64,000 nucleotides of DNA, from NCBI RefSeq assembly GCF_921293095.1, contig NC_060259.1, forward strand, positions 29,271,812 to 29,335,811. The letters run 5' to 3'. The notes below the pieces were generated by a model. The model saw only the letters and a list, made by a program, of their open reading frames with translations, did not search any database and was not told where the DNA came from. Each line of letters opens with the position of its first letter. Position 1 is the first letter of the stretch. The position numbers were made by a program, and so were the translations under genes. This document shows positions 1 to 64,000 of the stretch, one piece after another. This DNA comes from Ischnura elegans (Eukaryota > Arthropoda > Insecta > Odonata > Coenagrionidae).

Positions 1-33
1 TTTTCGTCATGAAAAATTTTATAATGAGAGCAG

Positions 34-666
34 CAGGGCCGTTTTAAGGTCGTCGTAGGCACTTTCAAAGTCGTAGGCCCACCCCGACTTCATTTTTAAT
101 ATTTTTCAAAACTCCACCCACACTTCTTTGCTATTGGAAATCTAAATGAACTTTCCGCATTGTTAATTATTCTATGCAGTGATGATGTTGTAATTCCGGT
201 GTTACATCACACACTTCGCAGTCGTTTTTTATTGTTAATCGTGTGCTTCTTGTTTCTTAAGAAAATTTAAATTAAGTTTCCTTTTCTGAACTCAAATTGA
301 TAAAAACGTATCTTCGGTCAACGAAGGGACAAACACGACTATCCTCCCTGGCATTACTTTCAATTGAAAAGGATTTGATGAGGGAAATGACATTTGAGGT
401 CGTCATATGTGACTTTCCTGAGACAGAGAGCCGAAAAGTTAACATACTGTAATTTACAGATCTACAGCACCGCAGCTTGACTTGCACAGGTGCTCATCTC
501 ACACGGTTATATGTATATGTAGTTACTTTGAATGAAACATTATTGAATTTTCCTGGCAATTTGAACTTGTTTTCACTTTATGTTCTGGCATTCGTAGGCC
601 CTTGAAAAGTCCGTAGGCCCTAGGCAGAGTGCCTACTGTGCCGTGTGTGTTGATGAAGCGGCCCTG
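34..666. mobile_element. hAT-like MITE
   Basis: Termini CAGGGCCG and CGGCCCTG are inverted. The flanking 8-mers gagagcag and aacagcag match at 6 of 8. Internal GTCGTAGGC and CCGTAGGCCCT motifs near both ends form subterminal repeats. No transposase frame. Confidence 0.55.
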
Positions 667-1072
667 AACAGCAGTGTTCAATATTCGTTAAAAAGGGTAA
701 CAAAAATATGTTCCTGCCATTTTATGACTCATAAAAAAATTCATCGGAGAGGTTGGAATCATCCGAATTCATATTGCTATATAATCTACTTAACACCAAG
801 CCAGCATACTCACTGATATATATAGTGTCTACTTACGTGCTTTCCTAATTCATGCAAGGTTAAGAACCAGTTATCTCTTATATATGAAAAAAACTGACTT
901 AGAATACACAGTGGCATCGTTTGCAGTTATGTTGAGGCGGATATTTGATACGTACGAGGGGCATATGGAAAAATATTCGATGCGACATCTAATCACGAGG
1001 AGAATTTCAAATTTCGCGTATTTGTTTCCATTTAGAATGTCTACCAAACTCCACACGATTAAGGAGTGCAAC

Positions 1073-1412
1073 AAGGCCGTAGCCAGGGTGGGGGGTGAAG
1101 GGGGATTTATCCCCCCCCCGAAATGAAAAAAATTAAATAGATACTTTATGCTCGCTTGGTGCTCACACGACGATATTATTATAGCGGCGCAAGTACATCT
1201 AGTAGTCCAATGCGACTAAAGTCAATATTTATCTAGCTGAGTTGTAGTTGCAGTGTGCGTAGTTGTACTGCAGTGTGTGAAGTAATAGTGCTGTAAATTA
1301 GTGGAGAGGTGAGTGACTTATGAGACCCCTTAGGAACCGCAGAATTGACATCGACACCGAGGAATTAATTCATTTGGTCGCAGCAAAAAAAGCTAGAAGG
1401 TTAAGTTAAATT
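1073..1412 (+). mobile_element. Transposon end with short N-terminal frame
   Basis: Begins with GGCCGTAGCCAGG followed by a G-run, a C-run and GAAATGAAAA, a pattern common at insect DNA-transposon ends. A small frame at 1320-1409 (MRPLRNRRIDIDTEELIHLV..., then stop) follows a good plus-strand donor GAG|GTGAGT at 1312. No other end found. Confidence 0.3.
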
Positions 1413-2897
1413 TTATAATAATATTTTTATATTTTCCTTTAAGGGTTTATAATAAATATGTATATTTAACCGTATACGCTATTTTATTTATCTTATAAAA
1501 ATAATTTTGTTTCTCTACTATTCCATAAACCCCCCGAAAATATTTTCTGGCCTTGGAGTACAATAAACACAAGTGAAATGAAAATATCTTGAGATAAGAT
1601 ACCACAAATCTTCGGTCAGTATCCTCCACTTCGATCTGATTTCTGAAGTCCGTAACACGAGACAAAATATCTTAGCATAAAATAGGGTGATTTTCTATTA
1701 TTTATTTTATTGCCTAAATCGAAAGATTAATACTCCTGGAGAACGTACTTCACGCTTTTAGATTTTTGAACGGCAAAATCTATTAATTGCGATTAAATGA
1801 AAATTGAACATTTTTAAGTGCACGAAAACACGAGGGCTAAATATGAATGCTGGGAAAACCCCGTGTGACGTTGTTCTGGTTCCTGCTTCCGCGTCAAGTG
1901 AGGTGACCTTGGGGCGAGGCTCTGAGCGCTGATACGACGCAGGATGCTGTAGCGGGTACCAGATTACCCTGCTAACTGGTAGCGCTTGGCGTAAACAAAG
2001 ATTATTAATACCTGATCAAACGAAGGAAACTTTGCGAACTTAGGTAATTTTAATAGGTGATAATTAAGAGATGTTTCCCTGAGCTCTGTGCCTCATGCAT
2101 GCATTGGTAATATCAGACCATGTAAAACTCCTATCCTCTCGTGTTGAAACTAGGTCCCTTTGACGTCTCGTGGAGTGGCATCGCATGGGCGCCAATCTGG
2201 TCCTTTTCAAATGAGTATAAAATTAACCATTAACATTCGTCTAAACTGGGAATTCAAAAACCGAATTATTTGTATATTATAAATACACTAATGGTGGGTA
2301 AGGAATCGCAATCAATGCCTTTCGTTTTTTCTGATGAAGGAAACTGTCCCCTATTACGTAATCGGTCTAACTTCCTCGCAACGCTTCCTAAAAAATCGAT
2401 TTTTTTAAACCAATAACACCGATTTATAGCAAAAGGGCGAATCAACTTTGGCTGATTAAATAAATAAATCAATCAATCGCTATTCAGTCTGCTCTCACAC
2501 TCTCCGTCAAAGCCAATGCGTGCATTCCTGGGTTGAACTCTTGCAGCTACAGGAGCTATTAATTCGACCTGCGACTCGATCAAGTAGAAAGTGAACTGTT
2601 TTTTTACATTGCGCTTAACCATGATACCTATCAGATAAATGAATATGGAAAATTTTGATGAGTCCATCTTCTATATTATTTCTACTGTATAGATACCTTT
2701 TTTTTCAACTTATACGCAACCAAACTCTACAAATTTGGTACCAAAATGCACAGAATTTATCAGAAAACATGCGACTGCATATCTCACTTCCTAAATATTG
2801 CTACTGTTTCCTAAAATTGATTTTTTAATGATTAAAAAAAACGGTAAATATTCCTGACGTTAACGGCGCACAAACTGATACATTTGTTCATTTGCAG
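1413..2897. other. No gene recognised
   Basis: AT-rich sequence with short frames on the minus strand only. Around 1860-2000 there is a short GC-richer patch. No splice-bounded frame or repeat family recognised. Confidence 0.4.
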
Positions 2898-2969
2898 CAA
2901 TATCTCGCATTCTTTAAATAACTTTTATCAAAATGCGGCTGATTCCAAATTCAAGTCTCCTGTTGATAC
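2898..2969 (+). CDS. Candidate 72-nt internal exon
   Basis: TTCATTTGCAG|C...GATAC|GTAAGTATT gives strong splice sites. Only one frame is open (starting NISHSLNNFYQNAADSKFK), phase 2-2. No partner exon was identified and no family recognised. Confidence 0.35.
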
Positions 2970-3569
2970 GTAAGTATTAGCTTTCATGTGCGTTTAACAG
3001 AGGATAGTGTAATTACATCCAATGTTGTGTTTAATGAGATCCTCTGGCCTCAATTTGTGCATGAACATTCCAATTAAATTTGTTCATAAGACCCTGCCTT
3101 TTTTCTACATTTTCAAATTAGAAACGCGCCCATCCCTCAGTGGACCTGCATTGAAAAGAGCGGGGTAAGCCCGCTGGGAGCGGGCGCAGCACGTCTTATT
3201 TATACCAACAGCATTGATTACGGAGGTTTACCAACAGAGTGGGGAAATGAATCCGATAGGATTTGAAAGCACGATGAATCCTATGTTTGAAAGTATATAT
3301 ATCAGTAGTTTTTGGTACAGCCGTTTTTATAGCGAAAGCGTTGCAGTCGCCGAATACAGCACTACGCAAAAACTAGCCTCCCTATCGTGTATCGCTTGTC
3401 GCATGTCCTCTCCCCTCGGCGTCGCATTAACGCATTGGCCCACAAAGTTATTTTTCTAAAATATTCATTTCAAAAGTAATTATTCCGGCTAATGAGGTTC
3501 ATTTAAAATTATTTCTGCAATTTTTTAAATCAATAGTTTAAATTATACAGCCGCTCCGATATATCGGAC
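2970..3569. other. No gene recognised
   Basis: Contains an 81-codon frame at 3214-3459 without splice or codon support and a short GC hairpin near 3155-3185 (AGCGGGGTAAGCCCGCT). Confidence 0.35.
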
Positions 3570-3760
3570 CAGGGGCGCAGCCAGGAATCAAGGCTATAGG
3601 GGGGGGGGGGTTTCAGGCGCAACTAATACTGGGGGGGCTTGGGGGTATTGCGTACCCGCCAGGGTAAGCGGGAGGTGCGGAGGCACTCCACCGGAAATAA
3701 ATTAAATGAATGGTTCAAAATGGTGATTTTCACGGCCTTCTGAGGGATATTTTATTAATC
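3570..3760 (+). mobile_element. MITE family member (same family as 15072)
   Basis: Starts CAGGGGCGCAGCCAGG, then an 11-G run, GGCGCAACTAATACTGGGGG and TGGTTCAAAATGGTGATTTT. Each block is shared with 15072-15258. The far end is unclear and may lie near 3880. Confidence 0.5.
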
Positions 3761-4759
3761 CTCACCCAATTCTATAATCAATATTAATCCAATTAAGTAA
3801 AATGGATTTAACTTAAAAATTTCTGTGAGCTCTGGGGAGGGTTTTTATCCCCCAAACCCCCAACTACGCGAGGCACTATGCGACTCTAAGCAAAGTTCTA
3901 AGGGTAATACAGAAGGAATTACGCGGCATTTTGACAAAAGGCGTTCGATTACGCCAATTCACAAGGTGTGATGTCCACAAGGTACAAGGATGTGGTCGTG
4001 GTAAATTTCAAGGTACTTTAGTGGGCCTCCAAAAGGCCCACTCCTAAGTACACGAGACTCAAGCCAGGTGACCAAATTAGTATATGGGCATTTCCATGAA
4101 AATGTCAACTTTTTCACACAAATTAAAATTTAGGCTGGAAATATTTTATCTTCATAAATCAACAGCTAATTGATTGAATTTCAAGAAATTAATGTTTGAA
4201 ATATTATTCACAGCCTTGCTAAAAGTGTTCAAACTATACTTCGTTTAACAGACCTTTGAAGATGTTTAAAATCATTGACTTTGGAGGTTGAACTCGCAGT
4301 AATTCCGTCATATGTTAATTATGGGCTTGTTTAGAAGGTATTTCGATAATTAATTTTGATTATGTACATGAAAATCACCTTCATAAATGTTTCTTGACCA
4401 TGCACAAATTTCTCTGAAGGTAATTCCGTCACAAATGGAATTGCCCATAGAGTATTAGCATCATGTGCAATAGAACGCAATAGCAATACCTTGGAAGGGA
4501 TAGTATGACAAGTATTCTCTTAAATATGACGACCTTTTTTAGTTGTATATATATTCGGTGGCTTGCTGGATAGATTTTCTTTTGCCAAGGCATAGGAAAG
4601 ACTCCATTAAACACTATTCACGGGATAATTAAGAAATTAAAACAAACATCTTCATTGGATTGGAATCACTATAAACTCAAACTAAAAATACACAAAGACC
4701 CGCAATGGAAGATCATTCATCGGATCAAAACAATGTATCAAATTCTATTCTCCGATAGA
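3761..4759. other. No gene recognised
   Basis: Contains a possible MITE end near 3835-3880 (CCCCCAACTACGCGAGGCAC) and otherwise unremarkable AT-rich sequence. Confidence 0.35.
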
Positions 4760-4764
4760 TATGA

Positions 4765-4975
4765 TATGTTATCAGTCACTCATTTTTTATTCGCAAGATG
4801 TTGATTAGTAACTAAGTCTTTTGAGCTTAAAAGAACAAAAAATTCACACAAAAAGGCGCAAAATATAGATATATGTTAAGCCTTCCTAATTTTTATTTCG
4901 CAAAATATTGGTTCGTAACTAAGTCCATCGAACTTAAAAGGACACAAAATGTGCATCATAAAGGTGGATGTAATA
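4765..4975. repeat. Diverged tandem duplication, period about 112 bp
   Basis: TTTTTATTCGCAAGATGTTG...GTAACTAAGTCTTTTGAG near 4788 recurs as TTTTATTTCGCAAAATATTG...GTAACTAAGTCCATCGAA near 4890, each followed by an ACTTAAAAG-like box. Confidence 0.55.
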
Positions 4976-5676
4976 AATTTACGCGCAACTTAACACCATT
5001 ATTTTATGACCGCATTATTGATACAAAATTACCGCGCATGAAATAAGTCGGGAATAAAACATCATTTCAACCTAAAAGTTGGGATTATAAAAAACAACAG
5101 AAAACGCTCACGGTAAAATATTAACCAGATTCCTACATAACGTTGCCTCCATCATATTAATTATATTTTTGACGTGCCACGTATAATCTATGCACACATA
5201 ATTCTTATCTCCTCGCAAATAAAACAATTCACCTTGATTAGTCGTGTTTCTGTGAAGAAATTCCTGAATAGTTTTGTGTGTTGTGTGCTGATGCATGGAT
5301 ATGATTGCGGACACTATGAACGATATGGTTAACGTAAGTAACCAAATTTAAACTCGCAGGAATTTAATTTTTGAGGCAACGTGCAAGAACAAGGTGGACC
5401 TAAAGAAAAATAACTGAGCAAATACCAAATGACGTCCAATTTGTGAAAGAATCAATGATAAAATATGAAAAGTGAGAATGTATTTGATTTTACGCAATCA
5501 CCGCCTATAAAAGTGAACGAAGCAAAAATTGTCGGAACCGTTTTCATTACGATAGTAACCAAACCAAAGGTATCCATGGGCCACAAAACAAATATCTAAA
5601 CAAATTAATAAAGAGAATTGATGTACGATAAATACGGGAGTACCTTTATACGCATATTCCAACTGAAATTACAACT
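4976..5676. other. Short frames with splice-like signals, no clear gene
   Basis: Minus-strand frame 5108-5314 (LRGDKNYVCIDYTWHVKN) looks protein-like but lacks a good donor. A strong plus-strand donor GTTAAC|GTAAGTAAC sits at 5331 without a convincing exon. Undecided. Confidence 0.25.
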
Positions 5677-6090
5677 CATCTGTCACTCACACAGGCAATA
5701 TATCACGACAAAGAATTTATAGAAGAAATTAACTATTTAAAAAAATGACGATTGTGAACTTCATACGTAAAAGTTTTTGTGGTATGACTTATATGCACTT
5801 CGAACTATAGAAAGAAAAATGAAGACATGTTTGAAAATGAAGTTATGTTTGCAGTCATGGCATCTACACCAAAACAACCTTTAAAAGTTCAACACACAAA
5901 GACCTAAACCCACCAGTCTTTGGAACCAGCAAAGATTCCCGAAGACTTAAATCCAGTCGATTAACTGTGAAGGTCAGCGTTTCTCTATCACAGAGGTGTA
6001 AGCAACCAAGTTAGAATAATTTGATCGTATTTACAACGATATTTTGCAGTCCATTGTGTTTTATTTTCTTATTACGCAGGCGATAAAAAA
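5677..6090 (+). repeat. Segmental duplication, copy 1
   Basis: Shares order and motifs with 6717-7140, including AAAAAAATGACGATTG, CATACGTAAAAGT, GCAGTTATGTTTG-like and GAAGGTCA blocks. The two copies flank the LINE relic at 6124-6590. Confidence 0.55.
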
Positions 6091-6123
6091 GGGGGCAAGT
6101 CGTGTGGAATTTATATAAGAAAT

Positions 6124-6590
6124 ATTTGAGGCAGAGCCCTGAAGAAATTAGGATTTGTCAACCGTATTGTGGGAATATTTTCGGATGAGAAAGTAAAAGA
6201 AAGGTGCTATTTCGCATTCTTCCGACCGCGCCTTGAATATGCAGCGAAATCAAATGGGATCGGTTGCAGAAAGACTAAATCCGCGAACTGAATAAAATAT
6301 AAAGGATATCAACGCATTTCGTCAAAAACTGCTACGGGCGTACAGACAGCGTTATTCAGATGTTAAGCGAATTAGGCTGGGAACCGCTGGAGACTCGGAG
6401 GCTGCGCGCTAGGCTTAGATTGCTTGAACAATTGAGAATGGATATCTTTAAGAGCGACACGGAGAACATAATATTAGAGCCCCATTGTATTTCCAGGTCC
6501 GATAGGAGCGATAAATTAAGAGAGACGTTTTGCCGAACGGATAGATATGGTAACTCATTTTTCTCACGAACCATTAAGAATTTTAATTAA
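6124..6590 (+). pseudogene. LINE reverse-transcriptase C-terminus relic
   Basis: Reads in shifting frames ALKKLGFVNRIVG, DEKVKERCYFAFFRPRLEYAAKS, then after a frameshift FVKNCYGR, LSELGWEPLETRRLRARLRL, TDRYGNSFFSRTIK. LGF.KR, LV/FRPRLEYA, L...RR..ARL and R.D.Y.NSFFPRTI are the classical end of Jockey/CR1-type LINE ORF2. It has at least one frameshift and an in-frame stop. The remainder of the element is absent. Confidence 0.8.
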
Positions 6591-6716
6591 GGCTAGTCAT
6601 AATTTCGCCGCAGTATTTTCTTTGTTTGTGTAAACGGCTGGTGTCCTAACACCCCCTGCCACACGCCTTTTTTGCATAACAAAAGAAAGAATAATAGTCC
6701 AAGAGAAAGGAAAATT

Positions 6717-7140
6717 CGTCTGTCACTTACTGAGACTGTACCTCTTCATGCAGAGTACTACAGATGTAATAATTTGTAGAAAAAGAAAAAAATGACGATT
6801 GAGAATTCCATACGTAAAAGTGTTTGCGATAGAAATGAGATTCACATCCAACAATGAGTCAAAAAACTAAATAAATAGTTGAAAATGCAGTTATGTTTGG
6901 AGTCATGTCTGCATCAACAAGGTCGACCTTCAAATGAAGAAGAACCTAAACTAACCAGTGTTTTCAATCGGCGAAGCTTTGCGAAATACTAAAATTCAAG
7001 CCAAGAAATCTGAAGGTCATCGTCTCTTTCTTTCGTAAAGTAGTGAGCAGCCCAGTTATCTTCACTCAATCGTACTCTCAACCATATATTTTGCTTAACA
7101 TTATGTTGCCTTTTTTATTGCGGAGGCAATTAACTCCAAA
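6717..7140 (+). repeat. Segmental duplication, copy 2
   Basis: Diverged partner of 5677-6090, about 1.04 kb away. Indels are common and no frame is shared, so it is non-coding repeat or element sequence. Confidence 0.55.
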
Positions 7141-8080
7141 TCTGGAATTTACGACGAAAGAATGCCCGTTAGAATGACTTGGTAAAAATATAAAGTGACG
7201 GTAGGTGTCTCGCAGTGTAAATGAAAACAGCTGGATAGGTTGTTTGGGAGTTAACCTTGTATATCTATAGCAAGGATCTCTTAATGCCAAAGATTATTTA
7301 ACTGATTTAATAACAGAATGCATTCGGAAGAAGTAAAAGTTATGTTAGGAGACTTCGCCATGATTTCAAACATACACTAGAGATCGACGCAAGAACATAT
7401 GAAAAGGTAATTCCTTTGTGAAGAAGGGAGTTCATTAAAGGCTTATGAGTAGGTTTTCAGTAAATGCCAACTAGACAAGACTATTTAAATTACTTAATCA
7501 CTATTTAAAATATTATCGAATAACAGCAGGCGAATCAATATGTAGCATTGAGGCATAAACGTGTTAAATGTCACCAAGGAAACAATCCACTGTTCCCAAA
7601 TAATGCCAACAGCGAAATGAATAAGGCCAATCCTTCACCAAATGCAAACACACCCAGAAGATCACTCATAAAGCCCATTCATAAGACGCTAATATCAATG
7701 GCGAATACTCAATTGTAGGTACAGTTTCAGAAGCCACTAATTGGTAAAATGATTAATTTTGAAACGAGTAAACTCTGCAACGGGAAATTGAAAAAAATCC
7801 GTCACCTTCATCTTGAGATCTACACAAAAAAATCAAATCGCATAAAACGATCTATCGATCTGATTTTGTATTTTCCCTGCAATGGTGCTAACAATTCCAT
7901 TCACGGAGGAACAAGCCAAAAAAAATAAAATCTTCAATTCGTATATGAAAGCATATAATCCCGTGCAAATAAAAAACAATTTCTTCAATTTCAAGTAAAT
8001 ATTAGCACACCAATGGCAACTTTTTGGCATATAACATAATGAAATAATGTATAAAATAGTAAAAAATGAAATCCACTTAC
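7141..8080. other. No gene recognised
   Basis: AT-rich. Frames of 70-128 codons on the minus strand are low-complexity and hydrophobic without supporting signals, apart from the exon at 8081. Confidence 0.35.
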
Positions 8081-8152
8081 CATTTCTCCCCTCCGGATAT
8101 CCCTCCGACGTAATACGCATAATTCCCAGAATTTCTATACGGAAACAATTTA
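8081..8152 (-). CDS. Candidate 72-nt internal exon
   Basis: CTTATTATTTTCAG|T...GAGAAATG|GTAAGTGG on the minus strand. In phase 2-2 it reads LFPYRNSGNYAYYVGGISGG; a second frame is also open. It could follow the non-coding first exon proposed near 9358. Family unknown. Confidence 0.35.
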
Positions 8153-9357
8153 CTGAAAATAATAAGAAATAAACACATATTAACATAATGCTATCATCAA
8201 GCAGAAACCAAGAGTACAAAATACGAAGTATTAAATATTATCGAAGCAACGTCCGGCTATGGTGAACACGGAAAAATTTATATCGGAAATTAAAAATTAG
8301 TGAAAAATGATAATTAATCCACTTAATTATTCAATTCAATTTTTATTAATTGCAACAGTCGTGTGATTCAACGGTAAAGATGAGAAAGTTAGCGAAGAAG
8401 TATTTTGTCGGTTGCTTTCGGACGAAATATCCGGATAACTGTGACAAATTTAAGCGATCACAAATGCTTGCCGACGACACAAAGGAGAGAGACGCCTACT
8501 TCAAATATCAACACGAAATATTAAGGAATGAATCCAGTGAGATATCCACGCAACATCTTGTGACTGAAAACATCTGGGTGTAGCAGTCGGCGGTCAAATG
8601 GGGCAGCCTTGCGAGAATTCCATCACCTCGGTGACAAGCCCCACAGAACTCGGAATATTCTTGCGGCAATAGCTACGAAGACGGGAATGCTATATAATAA
8701 TAATCGCTTAAACCATACCATGGGGGACGCATTCCTTCATGTAAACTATTCTCAAAACCTCTTAAAGAAATCACCGGAGTAGTAAGAACGTATAGCCTTG
8801 GGGAAAAGCACTTCGTAAGCAATTCACATACGATCGAAATCAGGGCTAATCAATCAGAATCCGCCTTAGTGAAAATAAGATCGCAATATGATCGCTGCAA
8901 CGTACTATTTACGAACATCTGATATGCGAGACATTCTGACGACATTACCTAAACTAGATAACTAGAGATCGAACTCAATTTATGAACAATTTAAACTCGC
9001 AATAACTCTCGAAGTCGTGAAAGCGAAAAAGCGGTAATGAATAGGGGACGAATTGAAAATCGAAAATAGAGAATATATCCCTAATAAAGTCCTATCGTTT
9101 GGCAGGAACAATGGACACACAGAAATCACTAGCGAATATATCACAATTACGCTACCTTCAAACCTTTGAGGTTCTTTGCATAGGGTAATAAAAATAATCA
9201 AAGGCGGGATAAATCACAATGAAGCACAGAAACTCATGAATTATTATAAGCACTAATAAAAGTAGATTCACTGATATATTAAACAATAAAATGTTATAGC
9301 AATGACATATGTATGACACGATAAAAACGTAAACTTATAAATGGCTTGCTTACTTAC
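8153..9357. other. No clear gene; one charged open frame
   Basis: A plus-strand frame 8350-8583 (KMRKLAKKYFVGCFRTKYPD) is protein-like and Lys-rich but matches no family I know and lacks splice support. Confidence 0.25.
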
Positions 9358-9444
9358 GTCTTAACTCCACGGCGGTGAGCAGGAAACTGATAGGAGCTCC
9401 GCGGGTGCGATTCGTCACCTGAGTGAAGGACGTTTATGACGTCA
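9358..9444 (-). promoter_or_regulatory. Candidate promoter and first exon with CRE palindrome
   Basis: A perfect TGACGTCA lies at 9437-9444. About 50 bp downstream on the minus strand is an initiator-like ATCAGTTTC (around 9383-9391), in a CpG-bearing stretch ending GAC|GTAAGTA at 9358. Together they suggest a short non-coding first exon of a leftward gene. A pattern call only. Confidence 0.3.
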
Positions 9445-10610
9445 TGAAAATTTGAGTCTGATTTATTTCGTTAAAAAATAAAAAAGAGTATCAGTGTACA
9501 GATAATAAATGATATTCAATTTAAATTAATTTTAAAATGTAATATTTTTAAATAAAATCGTTTAAAATAATTTTAAAAACTATTACGCCACTTTTTGATC
9601 AACGCTTTCTAACACCGATTGCCTTTTGTTTTCCTGACGTCACGTCTGCTTTCTTTGCGATGCGGAACAAAATCGTCCGTCTCAGAATCTGGGCCCTTTC
9701 GACTCTCCGACGGTTTTTAAACGCTCTATTCAACTCCTCATTCCATTTTCAAATCCTTCCCACCTCCCTGACTTTCCTCCCCCACCCACAACTCAACGGT
9801 CTTCTTAACCGTCATCACACCATATGACTCGTTGTGTCATTTCAAACTGCTTGCTCACTGATAGCGTAACATTGTCTACATCAACGGACAACTGTTTCCA
9901 ACTCCATTGACGTCTGTATGACAACCCAATGGATACGCGGATGCAGAATCGTGATTATTTTACGTACACGTAGAGTTTGCTGGAGAAATTTAAAAACAGT
10001 GAAATAACGTGCGCATGCGAGGTCAGAGTTGGAAGAAAACCTGGTGCAAACAGCGGCTTGCTGGGACGACATTAACGTGATTTAAAAACTTTGGGTACGT
10101 GAGTAAAATATTATTAATGTGTATTATTATTATGGTTGCCATCGTATAATATGCATTCCATTGCTTGATTCGTCGTTGTTTGGCAAATTGCCAATCTAAA
10201 TACATCAATACGGTCAACTGTTGGCATTATATGGTTCATTTTGCTGCACTTTTTGACGTGACATGTCATCACAAATATCTGGCCGCCCTACATTTTATCT
10301 GCGGGAAAATCGGTTCCTCTTTCATTGGCATTTCTCTCTAAAGGCATCTTTCAACGGTACATTAACACGAACGAGGTAATGTGCGAATGCATGAACGAAT
10401 TCGGTCGATATGTACGGAACATTCACGAATTAATGAACCAAATTAGAACAGGTTCTTCATTCAGTACATGCATTCGTTTAAGTTGGGTGTTTATCCGGTG
10501 CACTTTCGTGTTCATTCACGCGTTCAAATACATTCAGACGTTAAGTCGTAATGGTTGATGTTCCGTGAAAACAGGCTGTACGTGTCGGTCTCTTGTGTGC
10601 ATTTATACAG
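9445..10610. other. No gene recognised
   Basis: Pyrimidine-rich stretch at 9700-9800. A 77-codon frame at 10325-10558 overlaps imperfect inverted repeats built on TTCATTCA and GCATGAACGAAT motifs. Confidence 0.3.
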
Positions 10611-10709
10611 GTAAATTCTTCATCGCCGTTTTTTCCGGGAAATGATCCTAAGGTTGATCTGCTTTACTGCCTACAGAGAATTGGGAGTACAGAATCAGCT
10701 GTTAAAGTG
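10611..10709 (+). CDS. Candidate 99-nt internal exon
   Basis: Acceptor TGCATTTATACAG and donor GTG|GTATGTCC bound exactly 33 codons in phase 0-0. The reading (SSPFFPGNDPKVDLLYCLQR) is balanced, with a Cys and Trp-free core. An inner acceptor CTGCCTACAG at 10676 could give a 33-nt microexon instead. No neighbouring exon was identified. Confidence 0.35.
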
Positions 10710-11075
10710 GTATGTCCTCTCCATGTTTACTTCTATCCATAGCAACCTCCCGTTTGAGGAAACGTTTGCGAGATCGATGACATTATAATTAAATTCTCGT
10801 AAATCCCCACAAATATAGTTCTATGCCCCAACGCAACAATTCAATGCCGCACTATAAGCTGCTGTGTCATTACACATCCCTCATTAATATTCCATAAACT
10901 TATCGAGTTGCATTGGATGGATTATCGATATTGTTTTTTTACAATTCAGTCCCATAATATATTACAAGTACTTTATTCAATTTCTCGGATTACCTTCCTG
11001 TATCTCAGTAATATTTATTCCATGTAAAAAAGGTGGTCACTTGTTGACATCTTAGATTACCATTACTTTATTTAA

Positions 11076-11254
11076 TCATCTTATGAATATATTTCTAGCA
11101 ATTGATGTAGATAACGAAAATTCTATAAAATTCAATCCAGCTACCGGTTTCATGCAAGGTCTAATACTTATATCTATTTTTCTTTGGAGTAATTTTTCAG
11201 TGATGCTGTACCAATCTTTTTCCTGGGCATTGATCCTGGTGTTGGTCTGGGCTG
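11076..11254 (-). CDS. Candidate terminal exon, unidentified
   Basis: Acceptor CTTATTTCTCATATCCGTGACAG, then AQTNTRINAQEKDWYSITEK and later LLQRKIDISIRPCMKP, ending at TGA (11076). The ITEKLLQ...IRP spacing faintly recalls the start of Cys-loop channel subunits, but that is weak. A 91-codon plus-strand frame overlaps it. Confidence 0.25.
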
Positions 11255-11354
11255 CTGTCACGGATATGAGAAATAAGCAAGGAAAAATACGGTGTTCACA
11301 TTTGGTACGAGCATGGCATCGGAGCAGAAATTCAGGGGAAATAATTGTAAACAC

Positions 11355-12171
11355 ATGAGTGAAGAAAATGGAATTTTCATTTGAAATTGCAATCTACACA
11401 AGGGTGCCAACCCCCCAAACCCCATAGCTGTACTACAACTCACCCTCACTGACGACCAAATCCTGCGAAAACAGATGCGACTAACCCTTCACCAGTATTC
11501 CTATCTAAGCGTCTACTTTCAAATAAAAAAGGTTTCGTCTTCTTTCTCGACATCACTTACACAAAGTCTCCTTGTCAGAAAAATACGTTATTTTTTTTTA
11601 ATCATTCGTTTATCTATAATCGTTTTCTCTCATTGTAGGGGTTCTCCTCCCCCCAGACCCTCTTCCCCCTGAAAAAGGCTTCTCGCCTTTTCCGGTCACT
11701 CCGCCAGCTTTTATAATTATTGTTAGACCCTATGACGCAACAGATTACCTGCCTCCATTGTTGAGATAAAAATTCACGAAATAGCGAAATTGCACGATTT
11801 GGCCAGAATTGCTCCTATTGGACTGAAAATCGGATTATCTCGACGCATCACTTGGTCTGGAATCGAAATATTACGTTAGAAAACGATTTTGTTGACTATC
11901 AAAAATTATAGGCAGGGGTAGAAAACAATATTATAGATAGAAAGTGTAGTGTTTTCATAATTTATCCCAGGGTTTGAGACCATTTCGGAGGGAAGCGATT
12001 CGACGACTTTTTTGGTATATTGTCTCGTTCACTCCAAAACATTTCTATGAATCGGTCAGTCAGTGGTCGGAAGTGCGTTTTGCTGTATATTGATTACCCT
12101 GTAGCCGTTTCGTCAGGCATATCCTAGGCAACTACGGGGTTCCCGAGGTTGGGAAAAGGAAATGACATTTG
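11355..12171. other. Degraded repeats
   Basis: C-rich and G-rich patches at 11405-11425 and 11640-11690 look like MITE ends. 11930-12110 resembles 13075-13200 (shared GATAGAAA, TTTCGGA.GGG, CACTCCAAAACATT-like blocks), probably a SINE body. Confidence 0.35.
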
Positions 12172-12425
12172 CGTAGCTACGAGGAAGGTTTAGGGGGTCC
12201 GGAACCCCCCCGAAAAATAAGAAAATAATTACTTTGCTGAATAAAATATATAAAGATATTGGAAAATCATGAATTAACAAAATTTTCTATGAAAAATGAA
12301 GTTTTTTCGATTATGATAAGTGTTAAAATTAGTTGTACACCATCTACTTATCACCCTGTTATTAATTTTTTCAAACTTTCCCACCTAGTTTTGGACCCCC
12401 TCCGAACAAAATTTCTGGCTAATTT
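12172..12425. mobile_element. MITE-like segment
   Basis: GCGTAGCTACGAGG...GGGGGTCCGGAACCCCCCCG at one end and TTTTGGACCCCCTCCGAAC...TGGCTAATTTAC in reverse at the other. No clear target duplication. Confidence 0.35.
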
Positions 12426-12499
12426 ACTTTAATAGCTTATGGAGAAACAAAAACCAAGTGCCTACTGACCCACAATATTTTTATTTCTTGCTTTCAACT

Positions 12500-12557
12500 A
12501 GTTTCGACGTCTATACCGTCATTATCAAGAAGGGCAGACGGTATAGACGTCGAAACT
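12500..12557. repeat. 21-bp perfect stem with 16-nt loop
   Basis: 12500-12520 and 12537-12557 are perfect reverse complements around ATTATCAAGAAGGGCA. The sequence GACGGTATAGACGTCGAAAC on one arm resembles terminal hairpins of Penelope-like retroelements, which carry hammerhead-type motifs. That assignment is inferred. Confidence 0.6.
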
Positions 12558-13341
12558 AAATGACAGCAAAAGATAAAAAGTTTATTGAACAGTAATTGGT
12601 TTTTGTTTCATCATGATACTTCATCGTTCCATCAAGTAACGCCCAAATCAGTTGATTTTGTCATTAATATCTTAGGTGGAAAGTGTTGCAAACCTGTGTG
12701 TCAATAGACGTCATAAACTCTAGTAATTCAGAACGAGAAATTAATATCAAGAGGACATTTTCCTCAATGAAGGCATAACAACAGGTGATCAGCGTGTTGA
12801 CAACAAGTGCTATCAAAAAATTAACATTGCGCATTCGCGACTTCGTTTCATTGAACAAACAGAAATAAAATAAAACTAATAACGAAGCATGTAACAAAAT
12901 GAAATAACGCCCAGGCTGGGCTCGAACCACCAACCTTTCGGTTGAGAGCTGAACGCACTAGTCGATTTCGCCACGGAGGGGATGCAGGAAGAGGATTTCT
13001 ATTGGTCTAACAATAAGGATTTGTTTACGTGATACCTTACTTTCGCTTGATTAAAATTAGATAGAAAATATACTGCTCCTATAAATTTTCCTAGAATTTC
13101 GGAAGGGGTAGATTTCAGGATTTTTTTCGTATCCAGTCCCGGTCACACCAAACATTAGTATAAATCAGAAAGTGAGAAGTGGATTTTATAGTATAATCAT
13201 GCTACACCTTGGCGATAAAGAATTCTAAATACACTCATTGTGGTTAATAAAACCAATAAAATTATATTCCCACATGCAAGAGTATAAATGACAGCAAAAG
13301 ATAAAAAGTTTATTGAACAGTAATTGATTTTTGTTTCACCA
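12557..13341. mobile_element. Segment flanked by 57-bp direct repeats
   Basis: 12557-12613 and 13285-13341 share TAAATGACAGCAAAAGATAA through TTTTTGTTTCA with two or three differences. Between them lie a tRNA-like head and SINE-like sequence. This could be long terminal direct repeats of a small retroelement or a duplication around a SINE. Confidence 0.45.
12908..12980 (-). repeat. tRNA-derived repeat (SINE head)
   Basis: On the minus strand it has an A box (TGGCGAAATCGACTAGTGC), an anticodon-arm-like TTCAG-CTCTCAA-CCGAA with one mismatch, and a B box GGTTCGAGCC. The acceptor arm pairs at about 5 of 7, so it is a tRNA-like SINE and not a working tRNA. Confidence 0.55.
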
Positions 13342-13382
13342 TGAATACTAAATATAATATAATTAGTTTTAAAAGATGAAAA

Positions 13383-13832
13383 TTGTCCTTACTTGTTTAT
13401 TTATTAATATTTGGAGCCATTAGACGCTTTCCGCAAGAAAGAAGCCATCTCGTAAGATCCGATAATCGTTTGATACTTTTCTTCCTTAATTTATTTAATA
13501 TAAACCCAACAAGCTACACAATACAACACGATCACCACAACGTGCTTCCGCACGTACACAATCGAACACACTTCACACTATATGCACCATGCGCTAATCC
13601 AGCAATTTCCAAATTCGCATTATTTTATCAATCCACATTCACCAATGCACTCATTCACTTTGTACCACGAAATATTAACATCTTCGATAAGTATAAAGCA
13701 CTTCCTTCACGTTATCAGAACAGGGGAATAATTTCTTCACTAGACAGAAAAGGCACACTCATGAATAAAATTCGACACTCTCGTCACACGGTTACCCAGC
13801 AACTGAACGATATTCAGAGTCGCTTCGCATAG
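13383..13832 (+). other. Open frame of about 149 codons, unidentified
   Basis: Hydrophobic start then His/Asn-rich sequence (TIQHDHHNVLPHVHNRTHF). It has no ATG near its start and no splice or homology support. Possibly chance, or part of an element. Confidence 0.15.
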
Positions 13833-14518
13833 TCGATGCGATATTTTTTCCCCGCCCTCAACTCCGAATTGCGTCATGCCGAAGGCCTAAAGACTCACGA
13901 TCTCTTCCCACGGTTAGTACGTGACCACAGTTCACTGTAATTTTAAGCCCGCAAACATTGAAGAAAATGCGGCCAGGCGAACTGCAGTTGTTCGTTATGT
14001 TAACCGCGGGAGTAAAAATATTAGCGATCATTCACGATGACTTCTTACAGGATCTAGAGTGATTCTTTGGGTATGTGTAATGCTAATCTACGCACCTCAG
14101 TGATTGTAGTCTAAAATATATGGTTGACATTTATCTCATATTTGGTGAAGATTCGAAATATCCATGCTTAAAACTTCGAAATAATAGTGAATAATGGAAT
14201 AAATAGCATTCGACACTCCCATTAGAACCACACCTGTATATTTGCATACTTACAAGCTCCCCATAAACAAACACAAATTCGAAATCCCAGGCATACTGCC
14301 GCTTTCACGCAGAGAAAATCCAACGCGATAAGATTTTTCTGCGATCACGCAGCGAGTTGAACTGCTGTGATGCATCGTATTATAACCGCTCGTGTGAATA
14401 CTAGCGATTATTCACGATGTCTTCGTGTACGGAATCCATAGAAATTATTCCCATTGAGCGCACTGCCAAATAGTTTTTAAAAGGGGATTGCATTTCCCCA
14501 AGGGAGAATGATTATTTA
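13833..14518. other. No gene recognised; local duplication
   Basis: ATTAGCGATCATTCACGATGACTTC-like blocks occur near 14020 and, slightly changed, near 14402, each preceded by an AACCGC...GTGAATA/GAGTAAAAATA box. This suggests a diverged repeat of about 380-bp period. Confidence 0.4.
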
Positions 14519-14589
14519 TCAATCGGTCGATTCGTTAACCATAAAATCCCACATCAATTTAATCACCGCGGATCTTAAAGTAACAAGAT

Positions 14590-14872
14590 TTTTGACAGAT
14601 TTTGTCATAGAGGATAAATGTGGGAATTCGCTCTTCCCCCGAGCCATAAAAGACTTAAATGAATGCTGGTCGTAATTAGTTATGCTTGAGAATTTCCTTT
14701 CTATATAATCAAATGCTTGGATTGCCTGGACAATTGAGAATGTATATCTTTCATAGCGACATATAAAGATCCGTATGATATTTATAGGTTCGAAAGAAAC
14801 GATAATATAAGAAAGATATTTAGCTGAACGGATAGATATGGGAATTCGTTTTTCCTCAACTATGCATAGCAA
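14590..14872 (+). pseudogene. Two LINE C-terminus fragments, same family as 6.1 kb
   Basis: 14620-14675 reads DKCGNSLFPRAIKDLNECWS. 14728-14870 repeats the nucleotide block ATTGAGAATG.ATATCTTT and the GAACGGATAGATATGG end seen at 6430-6550. Both are heavily mutated. Confidence 0.6.
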
Positions 14873-14964
14873 CGGGTGATTCGTGTGTTGACAATAAGTG
14901 CTATCAAATGATAAATGAAAAAATTGCGCAATTGCGTTTCAATTGAGGAAATTTCCAAAATTTA

Positions 14965-15057
14965 TTAACCTAGCACCTACGTACGTGGGTATTCCATAAC
15001 CCGAACACCCCGGTATTCCTTGCACCTAAACCCCCCCAGCCTTAATTCCTTGTTCCA
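14965..15057 (-). mobile_element. Inverted partial MITE next to the one at 15072
   Basis: The reverse complement contains GAATTAAGGCTGGGGGGG-TTTAGGTGCAA and TACCCACGTACG-like blocks of the same family, only 14 bp from the next copy and head-to-head with it. Confidence 0.5.
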
Positions 15058-15071
15058 CCCGTGGCCCCCAC

Positions 15072-15258
15072 CAGGGGCGCAGCTAGAAATTAAGGCTGGG
15101 GGGGGGGGGGGGTTTAGGTGCAACTAATACTGGGGTGTGTGGGGGTTTGGTATACCCACCAGGATAGGCGGTAGGTGCGAGATTAGTAAATTGTGGAATT
15201 ATAATGTAAATGGTTCAAAATGGTGAGTTTTACGGCTTTCTGATTCGCTGTGCCACTG
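15072..15258 (+). mobile_element. hAT-like MITE with near-perfect target duplication
   Basis: Ends CAGGGGCGCAGC and GCTGTGCCACTG are inverted at 10 of 12. The flanks gcccccac and gcccccaa match at 7 of 8. 187 bp, no coding content. Shares its body with 3570-3760. Confidence 0.65.
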
Positions 15259-16390
15259 GCCCCCAAAATCCCCTCCAAAGCATATTTCTAGTTAATGCCA
15301 CTGCATCTTACAGTTAGCACAATCTAACGATTTGATCGTTGGATTATTCTTCCTCATAGAATACTCCTCCAAGATCGTTAGCATATTAATTGCGTATGCT
15401 TTGTTTCGCTGATGGTAGGACCTGCCCACCTTGTGACGGTGCAGGATTCCTCGTCCTCTCCCTTCCTTCCCCGTCCTTCCCCTGGAGGCGTCGTCGGGCT
15501 CTCATCGCGGCGGCGCCTCCGTTCCTTGATCCTTCCCGTCCTTCCCCTTCTGGTGGTAGAGGAGAAAAGCTAACGCTTACAGTCCCTGCCCTATGAGTGT
15601 ACCCCGCGAGACCGTCCTAAGGGTTTCGTTCCACCTGTATCTTAGCACAGTAGAACCACAGAATAGGGACCTTCATACAGGGATGTCGACTTCCAAAAAA
15701 TATTAGGGGGGCCAAACTGGGGATCTTGCCCCGGGAAATTTTTATAAGTAGTGAGTTTTAATTTTTTTAAACCATTTTAGAAGAGTCATATGATCAACAT
15801 TTGAACCCTGATAACTCTAATCTCAATATATGGACACTCCGGGGAAAATCGACAAGCAATTTTTTCCTCAAACCCATAACGAATTTTAGAGGGGGCACGG
15901 GCCCCCTAAAGGCCTCGTGGAGTCGGCGCCACTGTCTAGATGCCCATATCATCAAACATACTGATCTTAATTTTTTCCATTGTATTTGCTGGTAAAGTGT
16001 AAAATCTTACCTCAACTTTTGGTGCCCATATTCACAATACACATGAAATCATACTCATCCAGGGATGGATTCACCCAAAGTTAACTTAAAGGGACAAATG
16101 AGTTTCCATTGAGTGTCCCTCCTCACTTGAGCTCCCCCAATTTTTATGATAGGGCATAGCCACCCACATGAGGTAAGGTTCGGAAAAAAGGAATAAACAG
16201 ACATATGGCTGACAGCATCAGTTTATGCTTGAATTTTTACACGAGGAAAACATGGACAATTCAATTAAAGAAAAACAGCTTGGAGTAAAACTACATGAAG
16301 CAGTTAAACTTTTATTCAACTAAAACGCTTTCCAAAAATAATGTCTAGCCTTAATTCATACAACAAAAATAGAAGAGTAACTTCAAAAGT
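15259..16390. other. No clear gene; GC-rich patch
   Basis: 15420-15600 is conspicuously GC-rich (CCTTCCCCGTCCTTCC and GGCGTCGTCGGG blocks) and unlike its surroundings, possibly an element UTR. 15690-15930 has GGGGGGCCAAACTGGGGA and GGGGGCACGGGCCCCC motifs typical of MITE ends. Confidence 0.35.
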
Positions 16391-16402
16391 AAAGCCTCCA
16401 AG

Positions 16403-16445
16403 CATTCCAGCAGGCGTCTTCGACCTGAAGATGCCTGCTGGAATG
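16403..16445. repeat. 19-bp hairpin with hammerhead-like core
   Basis: 16403-16421 and 16427-16445 pair with one mismatch (a G-T wobble in RNA) around GACCT. The strand also reads CTGAAGA, then a CCTGC...GCAGG stem, then GAAAC, i.e. the CUGANGA/stem II/GAAA order of a hammerhead ribozyme, as in Penelope-like elements. Stems I and III are not clear. Confidence 0.4.
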
Positions 16446-16619
16446 CAGGAGAAACTGTTGTCCCCAACGAAACCACGACGCGACTGCATACATTTAGCAT
16501 GCCATACCATCCGGAGCTGCCACACACTACGCGCGGGGCAAAACATCGATTTTTATTTTGCTTGATGCTAGCGGTCGTAGTTGATTTTTTTAGGATGAAC
16601 ACTGTAAAACGTTTGATGT

Positions 16620-16680
16620 AATTCAACGTAAATATCCCGAGGTAACTCGGTCATCCTTTTTTATAATCATGCTTCAACAC
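16620..16680 (-). pseudogene. Broken duplicate of the exon at 16802
   Basis: Shares GAGTTACCTCG.GATATTTAC with the exon start, but a one-base deletion in the AAACAAGG stretch shifts the frame, and later sequence diverges into stops. Confidence 0.45.
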
Positions 16681-16801
16681 AAAATTTCGACGAAAAGCAC
16701 GGTCTTCCAATCCAACGGTAAATATCGAATGAAAGCGAAGAAATTAAGCTATATAATGTAAAATAAATGTGGCACTAGATAAATTATATCTTATACACAA
16801 T

Positions 16802-17030
16802 TCACTTGCTAAAAGATTCACTTTTCAACGTCCGTCGAGCACGGTATTCCCCGTGGACTGCAGCAAGCTCCGAACTGTGCCGCACGTTCGAAAAATCGAT
16901 CTTAATTTCGGCGTCGCAGGTGGTCGCAATTCTCCTTCTGGTATCATACTCTATAGGTTGTGTTGTATATGTCTTGTAAATATCTCGAGGTAACTCGGTG
17001 ATCCTTGTTTTATAATCCAACACTCGTTCA
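16802..17030 (-). CDS. Candidate terminal exon, unidentified protein
   Basis: An excellent acceptor TTCGCTGCATTTTTTTGCAG leads into a 76-codon frame (RITELPRDIYKTYTTQPIEY... ending LKSESFSK stop). The composition is that of a soluble charged protein. A damaged duplicate of its start lies at 16620-16680. The product is not recognised; an element protein is possible. Confidence 0.4.
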
Positions 17031-18161
17031 CTGCAAAAAAATGCAGCGAAAAAGTGAGCTCCTTTGCTAATTATTCCCTTGGCCCTTGGCTGGGGTCGCT
17101 CCTCTTGCAGATGTTTAATGTAATGAATGGAACTTGGGAAAAACCCAGAGCGCCCTATTACAAAAGGCATGCACTGGAGGGGGTAGTCCTTTGCACGAAT
17201 TTAGAGATATTTCTTGTCTCTGTTTCCGTGGATAGACCGAAAGACCCTAGGCGAATCTCGCTTCAATGTTTCCAAAAAATTTCTTAGCCCTCAAAATTTG
17301 CTTGCTTTCATGTACCAATGTATTGAAATAAAAACATCGCTGTTATAACGGATGAGGTTTCTCTGTTCAGGATTTTATCGAAGGAGTGCATATATTATGG
17401 TACGGATGGACAAAAGTCTCCTTTTCCGCCCGAGATGATTCCCTCCGAGCGCAAGGAGTTGGCAAGGCAAGGCGAGAAGCTCCGCTCAGTGGCGCCTAAA
17501 TATTTTTTAAGAACTTGTAACCCCCTTCAAAATTAAGATAATTAAATGATTTTTTCACTAAAAATAATAACATCGTAGTTGTGTTCATATTTAACACACA
17601 TTATATGACCTACGACGTAAGAAACGTCTTTTAGTGGCCGACTACTTTTTACCCCACACAAATCCAAATTTTCTTATCCTAAAGGGTGTTACATCGGTAT
17701 GACTACTTTTTACCTCAATTAATGTAAAATTGGTGAAAACCGTCAAAGTTATATTAGTGTGAAGAGCTTCGTGTAGAGGATTCAATTCAATATAATTAAC
17801 AGTTAGACGACCATTGCGAGAAGAAAATTAAGTAAACAATCCACGCATGTAACGTAAATTTATGGAAATTTTTTCTAGCCTTTGATATAATTTTATGAAA
17901 AAACTATTGACGCCAATGAATGCAGCGTCTTATTCTACATTGGAGTTCAGTGTTGAACAGTTCATAGCGCAATATTAATTTTTATGTTACTATTGACAAC
18001 ACCGCGCTCCCGGCCTTGTGGAGAATAGACTACATGGGAAACGAATGTCCATAAAAATCACACTTTCAACTGAATGTGGAACGCTCTGTCAATTCAATTT
18101 TTGCTTTCGAGGTAAACGGTAAGAATACATCTACATCTAAATAATACACTGCTTCCCACCC
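17031..18161. other. No gene recognised
   Basis: Frames here are short. AT-rich from 17.5 kb onward. A TACATCTACATCTA microsatellite-like tract at 18127 borders the LINE relic. Confidence 0.35.
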
Positions 18162-18389
18162 TTACGGTGTATGGCAGAGGTGATCAATCACCAGCATGCA
18201 ACATGATCCGAAAAACTGGCAGCGAATACCAAATATATTTCCAAAAAGGGAGAAATAGCTGGATTCTCTCACTTTGCCGTCATGATTTGCTAGTGTTCTT
18301 TTAACAAACCCCGATTCACGATTAGCTTCACATCTTACTTTCCGAATATGTTTATTCCACGGTAGATCATTATTGAGTCTAACATCCAC
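18162..18389 (-). pseudogene. LINE reverse-transcriptase fragment
   Basis: Minus frame VRLNNDLPWNKHIRKV...GFVKRTLANHDGKVRESSYFSL. The pattern L...L.W..HI..V..A....GF.KR.L......VRE.AY.SLV is the segment after the catalytic domain of Jockey/CR1-type LINE reverse transcriptases. It degenerates after SYFSL and lacks the RP.LEYA continuation. Confidence 0.75.
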
Positions 18390-20534
18390 ATATTATACGG
18401 ACTCTACAATTTCTTATTGGGTACTCTGAATGAAAAAGCTATGTTGTGAGGATTTATTTTTTCTAGAAATTAATTACTACCATTTTTTTAGATTTAACAC
18501 TAACTTCCAGGAATCGCACCATACTTGGATATTATCATGGTCGTTCGTTAGTTCATACTTATCTTTGCTGCGTCGAATTTCTACTAAAAACTACAGCGGC
18601 TACACATTGTTTAAACATTTTCGTTTATTTACTACATCTTATGCGATCTAATAGTACTCCGATGCCATTATATGTATCTTGATTGTTTTCGCGACGTATT
18701 GTTGTATTCAAATTCTATAGACTTAGAACTATTCTCTAGCTTGATTTCCAATTTGACACAATTTGACAGAATTCCAATTGACAGAATTTCAAATTAAATT
18801 TTCTTTAGAGTCATGTATTATTCATCGTTTTAGCATTCACACAAGTCGACATATGAAATTGCAAGATAATAGCGTCACATCATTTTGTTGCCAACATGGA
18901 AGAGACAGCGCCCGCGCACTGGTCGAATATCGGAAGAAACCAGTCAAAATTACACAATTGCTGTATTTGAGATGAAAACTTGAGTCTTCGCTAGTAAAGT
19001 CATATATGAATATGCGTTACGAAAATGTTCCTACTATGACTTGGATTTCATCCTTTACTGAGATACAGAGGGTCACAGGTGAGCGAATTTCCGTAAAAAT
19101 TCCCCTCTTTAGATCTCTCTGAAAATCTTCCAAATTAAGTAGATACGTCAAAAGTATCTTCTCCATCTTCCAAAGTTATTGGTGGATTTGTACGGAATAT
19201 AAAGCTATATAACCTGTTCACAACGTGCGTTTTCTTTAAATTTCAGTAATCATAAAGAATAACTTCGATAAACTCTATCAATGCAGTTACAAAATGGCAG
19301 ATACTGTTTTTCAACAAAAGTCAATATTAACTAAGAGTTTCAGATGGGGTTTCCAAAGTTACGCAAAGGAACTTAGATCAGAGTTTAGATTTGATGATTT
19401 CTCAAGCTGTATACGCAATGAGCTTTGAAATAATTTTGCGACACCGGAAATTAAATTGATTTTTTGATCTAGCGGTAGGGTTCGTCTCCGCGCGCCCGGA
19501 GCTGGATTAAACGCGACGCGGTAAGGTTATTGAAAGCGGATGGATTTTAAAGCTCAAAGTTAACCGGTATTAATCTGACCTTAATGCGCTCGAGCCGCAA
19601 TTCGTCTATGGTGAAGAAAACGGAGGGTTTTCCGCCGAGGTAAGTGCACGCCAAGAAGTAAATTTAGTTTTCTTTGGATGCGATCGGGGACATGCTTTTA
19701 TTACATACGCACAAGCCACGAAAAAGTGAGTTCTTTTCCTGATAATTTCCACAAAATCTTCCCAGAGAGACACTGACTGACCTTTAATGCCCTCTTTAAT
19801 CTCCCTAACCCCCAGGATTCAACTTCGAAAACGGTCGTTTTATGACTCCACGGAGTGGAGCCTTTGACAGTCTCCATTGAATATTTCCACGGAAACTTCT
19901 CCTAGCCTTTTTAAAATATGCATCATACTCTCAGTTCTACTCTGACTGTGGTGGAAGGAAGTTATGTTTCCTTGTGTGCCCAGAATTTTCGAAAGTGGTT
20001 TGAAGTAGCCAGCGGAGAATTCAAGCGCTTGCTCCGTCACTAACCGGTTATCGTCAGCGGTAATATTTTATGGTTATACATCCAACCATTAAATCACGCA
20101 TGCTATGAGTTTTCTTTTTTCAACATTTGCTCCACCACGCCTGTTTTCAACCTTATTTTTTCACGTGCCGTAAAAGATATTCATTATGCGCCTTTGTCGT
20201 TCAAAATAAAATTGCATTCTTACTTGATTACACCTGTAGGTATTCATAAATGATATTGAAATATAGAAAACAATCATTCGTCCACAAAAAATTGCTGGAT
20301 TATTGCGGAAGCTGAATGTAAGACGCTGACGCTCTGAAATTTCTGTGATTTCCGGACGGAACGCATCTTATGACTTTCCCTTAACAAACGGATAATTACT
20401 TATAGAATAGTGAACTTAAAGTGTTATTTTTCTTCCTTCATAGACAGATTTTCCCCATGAGTATTTGGCAAATTTTTCCTCTGCATGAATGTGGAAGTAT
20501 GATTTGTTATTAACACTTTTATTGCCGTGTGGTG
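18390..20534. other. No clear gene; possible tRNA-like relic
   Basis: 19465-19520 has a tRNA-SINE-like CTAGCGGTAGG and GTCTCCGCGCGCCCGGAG stem but a ruined B box. Minus frame 19840-20040 (EQALEFSAGYFKPLSK..., stop) is protein-like but unidentified and lacks splice support. Confidence 0.3.
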
Positions 20535-20645
20535 TCCATGTGGGACTCCTCTTGCCTGCTGTTTACTGATCACCCCCTGAAAAACACCTTAGAGACCGCG
20601 TCAGAATACAGCGTCTACAATGGTTGCATCCCCACCCCCGGCCGC
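20535..20645 (-). repeat. Repeat family copy, probable element 3' region
   Basis: The reverse complement has GATGCAACCATTGTAGACGCT, CTGACGCGGTCTCTAAGGTG and CAGGGGGTGATCAGTAAACAG, matching 22365-22480 in order. Such blocks are typical of a retroelement 3' UTR. Confidence 0.5.
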
Positions 20646-21018
20646 ATCTGCGGGCGCTCTCGCTACAGGTGACAGTGGCGCCGCGAGAGGAGCATGAAGC
20701 ACACTGCAGTCACAAGTATTGCGTCATAATTTTTAAACTTTAGCCTATAATTTTCATTTTCACCTTCAGCTGATGATTTTATATTTCCACAATCGACAAG
20801 TAAACGATTTTTATTCTCCCGATGAAAGGTTAGGGCATGGCGAAAGGATGTTTCGAAGTCCAAATTAGCGAGCATGCACATTTTTTTCTACCACTATCTA
20901 ATAGCTTTATTTACATGGTAGCAAATACGTGTCCATAGCGCTCTCCAAATTTCTGGTCTGACCGTATCTCGATGTCCAATGTGGTTGGCGAACGAGCGCG
21001 TGTCTGAATGAGGATAGG
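20646..21018. other. No gene recognised
   Basis: A 72-codon minus frame at 20663-20881 has no supporting signal. Confidence 0.3.
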
Positions 21019-21216
21019 ATGAGTACTGCACGCTTAAGGTGGAATTACCCCGTGCCACATTCTGGTGACGGCTTGCACGATATACCTTATAAGACGGCTT
21101 ACCTCATAGACAAAGATGAACCTCCTCATAAAATACTATCAACATTTAATGGAGGTCAAGATATCCTCAAACTCAAATATAATGAAGAATATCGGTGTGA
21201 AGGCCGTTTTACATAA
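21019..21216 (+). other. Small open frame, probably element-derived
   Basis: 65 codons from an ATG (LRWNYPVPHSGDGLHDIPYK..., ending YRCEGRFT). Charged and protein-like. The nucleotides past the stop (ACGTAATTGCGCAGGTTAGA-like) suggest a dispersed repeat. Function unknown. Confidence 0.25.
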
Positions 21217-22155
21217 TGCATGTAATTGCGCAGGTTAGAACTACATTTGTGTCTCATACCGTGTGGAATATCGCGATTGCAGGAATGAAATTAGAACATG
21301 AGGTATTTTTCCATCTCACGTCCACGCGTTCTCCCATGCGGTCTAGGAATTCACCGCTTTATACAACGCAATTCTCACTGCGCCTCCGTATACGCGCTTG
21401 ATAGAAGGAAGCCACCAATGCAACATCCAGACATATTTTTCCCCTTTCATTTTATTAACAGCACCATACAAAGTGAATCATCATCATAGATTCATTTGAA
21501 ATACATCTGAAAGACATGCGAATATTTTCAGGGTTCTCCGTTAAGTGTTGGGCAAGGAACGCTTTTATAATTATTTCAATAACAAACACAATGCTAAACA
21601 GATAGAAAAGGACATTTTTATGTGTTTCTCCTCACAATTTTCTCAGTGATTGGTTGGTCATGACGACAGTATGACTCGGTGGAAAATTTGCGAATGCATG
21701 ATAGAGCATCCTGTCTTTCATTTTTGTCTCCTCCGTGTTCGTGAGTGATAATTTATTTTTGCATATACTTCTTAACTAAAAAAATCACTGTCCTGAAGTT
21801 GCGTCGTTTCCCTCAGTCAAATCACGTTACACCGCTAATCATATCTGGCAATTACGCGAATCACTCAGGGCCACGTCAGCTACATCTCCAATGTTGCTTT
21901 TACCGAAATAGCGAAGCATATAGTGCCTAAAATCCTTTCAATATGTCCTTACTGTCGATTGATGAATGCACTGCACAAAGGAATGCATTTTCATAGGGTT
22001 TTAAAAATATCCACCTCACGGTATTGAGTGCGTTGAGATCCCTTTTTTCCAACATTTTGCTGTGTAGTGTTTGTAATAACGAAGAGTAGCATTGAGCTTA
22101 TTTGATTTTTTTAGATGAAATCATCGTACACATAAATGTCGGTTAAAACCCCAAA
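21217..22155. other. No gene recognised
   Basis: Short overlapping frames only; no repeat boundaries seen. Confidence 0.3.
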
Positions 22156-22290
22156 TTTTACGAGGGTTGCCCAGAAAATCTGCTGCAGGCATCCGATCGT
22201 GTCGGAACACTCTGGATTGTTCGGGAGTACATTACACGGCCGAGTCAGCGAGTTGTGTGACGAGTAGAATCTTCGAGCATTGCCGGCCTT
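22156..22290 (+). mobile_element. Mariner-like terminal segment
   Basis: TTTTA-CGAGGGTTGCCCAGAAA resembles a Tc1/mariner terminal repeat next to a TA. The transposase region and second end are not seen. Confidence 0.35.
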
Positions 22291-22364
22291 TTCTTGGTTA
22301 GTGAGTAGGGCAGAGTGTAGGGTTGATATGGGGATTGTAAATCATGGGATCAAGGGTTCCGTTT

Positions 22365-22480
22365 AAACAGATCGGATGCTACCATTGTGGACGCTGCAGT
22401 CACAGATGAAGATGTAGTCTGACGCGGCCTCTAGGGTGTTTGTCAGGGGGTGATCAGTCAACAGCATGCAAGAGGATTCG
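22365..22480 (+). repeat. Repeat family copy, plus orientation
   Basis: Shares ACCATTGTGGACGCTG, CTGACGCGGCCTCTAGGGTG and GGGGGTGATCAGTCAACAGC with the minus copy at 20535-20645. A weaker match (GGTGATCAATCACCAGCATG) lies beside the LINE relic at 18180. Confidence 0.5.
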
Positions 22481-23589
22481 GAAAATGTTAGGAATTTGCA
22501 TGCCCGAAACTGGATTTTGACGTCATTTGGCTCTAAAAAGCATGATAAGTTTAAAAAACAAAACTTTGTAAGAAAAATACTATGATAAGTCAGAACTTCA
22601 CGTCTTTTTAACTTTAAATTTGTATTATGGATCTTTTCATTATTTAGTAAATGTTTTCCTTGAAAATGTCCTGAAATTGAAGAATCCCAAAAAACACCTC
22701 TTCGAATAATCCATTTGAAAGGCAAAAGTAAAAATCTAAAATATTACGAAGCACATTTGGGGCCAGAAAAAGGCTTTTGGTTTTTATGAATTAACTATAT
22801 CTAATTAATTTTTGCATGACATGTAGATGTAGTCTCAAATAAGTAGCTTTTGTCCATACTCGTTTGTCATTGTTTTAAGTTGTAGATGAAAACTTGATCA
22901 AAAATGAGGTAATAATTTTGATGAAAAATTTGAGCCTGAAATAACTAACATGTCTCAAATTATTTTTTAAAGAATAATGTTTAACAATTTGTTTCGTCCA
23001 TAATAATCTGCTGACCAATGAAAAATGTCAGGTAGAGAAGAAAATTTTAACTATTAAATATTGGAAATTTTTTAATTTATTTTGATTTTGATCTTTATAT
23101 GAGAGAAGTAGTACCCATTTAAAAAGTATTTTTATCGGTGACTGTTAAATACTAATGGACCCAATCAATAATTCAATTATATTGCAATTTCCTTCTATCG
23201 ACAAGTGAAAATGTGTGGACTCATAAAAATACTTTGTAAAATTTTATAAATACTAACAGCATATACACACTTAAGATGGCTAAAACAAAATAAGCAATTA
23301 AGTTCAACTCTTAACTGTTCAATTTCATTAAATATTGCTGATATTTGACAAGCCGAAAAATCCCTTCAAGTGGCAATTGAGCTGGGGTTTGAAATATCAA
23401 AAAAGAGAACATGCATACGGTGAGGTAACAGAAGCAAAGCGCCCGCTGAAAATGCAGAAAAATATTTCATGATATCAATTTCCTTCCTTTTGGATCATTT
23501 AATGTCGGAGATAGATTTATGATAGACATCAGAGGTTTCCGTGGAGTCCTTCCTCTTGAAAACCTCATTCACCCCAATCTATCAAGATA
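22481..23589. other. No gene recognised; AT-rich
   Basis: A 120-codon minus frame (22363-22725) runs through the repeat copy and is probably chance. The rest is long AT-rich sequence without features. Confidence 0.35.
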
Positions 23590-23905
23590 TTCGCGATTCG
23601 TCAAAAACTGCTACGGGCGTACCTAAAACGTGACACAGATGTTAAACGAATTATGTTGGGAGCCGCTAGAGACTCGGAGGATGCGCGCTATGGTTAGATT
23701 GCTTGAGCAATAAAGTATGGATATCCTTAAGAGCGACACGGAGATCATCACATTAGAACCCCAATACATTTCGAGGTACGACTAAAACGATAAAATAAGA
23801 GAGATATTTAGGCGAACGGATGGGTGCGGGAATTCCTTATTTCCCCCGCACGACAGAGGACTTAATAAATACTAGGCGTAATTTCGTTAGAATATTTGCT
23901 TCTTA
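23590..23905 (+). pseudogene. LINE C-terminus relic, same family as 6.1 kb
   Basis: Matches 6310-6640 through TTCGTCAAAAACTGCTACGG, GAGACTCGGAGGATGCGCGC and AAGAGCGACACGGAGA, ending GGCGGGTGTCCTGAC. Stops and indels throughout. Confidence 0.75.
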
Positions 23906-24789
23906 TATGAAGAAGGCGGGTGTCCTGACTTCCCACGTCCACGCCTATTGAGGCAGGCAGCTTGCTTGGTAGCATGTAGATATAGGTGACCAGCATAAAA
24001 GTTTTAGCAACGAAACGACCTACAACATATGTACAGTAGTGTCTTTCTTTCTCAAAGAATTAGCCAAAAACCGCCGATTTTGAGACTTGAAAATACCAAA
24101 TATCCCCGAGCCCCCCGTCGACAGGGGGGAATTCCCCAGGCCCCTGTTCCCCCCTTTTGTCCAAAATGGCTTGGTCCTGGTCCGCCTTTGGAATCAGGAG
24201 TATCACAGCAGGTTGTGTTATAGTAGATCGTTGATTACTTTTATTTGCGTTTGGCGCAATTTATTGAAAATATAAACTAGGCGCACAAAAAATGAAAATG
24301 TAAACCGTTCTCTTTGTTTTTCAATGTTTTCTTATATGTAAACATTGAGTCGAAAAATTCACAGGGGTAACACTTTCTGTTTCACTTATCCCAGATGGCA
24401 AGAAATAAGAGAGTTATCTGTTCCTTATGATTTTATTACGGAAGAAAATGACAAGCATCTTATCGTACGCTAAGGAACTTCTGTAAGGCAAGAATAAGAT
24501 TTTAGGGAAAATAGGCAAGGAATGCAGTCATGTATTCTCATATTAATATGATTTGCTGATTTTGGATGAAAACCAAAGGCGGCATAACAGCGTACTACAC
24601 ATCCTATATTGCCGAGAGCTCTGCTGGACATAAATGTAAAGCCTAATAGTGAGATTCAGTGAGTCTTTATAAGAGTTGAACAACTGATGAGAGATTTTTC
24701 TGTAGGTATATAGAAAATATTTTGACAAATTCAGGTGACTTGCCTCTGAAAATGAAAAGTATAGTATTCGATCTCTATCTTGATGGTAG
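23906..24789. other. No gene; MITE-like G/C runs
   Basis: 24100-24160 carries CCCCCCGTCGACAGGGGGGAATTCCCC, a palindromic run. The remainder is AT-rich. Confidence 0.35.
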
Positions 24790-24852
24790 GAAACGACCGT
24801 GTAGCCTTATGGCTGGCAGGTAACCATGCTATCCACTACACCACTATTTCGA
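24790..24852 (-). repeat. tRNA-derived repeat
   Basis: The minus strand reads TAGTGGTGTAGTGGATAGCATGG (A-box-like), CCTGCCAGCC (Gly-GCC-like loop) and a degenerate B box near CGGTCGTTTCC. Not a functional tRNA. Confidence 0.4.
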
Positions 24853-25559
24853 TTAATATATGACATGCTCTTGCATGGCAAAACTCCGGTCAGTCTCTCA
24901 CTTGTTGTTTCCGATGGAACGTTAACGAGCAAAAGAACAGAATAAACAAGTTTTCTCAGGCAATCCAACACATTTATATGCTCAGAATAACAGCACTTCC
25001 ACGATAACACGATACGCTTGCCAGACAAAAGCTTCGTTGTTCATGAAAATGCAAATCTACTCTTAATCCCATCTATTGAATTACGTAGAACATCAAGACG
25101 AGCAAAGCAAAACACGAGTTGTATGCCAAGGATTTGAATAAGAATTTAACTCATTGAGATAAAAATTATAACATGATAATGGTGTTTAGCTGTATTTAAT
25201 CACGAGTCGGTCTCTCATCAATTCTTTCGCCAAGACGCTACAATGACTTTACTATCGTCGCTTACAAAATTTGCTCTTGGCGAATGTTTACATTCGCGAT
25301 ATGCTTGCCAGACCGAACGAGAATAACTTTTTGGTCGCCCAAGGGTCTAAGCGATGTTTTTTCTGGTGAAATAGATAGCAAATGAAACTGGGTATATGAA
25401 TTCAGTCACCGTGCGCCAGTCTTTTCTACAAATCGCGTTGGCTATAGCCAGAAAGAACCAGAATCAGGCCCCTGGCGTCCATGTAAAAGTAGGTTCCACT
25501 CCTGACACTGAGTTATAATTTATGTGGTGGGATCTTTTTGGCCATTATCCATCACATAC
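24853..25559. other. No gene recognised
   Basis: Only short frames. 25240-25320 has TTGGCGAATGTTTACATTCGCGATATG, an imperfect palindrome. Confidence 0.3.
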
Positions 25560-25689
25560 CACTGTTGTCAGCGATGTACGGTCTTTATCCACTCTATTTT
25601 CTTTAATCTTGAGCCCACATTCCCACACAGCCACTTTCTTCGTCTCTTTCCAAGCAACATCGTATATGGCAGAAGTGACGTACACTGGG
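25560..25689 (-). CDS. Candidate 130-nt internal exon
   Basis: Acceptor GTTGTTTTCGATTTCAG and donor ACAACAGTG|GTATGT bound 43 codons (YDVAWKETKKVAVWECGLKI in the middle, NRVDKDRTSLTTV at the end), phase 2 to 0, with no stop. Two Trp and ordinary composition make it one of the best exon candidates in the left half. Family not recognised; an element-derived gene is possible. Confidence 0.45.
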
Positions 25690-26164
25690 CTGAAATCGAA
25701 AACAACTGGCCAAAAATCAAATCTTACATTTTTTATGAGTAGCTCGATGAATTCTTTCCAACTATGTTTTTTAGGCTATGTAGCACGAATTTATTGACAT
25801 TTTGCCGAAAACTTTTGCCGGGAAGTTTTATTACAAATTCTTGGAGATCGAAAAAATCCAAAATTTGATTATTCGGACCACTTTAGTATAGTGGGAGCAT
25901 TTCATTGGAATTAAAAGTTTGCGATGTGAAAGTAAGTAGTTTAAAATAAAATTTAAATATTTAAATGAAATAGTTCCTATAAAATACATAATTTTTTATT
26001 AATGACATAGTACTTAATTACCAGTTGAACTTTGTGCCAACTTTTTCACGAAAGAACACACATCAAAAGTTATCTCGCATGATTTTTTTATCTTGAATGA
26101 TGTAATTGAAAACCTGAAATTATTTAAATTAACATCAATATTAACACCATAAACCAACTTATAT
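25690..26164. other. No gene recognised
   Basis: AT-rich spacer between the candidate exon and the transposon relic. Confidence 0.3.
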
Positions 26165-26755
26165 TATGAATTCACCAATTCAACACTACTTTTTATTTGC
26201 AATCAAGGGAAAGGTTGATGGCCCCATGTCCATTATTGAATCTTGACATTGATGCTAAAACGCGACAGGCTGTGTTGTTGAGGAGCTCTTGAAGGTCCAC
26301 ATTACATTTTCTTCTTCCATTGATATCCTCTTAGGGTATGAAGATTTTTTTGCGTAAAGCCCTTTCAATACTAGGGTAAAGATGGATGCCACATTTGCTG
26401 GCGGTCTTGCGAATAATTTTGTACCGAAATTTTATTAAATTTCAATTAACAATTGGCGAAAGAGCTTCTTCTGGCGTCACTTCCTTTTGAGTTATAGGTA
26501 TTGCACTCCAGTTCTGTAACATCCGTTTCCCTCGGGTTGAGGTGGTCGTGGTCATTTCGGTGATTATCTTCGCTGCCGCATCTTTCCTTTGCGAGCGCAG
26601 TGTCATAGATGTGGCTACCTATAGCTTTGCTGCTGATGCTTTCTCTGTCAAATCAACCACTTTTCTTCTCTTATTGTTAAAGCTATCACCAGACCTCTTA
26701 TGTATTTCTTCGGCCCTTCTTTGCTGCGTAATAGGGCGGATCGCAAAAATCGATT
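26165..26755 (-). pseudogene. Degraded transposon-type reading frame
   Basis: One minus frame reads RRAEEIHKRSGDSFNNKRRK, VVDLTEKASAAKL, stop, VATSMTLRSQRKDAAAKI, NWSAIPITQKEVTPEEALSP, stop, and with further stops EDINGRRKCNVDLQELLNNT. The VxLQxLLNHT-like motif near the end occurs in a repetitive invertebrate element protein family (recall only). At least three in-frame stops mean it is dead. Confidence 0.5.
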
Positions 26756-27164
26756 TTTTTTTCAAATACATCTGGCCCAATGAAAAAAGTTGTGGGACCG
26801 ATCAAAAATAAGGCCTGAAAATTTTGAGACCCCTAGGTGAACCCCTGACCCTCGCTCAAATGCAATTTAGGCGGGGAGGGTCAAAATTCGAAAAATATAA
26901 TATTTTATGGTCATTCCTGATAGATTTCGCCGAGTTACTGCTCTGTTCGGGCAAAAATGTCGTGCATTTTGACGTATCTGCCACTGTTTAGCCACAAAAT
27001 GCCTAATTTGAGTCCGCGTCCGCGAAGGAAATATTCCAACGCCCACGCAGCCTCGCGGATACAAGAGCAGCAAGCCGATCCCGTCCCCTTCCCGCTCGCT
27101 TCTCCCCCTCCCACTCCTCGAATACAGCAAAATTCATCCCGCGTGTGCTGCTAGGAGGGAGTAT
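26756..27164. other. No gene recognised
   Basis: Contains ATCGATTTTTTTT and a GC-rich stretch around 27020-27140. Overlapping frames on both strands without support. Confidence 0.3.
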
Positions 27165-28410
27165 ATCTTTGATAATATAAATCGGAAGATGGTAGAAGGT
27201 AAAAAAGGATGCGTTGTGAGACGACTTGTCCCTTATTTGGCGCCTCGTCGGCGTTAAACAAATCGATGTTACGAACTTTTAGAGAAGTGATGAAATATTT
27301 TTAGATGTGCGAACGTAGGATAGGAGCCTAAGGTCTATGAAGAGGCCCTCAAGGGGCTATAAAGGTGTGCGAACTATGGTGACGCGCTTCTCTTCCATTT
27401 TGAATGTGACTAAATGGATTTAGCGGTACCACAGGAAGTACTATAACTTACGGAAAATTAGAATAGGGCAAAAGTAGGGTTTTATTGATGTGTAAAACTA
27501 AAGCAATTTTAAGGGAACATTAAATTATGTTAAAATATTAAATTATCCGATATTTTTGCGTGTAAGTGCATGGAGGAGCATAAGTTTCCCCCAATGAATA
27601 AGTGTTATGAGAGACAAGATGGCGAAAATAAAGATGATAGCTGCTGGATTGAATCCTAAAGAAACGCGACAACTTAGAAAAAAAAGGGCATCGTCGGAGA
27701 GCGATGAGTCAACATCGTCAATTCTTGTACGGGAAAATAGTATTGAAAATTTTCTTCATCAATTCATCCGAAGAAAATTAAACGCGAGAAATTAGCCGAT
27801 TTGTATCTCTACTTTCCTCATAAAATAAACAGAAAGGACTATAAACTCAAATTGCAACTTCTTCGGAGAAAATGCGTCTACCAACTGTGATAGAGGAATA
27901 CTCGAGCGGCCTCTTCATAGACTTTAGGCTGCTATCCCACGTTCGCACATCTAAAAATATTTCATCACTTCTCTAAAAGTTCGTAACATCGATTTGTTTA
28001 ACGCCGACGAGGCGCCAAATAAGGGACAAGTCGTCTCACAACGCATCCTTTTTTACCTTTTTTTAAAATTGTATGAGTTTTACACTTCAATAAAAACCTA
28101 GTTTTGGCCTATTCTAATTTTCCGTAAGTTATAGTACTTCCTGTGGTACCGCTAAATCCATTTAGTCACATTCAAAATGGAAGAGAAGCGCGTCACCATA
28201 GTTCGCACACCTTTATAGCCCCTTGAGGGCCTCTTCATAGACCTTAGGCTCCTATCCTACGTTCGCACATCTAAAAATATTTCATCACTTCTCTAAAAGT
28301 TCGTAACATCGATTTGTTTAACGCCGACGAGGCGCCAAATAAGGGACAAGTCGTCTCACAAAGCATCCTTTTTTACCTTCTACCATCTTCCGATTTATAT
28401 TATCAAAGAT
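27165..28410. mobile_element. Foldback-type element with about 349-bp terminal inverted repeats
   Basis: 27165-27513 and 28063-28410 are reverse complements with few differences, starting ATCTTTGATAATATAAATCGG. The 549-bp core holds an extra 151-bp copy of part of the right arm (27908-28058) and a Lys/Ser-rich 62-codon plus frame (27607-27795: KETRQLRKKRASSESDESTS). No target duplication is clear. It is probably a non-autonomous foldback transposon. Confidence 0.75.
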
Positions 28411-29100
28411 GAACCCTAAGCCCTACTGCCTAACCCTGAAGGACCCGGATTTAAACAGCAATAGTGAAATAAAACCGCCTGGGGGAAAGTAAAGTCATTA
28501 CGAATACCTTAAACAATGATACGTTACAACTTGAGAAGGTGAAGGAGATTATTATACACATGTGCTAGGAACCTAAAAATCTTTAACCATCATCGACATT
28601 TTTTTTCAAACGTTCGCTAATTCTCTCGTCCAATTTCTTGAAATACGCATTGAAAAAGTATTTTTTACTGACGTTCTTAAATACTTCCTTCATTTTCACT
28701 TTATGCTCTAAGTTGATTATATTGAACAGATATTGCATGGCTTATTTACGCTTTGAAGACAACGAATTTCTACCTCCATTTACAAAAATTTCATGTATTT
28801 CTTTTCGTGTTACTTACATGCGCTCCACTTTTTCTTATCCGGAATATAAACACCCTGAATCACCGAAGAAGAGCCTCGAAACTAGAATAAAACTCCCTGC
28901 GCAATGACACACACAATCAGTAACTTGTTTACCTTGGGAAACATAACTTTTTATCATTGCAAGATCCCTTCTACTAGTGGTAGTTCGGTCTCAAGGCTGA
29001 AATTTCACGCCCTAAGGAAAATTACCTTGACTCCTCACTTCCGTGCACCGATATACTTTCACCGTTAGAAGAAAAAGCTGACTAATTTCCTCGGTAAATC
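28411..29100. other. No gene recognised
   Basis: 89-codon plus frame at 28638-28907 without splice or homology support. Confidence 0.3.
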
Positions 29101-29289
29101 GTGAAAGGAATGTTTTTCAACCAATTGGGAAGAACGATTTCAATTAACTGCACACATATTTTAAAAGCATCGAGCGAGCTACCTTGCAGAAATCGTCCAT
29201 GTAGGTATCGAAAATGTTTCAAAAAAGGTATCGAAGAGGCAGAAGCGAGCCTCAAAAGTGAAAAAACTCTCATTAGAACGAGGCAATAA
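29101..29289 (+). other. Open frame with nuclear-receptor-like zinc-finger tail
   Basis: Reads CRNRPCRYRKCFKKGIEEAE, then LKSEKTLIRTRQ stop. CRYRKCFKKGI resembles the end of the second zinc finger of nuclear receptors (consensus CxxCR[FY]xKC...G[MI]), but the first Cys of the pair is misplaced (C-x4-C). An acceptor-like CTACCTTGCAG precedes it. It is a decayed receptor exon or coincidence. Confidence 0.2.
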
Positions 29290-30625
29290 AGCAAAGGCGG
29301 TATTACTTCAAAAGGACAGTTATGCTTTGAGTACCAAATTTCTTAAACACTTGACTCGTGTAGAGAAATCGTGAGACTGAAGTAAGATTTTCGGGCGCAA
29401 TATGAAATAACGCAGTAGGCAGGGTAGTGCCCGTCACCACTCGATCTTTTGCCCTTTCCAATGTACGAGCTTATGGAATCTATAAAAGGCCTAGGAGAAT
29501 GTGGATAGCAAAATGCGGATGCAAAGCTGTAAGATATGGGTTCTCCAATAGTAAGGTGCTATTTCCCTTGCAGCCACCCGCTTTCGGACACAAGCTTCTG
29601 ACGTGCTCGGAAGACGAAATTTTTACCGAAGGTGGGGGGCGAATATTATTCGTAGGAATAATATGACTTTCCCCCCGGAAGCCCTCCTAAAATATTCATT
29701 TGTCATTTGTGAATTCCAAATCCCTCAAAGTTGAGCCGGAATCTATTGAATGTAAATATTCTTTAGGACCTCTTTAGCCGACAACCGACAGTTGATATTG
29801 TAGACGGGTGCCGGCATGCTAAAAAATCGTTCTCCTGAAATAATTCTAAGAGTACATTAGAAAAGTGACTAACGCTTTCTTTATTCAGTTCTTCATCTCT
29901 AGCTAGTGAGAACTCTTGATACTGCCAAACGCAAAGTTTTGAACTTTTTCTTCAAAATGTATTAAGCCAGTCGTAACGCACCACCATCAGTTTTGTATTG
30001 AAGGCCAAGCTAGCCCAATATTTTCAGCAAACTGATAGGCTAGTAATCAAATATTCTTTCGATCAGGTGCGATCCCAGATTTTTCCAGATGTTAATTATG
30101 GCTGACAAGTCGCTTTTCCTGCTCTTTGCCAAATAGACCTTGGGGCCCTAAAGAATATTTTCTCGCTTTACCGCTCTGTCTGCAACGGCGAATACTGCGA
30201 GAGGGGACTAGTGGTAACTCGAAGGCTCACTTAGTCTAGAATCATCTGCTTTCAGCCTCGTGAGGTTATTTCACTTGCTCTACCAACCAAGAGCAACTGA
30301 TTGCTCCTTTAGCCTTTATTTTGTAAATACGCCTGATCTAAACCAAAAAAGATTATTTAAAAAGCATTGGACTGAATCACTCAAATGAAGAGCAAGCGAT
30401 AATCGACATCGCCTGAAAGAACGACAGAGCTAATTGCATAGGAGATAGGATACAAATCTTAAGCTTGTCAGAGGGAATCAGCACTGAGACGACTGACGTG
30501 TCTGTTGCAACAAGGGATAGCCTTAAGAAAATTACGATGAACCAGTTGCGAATGGTATTTTGTACTTTTAAGGATGGGCTTCTTTTTAAGTGCAGGTAAA
30601 ACAGTAGTTTCCGTATGAAATGTAT
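29290..30625. other. No gene recognised
   Basis: A 79-codon plus frame at 29427-29666 is Gly/Arg-rich without support. No repeat boundaries recognised. Confidence 0.3.
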
Positions 30626-30868
30626 TTAAAATTTGGAATATATTCTCCTTGGTGTCTTAATTACATGATGGCATTGCCTTTTTATGGGCAATGGCTCTTT
30701 GCTTTCAACTTCAATAGAAGACTTTCTGCTGAATTTTCTGTTGATTTTGGATGAATCTGTGGCTGAGAATCCATCACATGGCGCGTATGTTGTAAAACCG
30801 ATTAAAAAATCTGTATGTAGACCCTTGGTGTTGATGGGACTCCAAGAGTAAATATCTGTGTTCAAAGC
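30626..30868 (-). CDS. Candidate terminal exon, unidentified protein
   Basis: After a TATATATAG acceptor the frame gives 80 residues in phase 0: DIYSWSPINTKGLHTDFLIG, then DSSKINRKFSRKSSIEVESK and a basic end KTPRRIYSKF. Soluble and charged, with a nuclear-localisation-like tail. It lies just outside the mapped inverted repeat. It might be a last exon of another gene or an element protein end. Confidence 0.35.
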   Translation of the reverse strand, partial: ALNTDIYSWSPINTKGLHTDFLIGFTTYAPCDGFSATDSSKINRKFSRKSSIEVESKEPLPIKRQCHHVIKTPRRIYSKF

Positions 30869-31130
30869 CTATATATAATTGTTTGTCACAATGTTGCACC
30901 TCCTTTTTAGTGACTATTTACTCTTTTTCACTTCATTATTTATTCTTTTTTATACATTTTAAGTACGTCAATGGTAAGCGAAGGCTTTCAAGTCATCAAC
31001 ATTACTTCTGCATTTAATAAATACACATGCGAGCCTACATTCAAATAGTGTAAAATAAGGGGTCAAAAGGAGAAAACCATTTCTTCAGCAGCGTATCTTA
31101 CCTCACAGTGATATAATTGAAAGGAAAATC
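30869..31130. other. Gap before the mapped left arm
   Basis: No gene seen. Whether the inverted repeat also covers this stretch cannot be decided, because the partner would lie beyond 64000. Confidence 0.4.
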
Positions 31131-31512
31131 TATCTTATTGCTCGGCCTATGTTATTGAAATGGCAGTTGTAAATCTTTAGCATTAATCACGAGCTCTGAG
31201 CGACAGTAATTTGGGGGAAATTAACGGACACCATCCTCGCCGTCGTCTTCTCCTAACTAGCCAGAAAAGATTATACATCCTTTCTTTCGTCATTTTCAGA
31301 ATTATGTCAACAATCATGAAATAAATCCACTGATTAGACAATAAAAGTTGCTCCATCAACACATCATATTTATGTAAACTTTCTAAAAAACGGTGTAGAA
31401 AACATTATTTCATATACTTCTATGACCAAATATGTGATTTATTACATTTTTATCAATTTGATGACAAAAATACAGTGATACATATAAATGTAATAAAACC
31501 AACATTAAAAAA

Positions 31513-31518
31513 TTTATT
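31513..31518 (-). terminator. Poly(A) signal of the repeat gene
   Basis: AATAAA on the minus strand, 20 bp downstream of the tail-exon stop. The inverted copy keeps it at 63613-63618. Confidence 0.5.
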
Positions 31519-31538
31519 TTTCCAATTATATTTGGCTA

Positions 31539-32017
31539 TTAACTCTTTGCATATAGAGTTACACGATGAAGTGATTTTGATAGCTGCAGCTCAATTTTTT
31601 TTCTGCTGGAAACATTGTTGCTTGCATTTGTAGTGCCATTCGTAGCTCCTTTCGCGGCGTTGAAGATAATGTTACTCAAGTTAACTAGCACATGGGGAAT
31701 ATCTATTGAATGCACTGTAGTGAGTGCTGTAAATGAGGGTAGTGTTGGCAATGTAGGGAGTGCTGGAAGTGGGGGTAGGGGTGGCAATGTAGGGGGTGCT
31801 AGAAATGGGGGTAGTGTTGGCAATGTAGGGAGTGCTGGAAGTGGGGGTAGTGGTGTCAATGTAGGGAGCGAGGGCAATCTAGGTAGTTCAGGTAATTTAG
31901 GCAGTGTAGGTAATATTGGGAGTGCAGGAAATGTATGAATTGCAGCTAGTGGTTCAGGGATTGTAAGTGGTGCAAACGCAGGCTTTATAGTCATTGTAGT
32001 AACACAATTTTTTGCCA
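31539..32017 (-). CDS. Exon 20: Pro/Leu-rich repeat tail of the secreted protein
   Basis: Entered through CTACAG|TG-GCA, phase 1 like every upstream exon. It encodes 158 residues: a short non-repetitive start (AKNCVTTMTIKPAF), about 75 residues of PxLPxLP repeats with period-3 prolines, then a Ser/Thr/Asn-rich end and stop. The repeat part is a minisatellite whose 9- and 12-bp steps keep the frame. The acceptor is weaker than a second one upstream at 32152 (TTTCAG|CGATCC). If that one is used in phase 1, the protein ends after 17 more residues (DEEPAPPAS-containing tail) and the PLP region becomes 3' UTR. Confidence 0.55.
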
Positions 32018-35000
32018 CTGTAGACTCCGGAAGAGGCTACTTAATGGGTGGTGTGCTGATGTCCTGTGAAATTCCAGCATTAACTTCTGGATGAGATTGT
32101 CAGCCTTGGATCGTGCGTGACGCGGGTGGAGCTGGTTCCTCATCATGGATCGCTGAAATGGAAAATAAAGATGCAATAAGATAAACGAGATAACGACTAA
32201 ATATTAGGCCCCGAAGTTTCAGGTCGCTGAATGGACGAAATGAGACGATGTTGGGGATAATATAAATAGGTATCCATTAACAATGAAGTCATTTCGAAAA
32301 AACTACCTCACGTGTCTTTTCCTAAATTATTGTCGTTCGTTTCATTATCCCTTAAGTGAATGAGTATCCCGACCTACTTCCCATGCCGGATTCGTTAAAA
32401 TTTGACCGCAGGTGTTGGATATTTGAAAACAGATACATTTATCATGTAAATTTGTTTCTTGAATATTTTTTTAATAATCCTGTTAATCTAAGGCATTTTT
32501 ATCATATCCTCCACATTACCTTGTTTAGGTAAGAGTGCATCTCAATTCAACTCTTTAAGCTGCACACGAACCTTATTATTTATTACCTAACGGCTCGCAA
32601 TTACTGCGGAGGTATATTCTTTCCGTATTTTCCAGCCTCATCTATTAAAAAACTAGCTCATTGTCAATAGGTTTCTTGTTTTCCTATTAGTGGTTTTACA
32701 ATAGTTGACAGAAAACTAGAAGTAGAGCGTCAGCATTCTTTAAGGTGCATCAAAACTGCGACTTTTTATTACTTCAGAAATTCTTAAGTCCTCAAAACCG
32801 TTTCAATGTGGTCTATCTTATCAGACGCGAGAAGGGAAGCATGGCGGTATTTTAAGGGGCCTTCGAGTCATTGGATTGCTTACCGGTTTCAAAGGAAAAC
32901 GAATCATTTTTATGTTTGTAGTTGTGTGATGCCTCCAGATTTGATGATAAATTTTTCATTTTCACATCATAATAGTTGTGACCACTCCTTGGCTCACCTA
33001 AAAGAAAAAATTATAATTATTAATAGTCATGTGAAGGAATGACGTAAATTTAATTGGTATACGGGAAACCTAGCAAAAATTCTGGTGAAAAAAAGATAAA
33101 AATTTACCTAATTCATACCAGTAGTTTTAATTTTGCTCGTAATCACACATATAACGACGAGAATCTTATGCTCTTCTATTGTGTCACATAGAAATAATAT
33201 TCGAAAAAATGGAAGAAACGTTTTCGAATGGTGTTTTTGAAAAAAAATTGAATCACTACCTCAAATGCCGTTCATCTGAATCAAACTTCGATGGCACGAA
33301 ACTTTTAGTTTTCTATCCAAAAAATAAGGAATTAACCACATCTTGCTTCATCGAAATCACCCATGTCTTCGCCACTTGCGTGCATTAACATATCACATTA
33401 ACACCCCAGTTTTAAAATTTTAACGGTTTCTTTCGTTTCCGTGACGTGCGTTTTCGATGTCGCTACTGAAATGTAATAAGTATATAAATTTTAAAATATT
33501 TTTATAATGGTACATTTGGTATCAGATAACGTTATCTACTTAGATGAAATGTGTTTATTCACTCAAGTGATAGCGATATGTATTCCTTTATTTGGTTTTT
33601 AACAGTAGAAATATGGATATATTACAAATGTTTCATTGCCATTGAAACTAAAGCATTATCTTTCACCTATTGTCTTAATGGGGGCAATGCAACCTCATAA
33701 CCATGCTGTGAAATAAGAGAGTAGTGTGTCGTGTTGGAAAATTTGGCCGCAAGTGTTGGATAATATAAAACAGATATGTATCATTCATATTTCATTTTTT
33801 CGTGATAACTATTTTAAATAATCCTGCTGTTCTTAGGCATAATTTATCATTTCCTGCATATCGCATTACGCTTGGTAAAAGTGCATCTCAACTCTGAAAA
33901 CTACACACGAGCGTTATTATTGGTTACATATCGGCTCCCAATTGCTGCCGAGCTGTATTGTTTTCCGCGTTTTGAAGCATCATTAATTTTTTCAAATGCT
34001 AAATTAAATTCAATCGGCTTCTTCTTGTTCGAATTTGAGGTATTGCAATACATAAAGAACATTAGAAGCAGAGCGTCAGCATGCCAAAAGGGGATTCAAA
34101 ATTACGACTCGAAGAATTTCATAAGTCTTCAAAACCGTTTAAATATGATCTATCTATCAGACGTTGCAAGTGAAGCAAGGCTGTATTTTAAGGGCCCATC
34201 CAGTCATTGGATTGCTTACCGGTTTCAAATGAAAACGAAGCATTATTATGTTTGTAGTTCTGTGATGCCTCCAGATTTGATGATAAAGTTTTCATTTTCA
34301 CGTCATAATAGTTGCGACCATTCCTTGGCTCACCTTAAAAAAAAAATATAATTAGTAATAGTCATGTGAAGGAATGACGCATAGTTAATAGATATACGGG
34401 ATACCTAGTGAAAATTCTGGTGAAAAAACCATAAAACATTAATAATGTATTAAGTTTCAGTTTTAAATTTGCTCGTATTCACAGATATATCCACGAGAAT
34501 CTTATACTCTTTTATTGTGCAAGGGAGAAGATATAATTCGAAAAAATGGAAGAATTGTTTTGGAATGGTTTTTTTGAAAAAAAAAAATTGAATCACTACC
34601 CCGAATACCATGCATCAGAATCAAAGTTCGCCGGAACGAAACATTTAGTTTTCTATCCAAAGGATATGGAATTAACCACATCTTGCTTCATTAAAATCAC
34701 GCATGCCTTCGCCACTTGCGTGCATTAACATACCAAGTTAACACCCCAGTTTTAAAATATTAACGGGGTCTTTTCGTTACCGTGACGTGCGTTTTCGGTG
34801 TCGCTACTGAAATGAAATAAGTATCGAAATTTTAAAAATATTTTTATAATGGTACATTTGGTATCAGATAACGTTATCTACTTAGATGAAATGTGTTTAT
34901 TCACTGAAGTCATAGGGGCATTTAGTCCTCATTCGGGTTATTAGTTGTAGAAATACGGACGTTTTATAAATGTTTCATTGCAACTGACACTAAAGCATTA

Positions 35001-38000
35001 TCTTTCAACTATTGTCTTAATGGGGGCAATGCAACCTCATGACCATGCTGTGAAATAAGAGAGAAGCGTGTCGTGTTGGAATATTTGGCCGCAAGTGTTG
35101 GATAATATAAAACAGATATGTATCATTCATATTTCATTTTTTCGTGATAACTATTTTCAATAATCCAGCTGTTCTTAGGCATTATTTTTCATATCCTGCA
35201 TATTGCATTATGCTTGGTAAAAGTGCATCTCAACTCTAAAAACTACACACGAGCCTTATTATTGGTTACATATCGGCTCCCAATTGCTGCGGAGCTGTAT
35301 TGATTTCCGCGTTTTGAAGCATCATTAATTTTTTCAAATGCTAAATTAAATTCAATCGGCTTCTTCTTGATCGATTTTGAGGTATTGCAATACATAAAGT
35401 ACATTAGAAGCAGAGCGTAAGCATGCCAAAAGGGGATTCAAAATTACGACTCGAAGAATTTCATAAGTCTTCAAAACCGATTCAATATGATCTCTCTTAT
35501 CAGACGCTGCAAGGGAAGCATGGCGGTATTTTCAGGGGCCATCGAGTCATTGGATTGCTTACCGGTTTCAAATGAAAACGAAGCATTATTATGTTTGTTG
35601 TTCTTTGATGCCTCCAGATTTGATGATAAATTTTTCATTTTCACGTCATAATAGTTGCGACCATTCCTTGGCTCACCTTAAAGAAAAAAATATAATTAGT
35701 AATAGTCATGTGAAGGAATGACGCATAGTTAATAGATATACGGGATACCTAGTGAAAATTCTGGTGAAAAAACCATAAAACATTAATAATGTATTAAGTT
35801 TCAGTTTTAAATTTGCTCGTATTCACAGTTATATCCACGAGAATCTTATACTCTTTTATTGTGCAAGGGAGAAGATATAATTCGAAAAAATGGAAGAGTT
35901 GTTTTGGAATGGTTTTTTTGAAAAAAAATATTGAATCACTACCCCGAATACCATGCATCAGAATCAAAGTTCGCCGGAACGAAACTTTTAGTTTACTATC
36001 CAAAGGATAACGAATTCCCCACATCTTGCTTCATCAAAATCACCCATGTCTTCGCCACTTGCTTGCATTTACATATCACATAAACACCCTAGTTTTAAAA
36101 TTTTAACGGTTTCTTTCGTTTCCGTGACGTGCGTTTTCGTTTGCGTCATTGAAATTAAATGTTTCTCCAAATTTTAAAATTATTTTTATAATGGTACATT
36201 TGGTATTAGATAAAATTCTCTACGTAGCCGATATGTGTTTATCCACTCAAGTGATAGGGATATATATTCCTTAATTTGGTTTTTAACTGTAGAAATATGG
36301 ACGTTTTATAAATGTTTCATTGCAACTGACACTAAAGCATTTTCTTTCACCTATTGTCTTAACGGGGGCAATGCAACCTCATAACCACGCTGTGAAATAA
36401 GAGAGAAGCGTGTCGTGTTGGAAAATTTTGCCGCAAGTGTTGGATAATATAAAACAGATATGTATCATTCATATTTCATTTTTTCGTGATAACTATTTTA
36501 AATAATCCTGCTGTTCTTAGGCATAATTTTTAATATCCTGCATATTGCATTATGCTTGGTAAAAGTGCATCTCAACTCTAAAAACTACACACGAGCCTTA
36601 TTATTGGTTACATATCGGCTCCCAATTGCTGTCGAGCTGTATTGTGTTCCGCGTTTTGAAGCATCATTAATTTTTTCAAATGCTAAATTAAATTCAATCG
36701 GCTTCTTCTTGATCGATTTTGAGGTATTGCAATACATAAAGTACATTAGAAGCAGAGCGTAAGCATGCCAAAAGGGGATTCAAAATTACGACTCGAAGAA
36801 TTTCATAAGTCTTCAAAACCGTTTAAATATGATCTATCTATCAGACGTTGCAAGTGAAGCAAGGCTGTATTTTAAGGGCCCATCCAGTCATTGGATTGCT
36901 TACCGGTTTCAAATGAAAACGAAGCATTATTATGTTTGTAGTTCTTTGATGCCTCCAGATTTGATGATAAATTTTTCATTTTCACGTCATAATAGTTGCG
37001 ACCATTCCTTGGCTCACCTTAAAGAAAAAATTATAATTAGTAATAGTCATGTGAAGGAATGACGTGTAGTTAATTGGTATACGGGATACCTAGCAAATAT
37101 TCTGGTGAAAAAACCATAAAAATTTACCTAATATATAGCAGTAGTTTTAATTTTGTTCGTAATCACACATATAACGACGAGAATCTTATGCTCTTCTATT
37201 GTGTCACATAGAAATAATATTCGAAAAAATGGAAGAAACGTTTTCGAATGGTGTTTTTGAAAAAAAAAATGAATCACTACCCCAAATACCATGCATCTGA
37301 ATCAAACTTCGATGGCACGAAACTTTTAGTTTTCTATCCAAAGGATAAAGAATTCACCACATCTTGCTTCATCAAAATCACCCATTCCTTCGCCACTTCT
37401 GTGCATTCACATACCACTCTCACACCCCCGTTTTATTTTGAATTGTTGCTTTTCGCTTCTGTGACGTGTGTTTTCGATTTCGTAACTCAAATAAATATGT
37501 GTCGAAATTTTAAAATTATTTTTATTATGGTGCATTTGGTATGAGATAAGATTCCCTACTTAGCCGAAATGTGTTTATCCACTCAAGTGATAGGGATATA
37601 TATTCCTTAATTTGGTTTTAAACTGTAGAAATATTCCCCATTTCGGTGTTTAATTGTAGAAATACGGATGCATTACAATTGTTTCGTTGCCATTGAAACA
37701 AGAGCATGATCTTTCACCGCTTTTCTTAGTAGGGGCAACGCAATCTCATGACCATGCTTTGAAATAAGAGTGAAGCGTGTCGTGTTGGAAAGTTTGGCCG
37801 CAAGTGTTGGATAATTGAAAACAGATATATATAATTCTTATATAATATTTCGTGATAATAATTGTAAATAATCCTGCTGTTCTAAGGCATTTTTTATCAT
37901 ATCCTTTATATCACATAATTTTTAGTAAAAGTGAATCTCAACTCTTAAAAATACACAAGAGCCTTATTATTGGTTACATGTCGGCTCACAATTGCTGCGT

Positions 38001-41000
38001 AGTTGTAACGTGTTCCGCATTTTAGAGTATCATTTATTATTTACTAATGAAATTTAATCTCAATCGGCTTCTTGATGTTTCCATTTGTGGTTTTGCAATA
38101 CTTGACAGAACATTAGAAGCAGAGCGTCAGCACGCCTAAAGGTGATTCAAAATTACGACTCGAAGAATTTCATAAGTCTTCAAAACCGATATTATCTCTC
38201 TTATCAGACGCTGCAAGGGAAGCATGGCGGTATTTTCAGGGGCCATCGAGTCATTGGATTGCTTACCGGTTTCAAAGGAAAACGAATCATTTTTATGTTT
38301 GTAGTTGTGTGATGCCTCCAGATTTGATGATAAATTTTTCATTTTCACGTCATAATAGTTGTGACCATTCCTTGGCTCACCTTAAAGAAAAAATTATAAT
38401 TAGTAATAGTCATGTGAAGGAATGACGTGTAGTTAATTGGTATACGGGATACCTAGCAAATATTCTGGTGAAAAAACCATAAAAATTTACCTAATATATA
38501 GCAGTAGTTTTAATTTTGTTCGTAATCACACATATAACGACGAGAATCTTATGCTCTTCTATTGTGTCAGATAGAAATAATATTCGAAAAATTGGAAGAA
38601 AGGTTTTCGAATGGTGTTTTTGAAAAAAAATTGAATCACTACCTCAAATGCCGTTCATCTGAATCAAACTTCGATGGCACGAAACTTTTAGTTTTCTATC
38701 CAAAAAATAAGGAATTAACCACATCTTGCTTCATCGAAATCACCCATGTCTTCGCCACTTGCGTGCATTAACATATCACATTAACACCCCAGTTTTAAAA
38801 TTTTAACGGTTTCTTTCGTTTCCGTGACGTGCGTTTTCGGTTGCGTCACTGAAATGAAATAAGTATCGAAATTTTAAAAATATTTTTATAATGGTACATT
38901 TGGTATCAGATAACGTTATCTACTTAGATGAAATGTGTTTATTCACTCAAGTGATAGGGACATTTATTCCTCATTCGGTTTATTAATTGTAGAAATACGG
39001 ACGTTTTATAAATGTTTCATTGCAACTTACACTAAATCATTATCTTTCACCCATTGTCTTAATGGGGGCAATGCAACCTCATGACCATGCTGTGAAATAA
39101 GAGAGAAGCGTGTCGTGTTGGAATATTTGGCCGCAAGTGTTGGATAATATAAAACAGATATGTATCATTCATATTTCATTTTTTCGTGATAACTATTTTC
39201 AATAATCCAGCTGTTCTTAGGCATTATTTTTCATATCCTGCATATTGCATTATGCTTGGTAAAAGTGCATCTCAACTCTAAAAACTACACACGAGCCTTA
39301 TTATTGGTTACATATCGGCTCCCAATTGCTGCGGAGCTGTATTGTTTTCCGCGTTTTGAAGCATCATTAATTTTTTCAAATGCTAAATTAAATTCAATCG
39401 GCTTCTTCTTGTTCGAATTTGAGGTATTGCAATACATAAAGAACATTAGAAGCAGAGCGTCAGCATGCCAAAAGGGGATTCAAAATTACGACTCGAAGAA
39501 TTTCATAAGTCTTCAAAACCGTTTAAATATGATCTATCTATCAGACGTTGCAAGTGAAGCAAGGCTGTATTTTAAGGGCCCATCCAGTCATTGGATTGCT
39601 TACCGGTTTCAAATGAAAACGAAGCATTATTATGTTTGTAGTTATGTGATGCCTCCAGATTTGATGACAAATTCTTCATTTTCACGTCATAATAGTTGCG
39701 ACCATTCCTTGGCTCACCTTAAAGAAAAAATTATAATTAGTAATAGTCATGTGAAGGAATGACGCATAGTTAATAGGTATACGGGATACCTAGTGATAAT
39801 TCTGGTGAAAAAACCATAAAACATTAATAATGTATTAAGTTTCAGTTTTAAATTTGCTCGTATTCACAGATATATCCACGAGAATCTTATACTCTTTTAT
39901 TTTGCCAGGGAGAAGATATAATTCGAAAAAATGGAAGTATTTTTTTCGAATGGTTTTTTTGAAAAAAAAAATTGAATCACTACCCCGAATACCATGCATC
40001 AGAATCAAAGTTCGCCGGAACGAAACTTTTAGTTTTCTATCCAAAGGATATGGAATTAACCACATCTTGCTTCATTAAAATCACGCATGCCTTCGCCACT
40101 TGCGTGCATTAACATACCAAGTTAACACCCCAGTTTTAAAATATTAACGGTTGCTTTTCGTTTCCGTGACGTGCGTTTTCGGTGTCGCTATTGAAATGAA
40201 ATAAGTATCGAAATTTTAAAAACATTTTTATAATGGTATATTTGGTATTAGATAACGTTATATACTTAGATGAAATGTGTTTATTCACTCAAGTGATAGG
40301 GACATTTATTCCTCATTCGGGTTATTAATTGTAGAAATACGGACGTTTTACAAATGTTTCATTGCAACTGACACTAAAGCATTATATTTCACCTATTGTC
40401 TTAATGGGGGCAATGCAACCTCATAACCATGCTGTGAAATAGGAGAGTAGTGTGTCGTGTTGGAAAATTTGGCCGCAAGTGTTGGATAATATAAAACAGA
40501 TATGTATCATTCATATTTCATTTTTTCGTGATAACTATTTGAAATATTCCTGCTGTTCTTAGGCATAATTTTCATTTCCTGCATATTGCATCATGCTTGG
40601 TAAAAGTGCATCTCAACTCTGAAAACTACACACGAGCCTTATTATTGGTTACATATCGGCTCCCAATTGCTGCGGAGCTGTATTGTTTTCCGCGTTTTGA
40701 AGCATCATTAATTTTTTCAAAGGCTAAATTAAATTCAATCGGCTTCTTCTTGTTCGAATTACAGGTATTGCAATACATAAAGATCGTTAGAAGCAGAGCG
40801 TCAGCATGCCAAAAGGGGATTCAAAATTACGACTCGAGGAATTTCATAAGTCTTCAAAAACGTTTCAATATGATCTCTCTTATCAGACGCTGCAAGGTAA
40901 GCATGGCGGTATTTTCAGGGTCCATCGAGTCATTGGATTGCTTACCGGTTTCAAATGAAAACGAAGCATTATTATGTTTGTAGTTCTTTGATGCCTCCAG

Positions 41001-44000
41001 ATTTGATGATAAATTTTTCATTTTCACGTCATAATAGTTGCGACCATTCCTTGGCTCACCTTAAAGAAAAAATTATAATTAGTAATAGTCATGTGAAGGA
41101 ATGACGTGTAGTTAATTGGTATTCGGGATACATAGCAAATATTCTGGTGAAAAAACCATAAAAATTTACCTAATATATAGCAGTAGTTTTAATTTTGTTC
41201 GTAATCACACATATAACGACGAGAATCTTATGCTCTTCTATTGTGTCAGATAGAAATAATATTCGAAAAATTGGAAGAAAGGTTTTCGAATGGTGTTTTT
41301 GAAAAAAAATTGAATCACTACCTCAAATGCCGTTCATCTGAATCAAATTTCGATGGCACGAAACTTTTAGTTTTATATCCAAAAAATAAGGAATTAACCA
41401 CATCTTGCTTCATCGAAATCACCCATGTCTTCGCCACTTGCGTGCATTAACATATCACATTAACACCCCAGTTTTAAAATTTTAACGGTTTCTTTCGTTT
41501 CCGTGACGTGCGTTTTCGGTTGCGTCACTGAAATGAAATAAGTATCGAAATTTTAAAAATATTTTTATAATGGTACATTTGGTATCAGATAACGTTATCT
41601 ACTTAGATGAAATGTGTTTATCCACTCAAGTGATAGGGACATTTATTCCTCATTCGGTTTATTAATTGTAGAAATACGGACGTTTTATAAATGTTTCATT
41701 GCAACTTACACTAAAGCATTATCTTTCACCCATTGTCTTAATGGGGGCAATGCAACCTCATGACCATGCTGTGAAATAAGAGAGAAGCGTGTCGTGTTGG
41801 AATATTTGGCCGCAAGTGTTGGATAATATAAAACAGATATGTATCATTCATATTTCATTTTTTCGTGATAACTATTTTCAATAATCCAGCTGTTCTTTGG
41901 CATAATTTTTCATATCCTGCATATTGCATTATGCTTGGTAAAAGTGCATCTTAACCCAAAAAATACACACGAGCCTTATTATTGGTTACATATCGGCTCC
42001 CAATTGCTGCGGAGCAGTATTGTTTTCCGCGTTTTGAAGCATCATTAATTTTTTCAAATGCTAAATTAAATTCAATCGGCTTCTTCTTGTTCGAATTTGA
42101 GGTATTGCAATACATAAAGAACATTAGAAGCAGAGCGTCAGCATGCCAAAAGGGGATTCAAAATTACGACTCGAAGAATTTCATAAGTCTTCAAAACCGT
42201 TTAAATATGATCTATCTATCAGACGTTGCAAGTGAAGCAAGGCTGTATTTTAAGGGCCCATCCAGTCATTGGATTACTTACCGGTTTCAAATGAAAACGA
42301 AGCATTATTATGTTTGTAGTTATGTGATGCCTCCAGATTTGATGATAAATTTTTCATTTTCACGTCATAATAGTTGCGACCATTCCTTGGCTCACCTTAA
42401 AGAAAAAATTATAATTAGTAATAGTCATGTGAAGGAATGACGCATAGTTAATAGGTATACGGGATACCTAGTGAAAATTCTGGTGAAAAAACCATAAAAC
42501 ATTAATAATGTATTAAGTTTCAGTTTTAAATTTGCTCGTATTCACAGATATATCCACGAGAATCTTATACTCTTTTATTGTGCAAGGGAGAAGATATAAT
42601 TCGAAAAAATGGAAGAATTGTTTTGGAATGGTTTTTTTGAAAAAAAAAATTGAATCACTACCCCGAATACCATGCATCAGAATCAAAGTTCGCCGGAACG
42701 AAACATTTAGTTTTCTATCCAAAGGATATGGAATTAACCACATCTTGCTTCATTAAAATCACGCATGCCTTCGCCACTTGCGTGCATTAACATACCAAGT
42801 TAACACCCCAGTTTTAAAATATTAACGGTTGCTTTTCGTTACCGTGACGTGCGTTTTCGGTGTCGCTACTGAAATGAAATAAGTATCGAAATTTTAAAAA
42901 TATTTTTATAATGGTACATTTGGTATCAGATAACGTTATCTACTTAGATGAAATGTGTTTATTCACTGAAGTCATAGGGGCATTTAGTCCTCATTCGGGT
43001 TATTAGTTGTAGAAATACGGACGTTTTATAAATGTTTCATTGCAACTGACACTAAAGCATTATCTTTCAACTATTGTCTTCATGGGGGCAATGCAACCTC
43101 ATGACCATGCTGTGAAATAAGAGAGAAGCGTGTCGTGTTGGAATATTTGGCCGCAAGTGTTGGATAATATAAAACAGATATGTATCATTCATATTTCATT
43201 TTTTCGTGATAACTATTTTAAATAATCCTTCTGTTCTTAGGCATAATTTTTCCATATCCTGCATATTGCATTATGCTTGGTAAAAGTGCATCTCAACTCT
43301 AAAAACTACACACGAGCCTTTTTATTGGTTACATATCGGCTCCCAATTGCTGCGGAGCTGTATTGTTTTCCGCGTTTTGAAGCATCATTAATTTTTTCAA
43401 AGGCTAAATTAAATTCAATCGGCTTCTTCTTGTTCGAATTTGAGGTATTGCAATACATAAAGAACATTAGAAGCAGAGCGTCAGCATGCCAAAAGGGGAT
43501 TCAAAATTACGACCTGAAGAATTTCGTAAGTCTTCAAAACCGATTCAATATGATCTCTCTTATCAGACGCTGCAAGGGAAGCATGGCGGTATTTTCAGGG
43601 GCCATCGAGTCATTGGATTGCTTACCGGTTTCAAATGAAAACGAAGCATTATTATGTTTGTAGTTCTGTGATGCCTCCAGATTTGATGATAAATTTTTCA
43701 TTTTCACGTCATAATAGTTGCGACCATTCCTTGGCTCACCTTAAAGAAAAAAAATATAATTAGTAATAGTCATGTGAAGGAATGACGCATAGTTAATAGA
43801 TATACGGGATACCTAGTGAAAATTCTGGTGAAAAAACCATAAAACATTAATAATGTCTTAAGTTTCAGTTTTAAATTTGCTCGTATTCACAGTTATAACC
43901 ACGAGAATCTTATACTCTTTTATTGTGCAAGGGAGAAGATATAATTCGAAAAAATGGAAGAGTTTTTGGAATGGTTTTTTTGAAAAAAAATATTGAATCA

Positions 44001-47000
44001 CTACCCCGAATACCATGCATCAGAATCAAAGTTCGCCGGAACGAAACTTTTAGTTTACTATCCAAAGGATAACGAATTCCCCACATCTTGCTTCATCAAA
44101 ATCACCCATGTCTTCGCCACTTTCTTGCATTTACATATCACATAAACACCCTAGTTTTAAAATTTTAACGGTTTCTTTCGTTTCCGTGACGTGCGTTTTC
44201 GTTTGCGTCATTGAAATTAAATGTTTCTCCAAATTTTAAAATTATTTTTATAATGGTACATTTGGTATCAGATAAAATTCTCTACGTAGCCGATATGTGT
44301 TTATCCACTCAAGTGATAGGGATATATATTCCTTAATTTGGTTTTTAACTGTAGATATATGGACGTTTTATAAATGTTTCATTGCAACTGACACTAAAGC
44401 ATTTTCTTTCACCTATTGTCTTAACGGGGGCAATGCAACCTCATAACCACGCTGTGAAATAAGAGAGAGGCGTGTCGTGTTGGAAAATTTTGCCGCAAGT
44501 GTTGGATAATATAAAACAGATATGTATCATTCATATTTCATTTTTTCGTGATAACTATTTTAAATAATCCTGCTGTTCTTAGGCATAATTTTTCATATCC
44601 TGCATATTGCATTATGCTTGGTAAAAGTGCATCTCAACTCTAAAAACTACACACGAGCCTTATTATTGGTTACATATCGGCTCCCAATTGCTGCCGAGCT
44701 GTATTGTTTTCCGCGTTTTGAAGCATCATTAATTTTTTCAAATGCTAAATTAAATTCAATCGGCTTCTTCTTGATCGATTTTGAGGTATTGCAATACATA
44801 AAGTACATTAGAAGCAGAGCGTAAGCATGCCAAAAGGGGATTCAAAATTACGACTCGAAGAATTTCATAAGTCTTCAAAACCGATTCAATATGATCTCTC
44901 TTATCAGACGCTGCAAGGGAAGCATGGCGGTATTTTCAGGGGCCATCGAGTCATTGGATTGCTTACCGGTTTCAAATGAAAACGAAGCATTATTATGTTT
45001 GTAGTTCTTTGATGCCTCCAGATTTGATGATAAATTTTTCATTTTCACGTCATAATAGTTGCGACCATTCCTTGGCTCACCTTAAAGAAAAAATTATAAT
45101 TAGTTATAGTCATGTGAAGGAATGACGTGTAGTTAATTGGTATACGGGATACCTAGCAAATATTCTGGTGAAAAAACCATAAAAATTTACCTAATATATA
45201 GCAGTAGTTTTAATTTTGTTCGTAATCACACATATAACGACGAGAATCTTATGCTCTTCTACTGTGTCCGATAGAAATAATATTCGAAAAATTGGAAGAA
45301 AGGTTTTCGAATGGTGTTTTTGAAAAAAAATTGAATCACTACCTCAAATGCCGTTCATCTGAATCAAACTTCGATGGCACGAAACTTTTAGTTTTCTATC
45401 CAAAAAATAAGGAATTAACCACATCTTGCTTCATCGAAATCACCCATGTCTTCGCCACTTGCGTGCATTAACATATCACATTAACACCCCAGTTTTAAAA
45501 TTTTAACGGTTTCTTTCGTTTCCGTGACGTGCGTTTTCGGTTGCGTCACTGAAATGAAATAAGTATCGAAATTTTAAAAATATTTTTATAATGGTACATT
45601 TGGTATCAGATAACGTTATCTACTTAGATGAAATGTGTTTATTCACTCAAGTGATAGGGACATTTATTCCTCATTCGGTTTATTAATTGTAGAAATACGG
45701 ACGTTTTATAAATGTTTCATTGCAACTTACACTAAAGCATTATCTTTCACCCATTGTCTTAATGGGGGCAATGCAACCTCATGACCATGCTGTGAAATAA
45801 GAGAGAAGCGTGTCGTGTTGGAATATTTGGCCGCATGTGTTGGATAATATAAAACAGATATGTATCATTCATATTTCATTTTTTCGTGATAACTATTTTC
45901 AATAATCCAGCTGTTCTTAGGCATAATTTTTCATATCCTGCATATTGCATTATGCTTGGTAAAAGTGCATCTCAACCCAAAAAATACACACGAGCCTTAT
46001 TATTGGTTACATATCGGCTCCCAATTGCTGCGGAGCTGTATTGTTTTCCGCGTTTTGAAGCATCATTAATTTTTTCAAATGCTAAATTAAATTCAATCGG
46101 CTTCTTCTTGTTCGAATTTGAGGTATTGCAATACATAAAGAACATTAGAAGCAGAGCGTCAGCATGCCAAAAGGGGATTCAAAATTACGACTCGAAGAAT
46201 TTCATAAGTCTTCAAAACCGTTTAAATATGATCTATCTATCAGACGTTGCAAGTGAAGCAAGGCTGTATTTTAAGGGCCCATCCAGTCATTGGGTTGCTT
46301 ACCGGTTTCAAATGAAAACGAAGCATTATTATGTTTGTAGTTATGTGATGCCTCCAGATTTGATGATAAATTTTTCATTTTCACGTCATAATAGTTGCGA
46401 CCATTCCTTGGCTCACCTTAAAGAAAAAATTATAATTAGTAATAGTCATGTGAAGGAATGACGCATAGTTAATAGGTATACGGGATACCTAGTGAAAATT
46501 CTGGTGAAAAAACCATAAAACATTAATAATGTATTAAGTTTCAGTTTTAAATTTGCTCGTATTCACAGATATATCCACGAGAATCTTATACTCTTTTATT
46601 GTGCAAGGGAGAAGATATAATTCGAAAAAATGGAAGAATTGTTTTGGAATGGTTTTTTTGAAAAAAAAAATTGAATCACTACCCCGAATACCATGCATCA
46701 GAATCAAAGTTCGCCGGAACGAAACATTTAGTTTTCTATCCAAAGGATATGGAATTAACCACATCTTGCTTCATTAAAATCACGCATGCCTTCGCCACTT
46801 GCGTACATTAACATACCAAGTTAACACCCCAGTTTTAAAATATTAACGGTTGCTTTTCGTTACCGTGACGTGCGTTTTCGGTGTCGCTACTGAAATGAAA
46901 TAAGTATCGAAATTTTAAAAATATTTTTATAATGGTACATTTGGTATCAGATAACGTTATCTACTTAGATGAAATGTATTTATTCACTCAAGTCATAGGG

Positions 47001-50000
47001 GCATTTAGTCCTCAATCGGGTTATTAGTTGTAGAAATACGGACGTTTTTTAAATGTTTCATTGCAACTGACACTAAAGCATTATCTTTCAACTATTGTCT
47101 TCATGGGGGCAATGCAACCTCATGACCATGCTGTGAAATAAGAGAGAAGCGTGTCGTGTTGGAATATTTGGCCGCAAGTGTTGGATAATATAAAACAGAT
47201 ATGTATCATTCATATTTCATTTTTTCGTGATAACTATTTTCAATAATCCAGCTGTTCTTAGGCATAATTTTTCATATCCTGCATATTGCATTATGCTTGG
47301 TAAAAGTGCATCTCAACTCTAAAAACTACACACGAGCCTTATTATTGGTTACATATCGGCTCCCAATTGCTGCGGAGCTGTATTGTTTTCCGCGTTTTGA
47401 AGCATCATTAATTTTTTCAAAGGCTAAATTAAATTCAATCGGCTTCTTCTTGTTCGAATTTGAGGTATTGCAATACATAAAGAACATTAGAAGCAGAGCG
47501 TCAGCATGCCAAAAGGGGATTCAAAATTACGACTCGAAGAATTTCGTAAGTCTTCAAAACCGATTCAATATGATCTCTCTTATCAGACGCTGCAAGGGAA
47601 GCATGGCGGTATTTTCAGGGGCCATCGAGTCATTGGATTGCTTACCGGTTTCAAATGAAAACGAAGCATTATTATGTTTGTAGTTCTGTGATGCCTCCAG
47701 ATTTGATGATAAATTTTTCATTTTCACGTCATAATAGTTGCGACCATTCCTTGGCTCACCTTAAAGAAAAAAATATAATTAGTAATAGTCATGTGAAGGA
47801 ATGACGCATAGTTAATAGATATACGGGGTACCTAGTGAAAATTCTGGTGAAAAAACCATAAAACATTAATATATATTAAGTTTCAGTTTTAAATTTGCTC
47901 GTATTCACAGTTATAACCACGAGAATCTTATACTCTTTTATTGTGCAAGGGAGAAGATATAATTCGAAAAAATGGAAGAGTTGTTTTGGAATGGTTTTTT
48001 TGAAAAAAAATATTGAATCACTACCCCGAATACCATGCATCAGAATCAAAGTTCGCCGGAACGAAACTTTTAGTTTACTATCCAAAGGATAACGAATTCC
48101 CCACATCTTGCTTCGTCAAAATCACCCATGTCTTCGCCACTTGCTTGCATTTACATATCACATAAACACCCTAGTTTTAAAATTTTAACGGTTACTTTCG
48201 TTTCCGTGACGTGCGTTTTCGTTTGCGTCATTGAAATTAAATGTTTCTCCAAATTTTAAAATTATTTTTATAATGGTACATTTGGTATCAGATAAAATTC
48301 TCTACGTAGCCGATATGTTTTTATCCACTCAAGTGATAGGGATATATATTCCTTAATTTGGTTTTTAACTGTAGAAATATGGACGTTTTATAAATGTTTC
48401 ATTGCAACTGACACTAAAGCATTTTCTTTCACCTATTGTCTTAACGGGGGCAATGCAACCTCATAACCACGCTGTGAAATAAGAGAGAAGCGTGTCGTGT
48501 TGGAAAATTTTGCCGCAAGTGTTGGATAATATAAAACAGATATGTATCATTCATATTTCATTTTTTCGTGATAACTATTTTAAATAATCCTGCTGTTGTT
48601 AGGCATAATTTTTCATATCCTGCATATTGCATTATGCTTGGTAAAAGTGCATCTCAACTCTAAAAACTACACACGAGCCTTATTATTGGTTACATATCGG
48701 CTCCCAATTGCTGCCGAGCTGTATTGTGTTCCGCGTTTTGAAGCATCATTAATTTTTTCAAATGCTAAATTAAATTCAATCGGCTTCTTCTTGATCGAAT
48801 TTGAGGTATTGCAATACATAAAGTACATTAGAAGCAGAGCGTAAGCATGCCAAAAGGGGATTCAAAATTACGACTCGAAGAATTTCATAAGTCTTCAAAA
48901 CCGATTCAATATGATCTCTCTTATCAGACGCTGCAAGGGAAGCATGGCGGTATTTTCAGGGGCCATCGAGTCATTGGATTGCTTACCGGTTTCAAATGAA
49001 AACGAAGCATTATTATGTTTGTAGTTCTTTGATGCCTCCAGATTTGATGATAAATTTTTCATTTTCACGTCATAATAGTTGCGACCATTCCTTGGCTCAC
49101 CTTAAAGAAAAAATTATAATTAGTAATAGTCATGTGAAGGAATGACGTGTAGTTAATTGGTATACGGGATACCTAGCAAATATTCTGGTGAAAAAACCAT
49201 AAAAATTTACCTAATATATAGCAGTAGTTTTAATTTTGTTCGTAATCACACATATAACGACGAGAATCTTATGCTCTTCTATTGTGTCAGATAGAAATAA
49301 TATTCGAAAAATTGGAAGAAAGGTTTTCGAATGGTGTTTTTGAAAAAAAATTGAATCACTACCTCAAATGCCGTTCATCTGAATCAAACTTCGATGGCAC
49401 GAAACTTTTAGTTTTCTATCCAAAAAATAAGGAATTAACCACATCTTGCTTCATCGAAATCACCCATGTCTTCGCCACTTGCGTGCATTAACATATCACA
49501 TTAACACCCCAGTTTTAAAATTTTAACGGTTTCTTTCGTTTCCGTGACGTGCGTTTTCGGTTGCGTCACTGAAATGAAATAAGTATCGAAATTTTAAAAA
49601 TATTTTTATAATGGTACATTTGGTATCAGATAACGTTATCTACTTAGATGAAATGTGTTTATTCACTCAAGTGATAGGGACATTTATTCCTCATTCGGTT
49701 TATTAATTGTAGAAATACGGACGTTTTATAAATGTTTCATTGCAACTTACACTAAATCATTATCTTTCACCCATTGTCTTAATGGGGGCAATGCAACCTC
49801 ATGACCATGCTGTGAAATAAGAGAGAAGCGTGTCGTGTTGGAATATTTGGCCGCAAGTGTTGGATAATATAAAACAGATATGTATCATTCATATTTCATT
49901 TTTTCGTGATAACTATTTTCAATAATCCAGCTGTTCTTAGGCATAATTTTTCATATCCTGCATATTGCATTATGCTTGGTAAAAGTGCATCTCAACTCTA

Positions 50001-53000
50001 AAAACTACACACGAGCCTTATTATTGGTTACATATCGGCTCCCAATTGCTGCGGAGCTGTATTGTTTTCCGCGTTTTGAAGCATCATTAATTTTTTCAAA
50101 GGCTAAATTAAATTCAATCGGCTTCTTCTTGTTCGAATTTGAGGTATTGCAATACATAAAGAACATTAGAAGCAGAGCGTCAGCATGCCAAAAGGGGATT
50201 CAAAATTACGACTCGAAGAATTTCGTAAGTCTTCAAAACCGATTCAATATGATCTCTCTTATCAGACGCTGCAAGGGAAGCATGGCGGTATTTTCAGGGG
50301 CCATCGAGTCATTGGATTGCTTACCGGTTTCAAATGAAAACGAAGCATTATTATGTGTGTAGTTCTGTGATGCCTCCAGATTTGATGATAAATTTTTCAT
50401 TTTCACGTCATAATAGTTGCGACCATTCCTTGGCTCACCTTAAAGAAAAAAATATAATTAGTAATAGTCATGTGAAGGAATGACGCATAGTTAATAGATA
50501 TACGGGGTACCTAGTGAAAATTCTGGTGAAAAAACCATAAAACATTAATATATATTAAGTTTCAGTTTTAAATTTGCTCGTATTCACAGTTATAACCACG
50601 AGAATCTTATACTCTTTTATTGTGCAAGGGAGAAGATATAATTCGAAAAAATGGAAGAGTTGTTTTGGAATGGTTTTTTTGAAAAAAAATATTGAATCAC
50701 TACCCCGAATACCATGCATCAGAATCAAAGTTCGCCGGAACGAAACTTTTAGTTTACTATCCAAAGGATAACGAATTCCCCACATCTTGCTTCATCAAAA
50801 TCACCCATGTCTTCGCCACTTGCTTGCATTTACATATCACATAAACACCCTAGTTTTAAAATTTTAACGGTTACTTTCGTTTCCGTGACGTGCGTTTTCG
50901 TTTGCGTCATTGAAATTAAATGTTTCTCCAAATTTTAAAATTATTTTTATAATGGTACATTTGGTATCAGATAAAATTCTCTACGTAGCCGATATGTTTT
51001 TATCCACTCAAGTGATAGGGATATATATTCCTTAATTTGGTTTTTAACTGTAGAAATATGGACGTTTTATAAATGTTTCATTGCAACTGACACTAAAGCA
51101 TTTTCTTTCACCTATTGTCTTAACGGGGGCAATGCAACCTCATAACCACGCTGTGAAATAAGAGAGAAGCGTGTCGTGTTGGAAAATTTTGCCGCAAGTG
51201 TTGGATAATATAAAACAGATATGTATCATTCATATTTCATTTTTTCGTGATAACTATTTTAAATAATCCTGCTGTTGTTAGGCATAATTTTTCATATCCT
51301 GCATATTGCATTATGCTTGGTAAAAGTGCATCTCAACTCTAAAAACTACACACGAGCCTTATTATTGGTTACATATCGGCTCCCAATTGCTGCCGAGCTG
51401 TATTGTGTTCCGCGTTTTGAAGCATCATTAATTTTTTCAAATGCTAAATTAAATTCAATCGGCTTCTTCTTGATCGAATTTGAGGTATTGCAATACATAA
51501 AGTACATTAGAAGCAGAGCGTAAGCATGCCAAAAGGGGATTCAAAATTACGACTCGAAGAATTTCATAAGTCTTCAAAACCGATTCAATATGATCTCTCT
51601 TATCAGACGCTGCAAGGGAAGCATGGCGGTATTTTCAGGGGCCATCGAGTCATTGGATTGCTTACCGGTTTCAAATGAAAACGAAGCATTATTATGTTTG
51701 TAGTTCTTTGATGCCTCCAGATTTGATGATAAATTTTTCATTTTCACGTCATAATAGTTGCGACCATTCCTTGGCTCACCTTAAAGAAAAAATTATAATT
51801 AGTAATAGTCATGTGAAGGAATGACGTGTAGTTAATTGGTATACGGGATACCTAGCAAATATTCTGGTGAAAAAACCATAAAAATTTACCTAATATATAG
51901 CAGTAGTTTTAATTTTGTTCGTAATCACACATATAACGACGAGAATCTTATGCTCTTCTATTGTGTCAGATAGAAATAATATTCGAAAAATTGGAAGAAA
52001 GGTTTTCGAATGGTGTTTTTGAAAAAAAATTGAATCACTACCTCAAATGCCGTTCATCTGAATCAAACTTCGATGGCACGAAACTTTTAGTTTTCTATCC
52101 AAAAAATAAGGAATTAACCACATCTTGCTTCATCGAAATCACCCATGTCTTCGCCACTTGCGTGCATTAACATATCACATTAACACCCCAGTTTTAAAAT
52201 TTTAACGGTTTCTTTCGTTTCCGTGACGTGCGTTTTCGGTTGCGTCACTGAAATGAAATAAGTATCGAAATTTTAAAAATATTTTTATAATGGTACATTT
52301 GGTATCAGATAACGTTATCTACTTAGATGAAATGTGTTTATTCACTCAAGTGATAGGGACATTTATTCCTCATTCGGTTTATTAATTGTAGAAATACGGA
52401 CGTTTTATAAATGTTTCATTGCAACTTACACTAAATCATTATCTTTCACCCATTGTCTTAATGGGGGCAATGCAACCTCATGACCATGCTGTGAAATAAG
52501 AGAGAAGCGTGTCGTGTTGGAATATTTGGCCGCAAGTGTTGGATAATATAAAACAGATATGTATCATTCATATTTCATTTTTTCGTGATAACTATTTTCA
52601 ATAATCCAGCTGTTCTTAGGCATTATTTTTCATATCCTGCATATTGCATTATGCTTGGTAAAAGTGCATCTCAACTCTAAAAACTACACACGAGCCTTAT
52701 TATTGGTTACATATCGGCTCCCAATTGCTGCGGAGCTGTATTGTTTTCCGCGTTTTGAAGCATCATTTATTTTTTCAAATGCTAAATTAAATTCAATCGG
52801 CTTCTTCTTGTTCGAATTTGAGGTATTGCAATACATAAAGAACATTAGAAGCAGAGCGTCAGCATGCCAAAAGGGGATTCAAAATTACGACTCGAAGAAT
52901 TTCATAAGTCTTCAAAACCGTTTAAATATGATCTATCTATCAGACGTTGCAAGTGAAGCAAGGCTGTATTTTAAGGGCCCATCCAGTCATTGGGTTGCTT

Positions 53001-56000
53001 ACCGGTTTCAAATGAAAACGAAGCATTATTATGTTTGTAGTTATGTGATGCCTCCAGATTTGATGATAAATTTTTCATTTTCACGTCATAATAGTTGCGA
53101 CCATTCCTTGGCTCACCTTAAAGAAAAAATTATAATTAGTAATAGTCATGTGAAGGAATGACGCATAGTTAATAGGTATACGGGATACCTAGTGAAAATT
53201 CTGGTGAAAAAACCATAAAACATTAATAATGTATTAAGTTTCAGTTTTAAATTTGCTCGTATTCACAGATATATCCACGAGAATCTTATACTCTTTTATT
53301 TTGCCAGGGAGAAGATATAATTCGAAAAAATGGAAGTATTTTTTTCGAATGGTTTTTTTGAAAAAAAAATTGAATCACTACCCCGAATACCATGCATCAG
53401 AATCAAAGTTCGCCGGAACGAAACTTTTAGTTTTCTATCCAAAGGATATGGAATTAACCACATCTTGCTTCATTAAAATCACGCATGCCTTCGCCACTTG
53501 CGTGCATTAACATACCAAGTTAACACCCCCGTTTTAAAATATTAACGGTTGCTTTTCGTTTCCGTGACGTGCGTTTTCGGTTGCGTCACTGAAATGAAAT
53601 AAGTATCGAAATTTTAAAAATATTTTCATAATGGTACATTTGGTATCAGATAACGTTATCTACTTAGATGAAATGTGTTTATTCACTCAAGTGATAGGGA
53701 CATTTATTCCTCATTCGGTTTATTAATGACGTGCGTTTTCGTTTGCGTCATTGAAATTAAATGTTTCTCCAAATTTTAAAATTATTTTTATAATGGTACA
53801 TTTGGTATCAGATAAAATTCTCTACGTAGCCGATATGTGTTTATCCACTCAAGTGATAGGGATATATATTCCTTAATTTGGTTTTTAACTGTAGAAATAC
53901 GGACGTTTTATAAATGTTTCATTGCAACTTACACTAAATCATTATCTTTCACCCATTGTCCTAATGGGGGCAATGCAACCTCATGACCATGCTGTGAAAT
54001 AAGAGAGAAGCGTGTCGTGTTGGAATATTTGGCCGCAAATGTTGGATAATTGAAAACAGATATATAACATTCTTATTTTATTTTTTCCTGATAACTATTT
54101 TAAATAATCATGCTGTTCTTAGGCATTATTTATCATTTCCTGCATATTGCATTATGCTTGGTAAAAGTGCATCTCTACTCTGAAAACTACACACGAGCGT
54201 TATTATTGGTTACATATCGGCTCCCAATTGCTGCCGAGCTGTATTGTTTTCCGCGTTTTGAAGCATCATTAATTTTTTCAAATGCTAAATTTAATTCAAT
54301 CGGCTTCTTCTTGATCGAATTAGTGGTATTGCAATACATAAAGAACATTAGAAGCAGGGCGTCAGCATTCCTAAACGTGATTCAAAATTACGACTCGAAG
54401 AATTTCATAAGTCTTCAAAACCGTTTAAATATGATCTATCTATCAGACGTTGCAAGTGAAGCAAGGCTTTTTTTTAAGGGGCCATCCAGTCATTGGATTG
54501 CTAACCGGTTTCAAGGGAAAAGGAAGCAATTGAATGGTTGTATTTGTGTGATGCCTCCTTATTTGATGTTAAGTTTTGAATTTTCACGTCATAAATGTTG
54601 TGTCCATTCCTTGGTTGACCTAAAAGAAAAAATAATAATTAGTAATAGTCATGTGAAGGAATGACGCATAGTTAAAAGGTATACGGGATACCTAGTGAAA
54701 ATTCTGGTGAAAAAACCATAAAACATTAATATATATTAAGTTTCAGTTTTAAATTTGCTCGTATTCACAGATATATCCACGAGAATCTTATACTCGTCTT
54801 TTGTGCCAGGGAGAAGATATTATTCGAAAAAATGGAAGTATTTTTTTCGAATGGTTTTTTTGAAAAAAATTGAATCACTACCCCGAATACCATGCATCAG
54901 AATCAAAGTTCGCCGGAACGAAACTTTTAGTTTCCTATCCAAAGGATCAGGAATTAACCACATCTTGCTTCATTAAAATCACGCATTCCTTCGCCACTTC
55001 TGTGCATTCACATACCACACTCACACCCCCGTTTTATTTTGAATTGTTGCTTTTTGTTTCTGTGACGTGTGTTTTCGATTTCGTAACTCAAAGAAATATG
55101 TGTCGAAATTTTAAAATTATTTTTATTATGGTGCATTTGGTATGAGATAAGATTCCCTACTTAGCCGAAATGTGTTTATCCACTCAAGTGATAGGGTCTG
55201 TTATTCCCCATTTCGGTGTTTAACTGTAGAAATACGGATGCATTACAAATGTTTCGTTGCCATTGAAACAAGAGCATGATCTTTCACCGCTTTTCTTAGT
55301 AGGGGCAATGCAATCTCATGACCATGCTGTGAAATAAGAGAAGCGTGTCGTGTTGGAAAGTTTGGCCGCAAGTGTTGGATAATAGTAAACAGATATATAT
55401 TATTCTTATACAATATTTCGTGATAATAATTGTAAATAATCCTTCTGGTCTTAGGCATTTTTTATCATATCCTTTAAATCACATAATTTTTAGTAAAAGT
55501 GCATCTCAACTCTTAAAAATACACAAGAGTCTTATTAATGGTTACATTTCGGCTCACAATGCTGCGTAGTTGTAACGTGTTCCGCATTTTAGAGTATCAT
55601 GTATTATTTAGTAATGAAATTTAATCTCAATCGGCTTCTTGATGTTTCTATTTGTGGTTTTGCAATACTTGACAGAAAATTAGAAGCAGAGCGTCAGCAT
55701 GCCTAAAGGTGATTCAAAATTACGAATCTAAGAATTTCATAAGTCTACAAAACCGTTTCAATATGATCTCTCTTATCAGACGCTGCAAGTGAAGCATGGC
55801 TGTATTTTAAGGGGCCATCGAGTCATTGGATTGCTTACCGGTTTCAAAGGAAAACGAAGCATTATTTTGTTTGTAGTTGTGTGATGCCTCCAGATTTGAT
55901 GATAAATTTTTCATTTTCACGTCATAATAGTTGTGTCCATCGCTTGGCTCACCTAAAAGAAAAAATTATTATTGCTAATAGTCATGTGAAGGAATGACGT

Positions 56001-57914
56001 ATAGTTAATTGGTATATGGGATACCTAGCAAAACTTCTGATGAAAAAACCATAAAAACTTACCTATATATGGCAGTAGTTTAAATTTTTCTCGTAATCAC
56101 ACATACAACCACGAAAATCTTATGCTCTTCTATTGTGTCAGAGAGAAATAATATTCGAAAAAATGGGAGGAAGTTTTCGGATGGTGTTTTTGAAAAATAA
56201 TTGAATCACTACCCCAAATACCATGCATCTGAATCAAACTTCGATGGCACGAAACATTTAGTTTTCTATCCAAAGGATAAGGAATTAACCACATCTTGCT
56301 TCATCAAAATTACCCATGCCTTCGCCACTTGCGTGCTTTCACATACCACATTAATACCCCAGTTTAAAAATTTTACGGTTCTTTTCGTTTCTGTGACGTG
56401 CGAGGTGATGTTCGAGTTAGACTCGGAGATCGTCCACGTGGAGATGAAAGGCCGAAGATTGGACACTTTGGAGAAATTGGAAATTTTGCAAGAAGGAGGC
56501 TTTTCACTAATGAATGAACAACTATTTTTTGGATATTCCCCACACCTGGCCATACCATTCCTGAAGTCCTCCACCCAATGACCTACACCCTTACCCAACT
56601 TCCCCTTCCACTATCACCCATCCGTTCTATATAAATACAACCAACCATTCATTATTGTACTTGATTATGACCTAACTGTCAAAACGCGTTGTACGGAAAA
56701 TAAACATGTGGAATATTGCCACATTTGTGATATTTTTAAAACTTAGAATGTCATTCCACTATATAACGCCTGCTTTTGTTACTAATATATAGCATTTTAA
56801 GTATTCGTTTTGCTCATATTCACAGATGTAACCACGAGAATCTTACACTCTTCTCCTGTACCAGGGAGAAGATATAATTCGAAAAAATGGAAGAAATATT
56901 TTCGAGTGGTTTTTTTGAAAAAAAAAATTGAATCGCTATCCCAAATACCCTGCATCAGAATCGAACTACGTTGGAACGAACATTTAGTTTTCTATCCAAT
57001 GGATGAGGAATTAACCAAATATTGCGTCCTCAACATGACTTATTTCTTCTAATGTTTTTGTATTCACATTTACATTCAGACAGGGTTGATTGGAGAGAGG
57101 TGAGGTAAGAGTGCAAAGGAATATCAAGTTAAAATTATTTTCTGAAGATACTTTTTGCACGATGTGGAAACCCTGGACGCGAAGGAAGCAGTGCGGCTAA
57201 TGGCTTGATTAGCTGGTTGCATTGGCACGGAGGAGAGTGGAGAGTTTAGTTTGGAATGGGTTTGAAGCAAAGAAACTTTAGGCATGGTGGGTGAAGAGCA
57301 GTAGCGGATACAGAAATAACTCAAGTGGGGCGCTAAAGATACCTTGTGTTACCTTTACTTTTATCGTAATTAAAAATAATAAAGTCACATGCAAAGTTTA
57401 AACAGGCTTTAGTTTAAGTTATTATGTAAAAATAAAATACAATGCCATCTTAAGATATAAAAAAGTTAGAACTGTGCTTTTGCATTGTTTGGAAATACGG
57501 TCCACCCCACAATTAGGGGCGCATCCCTGCGATAACCATCTATATCCGCCACTGATGAAGATGTTAAACATTCAGTAGAAATACCGAGGAGACTTCAGTG
57601 GAGACGAGGCTCCTTGTTGAGCGGGTTTTAAGCGGTAATGCTCTAAAAATTGTAGGGGGAATATTTTCAAGTAAGGTAGTGGCAGAAAGTATTATATGTA
57701 AACACAAAGATAGCGAATAGGCCTTATTTTGAGTTGAAGAGGTGAGTTCAATATTTCAAGACATTGATCAGGGCGATTAGAAATCATCTCCGGGTAAAAA
57801 AACTTGTACCGGTAGAGAAGAGAATGAAAGAATATTTCGTAACTTACTTTGGTCCGACAGGAGAACTCCCGTGACACAAAGAGCCACAGCGAGGATGAAA
57901 TGTCTTAGAGACAT
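31539..57914 (-). CDS. Secreted repeat protein gene: signal exon, 18 tandem 38-residue exons, PLP tail
   Basis: Predicted 20-exon gene. Exon 1 (57848-57914) gives ATG, a hydrophobic signal peptide and the donor A|GTAAGT, leaving phase 1. Eighteen 114-bp exons follow, each starting after a pyrimidine-rich AG, reading (x)GT-GAG-CCA..., and ending ACC-G|GTAAGC. They are therefore phase 1-1 and join as Gly. The tail exon (31539-32017) starts TG-GCA, also phase 1. Joined length is 2598 nt, 865 residues plus stop. Introns are 1.2-1.4 kb, intron 1 is 1.9 kb, and AATAAA lies 20 bp past the stop. The repeat is rich in Asn, Ser, Lys, His and Tyr, lacks Cys, and carries an N-glycosylation-type NLS motif, so a secreted or structural protein is inferred. 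I do not recognise the family. The model rests on splice signals and phase only, without transcript evidence. An alternative last exon start is at 32152. Confidence 0.72.
32100..32152 (-). CDS. Alternative last exon start with short acidic/proline tail
   Basis: The minus-strand acceptor TTATTTTCCATTTCAG|CG is stronger than that of the PLP exon and is retained in the inverted copy at about 63049-63050. In the gene's phase it reads a short HDEEPAPPASRTIQG tail, then TGA. In another phase (0) it stays open for about 53 codons across the PLP exon's acceptor. The 140 bp that follow differ by only one base between the two arms. It may be an alternative terminal exon. Confidence 0.35.
32884..32997 (-). 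CDS. Repeat exon 19 (last repeat)
   Basis: EPRSGHNYYDVK start, with the KND ending as in exon 15. The acceptor is CTTTTAG and the donor GTAAGC. It is the last repeat before the tail exon, about 0.87 kb downstream. Confidence 0.68.
34220..34333 (-). CDS. Repeat exon 18, Gln-24 type
   Basis: Gln at position 24 and Thr for Asn at position 15 (MKTLSS). The polypyrimidine tract is lengthened; the exon is unchanged in length. Confidence 0.7.
35563..35676 (-). CDS. Repeat exon 17, Lys-24 type with Tyr-26 to Asn
   Basis: Lys at position 24, with NNKHNN where the others have NYKHNN. Splice sites intact. Confidence 0.7.
36904..37017 (-). CDS. Repeat exon 16, Lys-24 type
   Basis: Lys at position 24; splice sites intact. 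Confidence 0.7.
38267..38380 (-). CDS. Repeat exon 15, His-24/KND type
   Basis: GHN at positions 5-7, His at 24, and KHKNDSFSFETG at the end instead of KHNNAS. The surrounding unit belongs to an older, more divergent flavour than its neighbours. Confidence 0.7.
39604..39717 (-). CDS. Repeat exon 14, His-24 type with silent changes
   Basis: His at position 24. Two private substitutions (AAA to AAG and TTA to TTG in the KNL stretch) are both synonymous in the proposed frame. Confidence 0.7.
40946..41059 (-). CDS. Repeat exon 13, Lys-24 type
   Basis: Lys at position 24; splice sites intact. Confidence 0.7.
42282..42395 (-). CDS. Repeat exon 12, His-24 type, consensus donor
   Basis: His at position 24. 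The donor here is GTAAGT, a perfect consensus, instead of GTAAGC. Confidence 0.7.
43626..43739 (-). CDS. Repeat exon 11, Gln-24 type
   Basis: Gln at position 24. The A-tract of the neighbouring pyrimidine stretch is one or two bases longer, but the exon itself is unchanged in length. Confidence 0.7.
44967..45080 (-). CDS. Repeat exon 10, Lys-24 type
   Basis: Lys at position 24; splice sites intact, open throughout. Confidence 0.7.
46303..46416 (-). CDS. Repeat exon 9, His-24 type
   Basis: His at position 24; splice sites intact. It shares a private intronic substitution just past the donor with the exon at 53003, pointing to common descent. Confidence 0.7.
47646..47759 (-). CDS. Repeat exon 8, Gln-24 type
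   Basis: Gln at position 24; splice sites intact. It is the partner of the exon at 50325-50438 in the 2.68-kb duplication. Confidence 0.7.
48987..49100 (-). CDS. Repeat exon 7, Lys-24 type
   Basis: Lys at position 24; splice sites intact. It is nearly identical, with its flanks, to the exon at 51666-51779. Confidence 0.7.
50325..50438 (-). CDS. Repeat exon 6, Gln-24 type
   Basis: Gln at repeat position 24, and a private Lys-to-Thr change at position 27 (NYTHNN). Splice sites are intact. Confidence 0.7.
51666..51779 (-). CDS. Repeat exon 5, Lys-24 type
   Basis: Lys at repeat position 24; intact GTAAGC donor and TTTAAG acceptor. It is part of the distal copy of the 2.68-kb duplicated pair. 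Confidence 0.7.
53003..53116 (-). CDS. Repeat exon 4, His-24 type
   Basis: EPRNGRNYYDVKMKNLSSNL start, His at repeat position 24, KHNNASFSFETG end. Intact acceptor and donor. It lies in the long 1.50-kb hybrid unit. Confidence 0.7.
53564..53890 (-). repeat. Intron segment present twice, in two flavours (hybrid unit)
   Basis: The segment from GACGTGCGTTTTCG to the AGGGACATTTATTCC/AGGGATATATATTCC box occurs first in the flavour ending ATTCCTCATTCGG, then again at once in the flavour ending TTCCTTAATTTGG. It accounts for the 1.50-kb spacing between exons 53003 and 54506. It is best explained by unequal exchange between two unit types. Confidence 0.8.
54506..54619 (-). CDS. Repeat exon 3 (most divergent, weakened donor)
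   Basis: This copy has about 15 differing codons (QPRNGHNIYDVKIQNLTSNK start) yet is still 114 bp and open. The acceptor is CTTTTAG. The donor is GTTAGC instead of GTAAGC, which may lower its use; skipping it would keep the frame because the exon is phase 1-1. Confidence 0.55.
55839..55952 (-). CDS. Repeat exon 2 (first repeat, divergent)
   Basis: The acceptor is TTTTAG and the donor ACCG|GTAAGC. Its start is EPSDGHNYYDVK where most copies have EPRNG, and it has Gln-Asn at repeat positions 28-29 (KQNNAS). It is one of the two most divergent left-arm copies, which fits its place at the array edge where homogenisation is weakest. Confidence 0.65.
56400..56581 (+). pseudogene. Retroelement protein C-terminus relic in intron 1
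   Basis: Plus-strand frame with FELDSEIVHVEMKGRRLDTL..., LMNEQLFFGYSPHL and a stop, antisense to the repeat gene. The KGRRLDTLEKLEI...NEQLFF pattern recalls C-terminal ends of Penelope-like retroelement proteins (recall only). AATAAA follows at about 56699. Against the inverted copy, most codon changes alter the residue, so the frame is not under selection. It is fused in frame to array sequence upstream. Confidence 0.35.
56800..57050 (-). repeat. Partial array unit without exon in intron 1
   Basis: Matches only the exon-free half of the 1.34-kb unit, from the TTAATTCCTC box to the TCACAGATGTAACCACGAG box. The mirror copy is at 59164-59420. It is a leftover of the array edge beyond the retroelement relic. 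Confidence 0.6.
57299..57554. mobile_element. hAT-like MITE in intron 1
   Basis: Ends CAGTAGCGGATA and TATCCGCCACTG are inverted repeats with one mismatch. Flanking 8-mers gtgaagag and atgaagat match at 6 of 8, as for a hAT target-site duplication. No coding content. Confidence 0.6.
57848..57914 (-). CDS. Exon 1 of the repeat gene: start codon and signal peptide
   Basis: The 67-nt exon encodes 22 codons plus one base. The N-terminus MSLRHFILAVALCVTGVLLS is a typical signal peptide: a short basic start, a hydrophobic core, then small residues before a polar DQ. The donor is AA|GTAAGT-like (A|GTAAGTTACG), a near-perfect consensus. Phase 1 fits the first repeat exon, making the split codon A+GT (Ser). 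It lies in the single-copy centre between the inverted arms, and no second copy exists in the window. An alternative in-frame read-through past the donor continues to about 57692, but it would discard the excellent splice site. Confidence 0.75.
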
Positions 57915-58010
57915 TTAGAAGCACGCTGGAAGAGACCTAAGAAACTAGAACTCGAGCACGAAGTAGAAGCTAGAACTTGAGCACAATCACTCGATGACCG
58001 ATGAATGTGT

Positions 58011-58039
58011 GACTGCTCTAGAACAGTCCCACTTTTATT
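58011..58039 (-). promoter_or_regulatory. Putative core promoter of the repeat gene
   Basis: On the minus strand a TATA-like AATAAAAG (58039-58032) lies about 25 bp upstream of an initiator-like GCAGTC (58016-58011). This would give a 5' UTR of about 100 nt before the ATG at 57914. CTAGAA is present on the plus strand at 57945, 57970 and 58018; the first two sit in a 15-bp segment repeated with one mismatch. The call is by sequence pattern and position only. Confidence 0.4.
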
Positions 58040-58588
58040 CTCTCTCGCCATTCCCGGAGTCGGTCAGCGCCCACTCTTTGCGTCCATCCCATCCGGTCTA
58101 CGCACACTATTTGCGTCAAGTGATCATATGACTCTTATTAGAAGTTCCAAGAAACAAATGGAGGATGACGTCGGGCTAAATAGCTTTGCAATGAATCGTA
58201 GCGTATTTGTTTTTTGCATCGAGCGTCTTCCGTTCACGTGTTTATACAATGATGACTTTGATTCCAAACAGTGGTAGAAATTGTAAATTCCGGCCGTTGG
58301 CGACGGTGTTGTGTTATTTGTAGGAAATTGTTGACGATGTAGATCTTTGGCTTGGTTCTCTCCTTTTAATGACGTTGATTGTGATTTATTTTGATTTCTG
58401 GTGGCGTCATTGGCTACTATAGTTACGTACTAATTTTTTCATTGCATCGAAAGATAAAAAAGCAATTGATGCGAGATATATTAGAATTTTTTATTCCATT
58501 CAACTCACTACTCAAATGAGAAATTTAATATGTATATCCTTGCATTTACATGAATCAAGAGAATTCCCATTTTGCTAAAAACAGAAAT

Positions 58589-58690
58589 TCTTTCAAATTT
58601 TCCTTGCAATGAAGGGAGTGTATTCGCAGGGCCGAGTAAAATACAGCCAGAGGACTATTTGAAATTAAAATTCAAGGAAAATTTGAAAGA
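58589..58690. repeat. 18-bp perfect inverted repeat at the arm junction
   Basis: 58589-58606 (TCTTTCAAATTTTCCTTG) and 58673-58690 are perfect reverse complements 66 bp apart. The second ends one base before the right arm begins at 58692. Such a hairpin may have seeded the inverted duplication. Confidence 0.75.
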
Positions 58691-58691
58691 T

Positions 58692-58917
58692 ATGCGCCTC
58701 TAATTGTGGGGTGGACCGTATTTCCAAACAATGCAAAAGCACAGTTCTAACTTTTTTATATCTTAAGATGGCATTGTATTTTATTTTTACATAATAACTT
58801 AAACTAAAGCCTGTTTAAACTTTGCATGTGACTTTATTATTTTTAATTACGATAAAAGTAAAGGTAACACAAGGTATCTTTAGCGCCCCACTTGAGTTAT
58901 TTCTGTATCCGCTACTG
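58692..58917. mobile_element. Truncated inverted copy of the intron-1 MITE
   Basis: Reverse complement of 57299-57524 with the same flanking 8-mer (ctcttcac). The inner 30 bp of the element are missing because the inverted-repeat breakpoint falls inside it. Confidence 0.7.
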
Positions 58918-59634
58918 CTCTTCACCCACCATGCCTAAAGTTTCTTTGCTTCAAACCCATTCCAAACTAAACTCTCCACTCTCCTCCGTGCCAATGCAAC
59001 CAGCTAATCAAGCCATTAGCCGCACTGCTTCCTTCGCGTCCAGGGTTTCCACATCGTGCAAAAAGTATCTTCAGAAAATAATTTTAACTTGATATTCCTT
59101 TGCACTCTTACCTCACCTCTCTCCAATCAACCCTGTCTGAATGTAAATGTGAATACAAAAACATTAGAAGAAATAAGTCATGTTGAGGACGCAATATTTG
59201 GTTAATTCCTCATCCATTGGATAGAAAACTAAATGTTCGTTCCAGCGTAGTTCGATTCTGATGCAGGGTATTTGGGATAGCGATTCAATTTTTTTTTTCA
59301 AATAAACCACTCGAAAATATTTCTTCCATTTTTTCGAATTATGTCTTCTCCCTGGTACAGGAGAAGAGTGTAAGATTCTCGTGGTTACATCTGTGAATAT
59401 GAGCAAAACGAATACTGAAAATGCTATATATTAGTAACAAAAACAGGCGTTATATAGTGGAATGACATTCTAAGTTTTAAAAATATCACAAATGTGGCAA
59501 TATTCCACATATTTATTTTCCGTACAACGCGTTTTGATAGTTAGGTCATAATCAAGTACAATAATGAATGGTTGGTTGTATTTATATAGAACGGATGGGT
59601 GATAGTGGAAGGGGAAGTTGGGTAATGGTGTAGG

Positions 59635-59817
59635 TCATTGGGTGGAGCGCTTCAGGAATGGTATGGCCAGGTGTGGGGAATGTCCAAAAAATAGTTGTTC
59701 ATTCATTAGTGAAATGCCTCCTTCTTGCCCAATTTCGAATTTCTCCAAAGTGTCCAATCTTCGGCCTTTCATCTCCACGTGGACGATCTCCGAGTCAAAC
59801 TCGAACATCACCTCGCA
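59635..59817 (-). pseudogene. Inverted copy of the intron-1 retroelement relic
   Basis: Mirror of 56400-56581 in the right arm, with F/L, G/L, I/F, H/Y and R/S differences. Its presence in both arms shows the insertion predates the inverted duplication. Confidence 0.35.
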
Positions 59818-60266
59818 CGCCACAGAAACGAAAAGAACCGTAAAATTATAAAACTGGGGTATTAATGTGGTATGTGAAAGCACGCAAGTGGCGAAGGCAT
59901 GGGTGATTTTGATGAAGCAAGATGTGGTCAATTCCTTATCCTTTGGATAGAAAACTAAAAGTTTCGTGCCATCGAAGTTTGATTCAGATGCATGGTATTT
60001 GGGGTAGTGATTCAATTTTTTTTTCAAAAACACCATTCGAAAACCTTTCTACCAATTTTTCGAATATTATTTCTATCTGACACAATAGAAGAGCATAAGA
60101 ATCTCGTCGTTATATGTGTGATTACGAGCAAAATTAAAACTACTGCTATATATTAGGTAAATTTTTATGGTTTTTTCACCAGAATTTTTGCTAGGTATCC
60201 CGTATACCAATTAACTATACGTCATTCCTTCACATGACTATTACTAATTATAATTTTTTCTTTAAG

Positions 60267-60380
60267 GTGAGCCAAGGAATGGTCGCAACTATTATGACGT
60301 GAAAATGAAAAATTTATCATCAAATCTGGAGGCATCACAGAACTACAAACATAATAATGCTTCGTTTTCATTTGAAACCG
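60267..60380 (+). CDS. Inverted-copy repeat exon R1 (Gln-24 type)
   Basis: The exon has the GRN and Gln-24 markers of the central array, but its downstream intron matches the unit at 54.1-54.5 kb. It looks like a hybrid made by conversion or exchange. Confidence 0.55.
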
Positions 60381-61598
60381 GTAAGCAATCCAATGACTGG
60401 ATGGGCCCTTAAAACACAGCCTTGCTTGACTTGCAACGCCTAATAGATAGATCATATTTAAACGGTTTTGAAGAATGAAATTCTTCGAGTCGTAATTTTG
60501 AATCACGTTTAGGAATGCTGACGCCCTGCTTCTAATGTTCTTTATGTATTGCAATACCACTAATTCGATCAAGAAGAAGCCGATTGAATTAAATTTAGCA
60601 TTTGAAAAAATTAATGATGCTTCAAAACGCGGAAAAAAATACAGCTCGGCAGCAATTGGGAGCCGATATGTAACCAATAATAACGCTCGTGTGTAGTTTT
60701 CAGAGTAGAGATGCACTTTTACCAAGCATAATGTAATATGCAGCATATGATAAATAATCCCTAAGAACAGCAGGATTATTTAAAATAGTTATCACGAAAA
60801 AATGAAATAAGAATGTTTTATATCTGTTTTCAATTATCCAACACTTGCGGCCAAATATTCCAACACGACACGCTTCTCTCTTATTTCACAGCATGGTCAT
60901 GAGGTTGCATTGCCCCCATTAAGACAATTGGTGAAAGATAATGCTTTAGTTTCAATGGCAATGAAACATTTGTAATACATCCATATTTCTACAGTTAAAA
61001 ACCAAATTAAGGAATAAATATCCCTATCACTAGAGTGGATAAACACATATCGGCTACGTAGAGAATGTTATCTGATACCAAATGTACCATTATAAAAATA
61101 ATTTTAAAATTTCGAGACACATTTAATTTCAGTGACGCAACCGAAAACGCACGTCACGGAAGCGAAAGAAACCGTTAAAATTTTAAAACTGGGGTGTTAA
61201 TGTGATATGTTAATGCACGCAAGTGGCGAAGACATGGGTGATTTTGATGAAGCAAGATGTGGTCAATTCCTTATCCTTTGGATAGAAAACTAAAAGTTTC
61301 GTGCCATCGAAGTTTGATTCAGACGCATGGTATTTGGGGTAGTGATTTAATTTTTTTTTCAAAAACACCAATCGAAAACCTTTCTTCCAATTTTTCGAAT
61401 ATTATTTCTATCTGACACAGTAGAAGAGCATAAGATTCTCGTCGTTATATGTGTGATTACGAGCAAAATTTAAACTACTGCTATATATTAGGTAAATTTT
61501 TATGGTTTTTTCACCAGAATTTTTGCTAGGTATCCCGTATACCAATTAGCTATACTATCCTTCACATGACTATTACTAATTATTATTTTTTCTTTAAG

Positions 61599-61712
61599 GT
61601 GAGCCAAGGAATGGTCACAACTTTTATGACATGAAAATGAAAAATTTATCATCAAAATTGGAGGCATCACAGAACTACAAACATAAAAATGATTCGTTTT
61701 CCTTTGAAACTT
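61599..61712 (+). CDS. Inverted-copy repeat exon R2
   Basis: Start EPRNGHNFYDMKMKNLSSKL, with the KND ending. The end is ACT-T|GTAAGC, which changes the junction residue. Confidence 0.55.
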
Positions 61713-62202
61713 GTAAGCAATCCAATGACTCGATGGCCCCTGAAAATACCACCATGCTTACCTTGCAGCGCCTGATAAGAGAGAGGAGGATAAGGTGTTA
61801 ATTTGTTATGTTAATGCTTGCAAGTGGCGAAGGCATGGGTGATTTTGATGTAGCAAGATGTGGTTAATTCCTCATCCTTTGGATAGAAATCTAAAAGTTT
61901 CGCTTGCATCTACGTTTGATTCAGATGCATGGTAATTGGGGTAGTGATTCAATTTATTTCAAAAACACCATTGGGAAACCTTTCTTCCAATTTTTCGAAT
62001 GTCATCTTCTCCCTGTTAAAATAGGAGAGCATAAGATTCTCGTGGTTATAAGTGTGATTACGAGCAAAATTAAAACTACCTCTATATATTATGTAAATTT
62101 TTATGGTTTTTTCACCAGAATTTTTGCTAGGTATCCCGTATACCAATTAACTATACGTCATTCCTTCACATGACTATTACTAATTATAATTTTTTCTTTT
62201 AG

Positions 62203-62316
62203 GTGAACCAAGGAATGGACACAACTATTTTGACGTGAAAATGAAAAATTTATCATCAAATCTGGAGGCATCACACAACTACAAACATAAAAATGCTTTG
62301 TTTTCCTTTGAAACCG
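62203..62316 (+). CDS. Inverted-copy repeat exon R3
   Basis: Acceptor TTTTAG, donor ACCG|GTAAGC. It sits only 604 bp after R2 because about 0.7 kb of intron is deleted near 61780. Confidence 0.55.
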
Positions 62317-63186
62317 GTAAGCAATCCAATGACTCGATGGACCCTTAAAATACCGCCATTCTTCCCTTCCCGCGTCTGATAAAATAGATCATATTGAAAC
62401 GGGTTTGAAGAATTAAGAATTTCTGAAGTAAAAATAAGTCGTAATTATGATGGACCTTAAAGAATGCTGACGCTCTACTTCTAGTTTTCTGTCAACTATT
62501 GTAAAACCACTAATACGAAAACAAGAAACCTATTGACAATGAACTAATTTTTTAATAAACGAGGGTGGAAAATACGGAAAAAATATACCTCCGCAGTAAT
62601 TGCGAGCCGTTAGGTAATAAATAATAAGGATCGTGTGTAGCTTAAAGAGTTGAATTGGGATGCACTTTTACCTATAACTAGGTAATTTGGAGGATATGAT
62701 AAAAATGCCTTAGATTTACAGGATTATTAAAAATATTTTTTAAGAAACAAATTTACAAGATATATATATATCTGTTTTCAATTATCTAACACCTTCGGTC
62801 AAATTTTAACGAATCCGGCATGGGAAGTAGGTCGGGATACTCATTCACTTAAGGGATAACGAAACGAACGACAATAATTTAGGAAAAGACACGTGAGGTA
62901 GGTTTTTCGAAATGACTTCATTGTTAATGGATACCTATTTATATTTTCCCCAACATGGTCTCATTTCATCCATTCAGCGACCTGAAACTTTGGGGCCAAA
63001 TATTTAGTCGTTATCTCGTTTATCTTATTGCATCTTAATTTTCCATGTCAGCGATCCATGATGAGGAACCAGCTCCACCCGCGTCACGCACGATCCAAGG
63101 CTGACAATCTCATCCAGAAGTTAATGTTGGAATTTCACAGGACATCAGCACACCACCCATTAAGTAGCCTCTTCCGGAGTCTACAG

Positions 63187-63572
63187 TGGCAAAAAATTGT
63201 GTTACTACAATGACTATAAAGCCTGCGTTTGCACCACTTACAATCCCTGAACCACTAGCTGCAATTCATACATTTCCTGCACTCCCAATATTACCTACAC
63301 TGCCTAAATTACCTGAACTACCTAGATTGCCCTCGCTCCCTACATTGACACCACTACCCCCACTTCCAGCACTCCCTACATTGCCAACACTACCCCCACT
63401 TACAGCACTCACTACAGTATATTCAAATGATATTCCCCATGTGATAGTTAACTTGAGTAACATTATTTACAACGCCGCGAAAGGAGCTACAAATGGCACT
63501 ACAAATGCAAGCAACAATGTTTCCAGCAGAAAAAATTTTAGCTGGAACTTTCAAAATCACTTCATCGTGTAA
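63187..63572 (+). CDS. Inverted-copy PLP tail exon
   Basis: Same start and PLP repeats as 31539-32017 but fewer repeat steps. The frame shifts relative to the left copy near the end (RKNFSWNF instead of RKKIELQL), giving a different C-terminus. Confidence 0.5.
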
Positions 63573-64000
63573 CTCTATATGCAAAGAGTTAATAGCCAAA
63601 TATAATTGTAAAAATAAATTTTTTAATGTTTATTTTATTACATTTATATGTATCACTGTATTTTTGTCATCAAATTGATGAAAATGTAATAAATCACATA
63701 TTTGGTCATAGAAGTATATGAAATAATGTTTTCTACACCCTTTTTTAGAAAGTTTACATTAATATGATGTGTTGATGGAGCAACTTTTATTGTCTAATCA
63801 GTGGATTTATTTCATGATTGTTGACATAATTCTGAAAATGACGAAAGAAAGTATGTATAATCTTTTCTGGCTATTAAGGAGTAGGTGACGGCGAGGATGG
63901 TGTACGTTAATTTCCCCCATATTACTGTCGCTCAGAGTTCGTGATTAATGCTAAAGATTTACAACTGCCATTTCAATAACATAGGCCGAGCAATAAGATA

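Follow-up and report, generated by a model that had tools for sequence, protein, structure and literature searches.

Eighteen tandem symmetric X-chromosomal exons in the damselfly Ischnura elegans: a predicted gene for a secreted repeat glycoprotein

A row of near-identical exon-intron units on the X chromosome of Ischnura elegans (the blue-tailed damselfly) raises the question of whether it is a gene, and whether the length of its product would be counted in units. The locus was examined within a window of 64,000 nucleotides, this being the whole stretch of DNA that was analysed, and the predicted gene lies on its minus strand, at about X:29.30-29.34 Mb.

Exon anatomy and the 3' end

The repeat exons were located using nhmmer, and repeat 2 lies at 54619-54506. 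Exon 1, with an ATG and a phase-1 donor, was confirmed at 57914-57848 on the minus strand, as were the 18 exons of exactly 114 bp and phase 1-1 that the earlier note had placed from 55952 to 32884 (minus strand). An AG precedes and a GT follows every repeat exon (18/18), and the joined frame contains no stop. The start-to-start spacing is approximately 1.33-1.36 kb in 16 of the 17 steps and approximately 1.50 kb in one, and the array covers approximately 24 kb. The genomic units run head-to-tail, each with a whole exon and intron, and 18 of them fall in one predicted gene, a count that describes one assembled haplotype in which the assembly may have miscounted exons. Genome-wide there were 40 repeat matches, 21 inside the window and 19 outside it at other loci. 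This anatomy supports the interpretation of the array as a gene-like row of symmetric exons behind a putative signal-peptide exon. The features of the locus are as follows.

58032..58039, minus strand: putative TATA-like element AATAAAAG, approximately 120 bp before the ATG; position conserved, with changes, in 9 aligned upstream regions
57848..57914, minus strand: exon 1 coding part, MSLRHFILAVALCVTGVLLSDQ, with phase-1 donor; homologous to the signal exons of other loci
55839..55952, minus strand: repeat exon 1 of 18 (114 bp, phase 1-1)
54506..54619, minus strand: repeat exon 2, divergent type
53003..53116, minus strand: repeat exon 3
51666..51779, minus strand: repeat exon 4
50325..50438, minus strand: repeat exon 5
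48987..49100, minus strand: repeat exon 6
47646..47759, minus strand: repeat exon 7
46303..46416, minus strand: repeat exon 8
44967..45080, minus strand: repeat exon 9
43626..43739, minus strand: repeat exon 10
42282..42395, minus strand: repeat exon 11
40946..41059, minus strand: repeat exon 12
39604..39717, minus strand: repeat exon 13
38267..38380, minus strand: repeat exon 14
36904..37017, minus strand: repeat exon 15
35563..35676, minus strand: repeat exon 16
34220..34333, minus strand: repeat exon 17
32884..32997, minus strand: repeat exon 18
32100..32152, minus strand: tail exon, coding part and TGA (AIHDEEPAPPASRTIQG), from the family acceptor alignment; spliced so in paralogue P0006
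31539..32017, minus strand: Pro-rich frame (tail exon of the earlier note), most likely a 3' UTR relict
31513..31518, minus strand: candidate poly(A) signal, the first AATAAA past the Pro-rich frame
58692..63600, plus strand: inverted copy, exon 1 not found; homology with the minus-strand gene begins in intron 1 (58692 aligns with 57524)
60267..60380, plus strand: inverted copy, repeat exon 1
61599..61712, plus strand: inverted copy, repeat exon 2
62203..62316, plus strand: inverted copy, repeat exon 3

The earlier note had set the tail acceptor at 32017 and the protein at 865 residues. Its arithmetic was sound, as joining the array to 32017-31539 does give an 865-residue frame, but the family acceptor is at 32152, giving 723 residues instead. 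A homologous AG acceptor is present at the position of window 32152 in 9/9 copies with an aligned tail, and the RefSeq model of paralogue P0006 is spliced at the matching acceptor. From 32152 the window tail comprises the 17 residues AIHDEEPAPPASRTIQG, followed by TGA at 32102-32100. The acceptor tract is poorer at 32017 than at 32152, with a pyrimidine fraction of 0.65 compared to 0.82 and a T fraction of 0.29 compared to 0.65. The Pro-rich frame downstream is most likely a relict lying in the 3' UTR. That the last intron ends at 32017, with the Pro-rich frame translated alone or as an alternative 865-residue isoform, is quite improbable: the frame is still open over 165 codons and has a homologue in frame from the upstream acceptor in D42a-c, E2 and F94, but the conserved acceptor at 32152 and the poor tract at 32017 argue against translation. 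So do the first 64 tail codons, where pN exceeds pS for W or W+ against D42 (ratios 1.6-2.4), as in released sequence, unlike the C-terminal tail parts in the same comparisons, where pN/pS was 0.74-0.88. The corrected 3' end would provide an example of a C-terminus lost behind a single stop codon.

Paralogous loci and the inverted copy

Members of the same family also occur at other X loci and on chromosomes 1, 2 and 5; each of these loci has fewer repeat exons than the window gene (1-5 compared to 18). As the 114 bp exon is symmetric (phase 1-1), a change in unit number keeps the frame, and the earlier proposal that units can be gained or lost without a frame break agrees with the paralogous loci, which differ in number with the frame kept. 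In the I. elegans P0005/P0006 family homologous exons for signal, repeat and tail follow one another in this order, as they do in the window gene. The signal exon and its donor are conserved at other loci, and the upstream region could be aligned in 9 copies. The repeat exon measured 114 bp in 44/44 listed exons from the window and other loci, and 25 of these, compared in 269 pairs between loci, showed no exon gaps.

Two members of the family are RefSeq proteins, P0005 (LOC124153843, uncharacterized) and P0006 ('vegetative cell wall protein gp1-like'), whose models are built from the same exons. Both resemble the window gene in having the signal exon and the 38-residue repeat, and P0006 also in its tail. 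P0005 has two repeats and a short divergent third and P0006 a single repeat, compared to 18 in the window gene, and P0006 keeps the Pro-rich end, unlike the predicted window product. In our reading the 'gp1' label matches this proline-rich part and says nothing on kinship. The earlier description of the gene as undescribed applies insofar as the protein search gave no match to the array, although these two short paralogues were already RefSeq I. elegans proteins. Four matches of the first protein search were set aside; P0001, P0002 and P0004 contain many proline-leucine stretches, and P0003 was the fourth. The window gave 0 Rfam matches and 0 tRNA, and a bacterial promoter scan was discarded as having no bearing on this locus.

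An inverted copy on the plus strand adjoins the array and contains three repeat exons and both tails. The flanks of the copies match in broken blocks over approximately 15 kb, which we read as suggesting segmental duplication rather than a mobile element. Most of the copies found lie on the X, some as inverted pairs, and amino-acid change between loci is about equal to silent change. These observations led us to consider an X-amplified, partly palindromic, fast-evolving secreted family, its members distinguished chiefly by the number of exon copies, under sex-linked (reproductive or drive-like) selection, with X repeat number as the selected trait, an interpretation that we regard as doubtful.

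Variation within the array and between loci

Over 15 array units the exon was the least variable stretch, with 11/114 sites varying compared to 313/1208 intron sites, and a diversity of 0.0195 compared to 0.0778 for the intron. None of the 1095 other gap-free 114-column windows in the unit was as low as the exon. The array units form higher-order classes, as expected if several units were exchanged together, and clustering is locus-wise, which also fits exchange. Between loci, exon divergence was as high as that of nearby intron, and pN/pS was 0.94 (bootstrap 0.63-1.46), with values of 0.90 and 0.91 in the two other reading frames. For E2 against loci A-D, pN exceeded pS with a ratio of 2.2. 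Within the array pN/pS was 0.81 without repeat 2 and 0.56 without repeat 2 and codon 25. The codon statistics lean slightly towards constraint at the protein level.

A pN/pS near one would also be expected of a young or decaying duplicate with little or no expression, in which neutral exchange had expanded an open exon and the frames were open by recent descent. Such a history would suit the loss of the Pro-rich end behind a stop, as well as the stops, lost splice sites or missing signal exons seen in some related copies. It appears rather unlikely, given that exon variation inside the array is 4 times below intron variation, that damage, for example a stop or lost splice site, affects 0/18 exons of the window array compared to 5/23 exons at other loci, and that exon 1 and the core upstream region have been kept.

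Coding on the other strand was tested and rejected on stops and pN/pS. Plus-strand frames of 138-202 codons recur over the repeat exons, one being present in ten array units, but stops occur outside the exon in 9/15 units and pN/pS is 0.91, compared to 0.98 and 1.01 in shifted frames, making a real product of these frames extremely unlikely.

The predicted product and genes of similar architecture

As judged from sequence, the locus is probably a protein-coding X gene whose product is a secreted N-glycoprotein, longer or shorter according to the number of exon copies. All exons would be spliced in order to give a precursor of 723 residues, read through the tail from 32152, with 18 Asn-/Ser-rich, cysteine-free 38-residue repeats and 36 N-glycosylation sequons. 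Sequons at repeat positions 16 and 31 were each present in 39/44 exons, and two sequons also arise in 27% of shuffled repeats. The hydrophobic N-terminus, a putative signal peptide, is conserved across loci and would direct the precursor into the secretory pathway. The product would then act outside the cell as a long repeat protein carrying many glycans, in a coat, secretion or matrix, the coating role being the weakest step of this proposal; a structural or salivary role may be envisaged. The number of 1.34-kb exon-intron units would set both protein length and glycan number, and unequal exchange would shift the unit number in whole units, leaving the frame intact.

Insects have multi-peptide precursors in which a signal peptide is followed by short repeats, and the putative signal peptide and near-identical short repeats of the window product share this arrangement. 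It is nevertheless very unlikely that many short (for example antimicrobial) peptides are cut from the repeats, as there are 0 dibasic pairs in the 723 residues and no Pfam family reached its cut-off when single repeats or either RefSeq member was searched. With a single repeat EFP_N scored 13.5 bits, where the cut-off is 23, and nothing was found for another repeat, P0005 or P0006. EFP_N, IRS and baeRF_family7 exceeded the cut-off for a six-repeat query and were rejected, because the scores were summed over repeats and the single repeats and RefSeq members fail the cut-off. Among solved structures a four-repeat query gave no match and the repeat profile gave one, with an E value of 0.088. With a mean pLDDT of 54.9 and 68.9 and a pTM of 0.22 and 0.30, the structure models did not reach usable quality.

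The repeats of Drosophila salivary glue (Sgs) proteins lie within exons, and no homology was found between these proteins and the window protein. The accessible text of PMC6352337 describes Sgs proteins as secreted and glycosylated, with internal repeats. The kringle IV type 2 units of human LPA, according to the accessible text of PMC4378929, are head-to-tail exon-intron units of types A, B and C in 1 to >40 copies; as in the window gene, the units are repeated in one gene and each contributes one more repeat in frame, to a protein that is secreted in the case of LPA and predicted to be so for the window gene. The LPA units described there span 5.5 kb and carry two kringle-domain exons, whereas those of the window gene are 1.34 kb long with one 114-bp exon encoding a cysteine-free repeat. 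The architecture is shared without homology, and copy number is compared here between paralogous loci; an assembly also exists for Ischnura senegalensis (PMC12033981). Human DMBT1 (salivary agglutinin) is, in the accessible text of PMC9038570, a secreted glycoprotein whose length is set by genomic repeat number, from 7 to 21 SRCR domains; these are cysteine-rich with known microbe binding, whereas the window repeat has no cysteine and no known ligand. On this analogy the predicted gene is kin to LPA/DMBT1-like arrays by architecture, not by descent. The accessible literature on tandem symmetric exons gave nothing closer than LPA, DMBT1 and Sgs, no accessible paper linked Ischnura elegans to a 'vegetative cell wall protein', and none combined odonata, egg, glycoprotein and tandem repeat.

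If transcribed, the window gene would be an insect parallel of LPA and DMBT1, its product length counted in exon-intron units. Sister genes with 1 to 5 units in the same genome would then offer a natural test bed for exon-number change and for selection on it.

Exon array and predicted end of the protein

The window lies on the X chromosome of the blue-tailed damselfly, Ischnura elegans (29271812-29335811). One repeat exon, searched against the window, matched at 21 places, 18 on the minus strand and 3 on the plus strand. The minus-strand matches form the array of the gene W, which begins with the following exon.

57914-57848, minus strand: exon 1 of W, coding for MSLRHFILAVALCVTGVLLSDQ

The phase symmetry described in the earlier note was confirmed for all 18 exons, each being 114 bp long with AG at its 5' and GT at its 3' side and the joined frame open; the start of repeat 2 was trimmed to 54619 for this length. 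As in LPA KIV-2 and DMBT1, intron-bearing genomic units add in-frame repeats. An array invented by misassembly is less likely because the I. elegans assembly was built with HiFi reads. The single longer unit is accounted for by a 162-bp tandem duplication in its intron (53565-53888). On the plus strand, 10 array units (33818-54664) contain an antisense open frame of 138-202 codons that resembles those of the other units; a test did not support these frames as coding.

Joining the exons through to 31539 does give the 865 residues calculated previously. The last-intron acceptor on which that frame relied, 32017, is not that of the family, which lies at 32152, where an AG followed by a similar peptide is common to all nine aligned copies. 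In D42a, D42b, D42c and E2, copies at other loci, the frame continues from this acceptor into the Pro-rich part (31539..32017 in the window, the former tail exon), and F94, read separately, does likewise. The RefSeq protein P0006 ("vegetative cell wall protein gp1-like") is copy D42c, and its model joins the repeat directly to the tail at the family acceptor, skipping a second repeat exon that has a stop inside and no AG, which is possible without frame loss because the exon is symmetric. W, its adjoining plus-strand inverted copy W+, and copies A23 and B38 have a short tail peptide followed by TGA, and C41 has the same TGA plus an earlier TAG. In W and W+ the Pro-rich frame persists downstream of the TGA and a later TAG; the stretches retrieved for A23, B38 and C41 did not show it. 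In the simplest history, the Pro-rich end would have passed into the 3' UTR when a stop arose ahead of it, and this former coding end is now disappearing. The predicted W protein, read from 32152 to the TGA, then has 723 residues rather than 865. The Pro-rich tails of D42a (stretch L017) and D42b (L019) are lengthened by a 36-bp repeat with the frame kept; the open frames that surround the C-terminus are 429 and 356 codons long.

Family copies across the genome

The genome (1.72 Gb, 110 contigs) contained at least 40 matches to the repeat (E <= 0.001), 39 on X and one on chromosome 2; the second repeat of E2, for example, is missing from the list. The signal exon gave 11 matches (E <= 10; eight on X, two on chromosome 1, one on chromosome 2) and the C-terminus, queried with a blend of copies, also 11 (nine on X, one each on chromosomes 2 and 5). 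Neither the signal-exon genome search nor inspection of the copies found a signal exon for A23 or W+.

Repeat exons in each family copy
W: 18 in the assembly
W+: 3
A23: 2
B38: 5, two with stops
C41: 3
D42a: 5, the first without a GT donor
D42b: 4, the first without a GT donor
D42c: 2, one with a stop and without AG
E2: 2, plus a short divergent third in its RefSeq model
F94: 1 putative, about 48 codons
H69: none found
Chromosome-1 pair: fragments only
Chromosome 5: three matching repeat stretches, on both strands

The list covers the copies inspected; the searches also pointed to places on X near 45.9, 92.2 and 104.7 Mb. The excess of copies on X is suggestive only, because copies on the same chromosome need not be independent.

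Two members lie head to head at X:42663094-42663977 (L018), with near-identical first exons and start codons about 0.75 kb apart, arranged as a two-way promoter would be. In F94 (L027, local positions near 15582-15722) and on chromosome 5 (L034, 3373-3516) there are repeat exons of greater length, about 48 codons; they have in common an extra stretch near FPRFHHNGD or FPKFHHNGD and are perhaps an older exon form.

Only two close proteins were found, both from I. elegans: P0006 and the uncharacterized P0005 (LOC124153843). Word-prefiltered protein searches, in which about 8000 or 523 candidates were scored and distant relatives can be missed, found no homology outside this species.

Unit classes and turnover

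Units of repeats 3-17, labelled u4-u18, fell into three main classes: a (u4, u6, u9, u12, u14, with u18 apart at about 95%), b (u5, u7, u10, u16) and c (u8, u11, u17, with u13 apart at about 96%). Identity was 98.1-99.9% inside the class cores and about 90-94% between classes; u15 lay outside all three, with u2 nearest. The order a-b-c occurs twice consecutively (u6-u11), which is the signature of exchange involving several units together. The tree places most units with others of their own locus. The last repeats of W, W+, B38 and A23, by contrast, cluster with one another, the pattern to be expected had an old last exon been retained and the inner exons multiplied.

The left flank of the window matches DNA around A23, B38, C41, D42 and E2 in blocks over about 15 kb, mostly at 91-96%, and the first block covering exon 1 and intron 1 matches at about 90-94%. 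A single array intron has mostly 78-85% identity to other loci; between loci the array part is therefore more divergent than the DNA around it, in keeping with turnover of non-equivalent units. A dispersed repeat, present on many chromosomes with about 70% identity, includes part of the left flank (28443-30789). W and W+ lie within a large inverted repeat (21504-31794, and from 63338 to the end of L025), whose outer flank is 99.05% identical over 9.5 kb, compared to a difference of up to about 10% between the enclosed genes.

Constraint and predicted product

The alignment comprised the 15 units that carry repeats 3-17; neither the plus-strand units nor those of repeats 1, 2 and 18 were included. 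In it, 11 of 114 gap-free exon columns were variable compared to 313 of 1208 in the remainder of the unit, with diversities of 0.0195 and 0.0778, respectively. Of 1095 overlapping windows in the rest of the unit, none was as low as the exon; gene conversion could contribute to this low variation. The array pN/pS was 0.79 for all 18 exons, 0.81 without repeat 2 and 0.56 without repeat 2 and codon 25. Between loci it was 0.94 (bootstrap 0.63-1.46), with the five other frames giving 0.90, 0.91 and three values of 1.10-1.24, and E2 against loci A-D gave 2.2. These codon statistics are weak support for selection on the protein.

Between loci (25 of 44 exons, 269 pairs), exon divergence, 0.164, was similar to that of nearby intron, about 0.14-0.19, but the exon alignments were gap-free. 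The coding frame was stop-free in 41 of 44 exons and the other five frames had stops in 23 to 44 of the 44, an openness that is shared by descent and hence not independent among exons.

After its first 20 residues the predicted W protein contains no cysteine, 17% Asn and 13% Ser, with a pI of 9.15; 36 sequons are present in the precursor, and dibasic pairs are absent. Sequons at repeat positions 16 and 31 each occur in 39 of 44 exons, but two sequons were obtained in 27% of shuffled repeats. We read W as a working gene, its protein apparently evolving fast and its array homogenised internally; the main rival reading is a young array in decay. The predicted product fits best with a long glycosylated extracellular protein.
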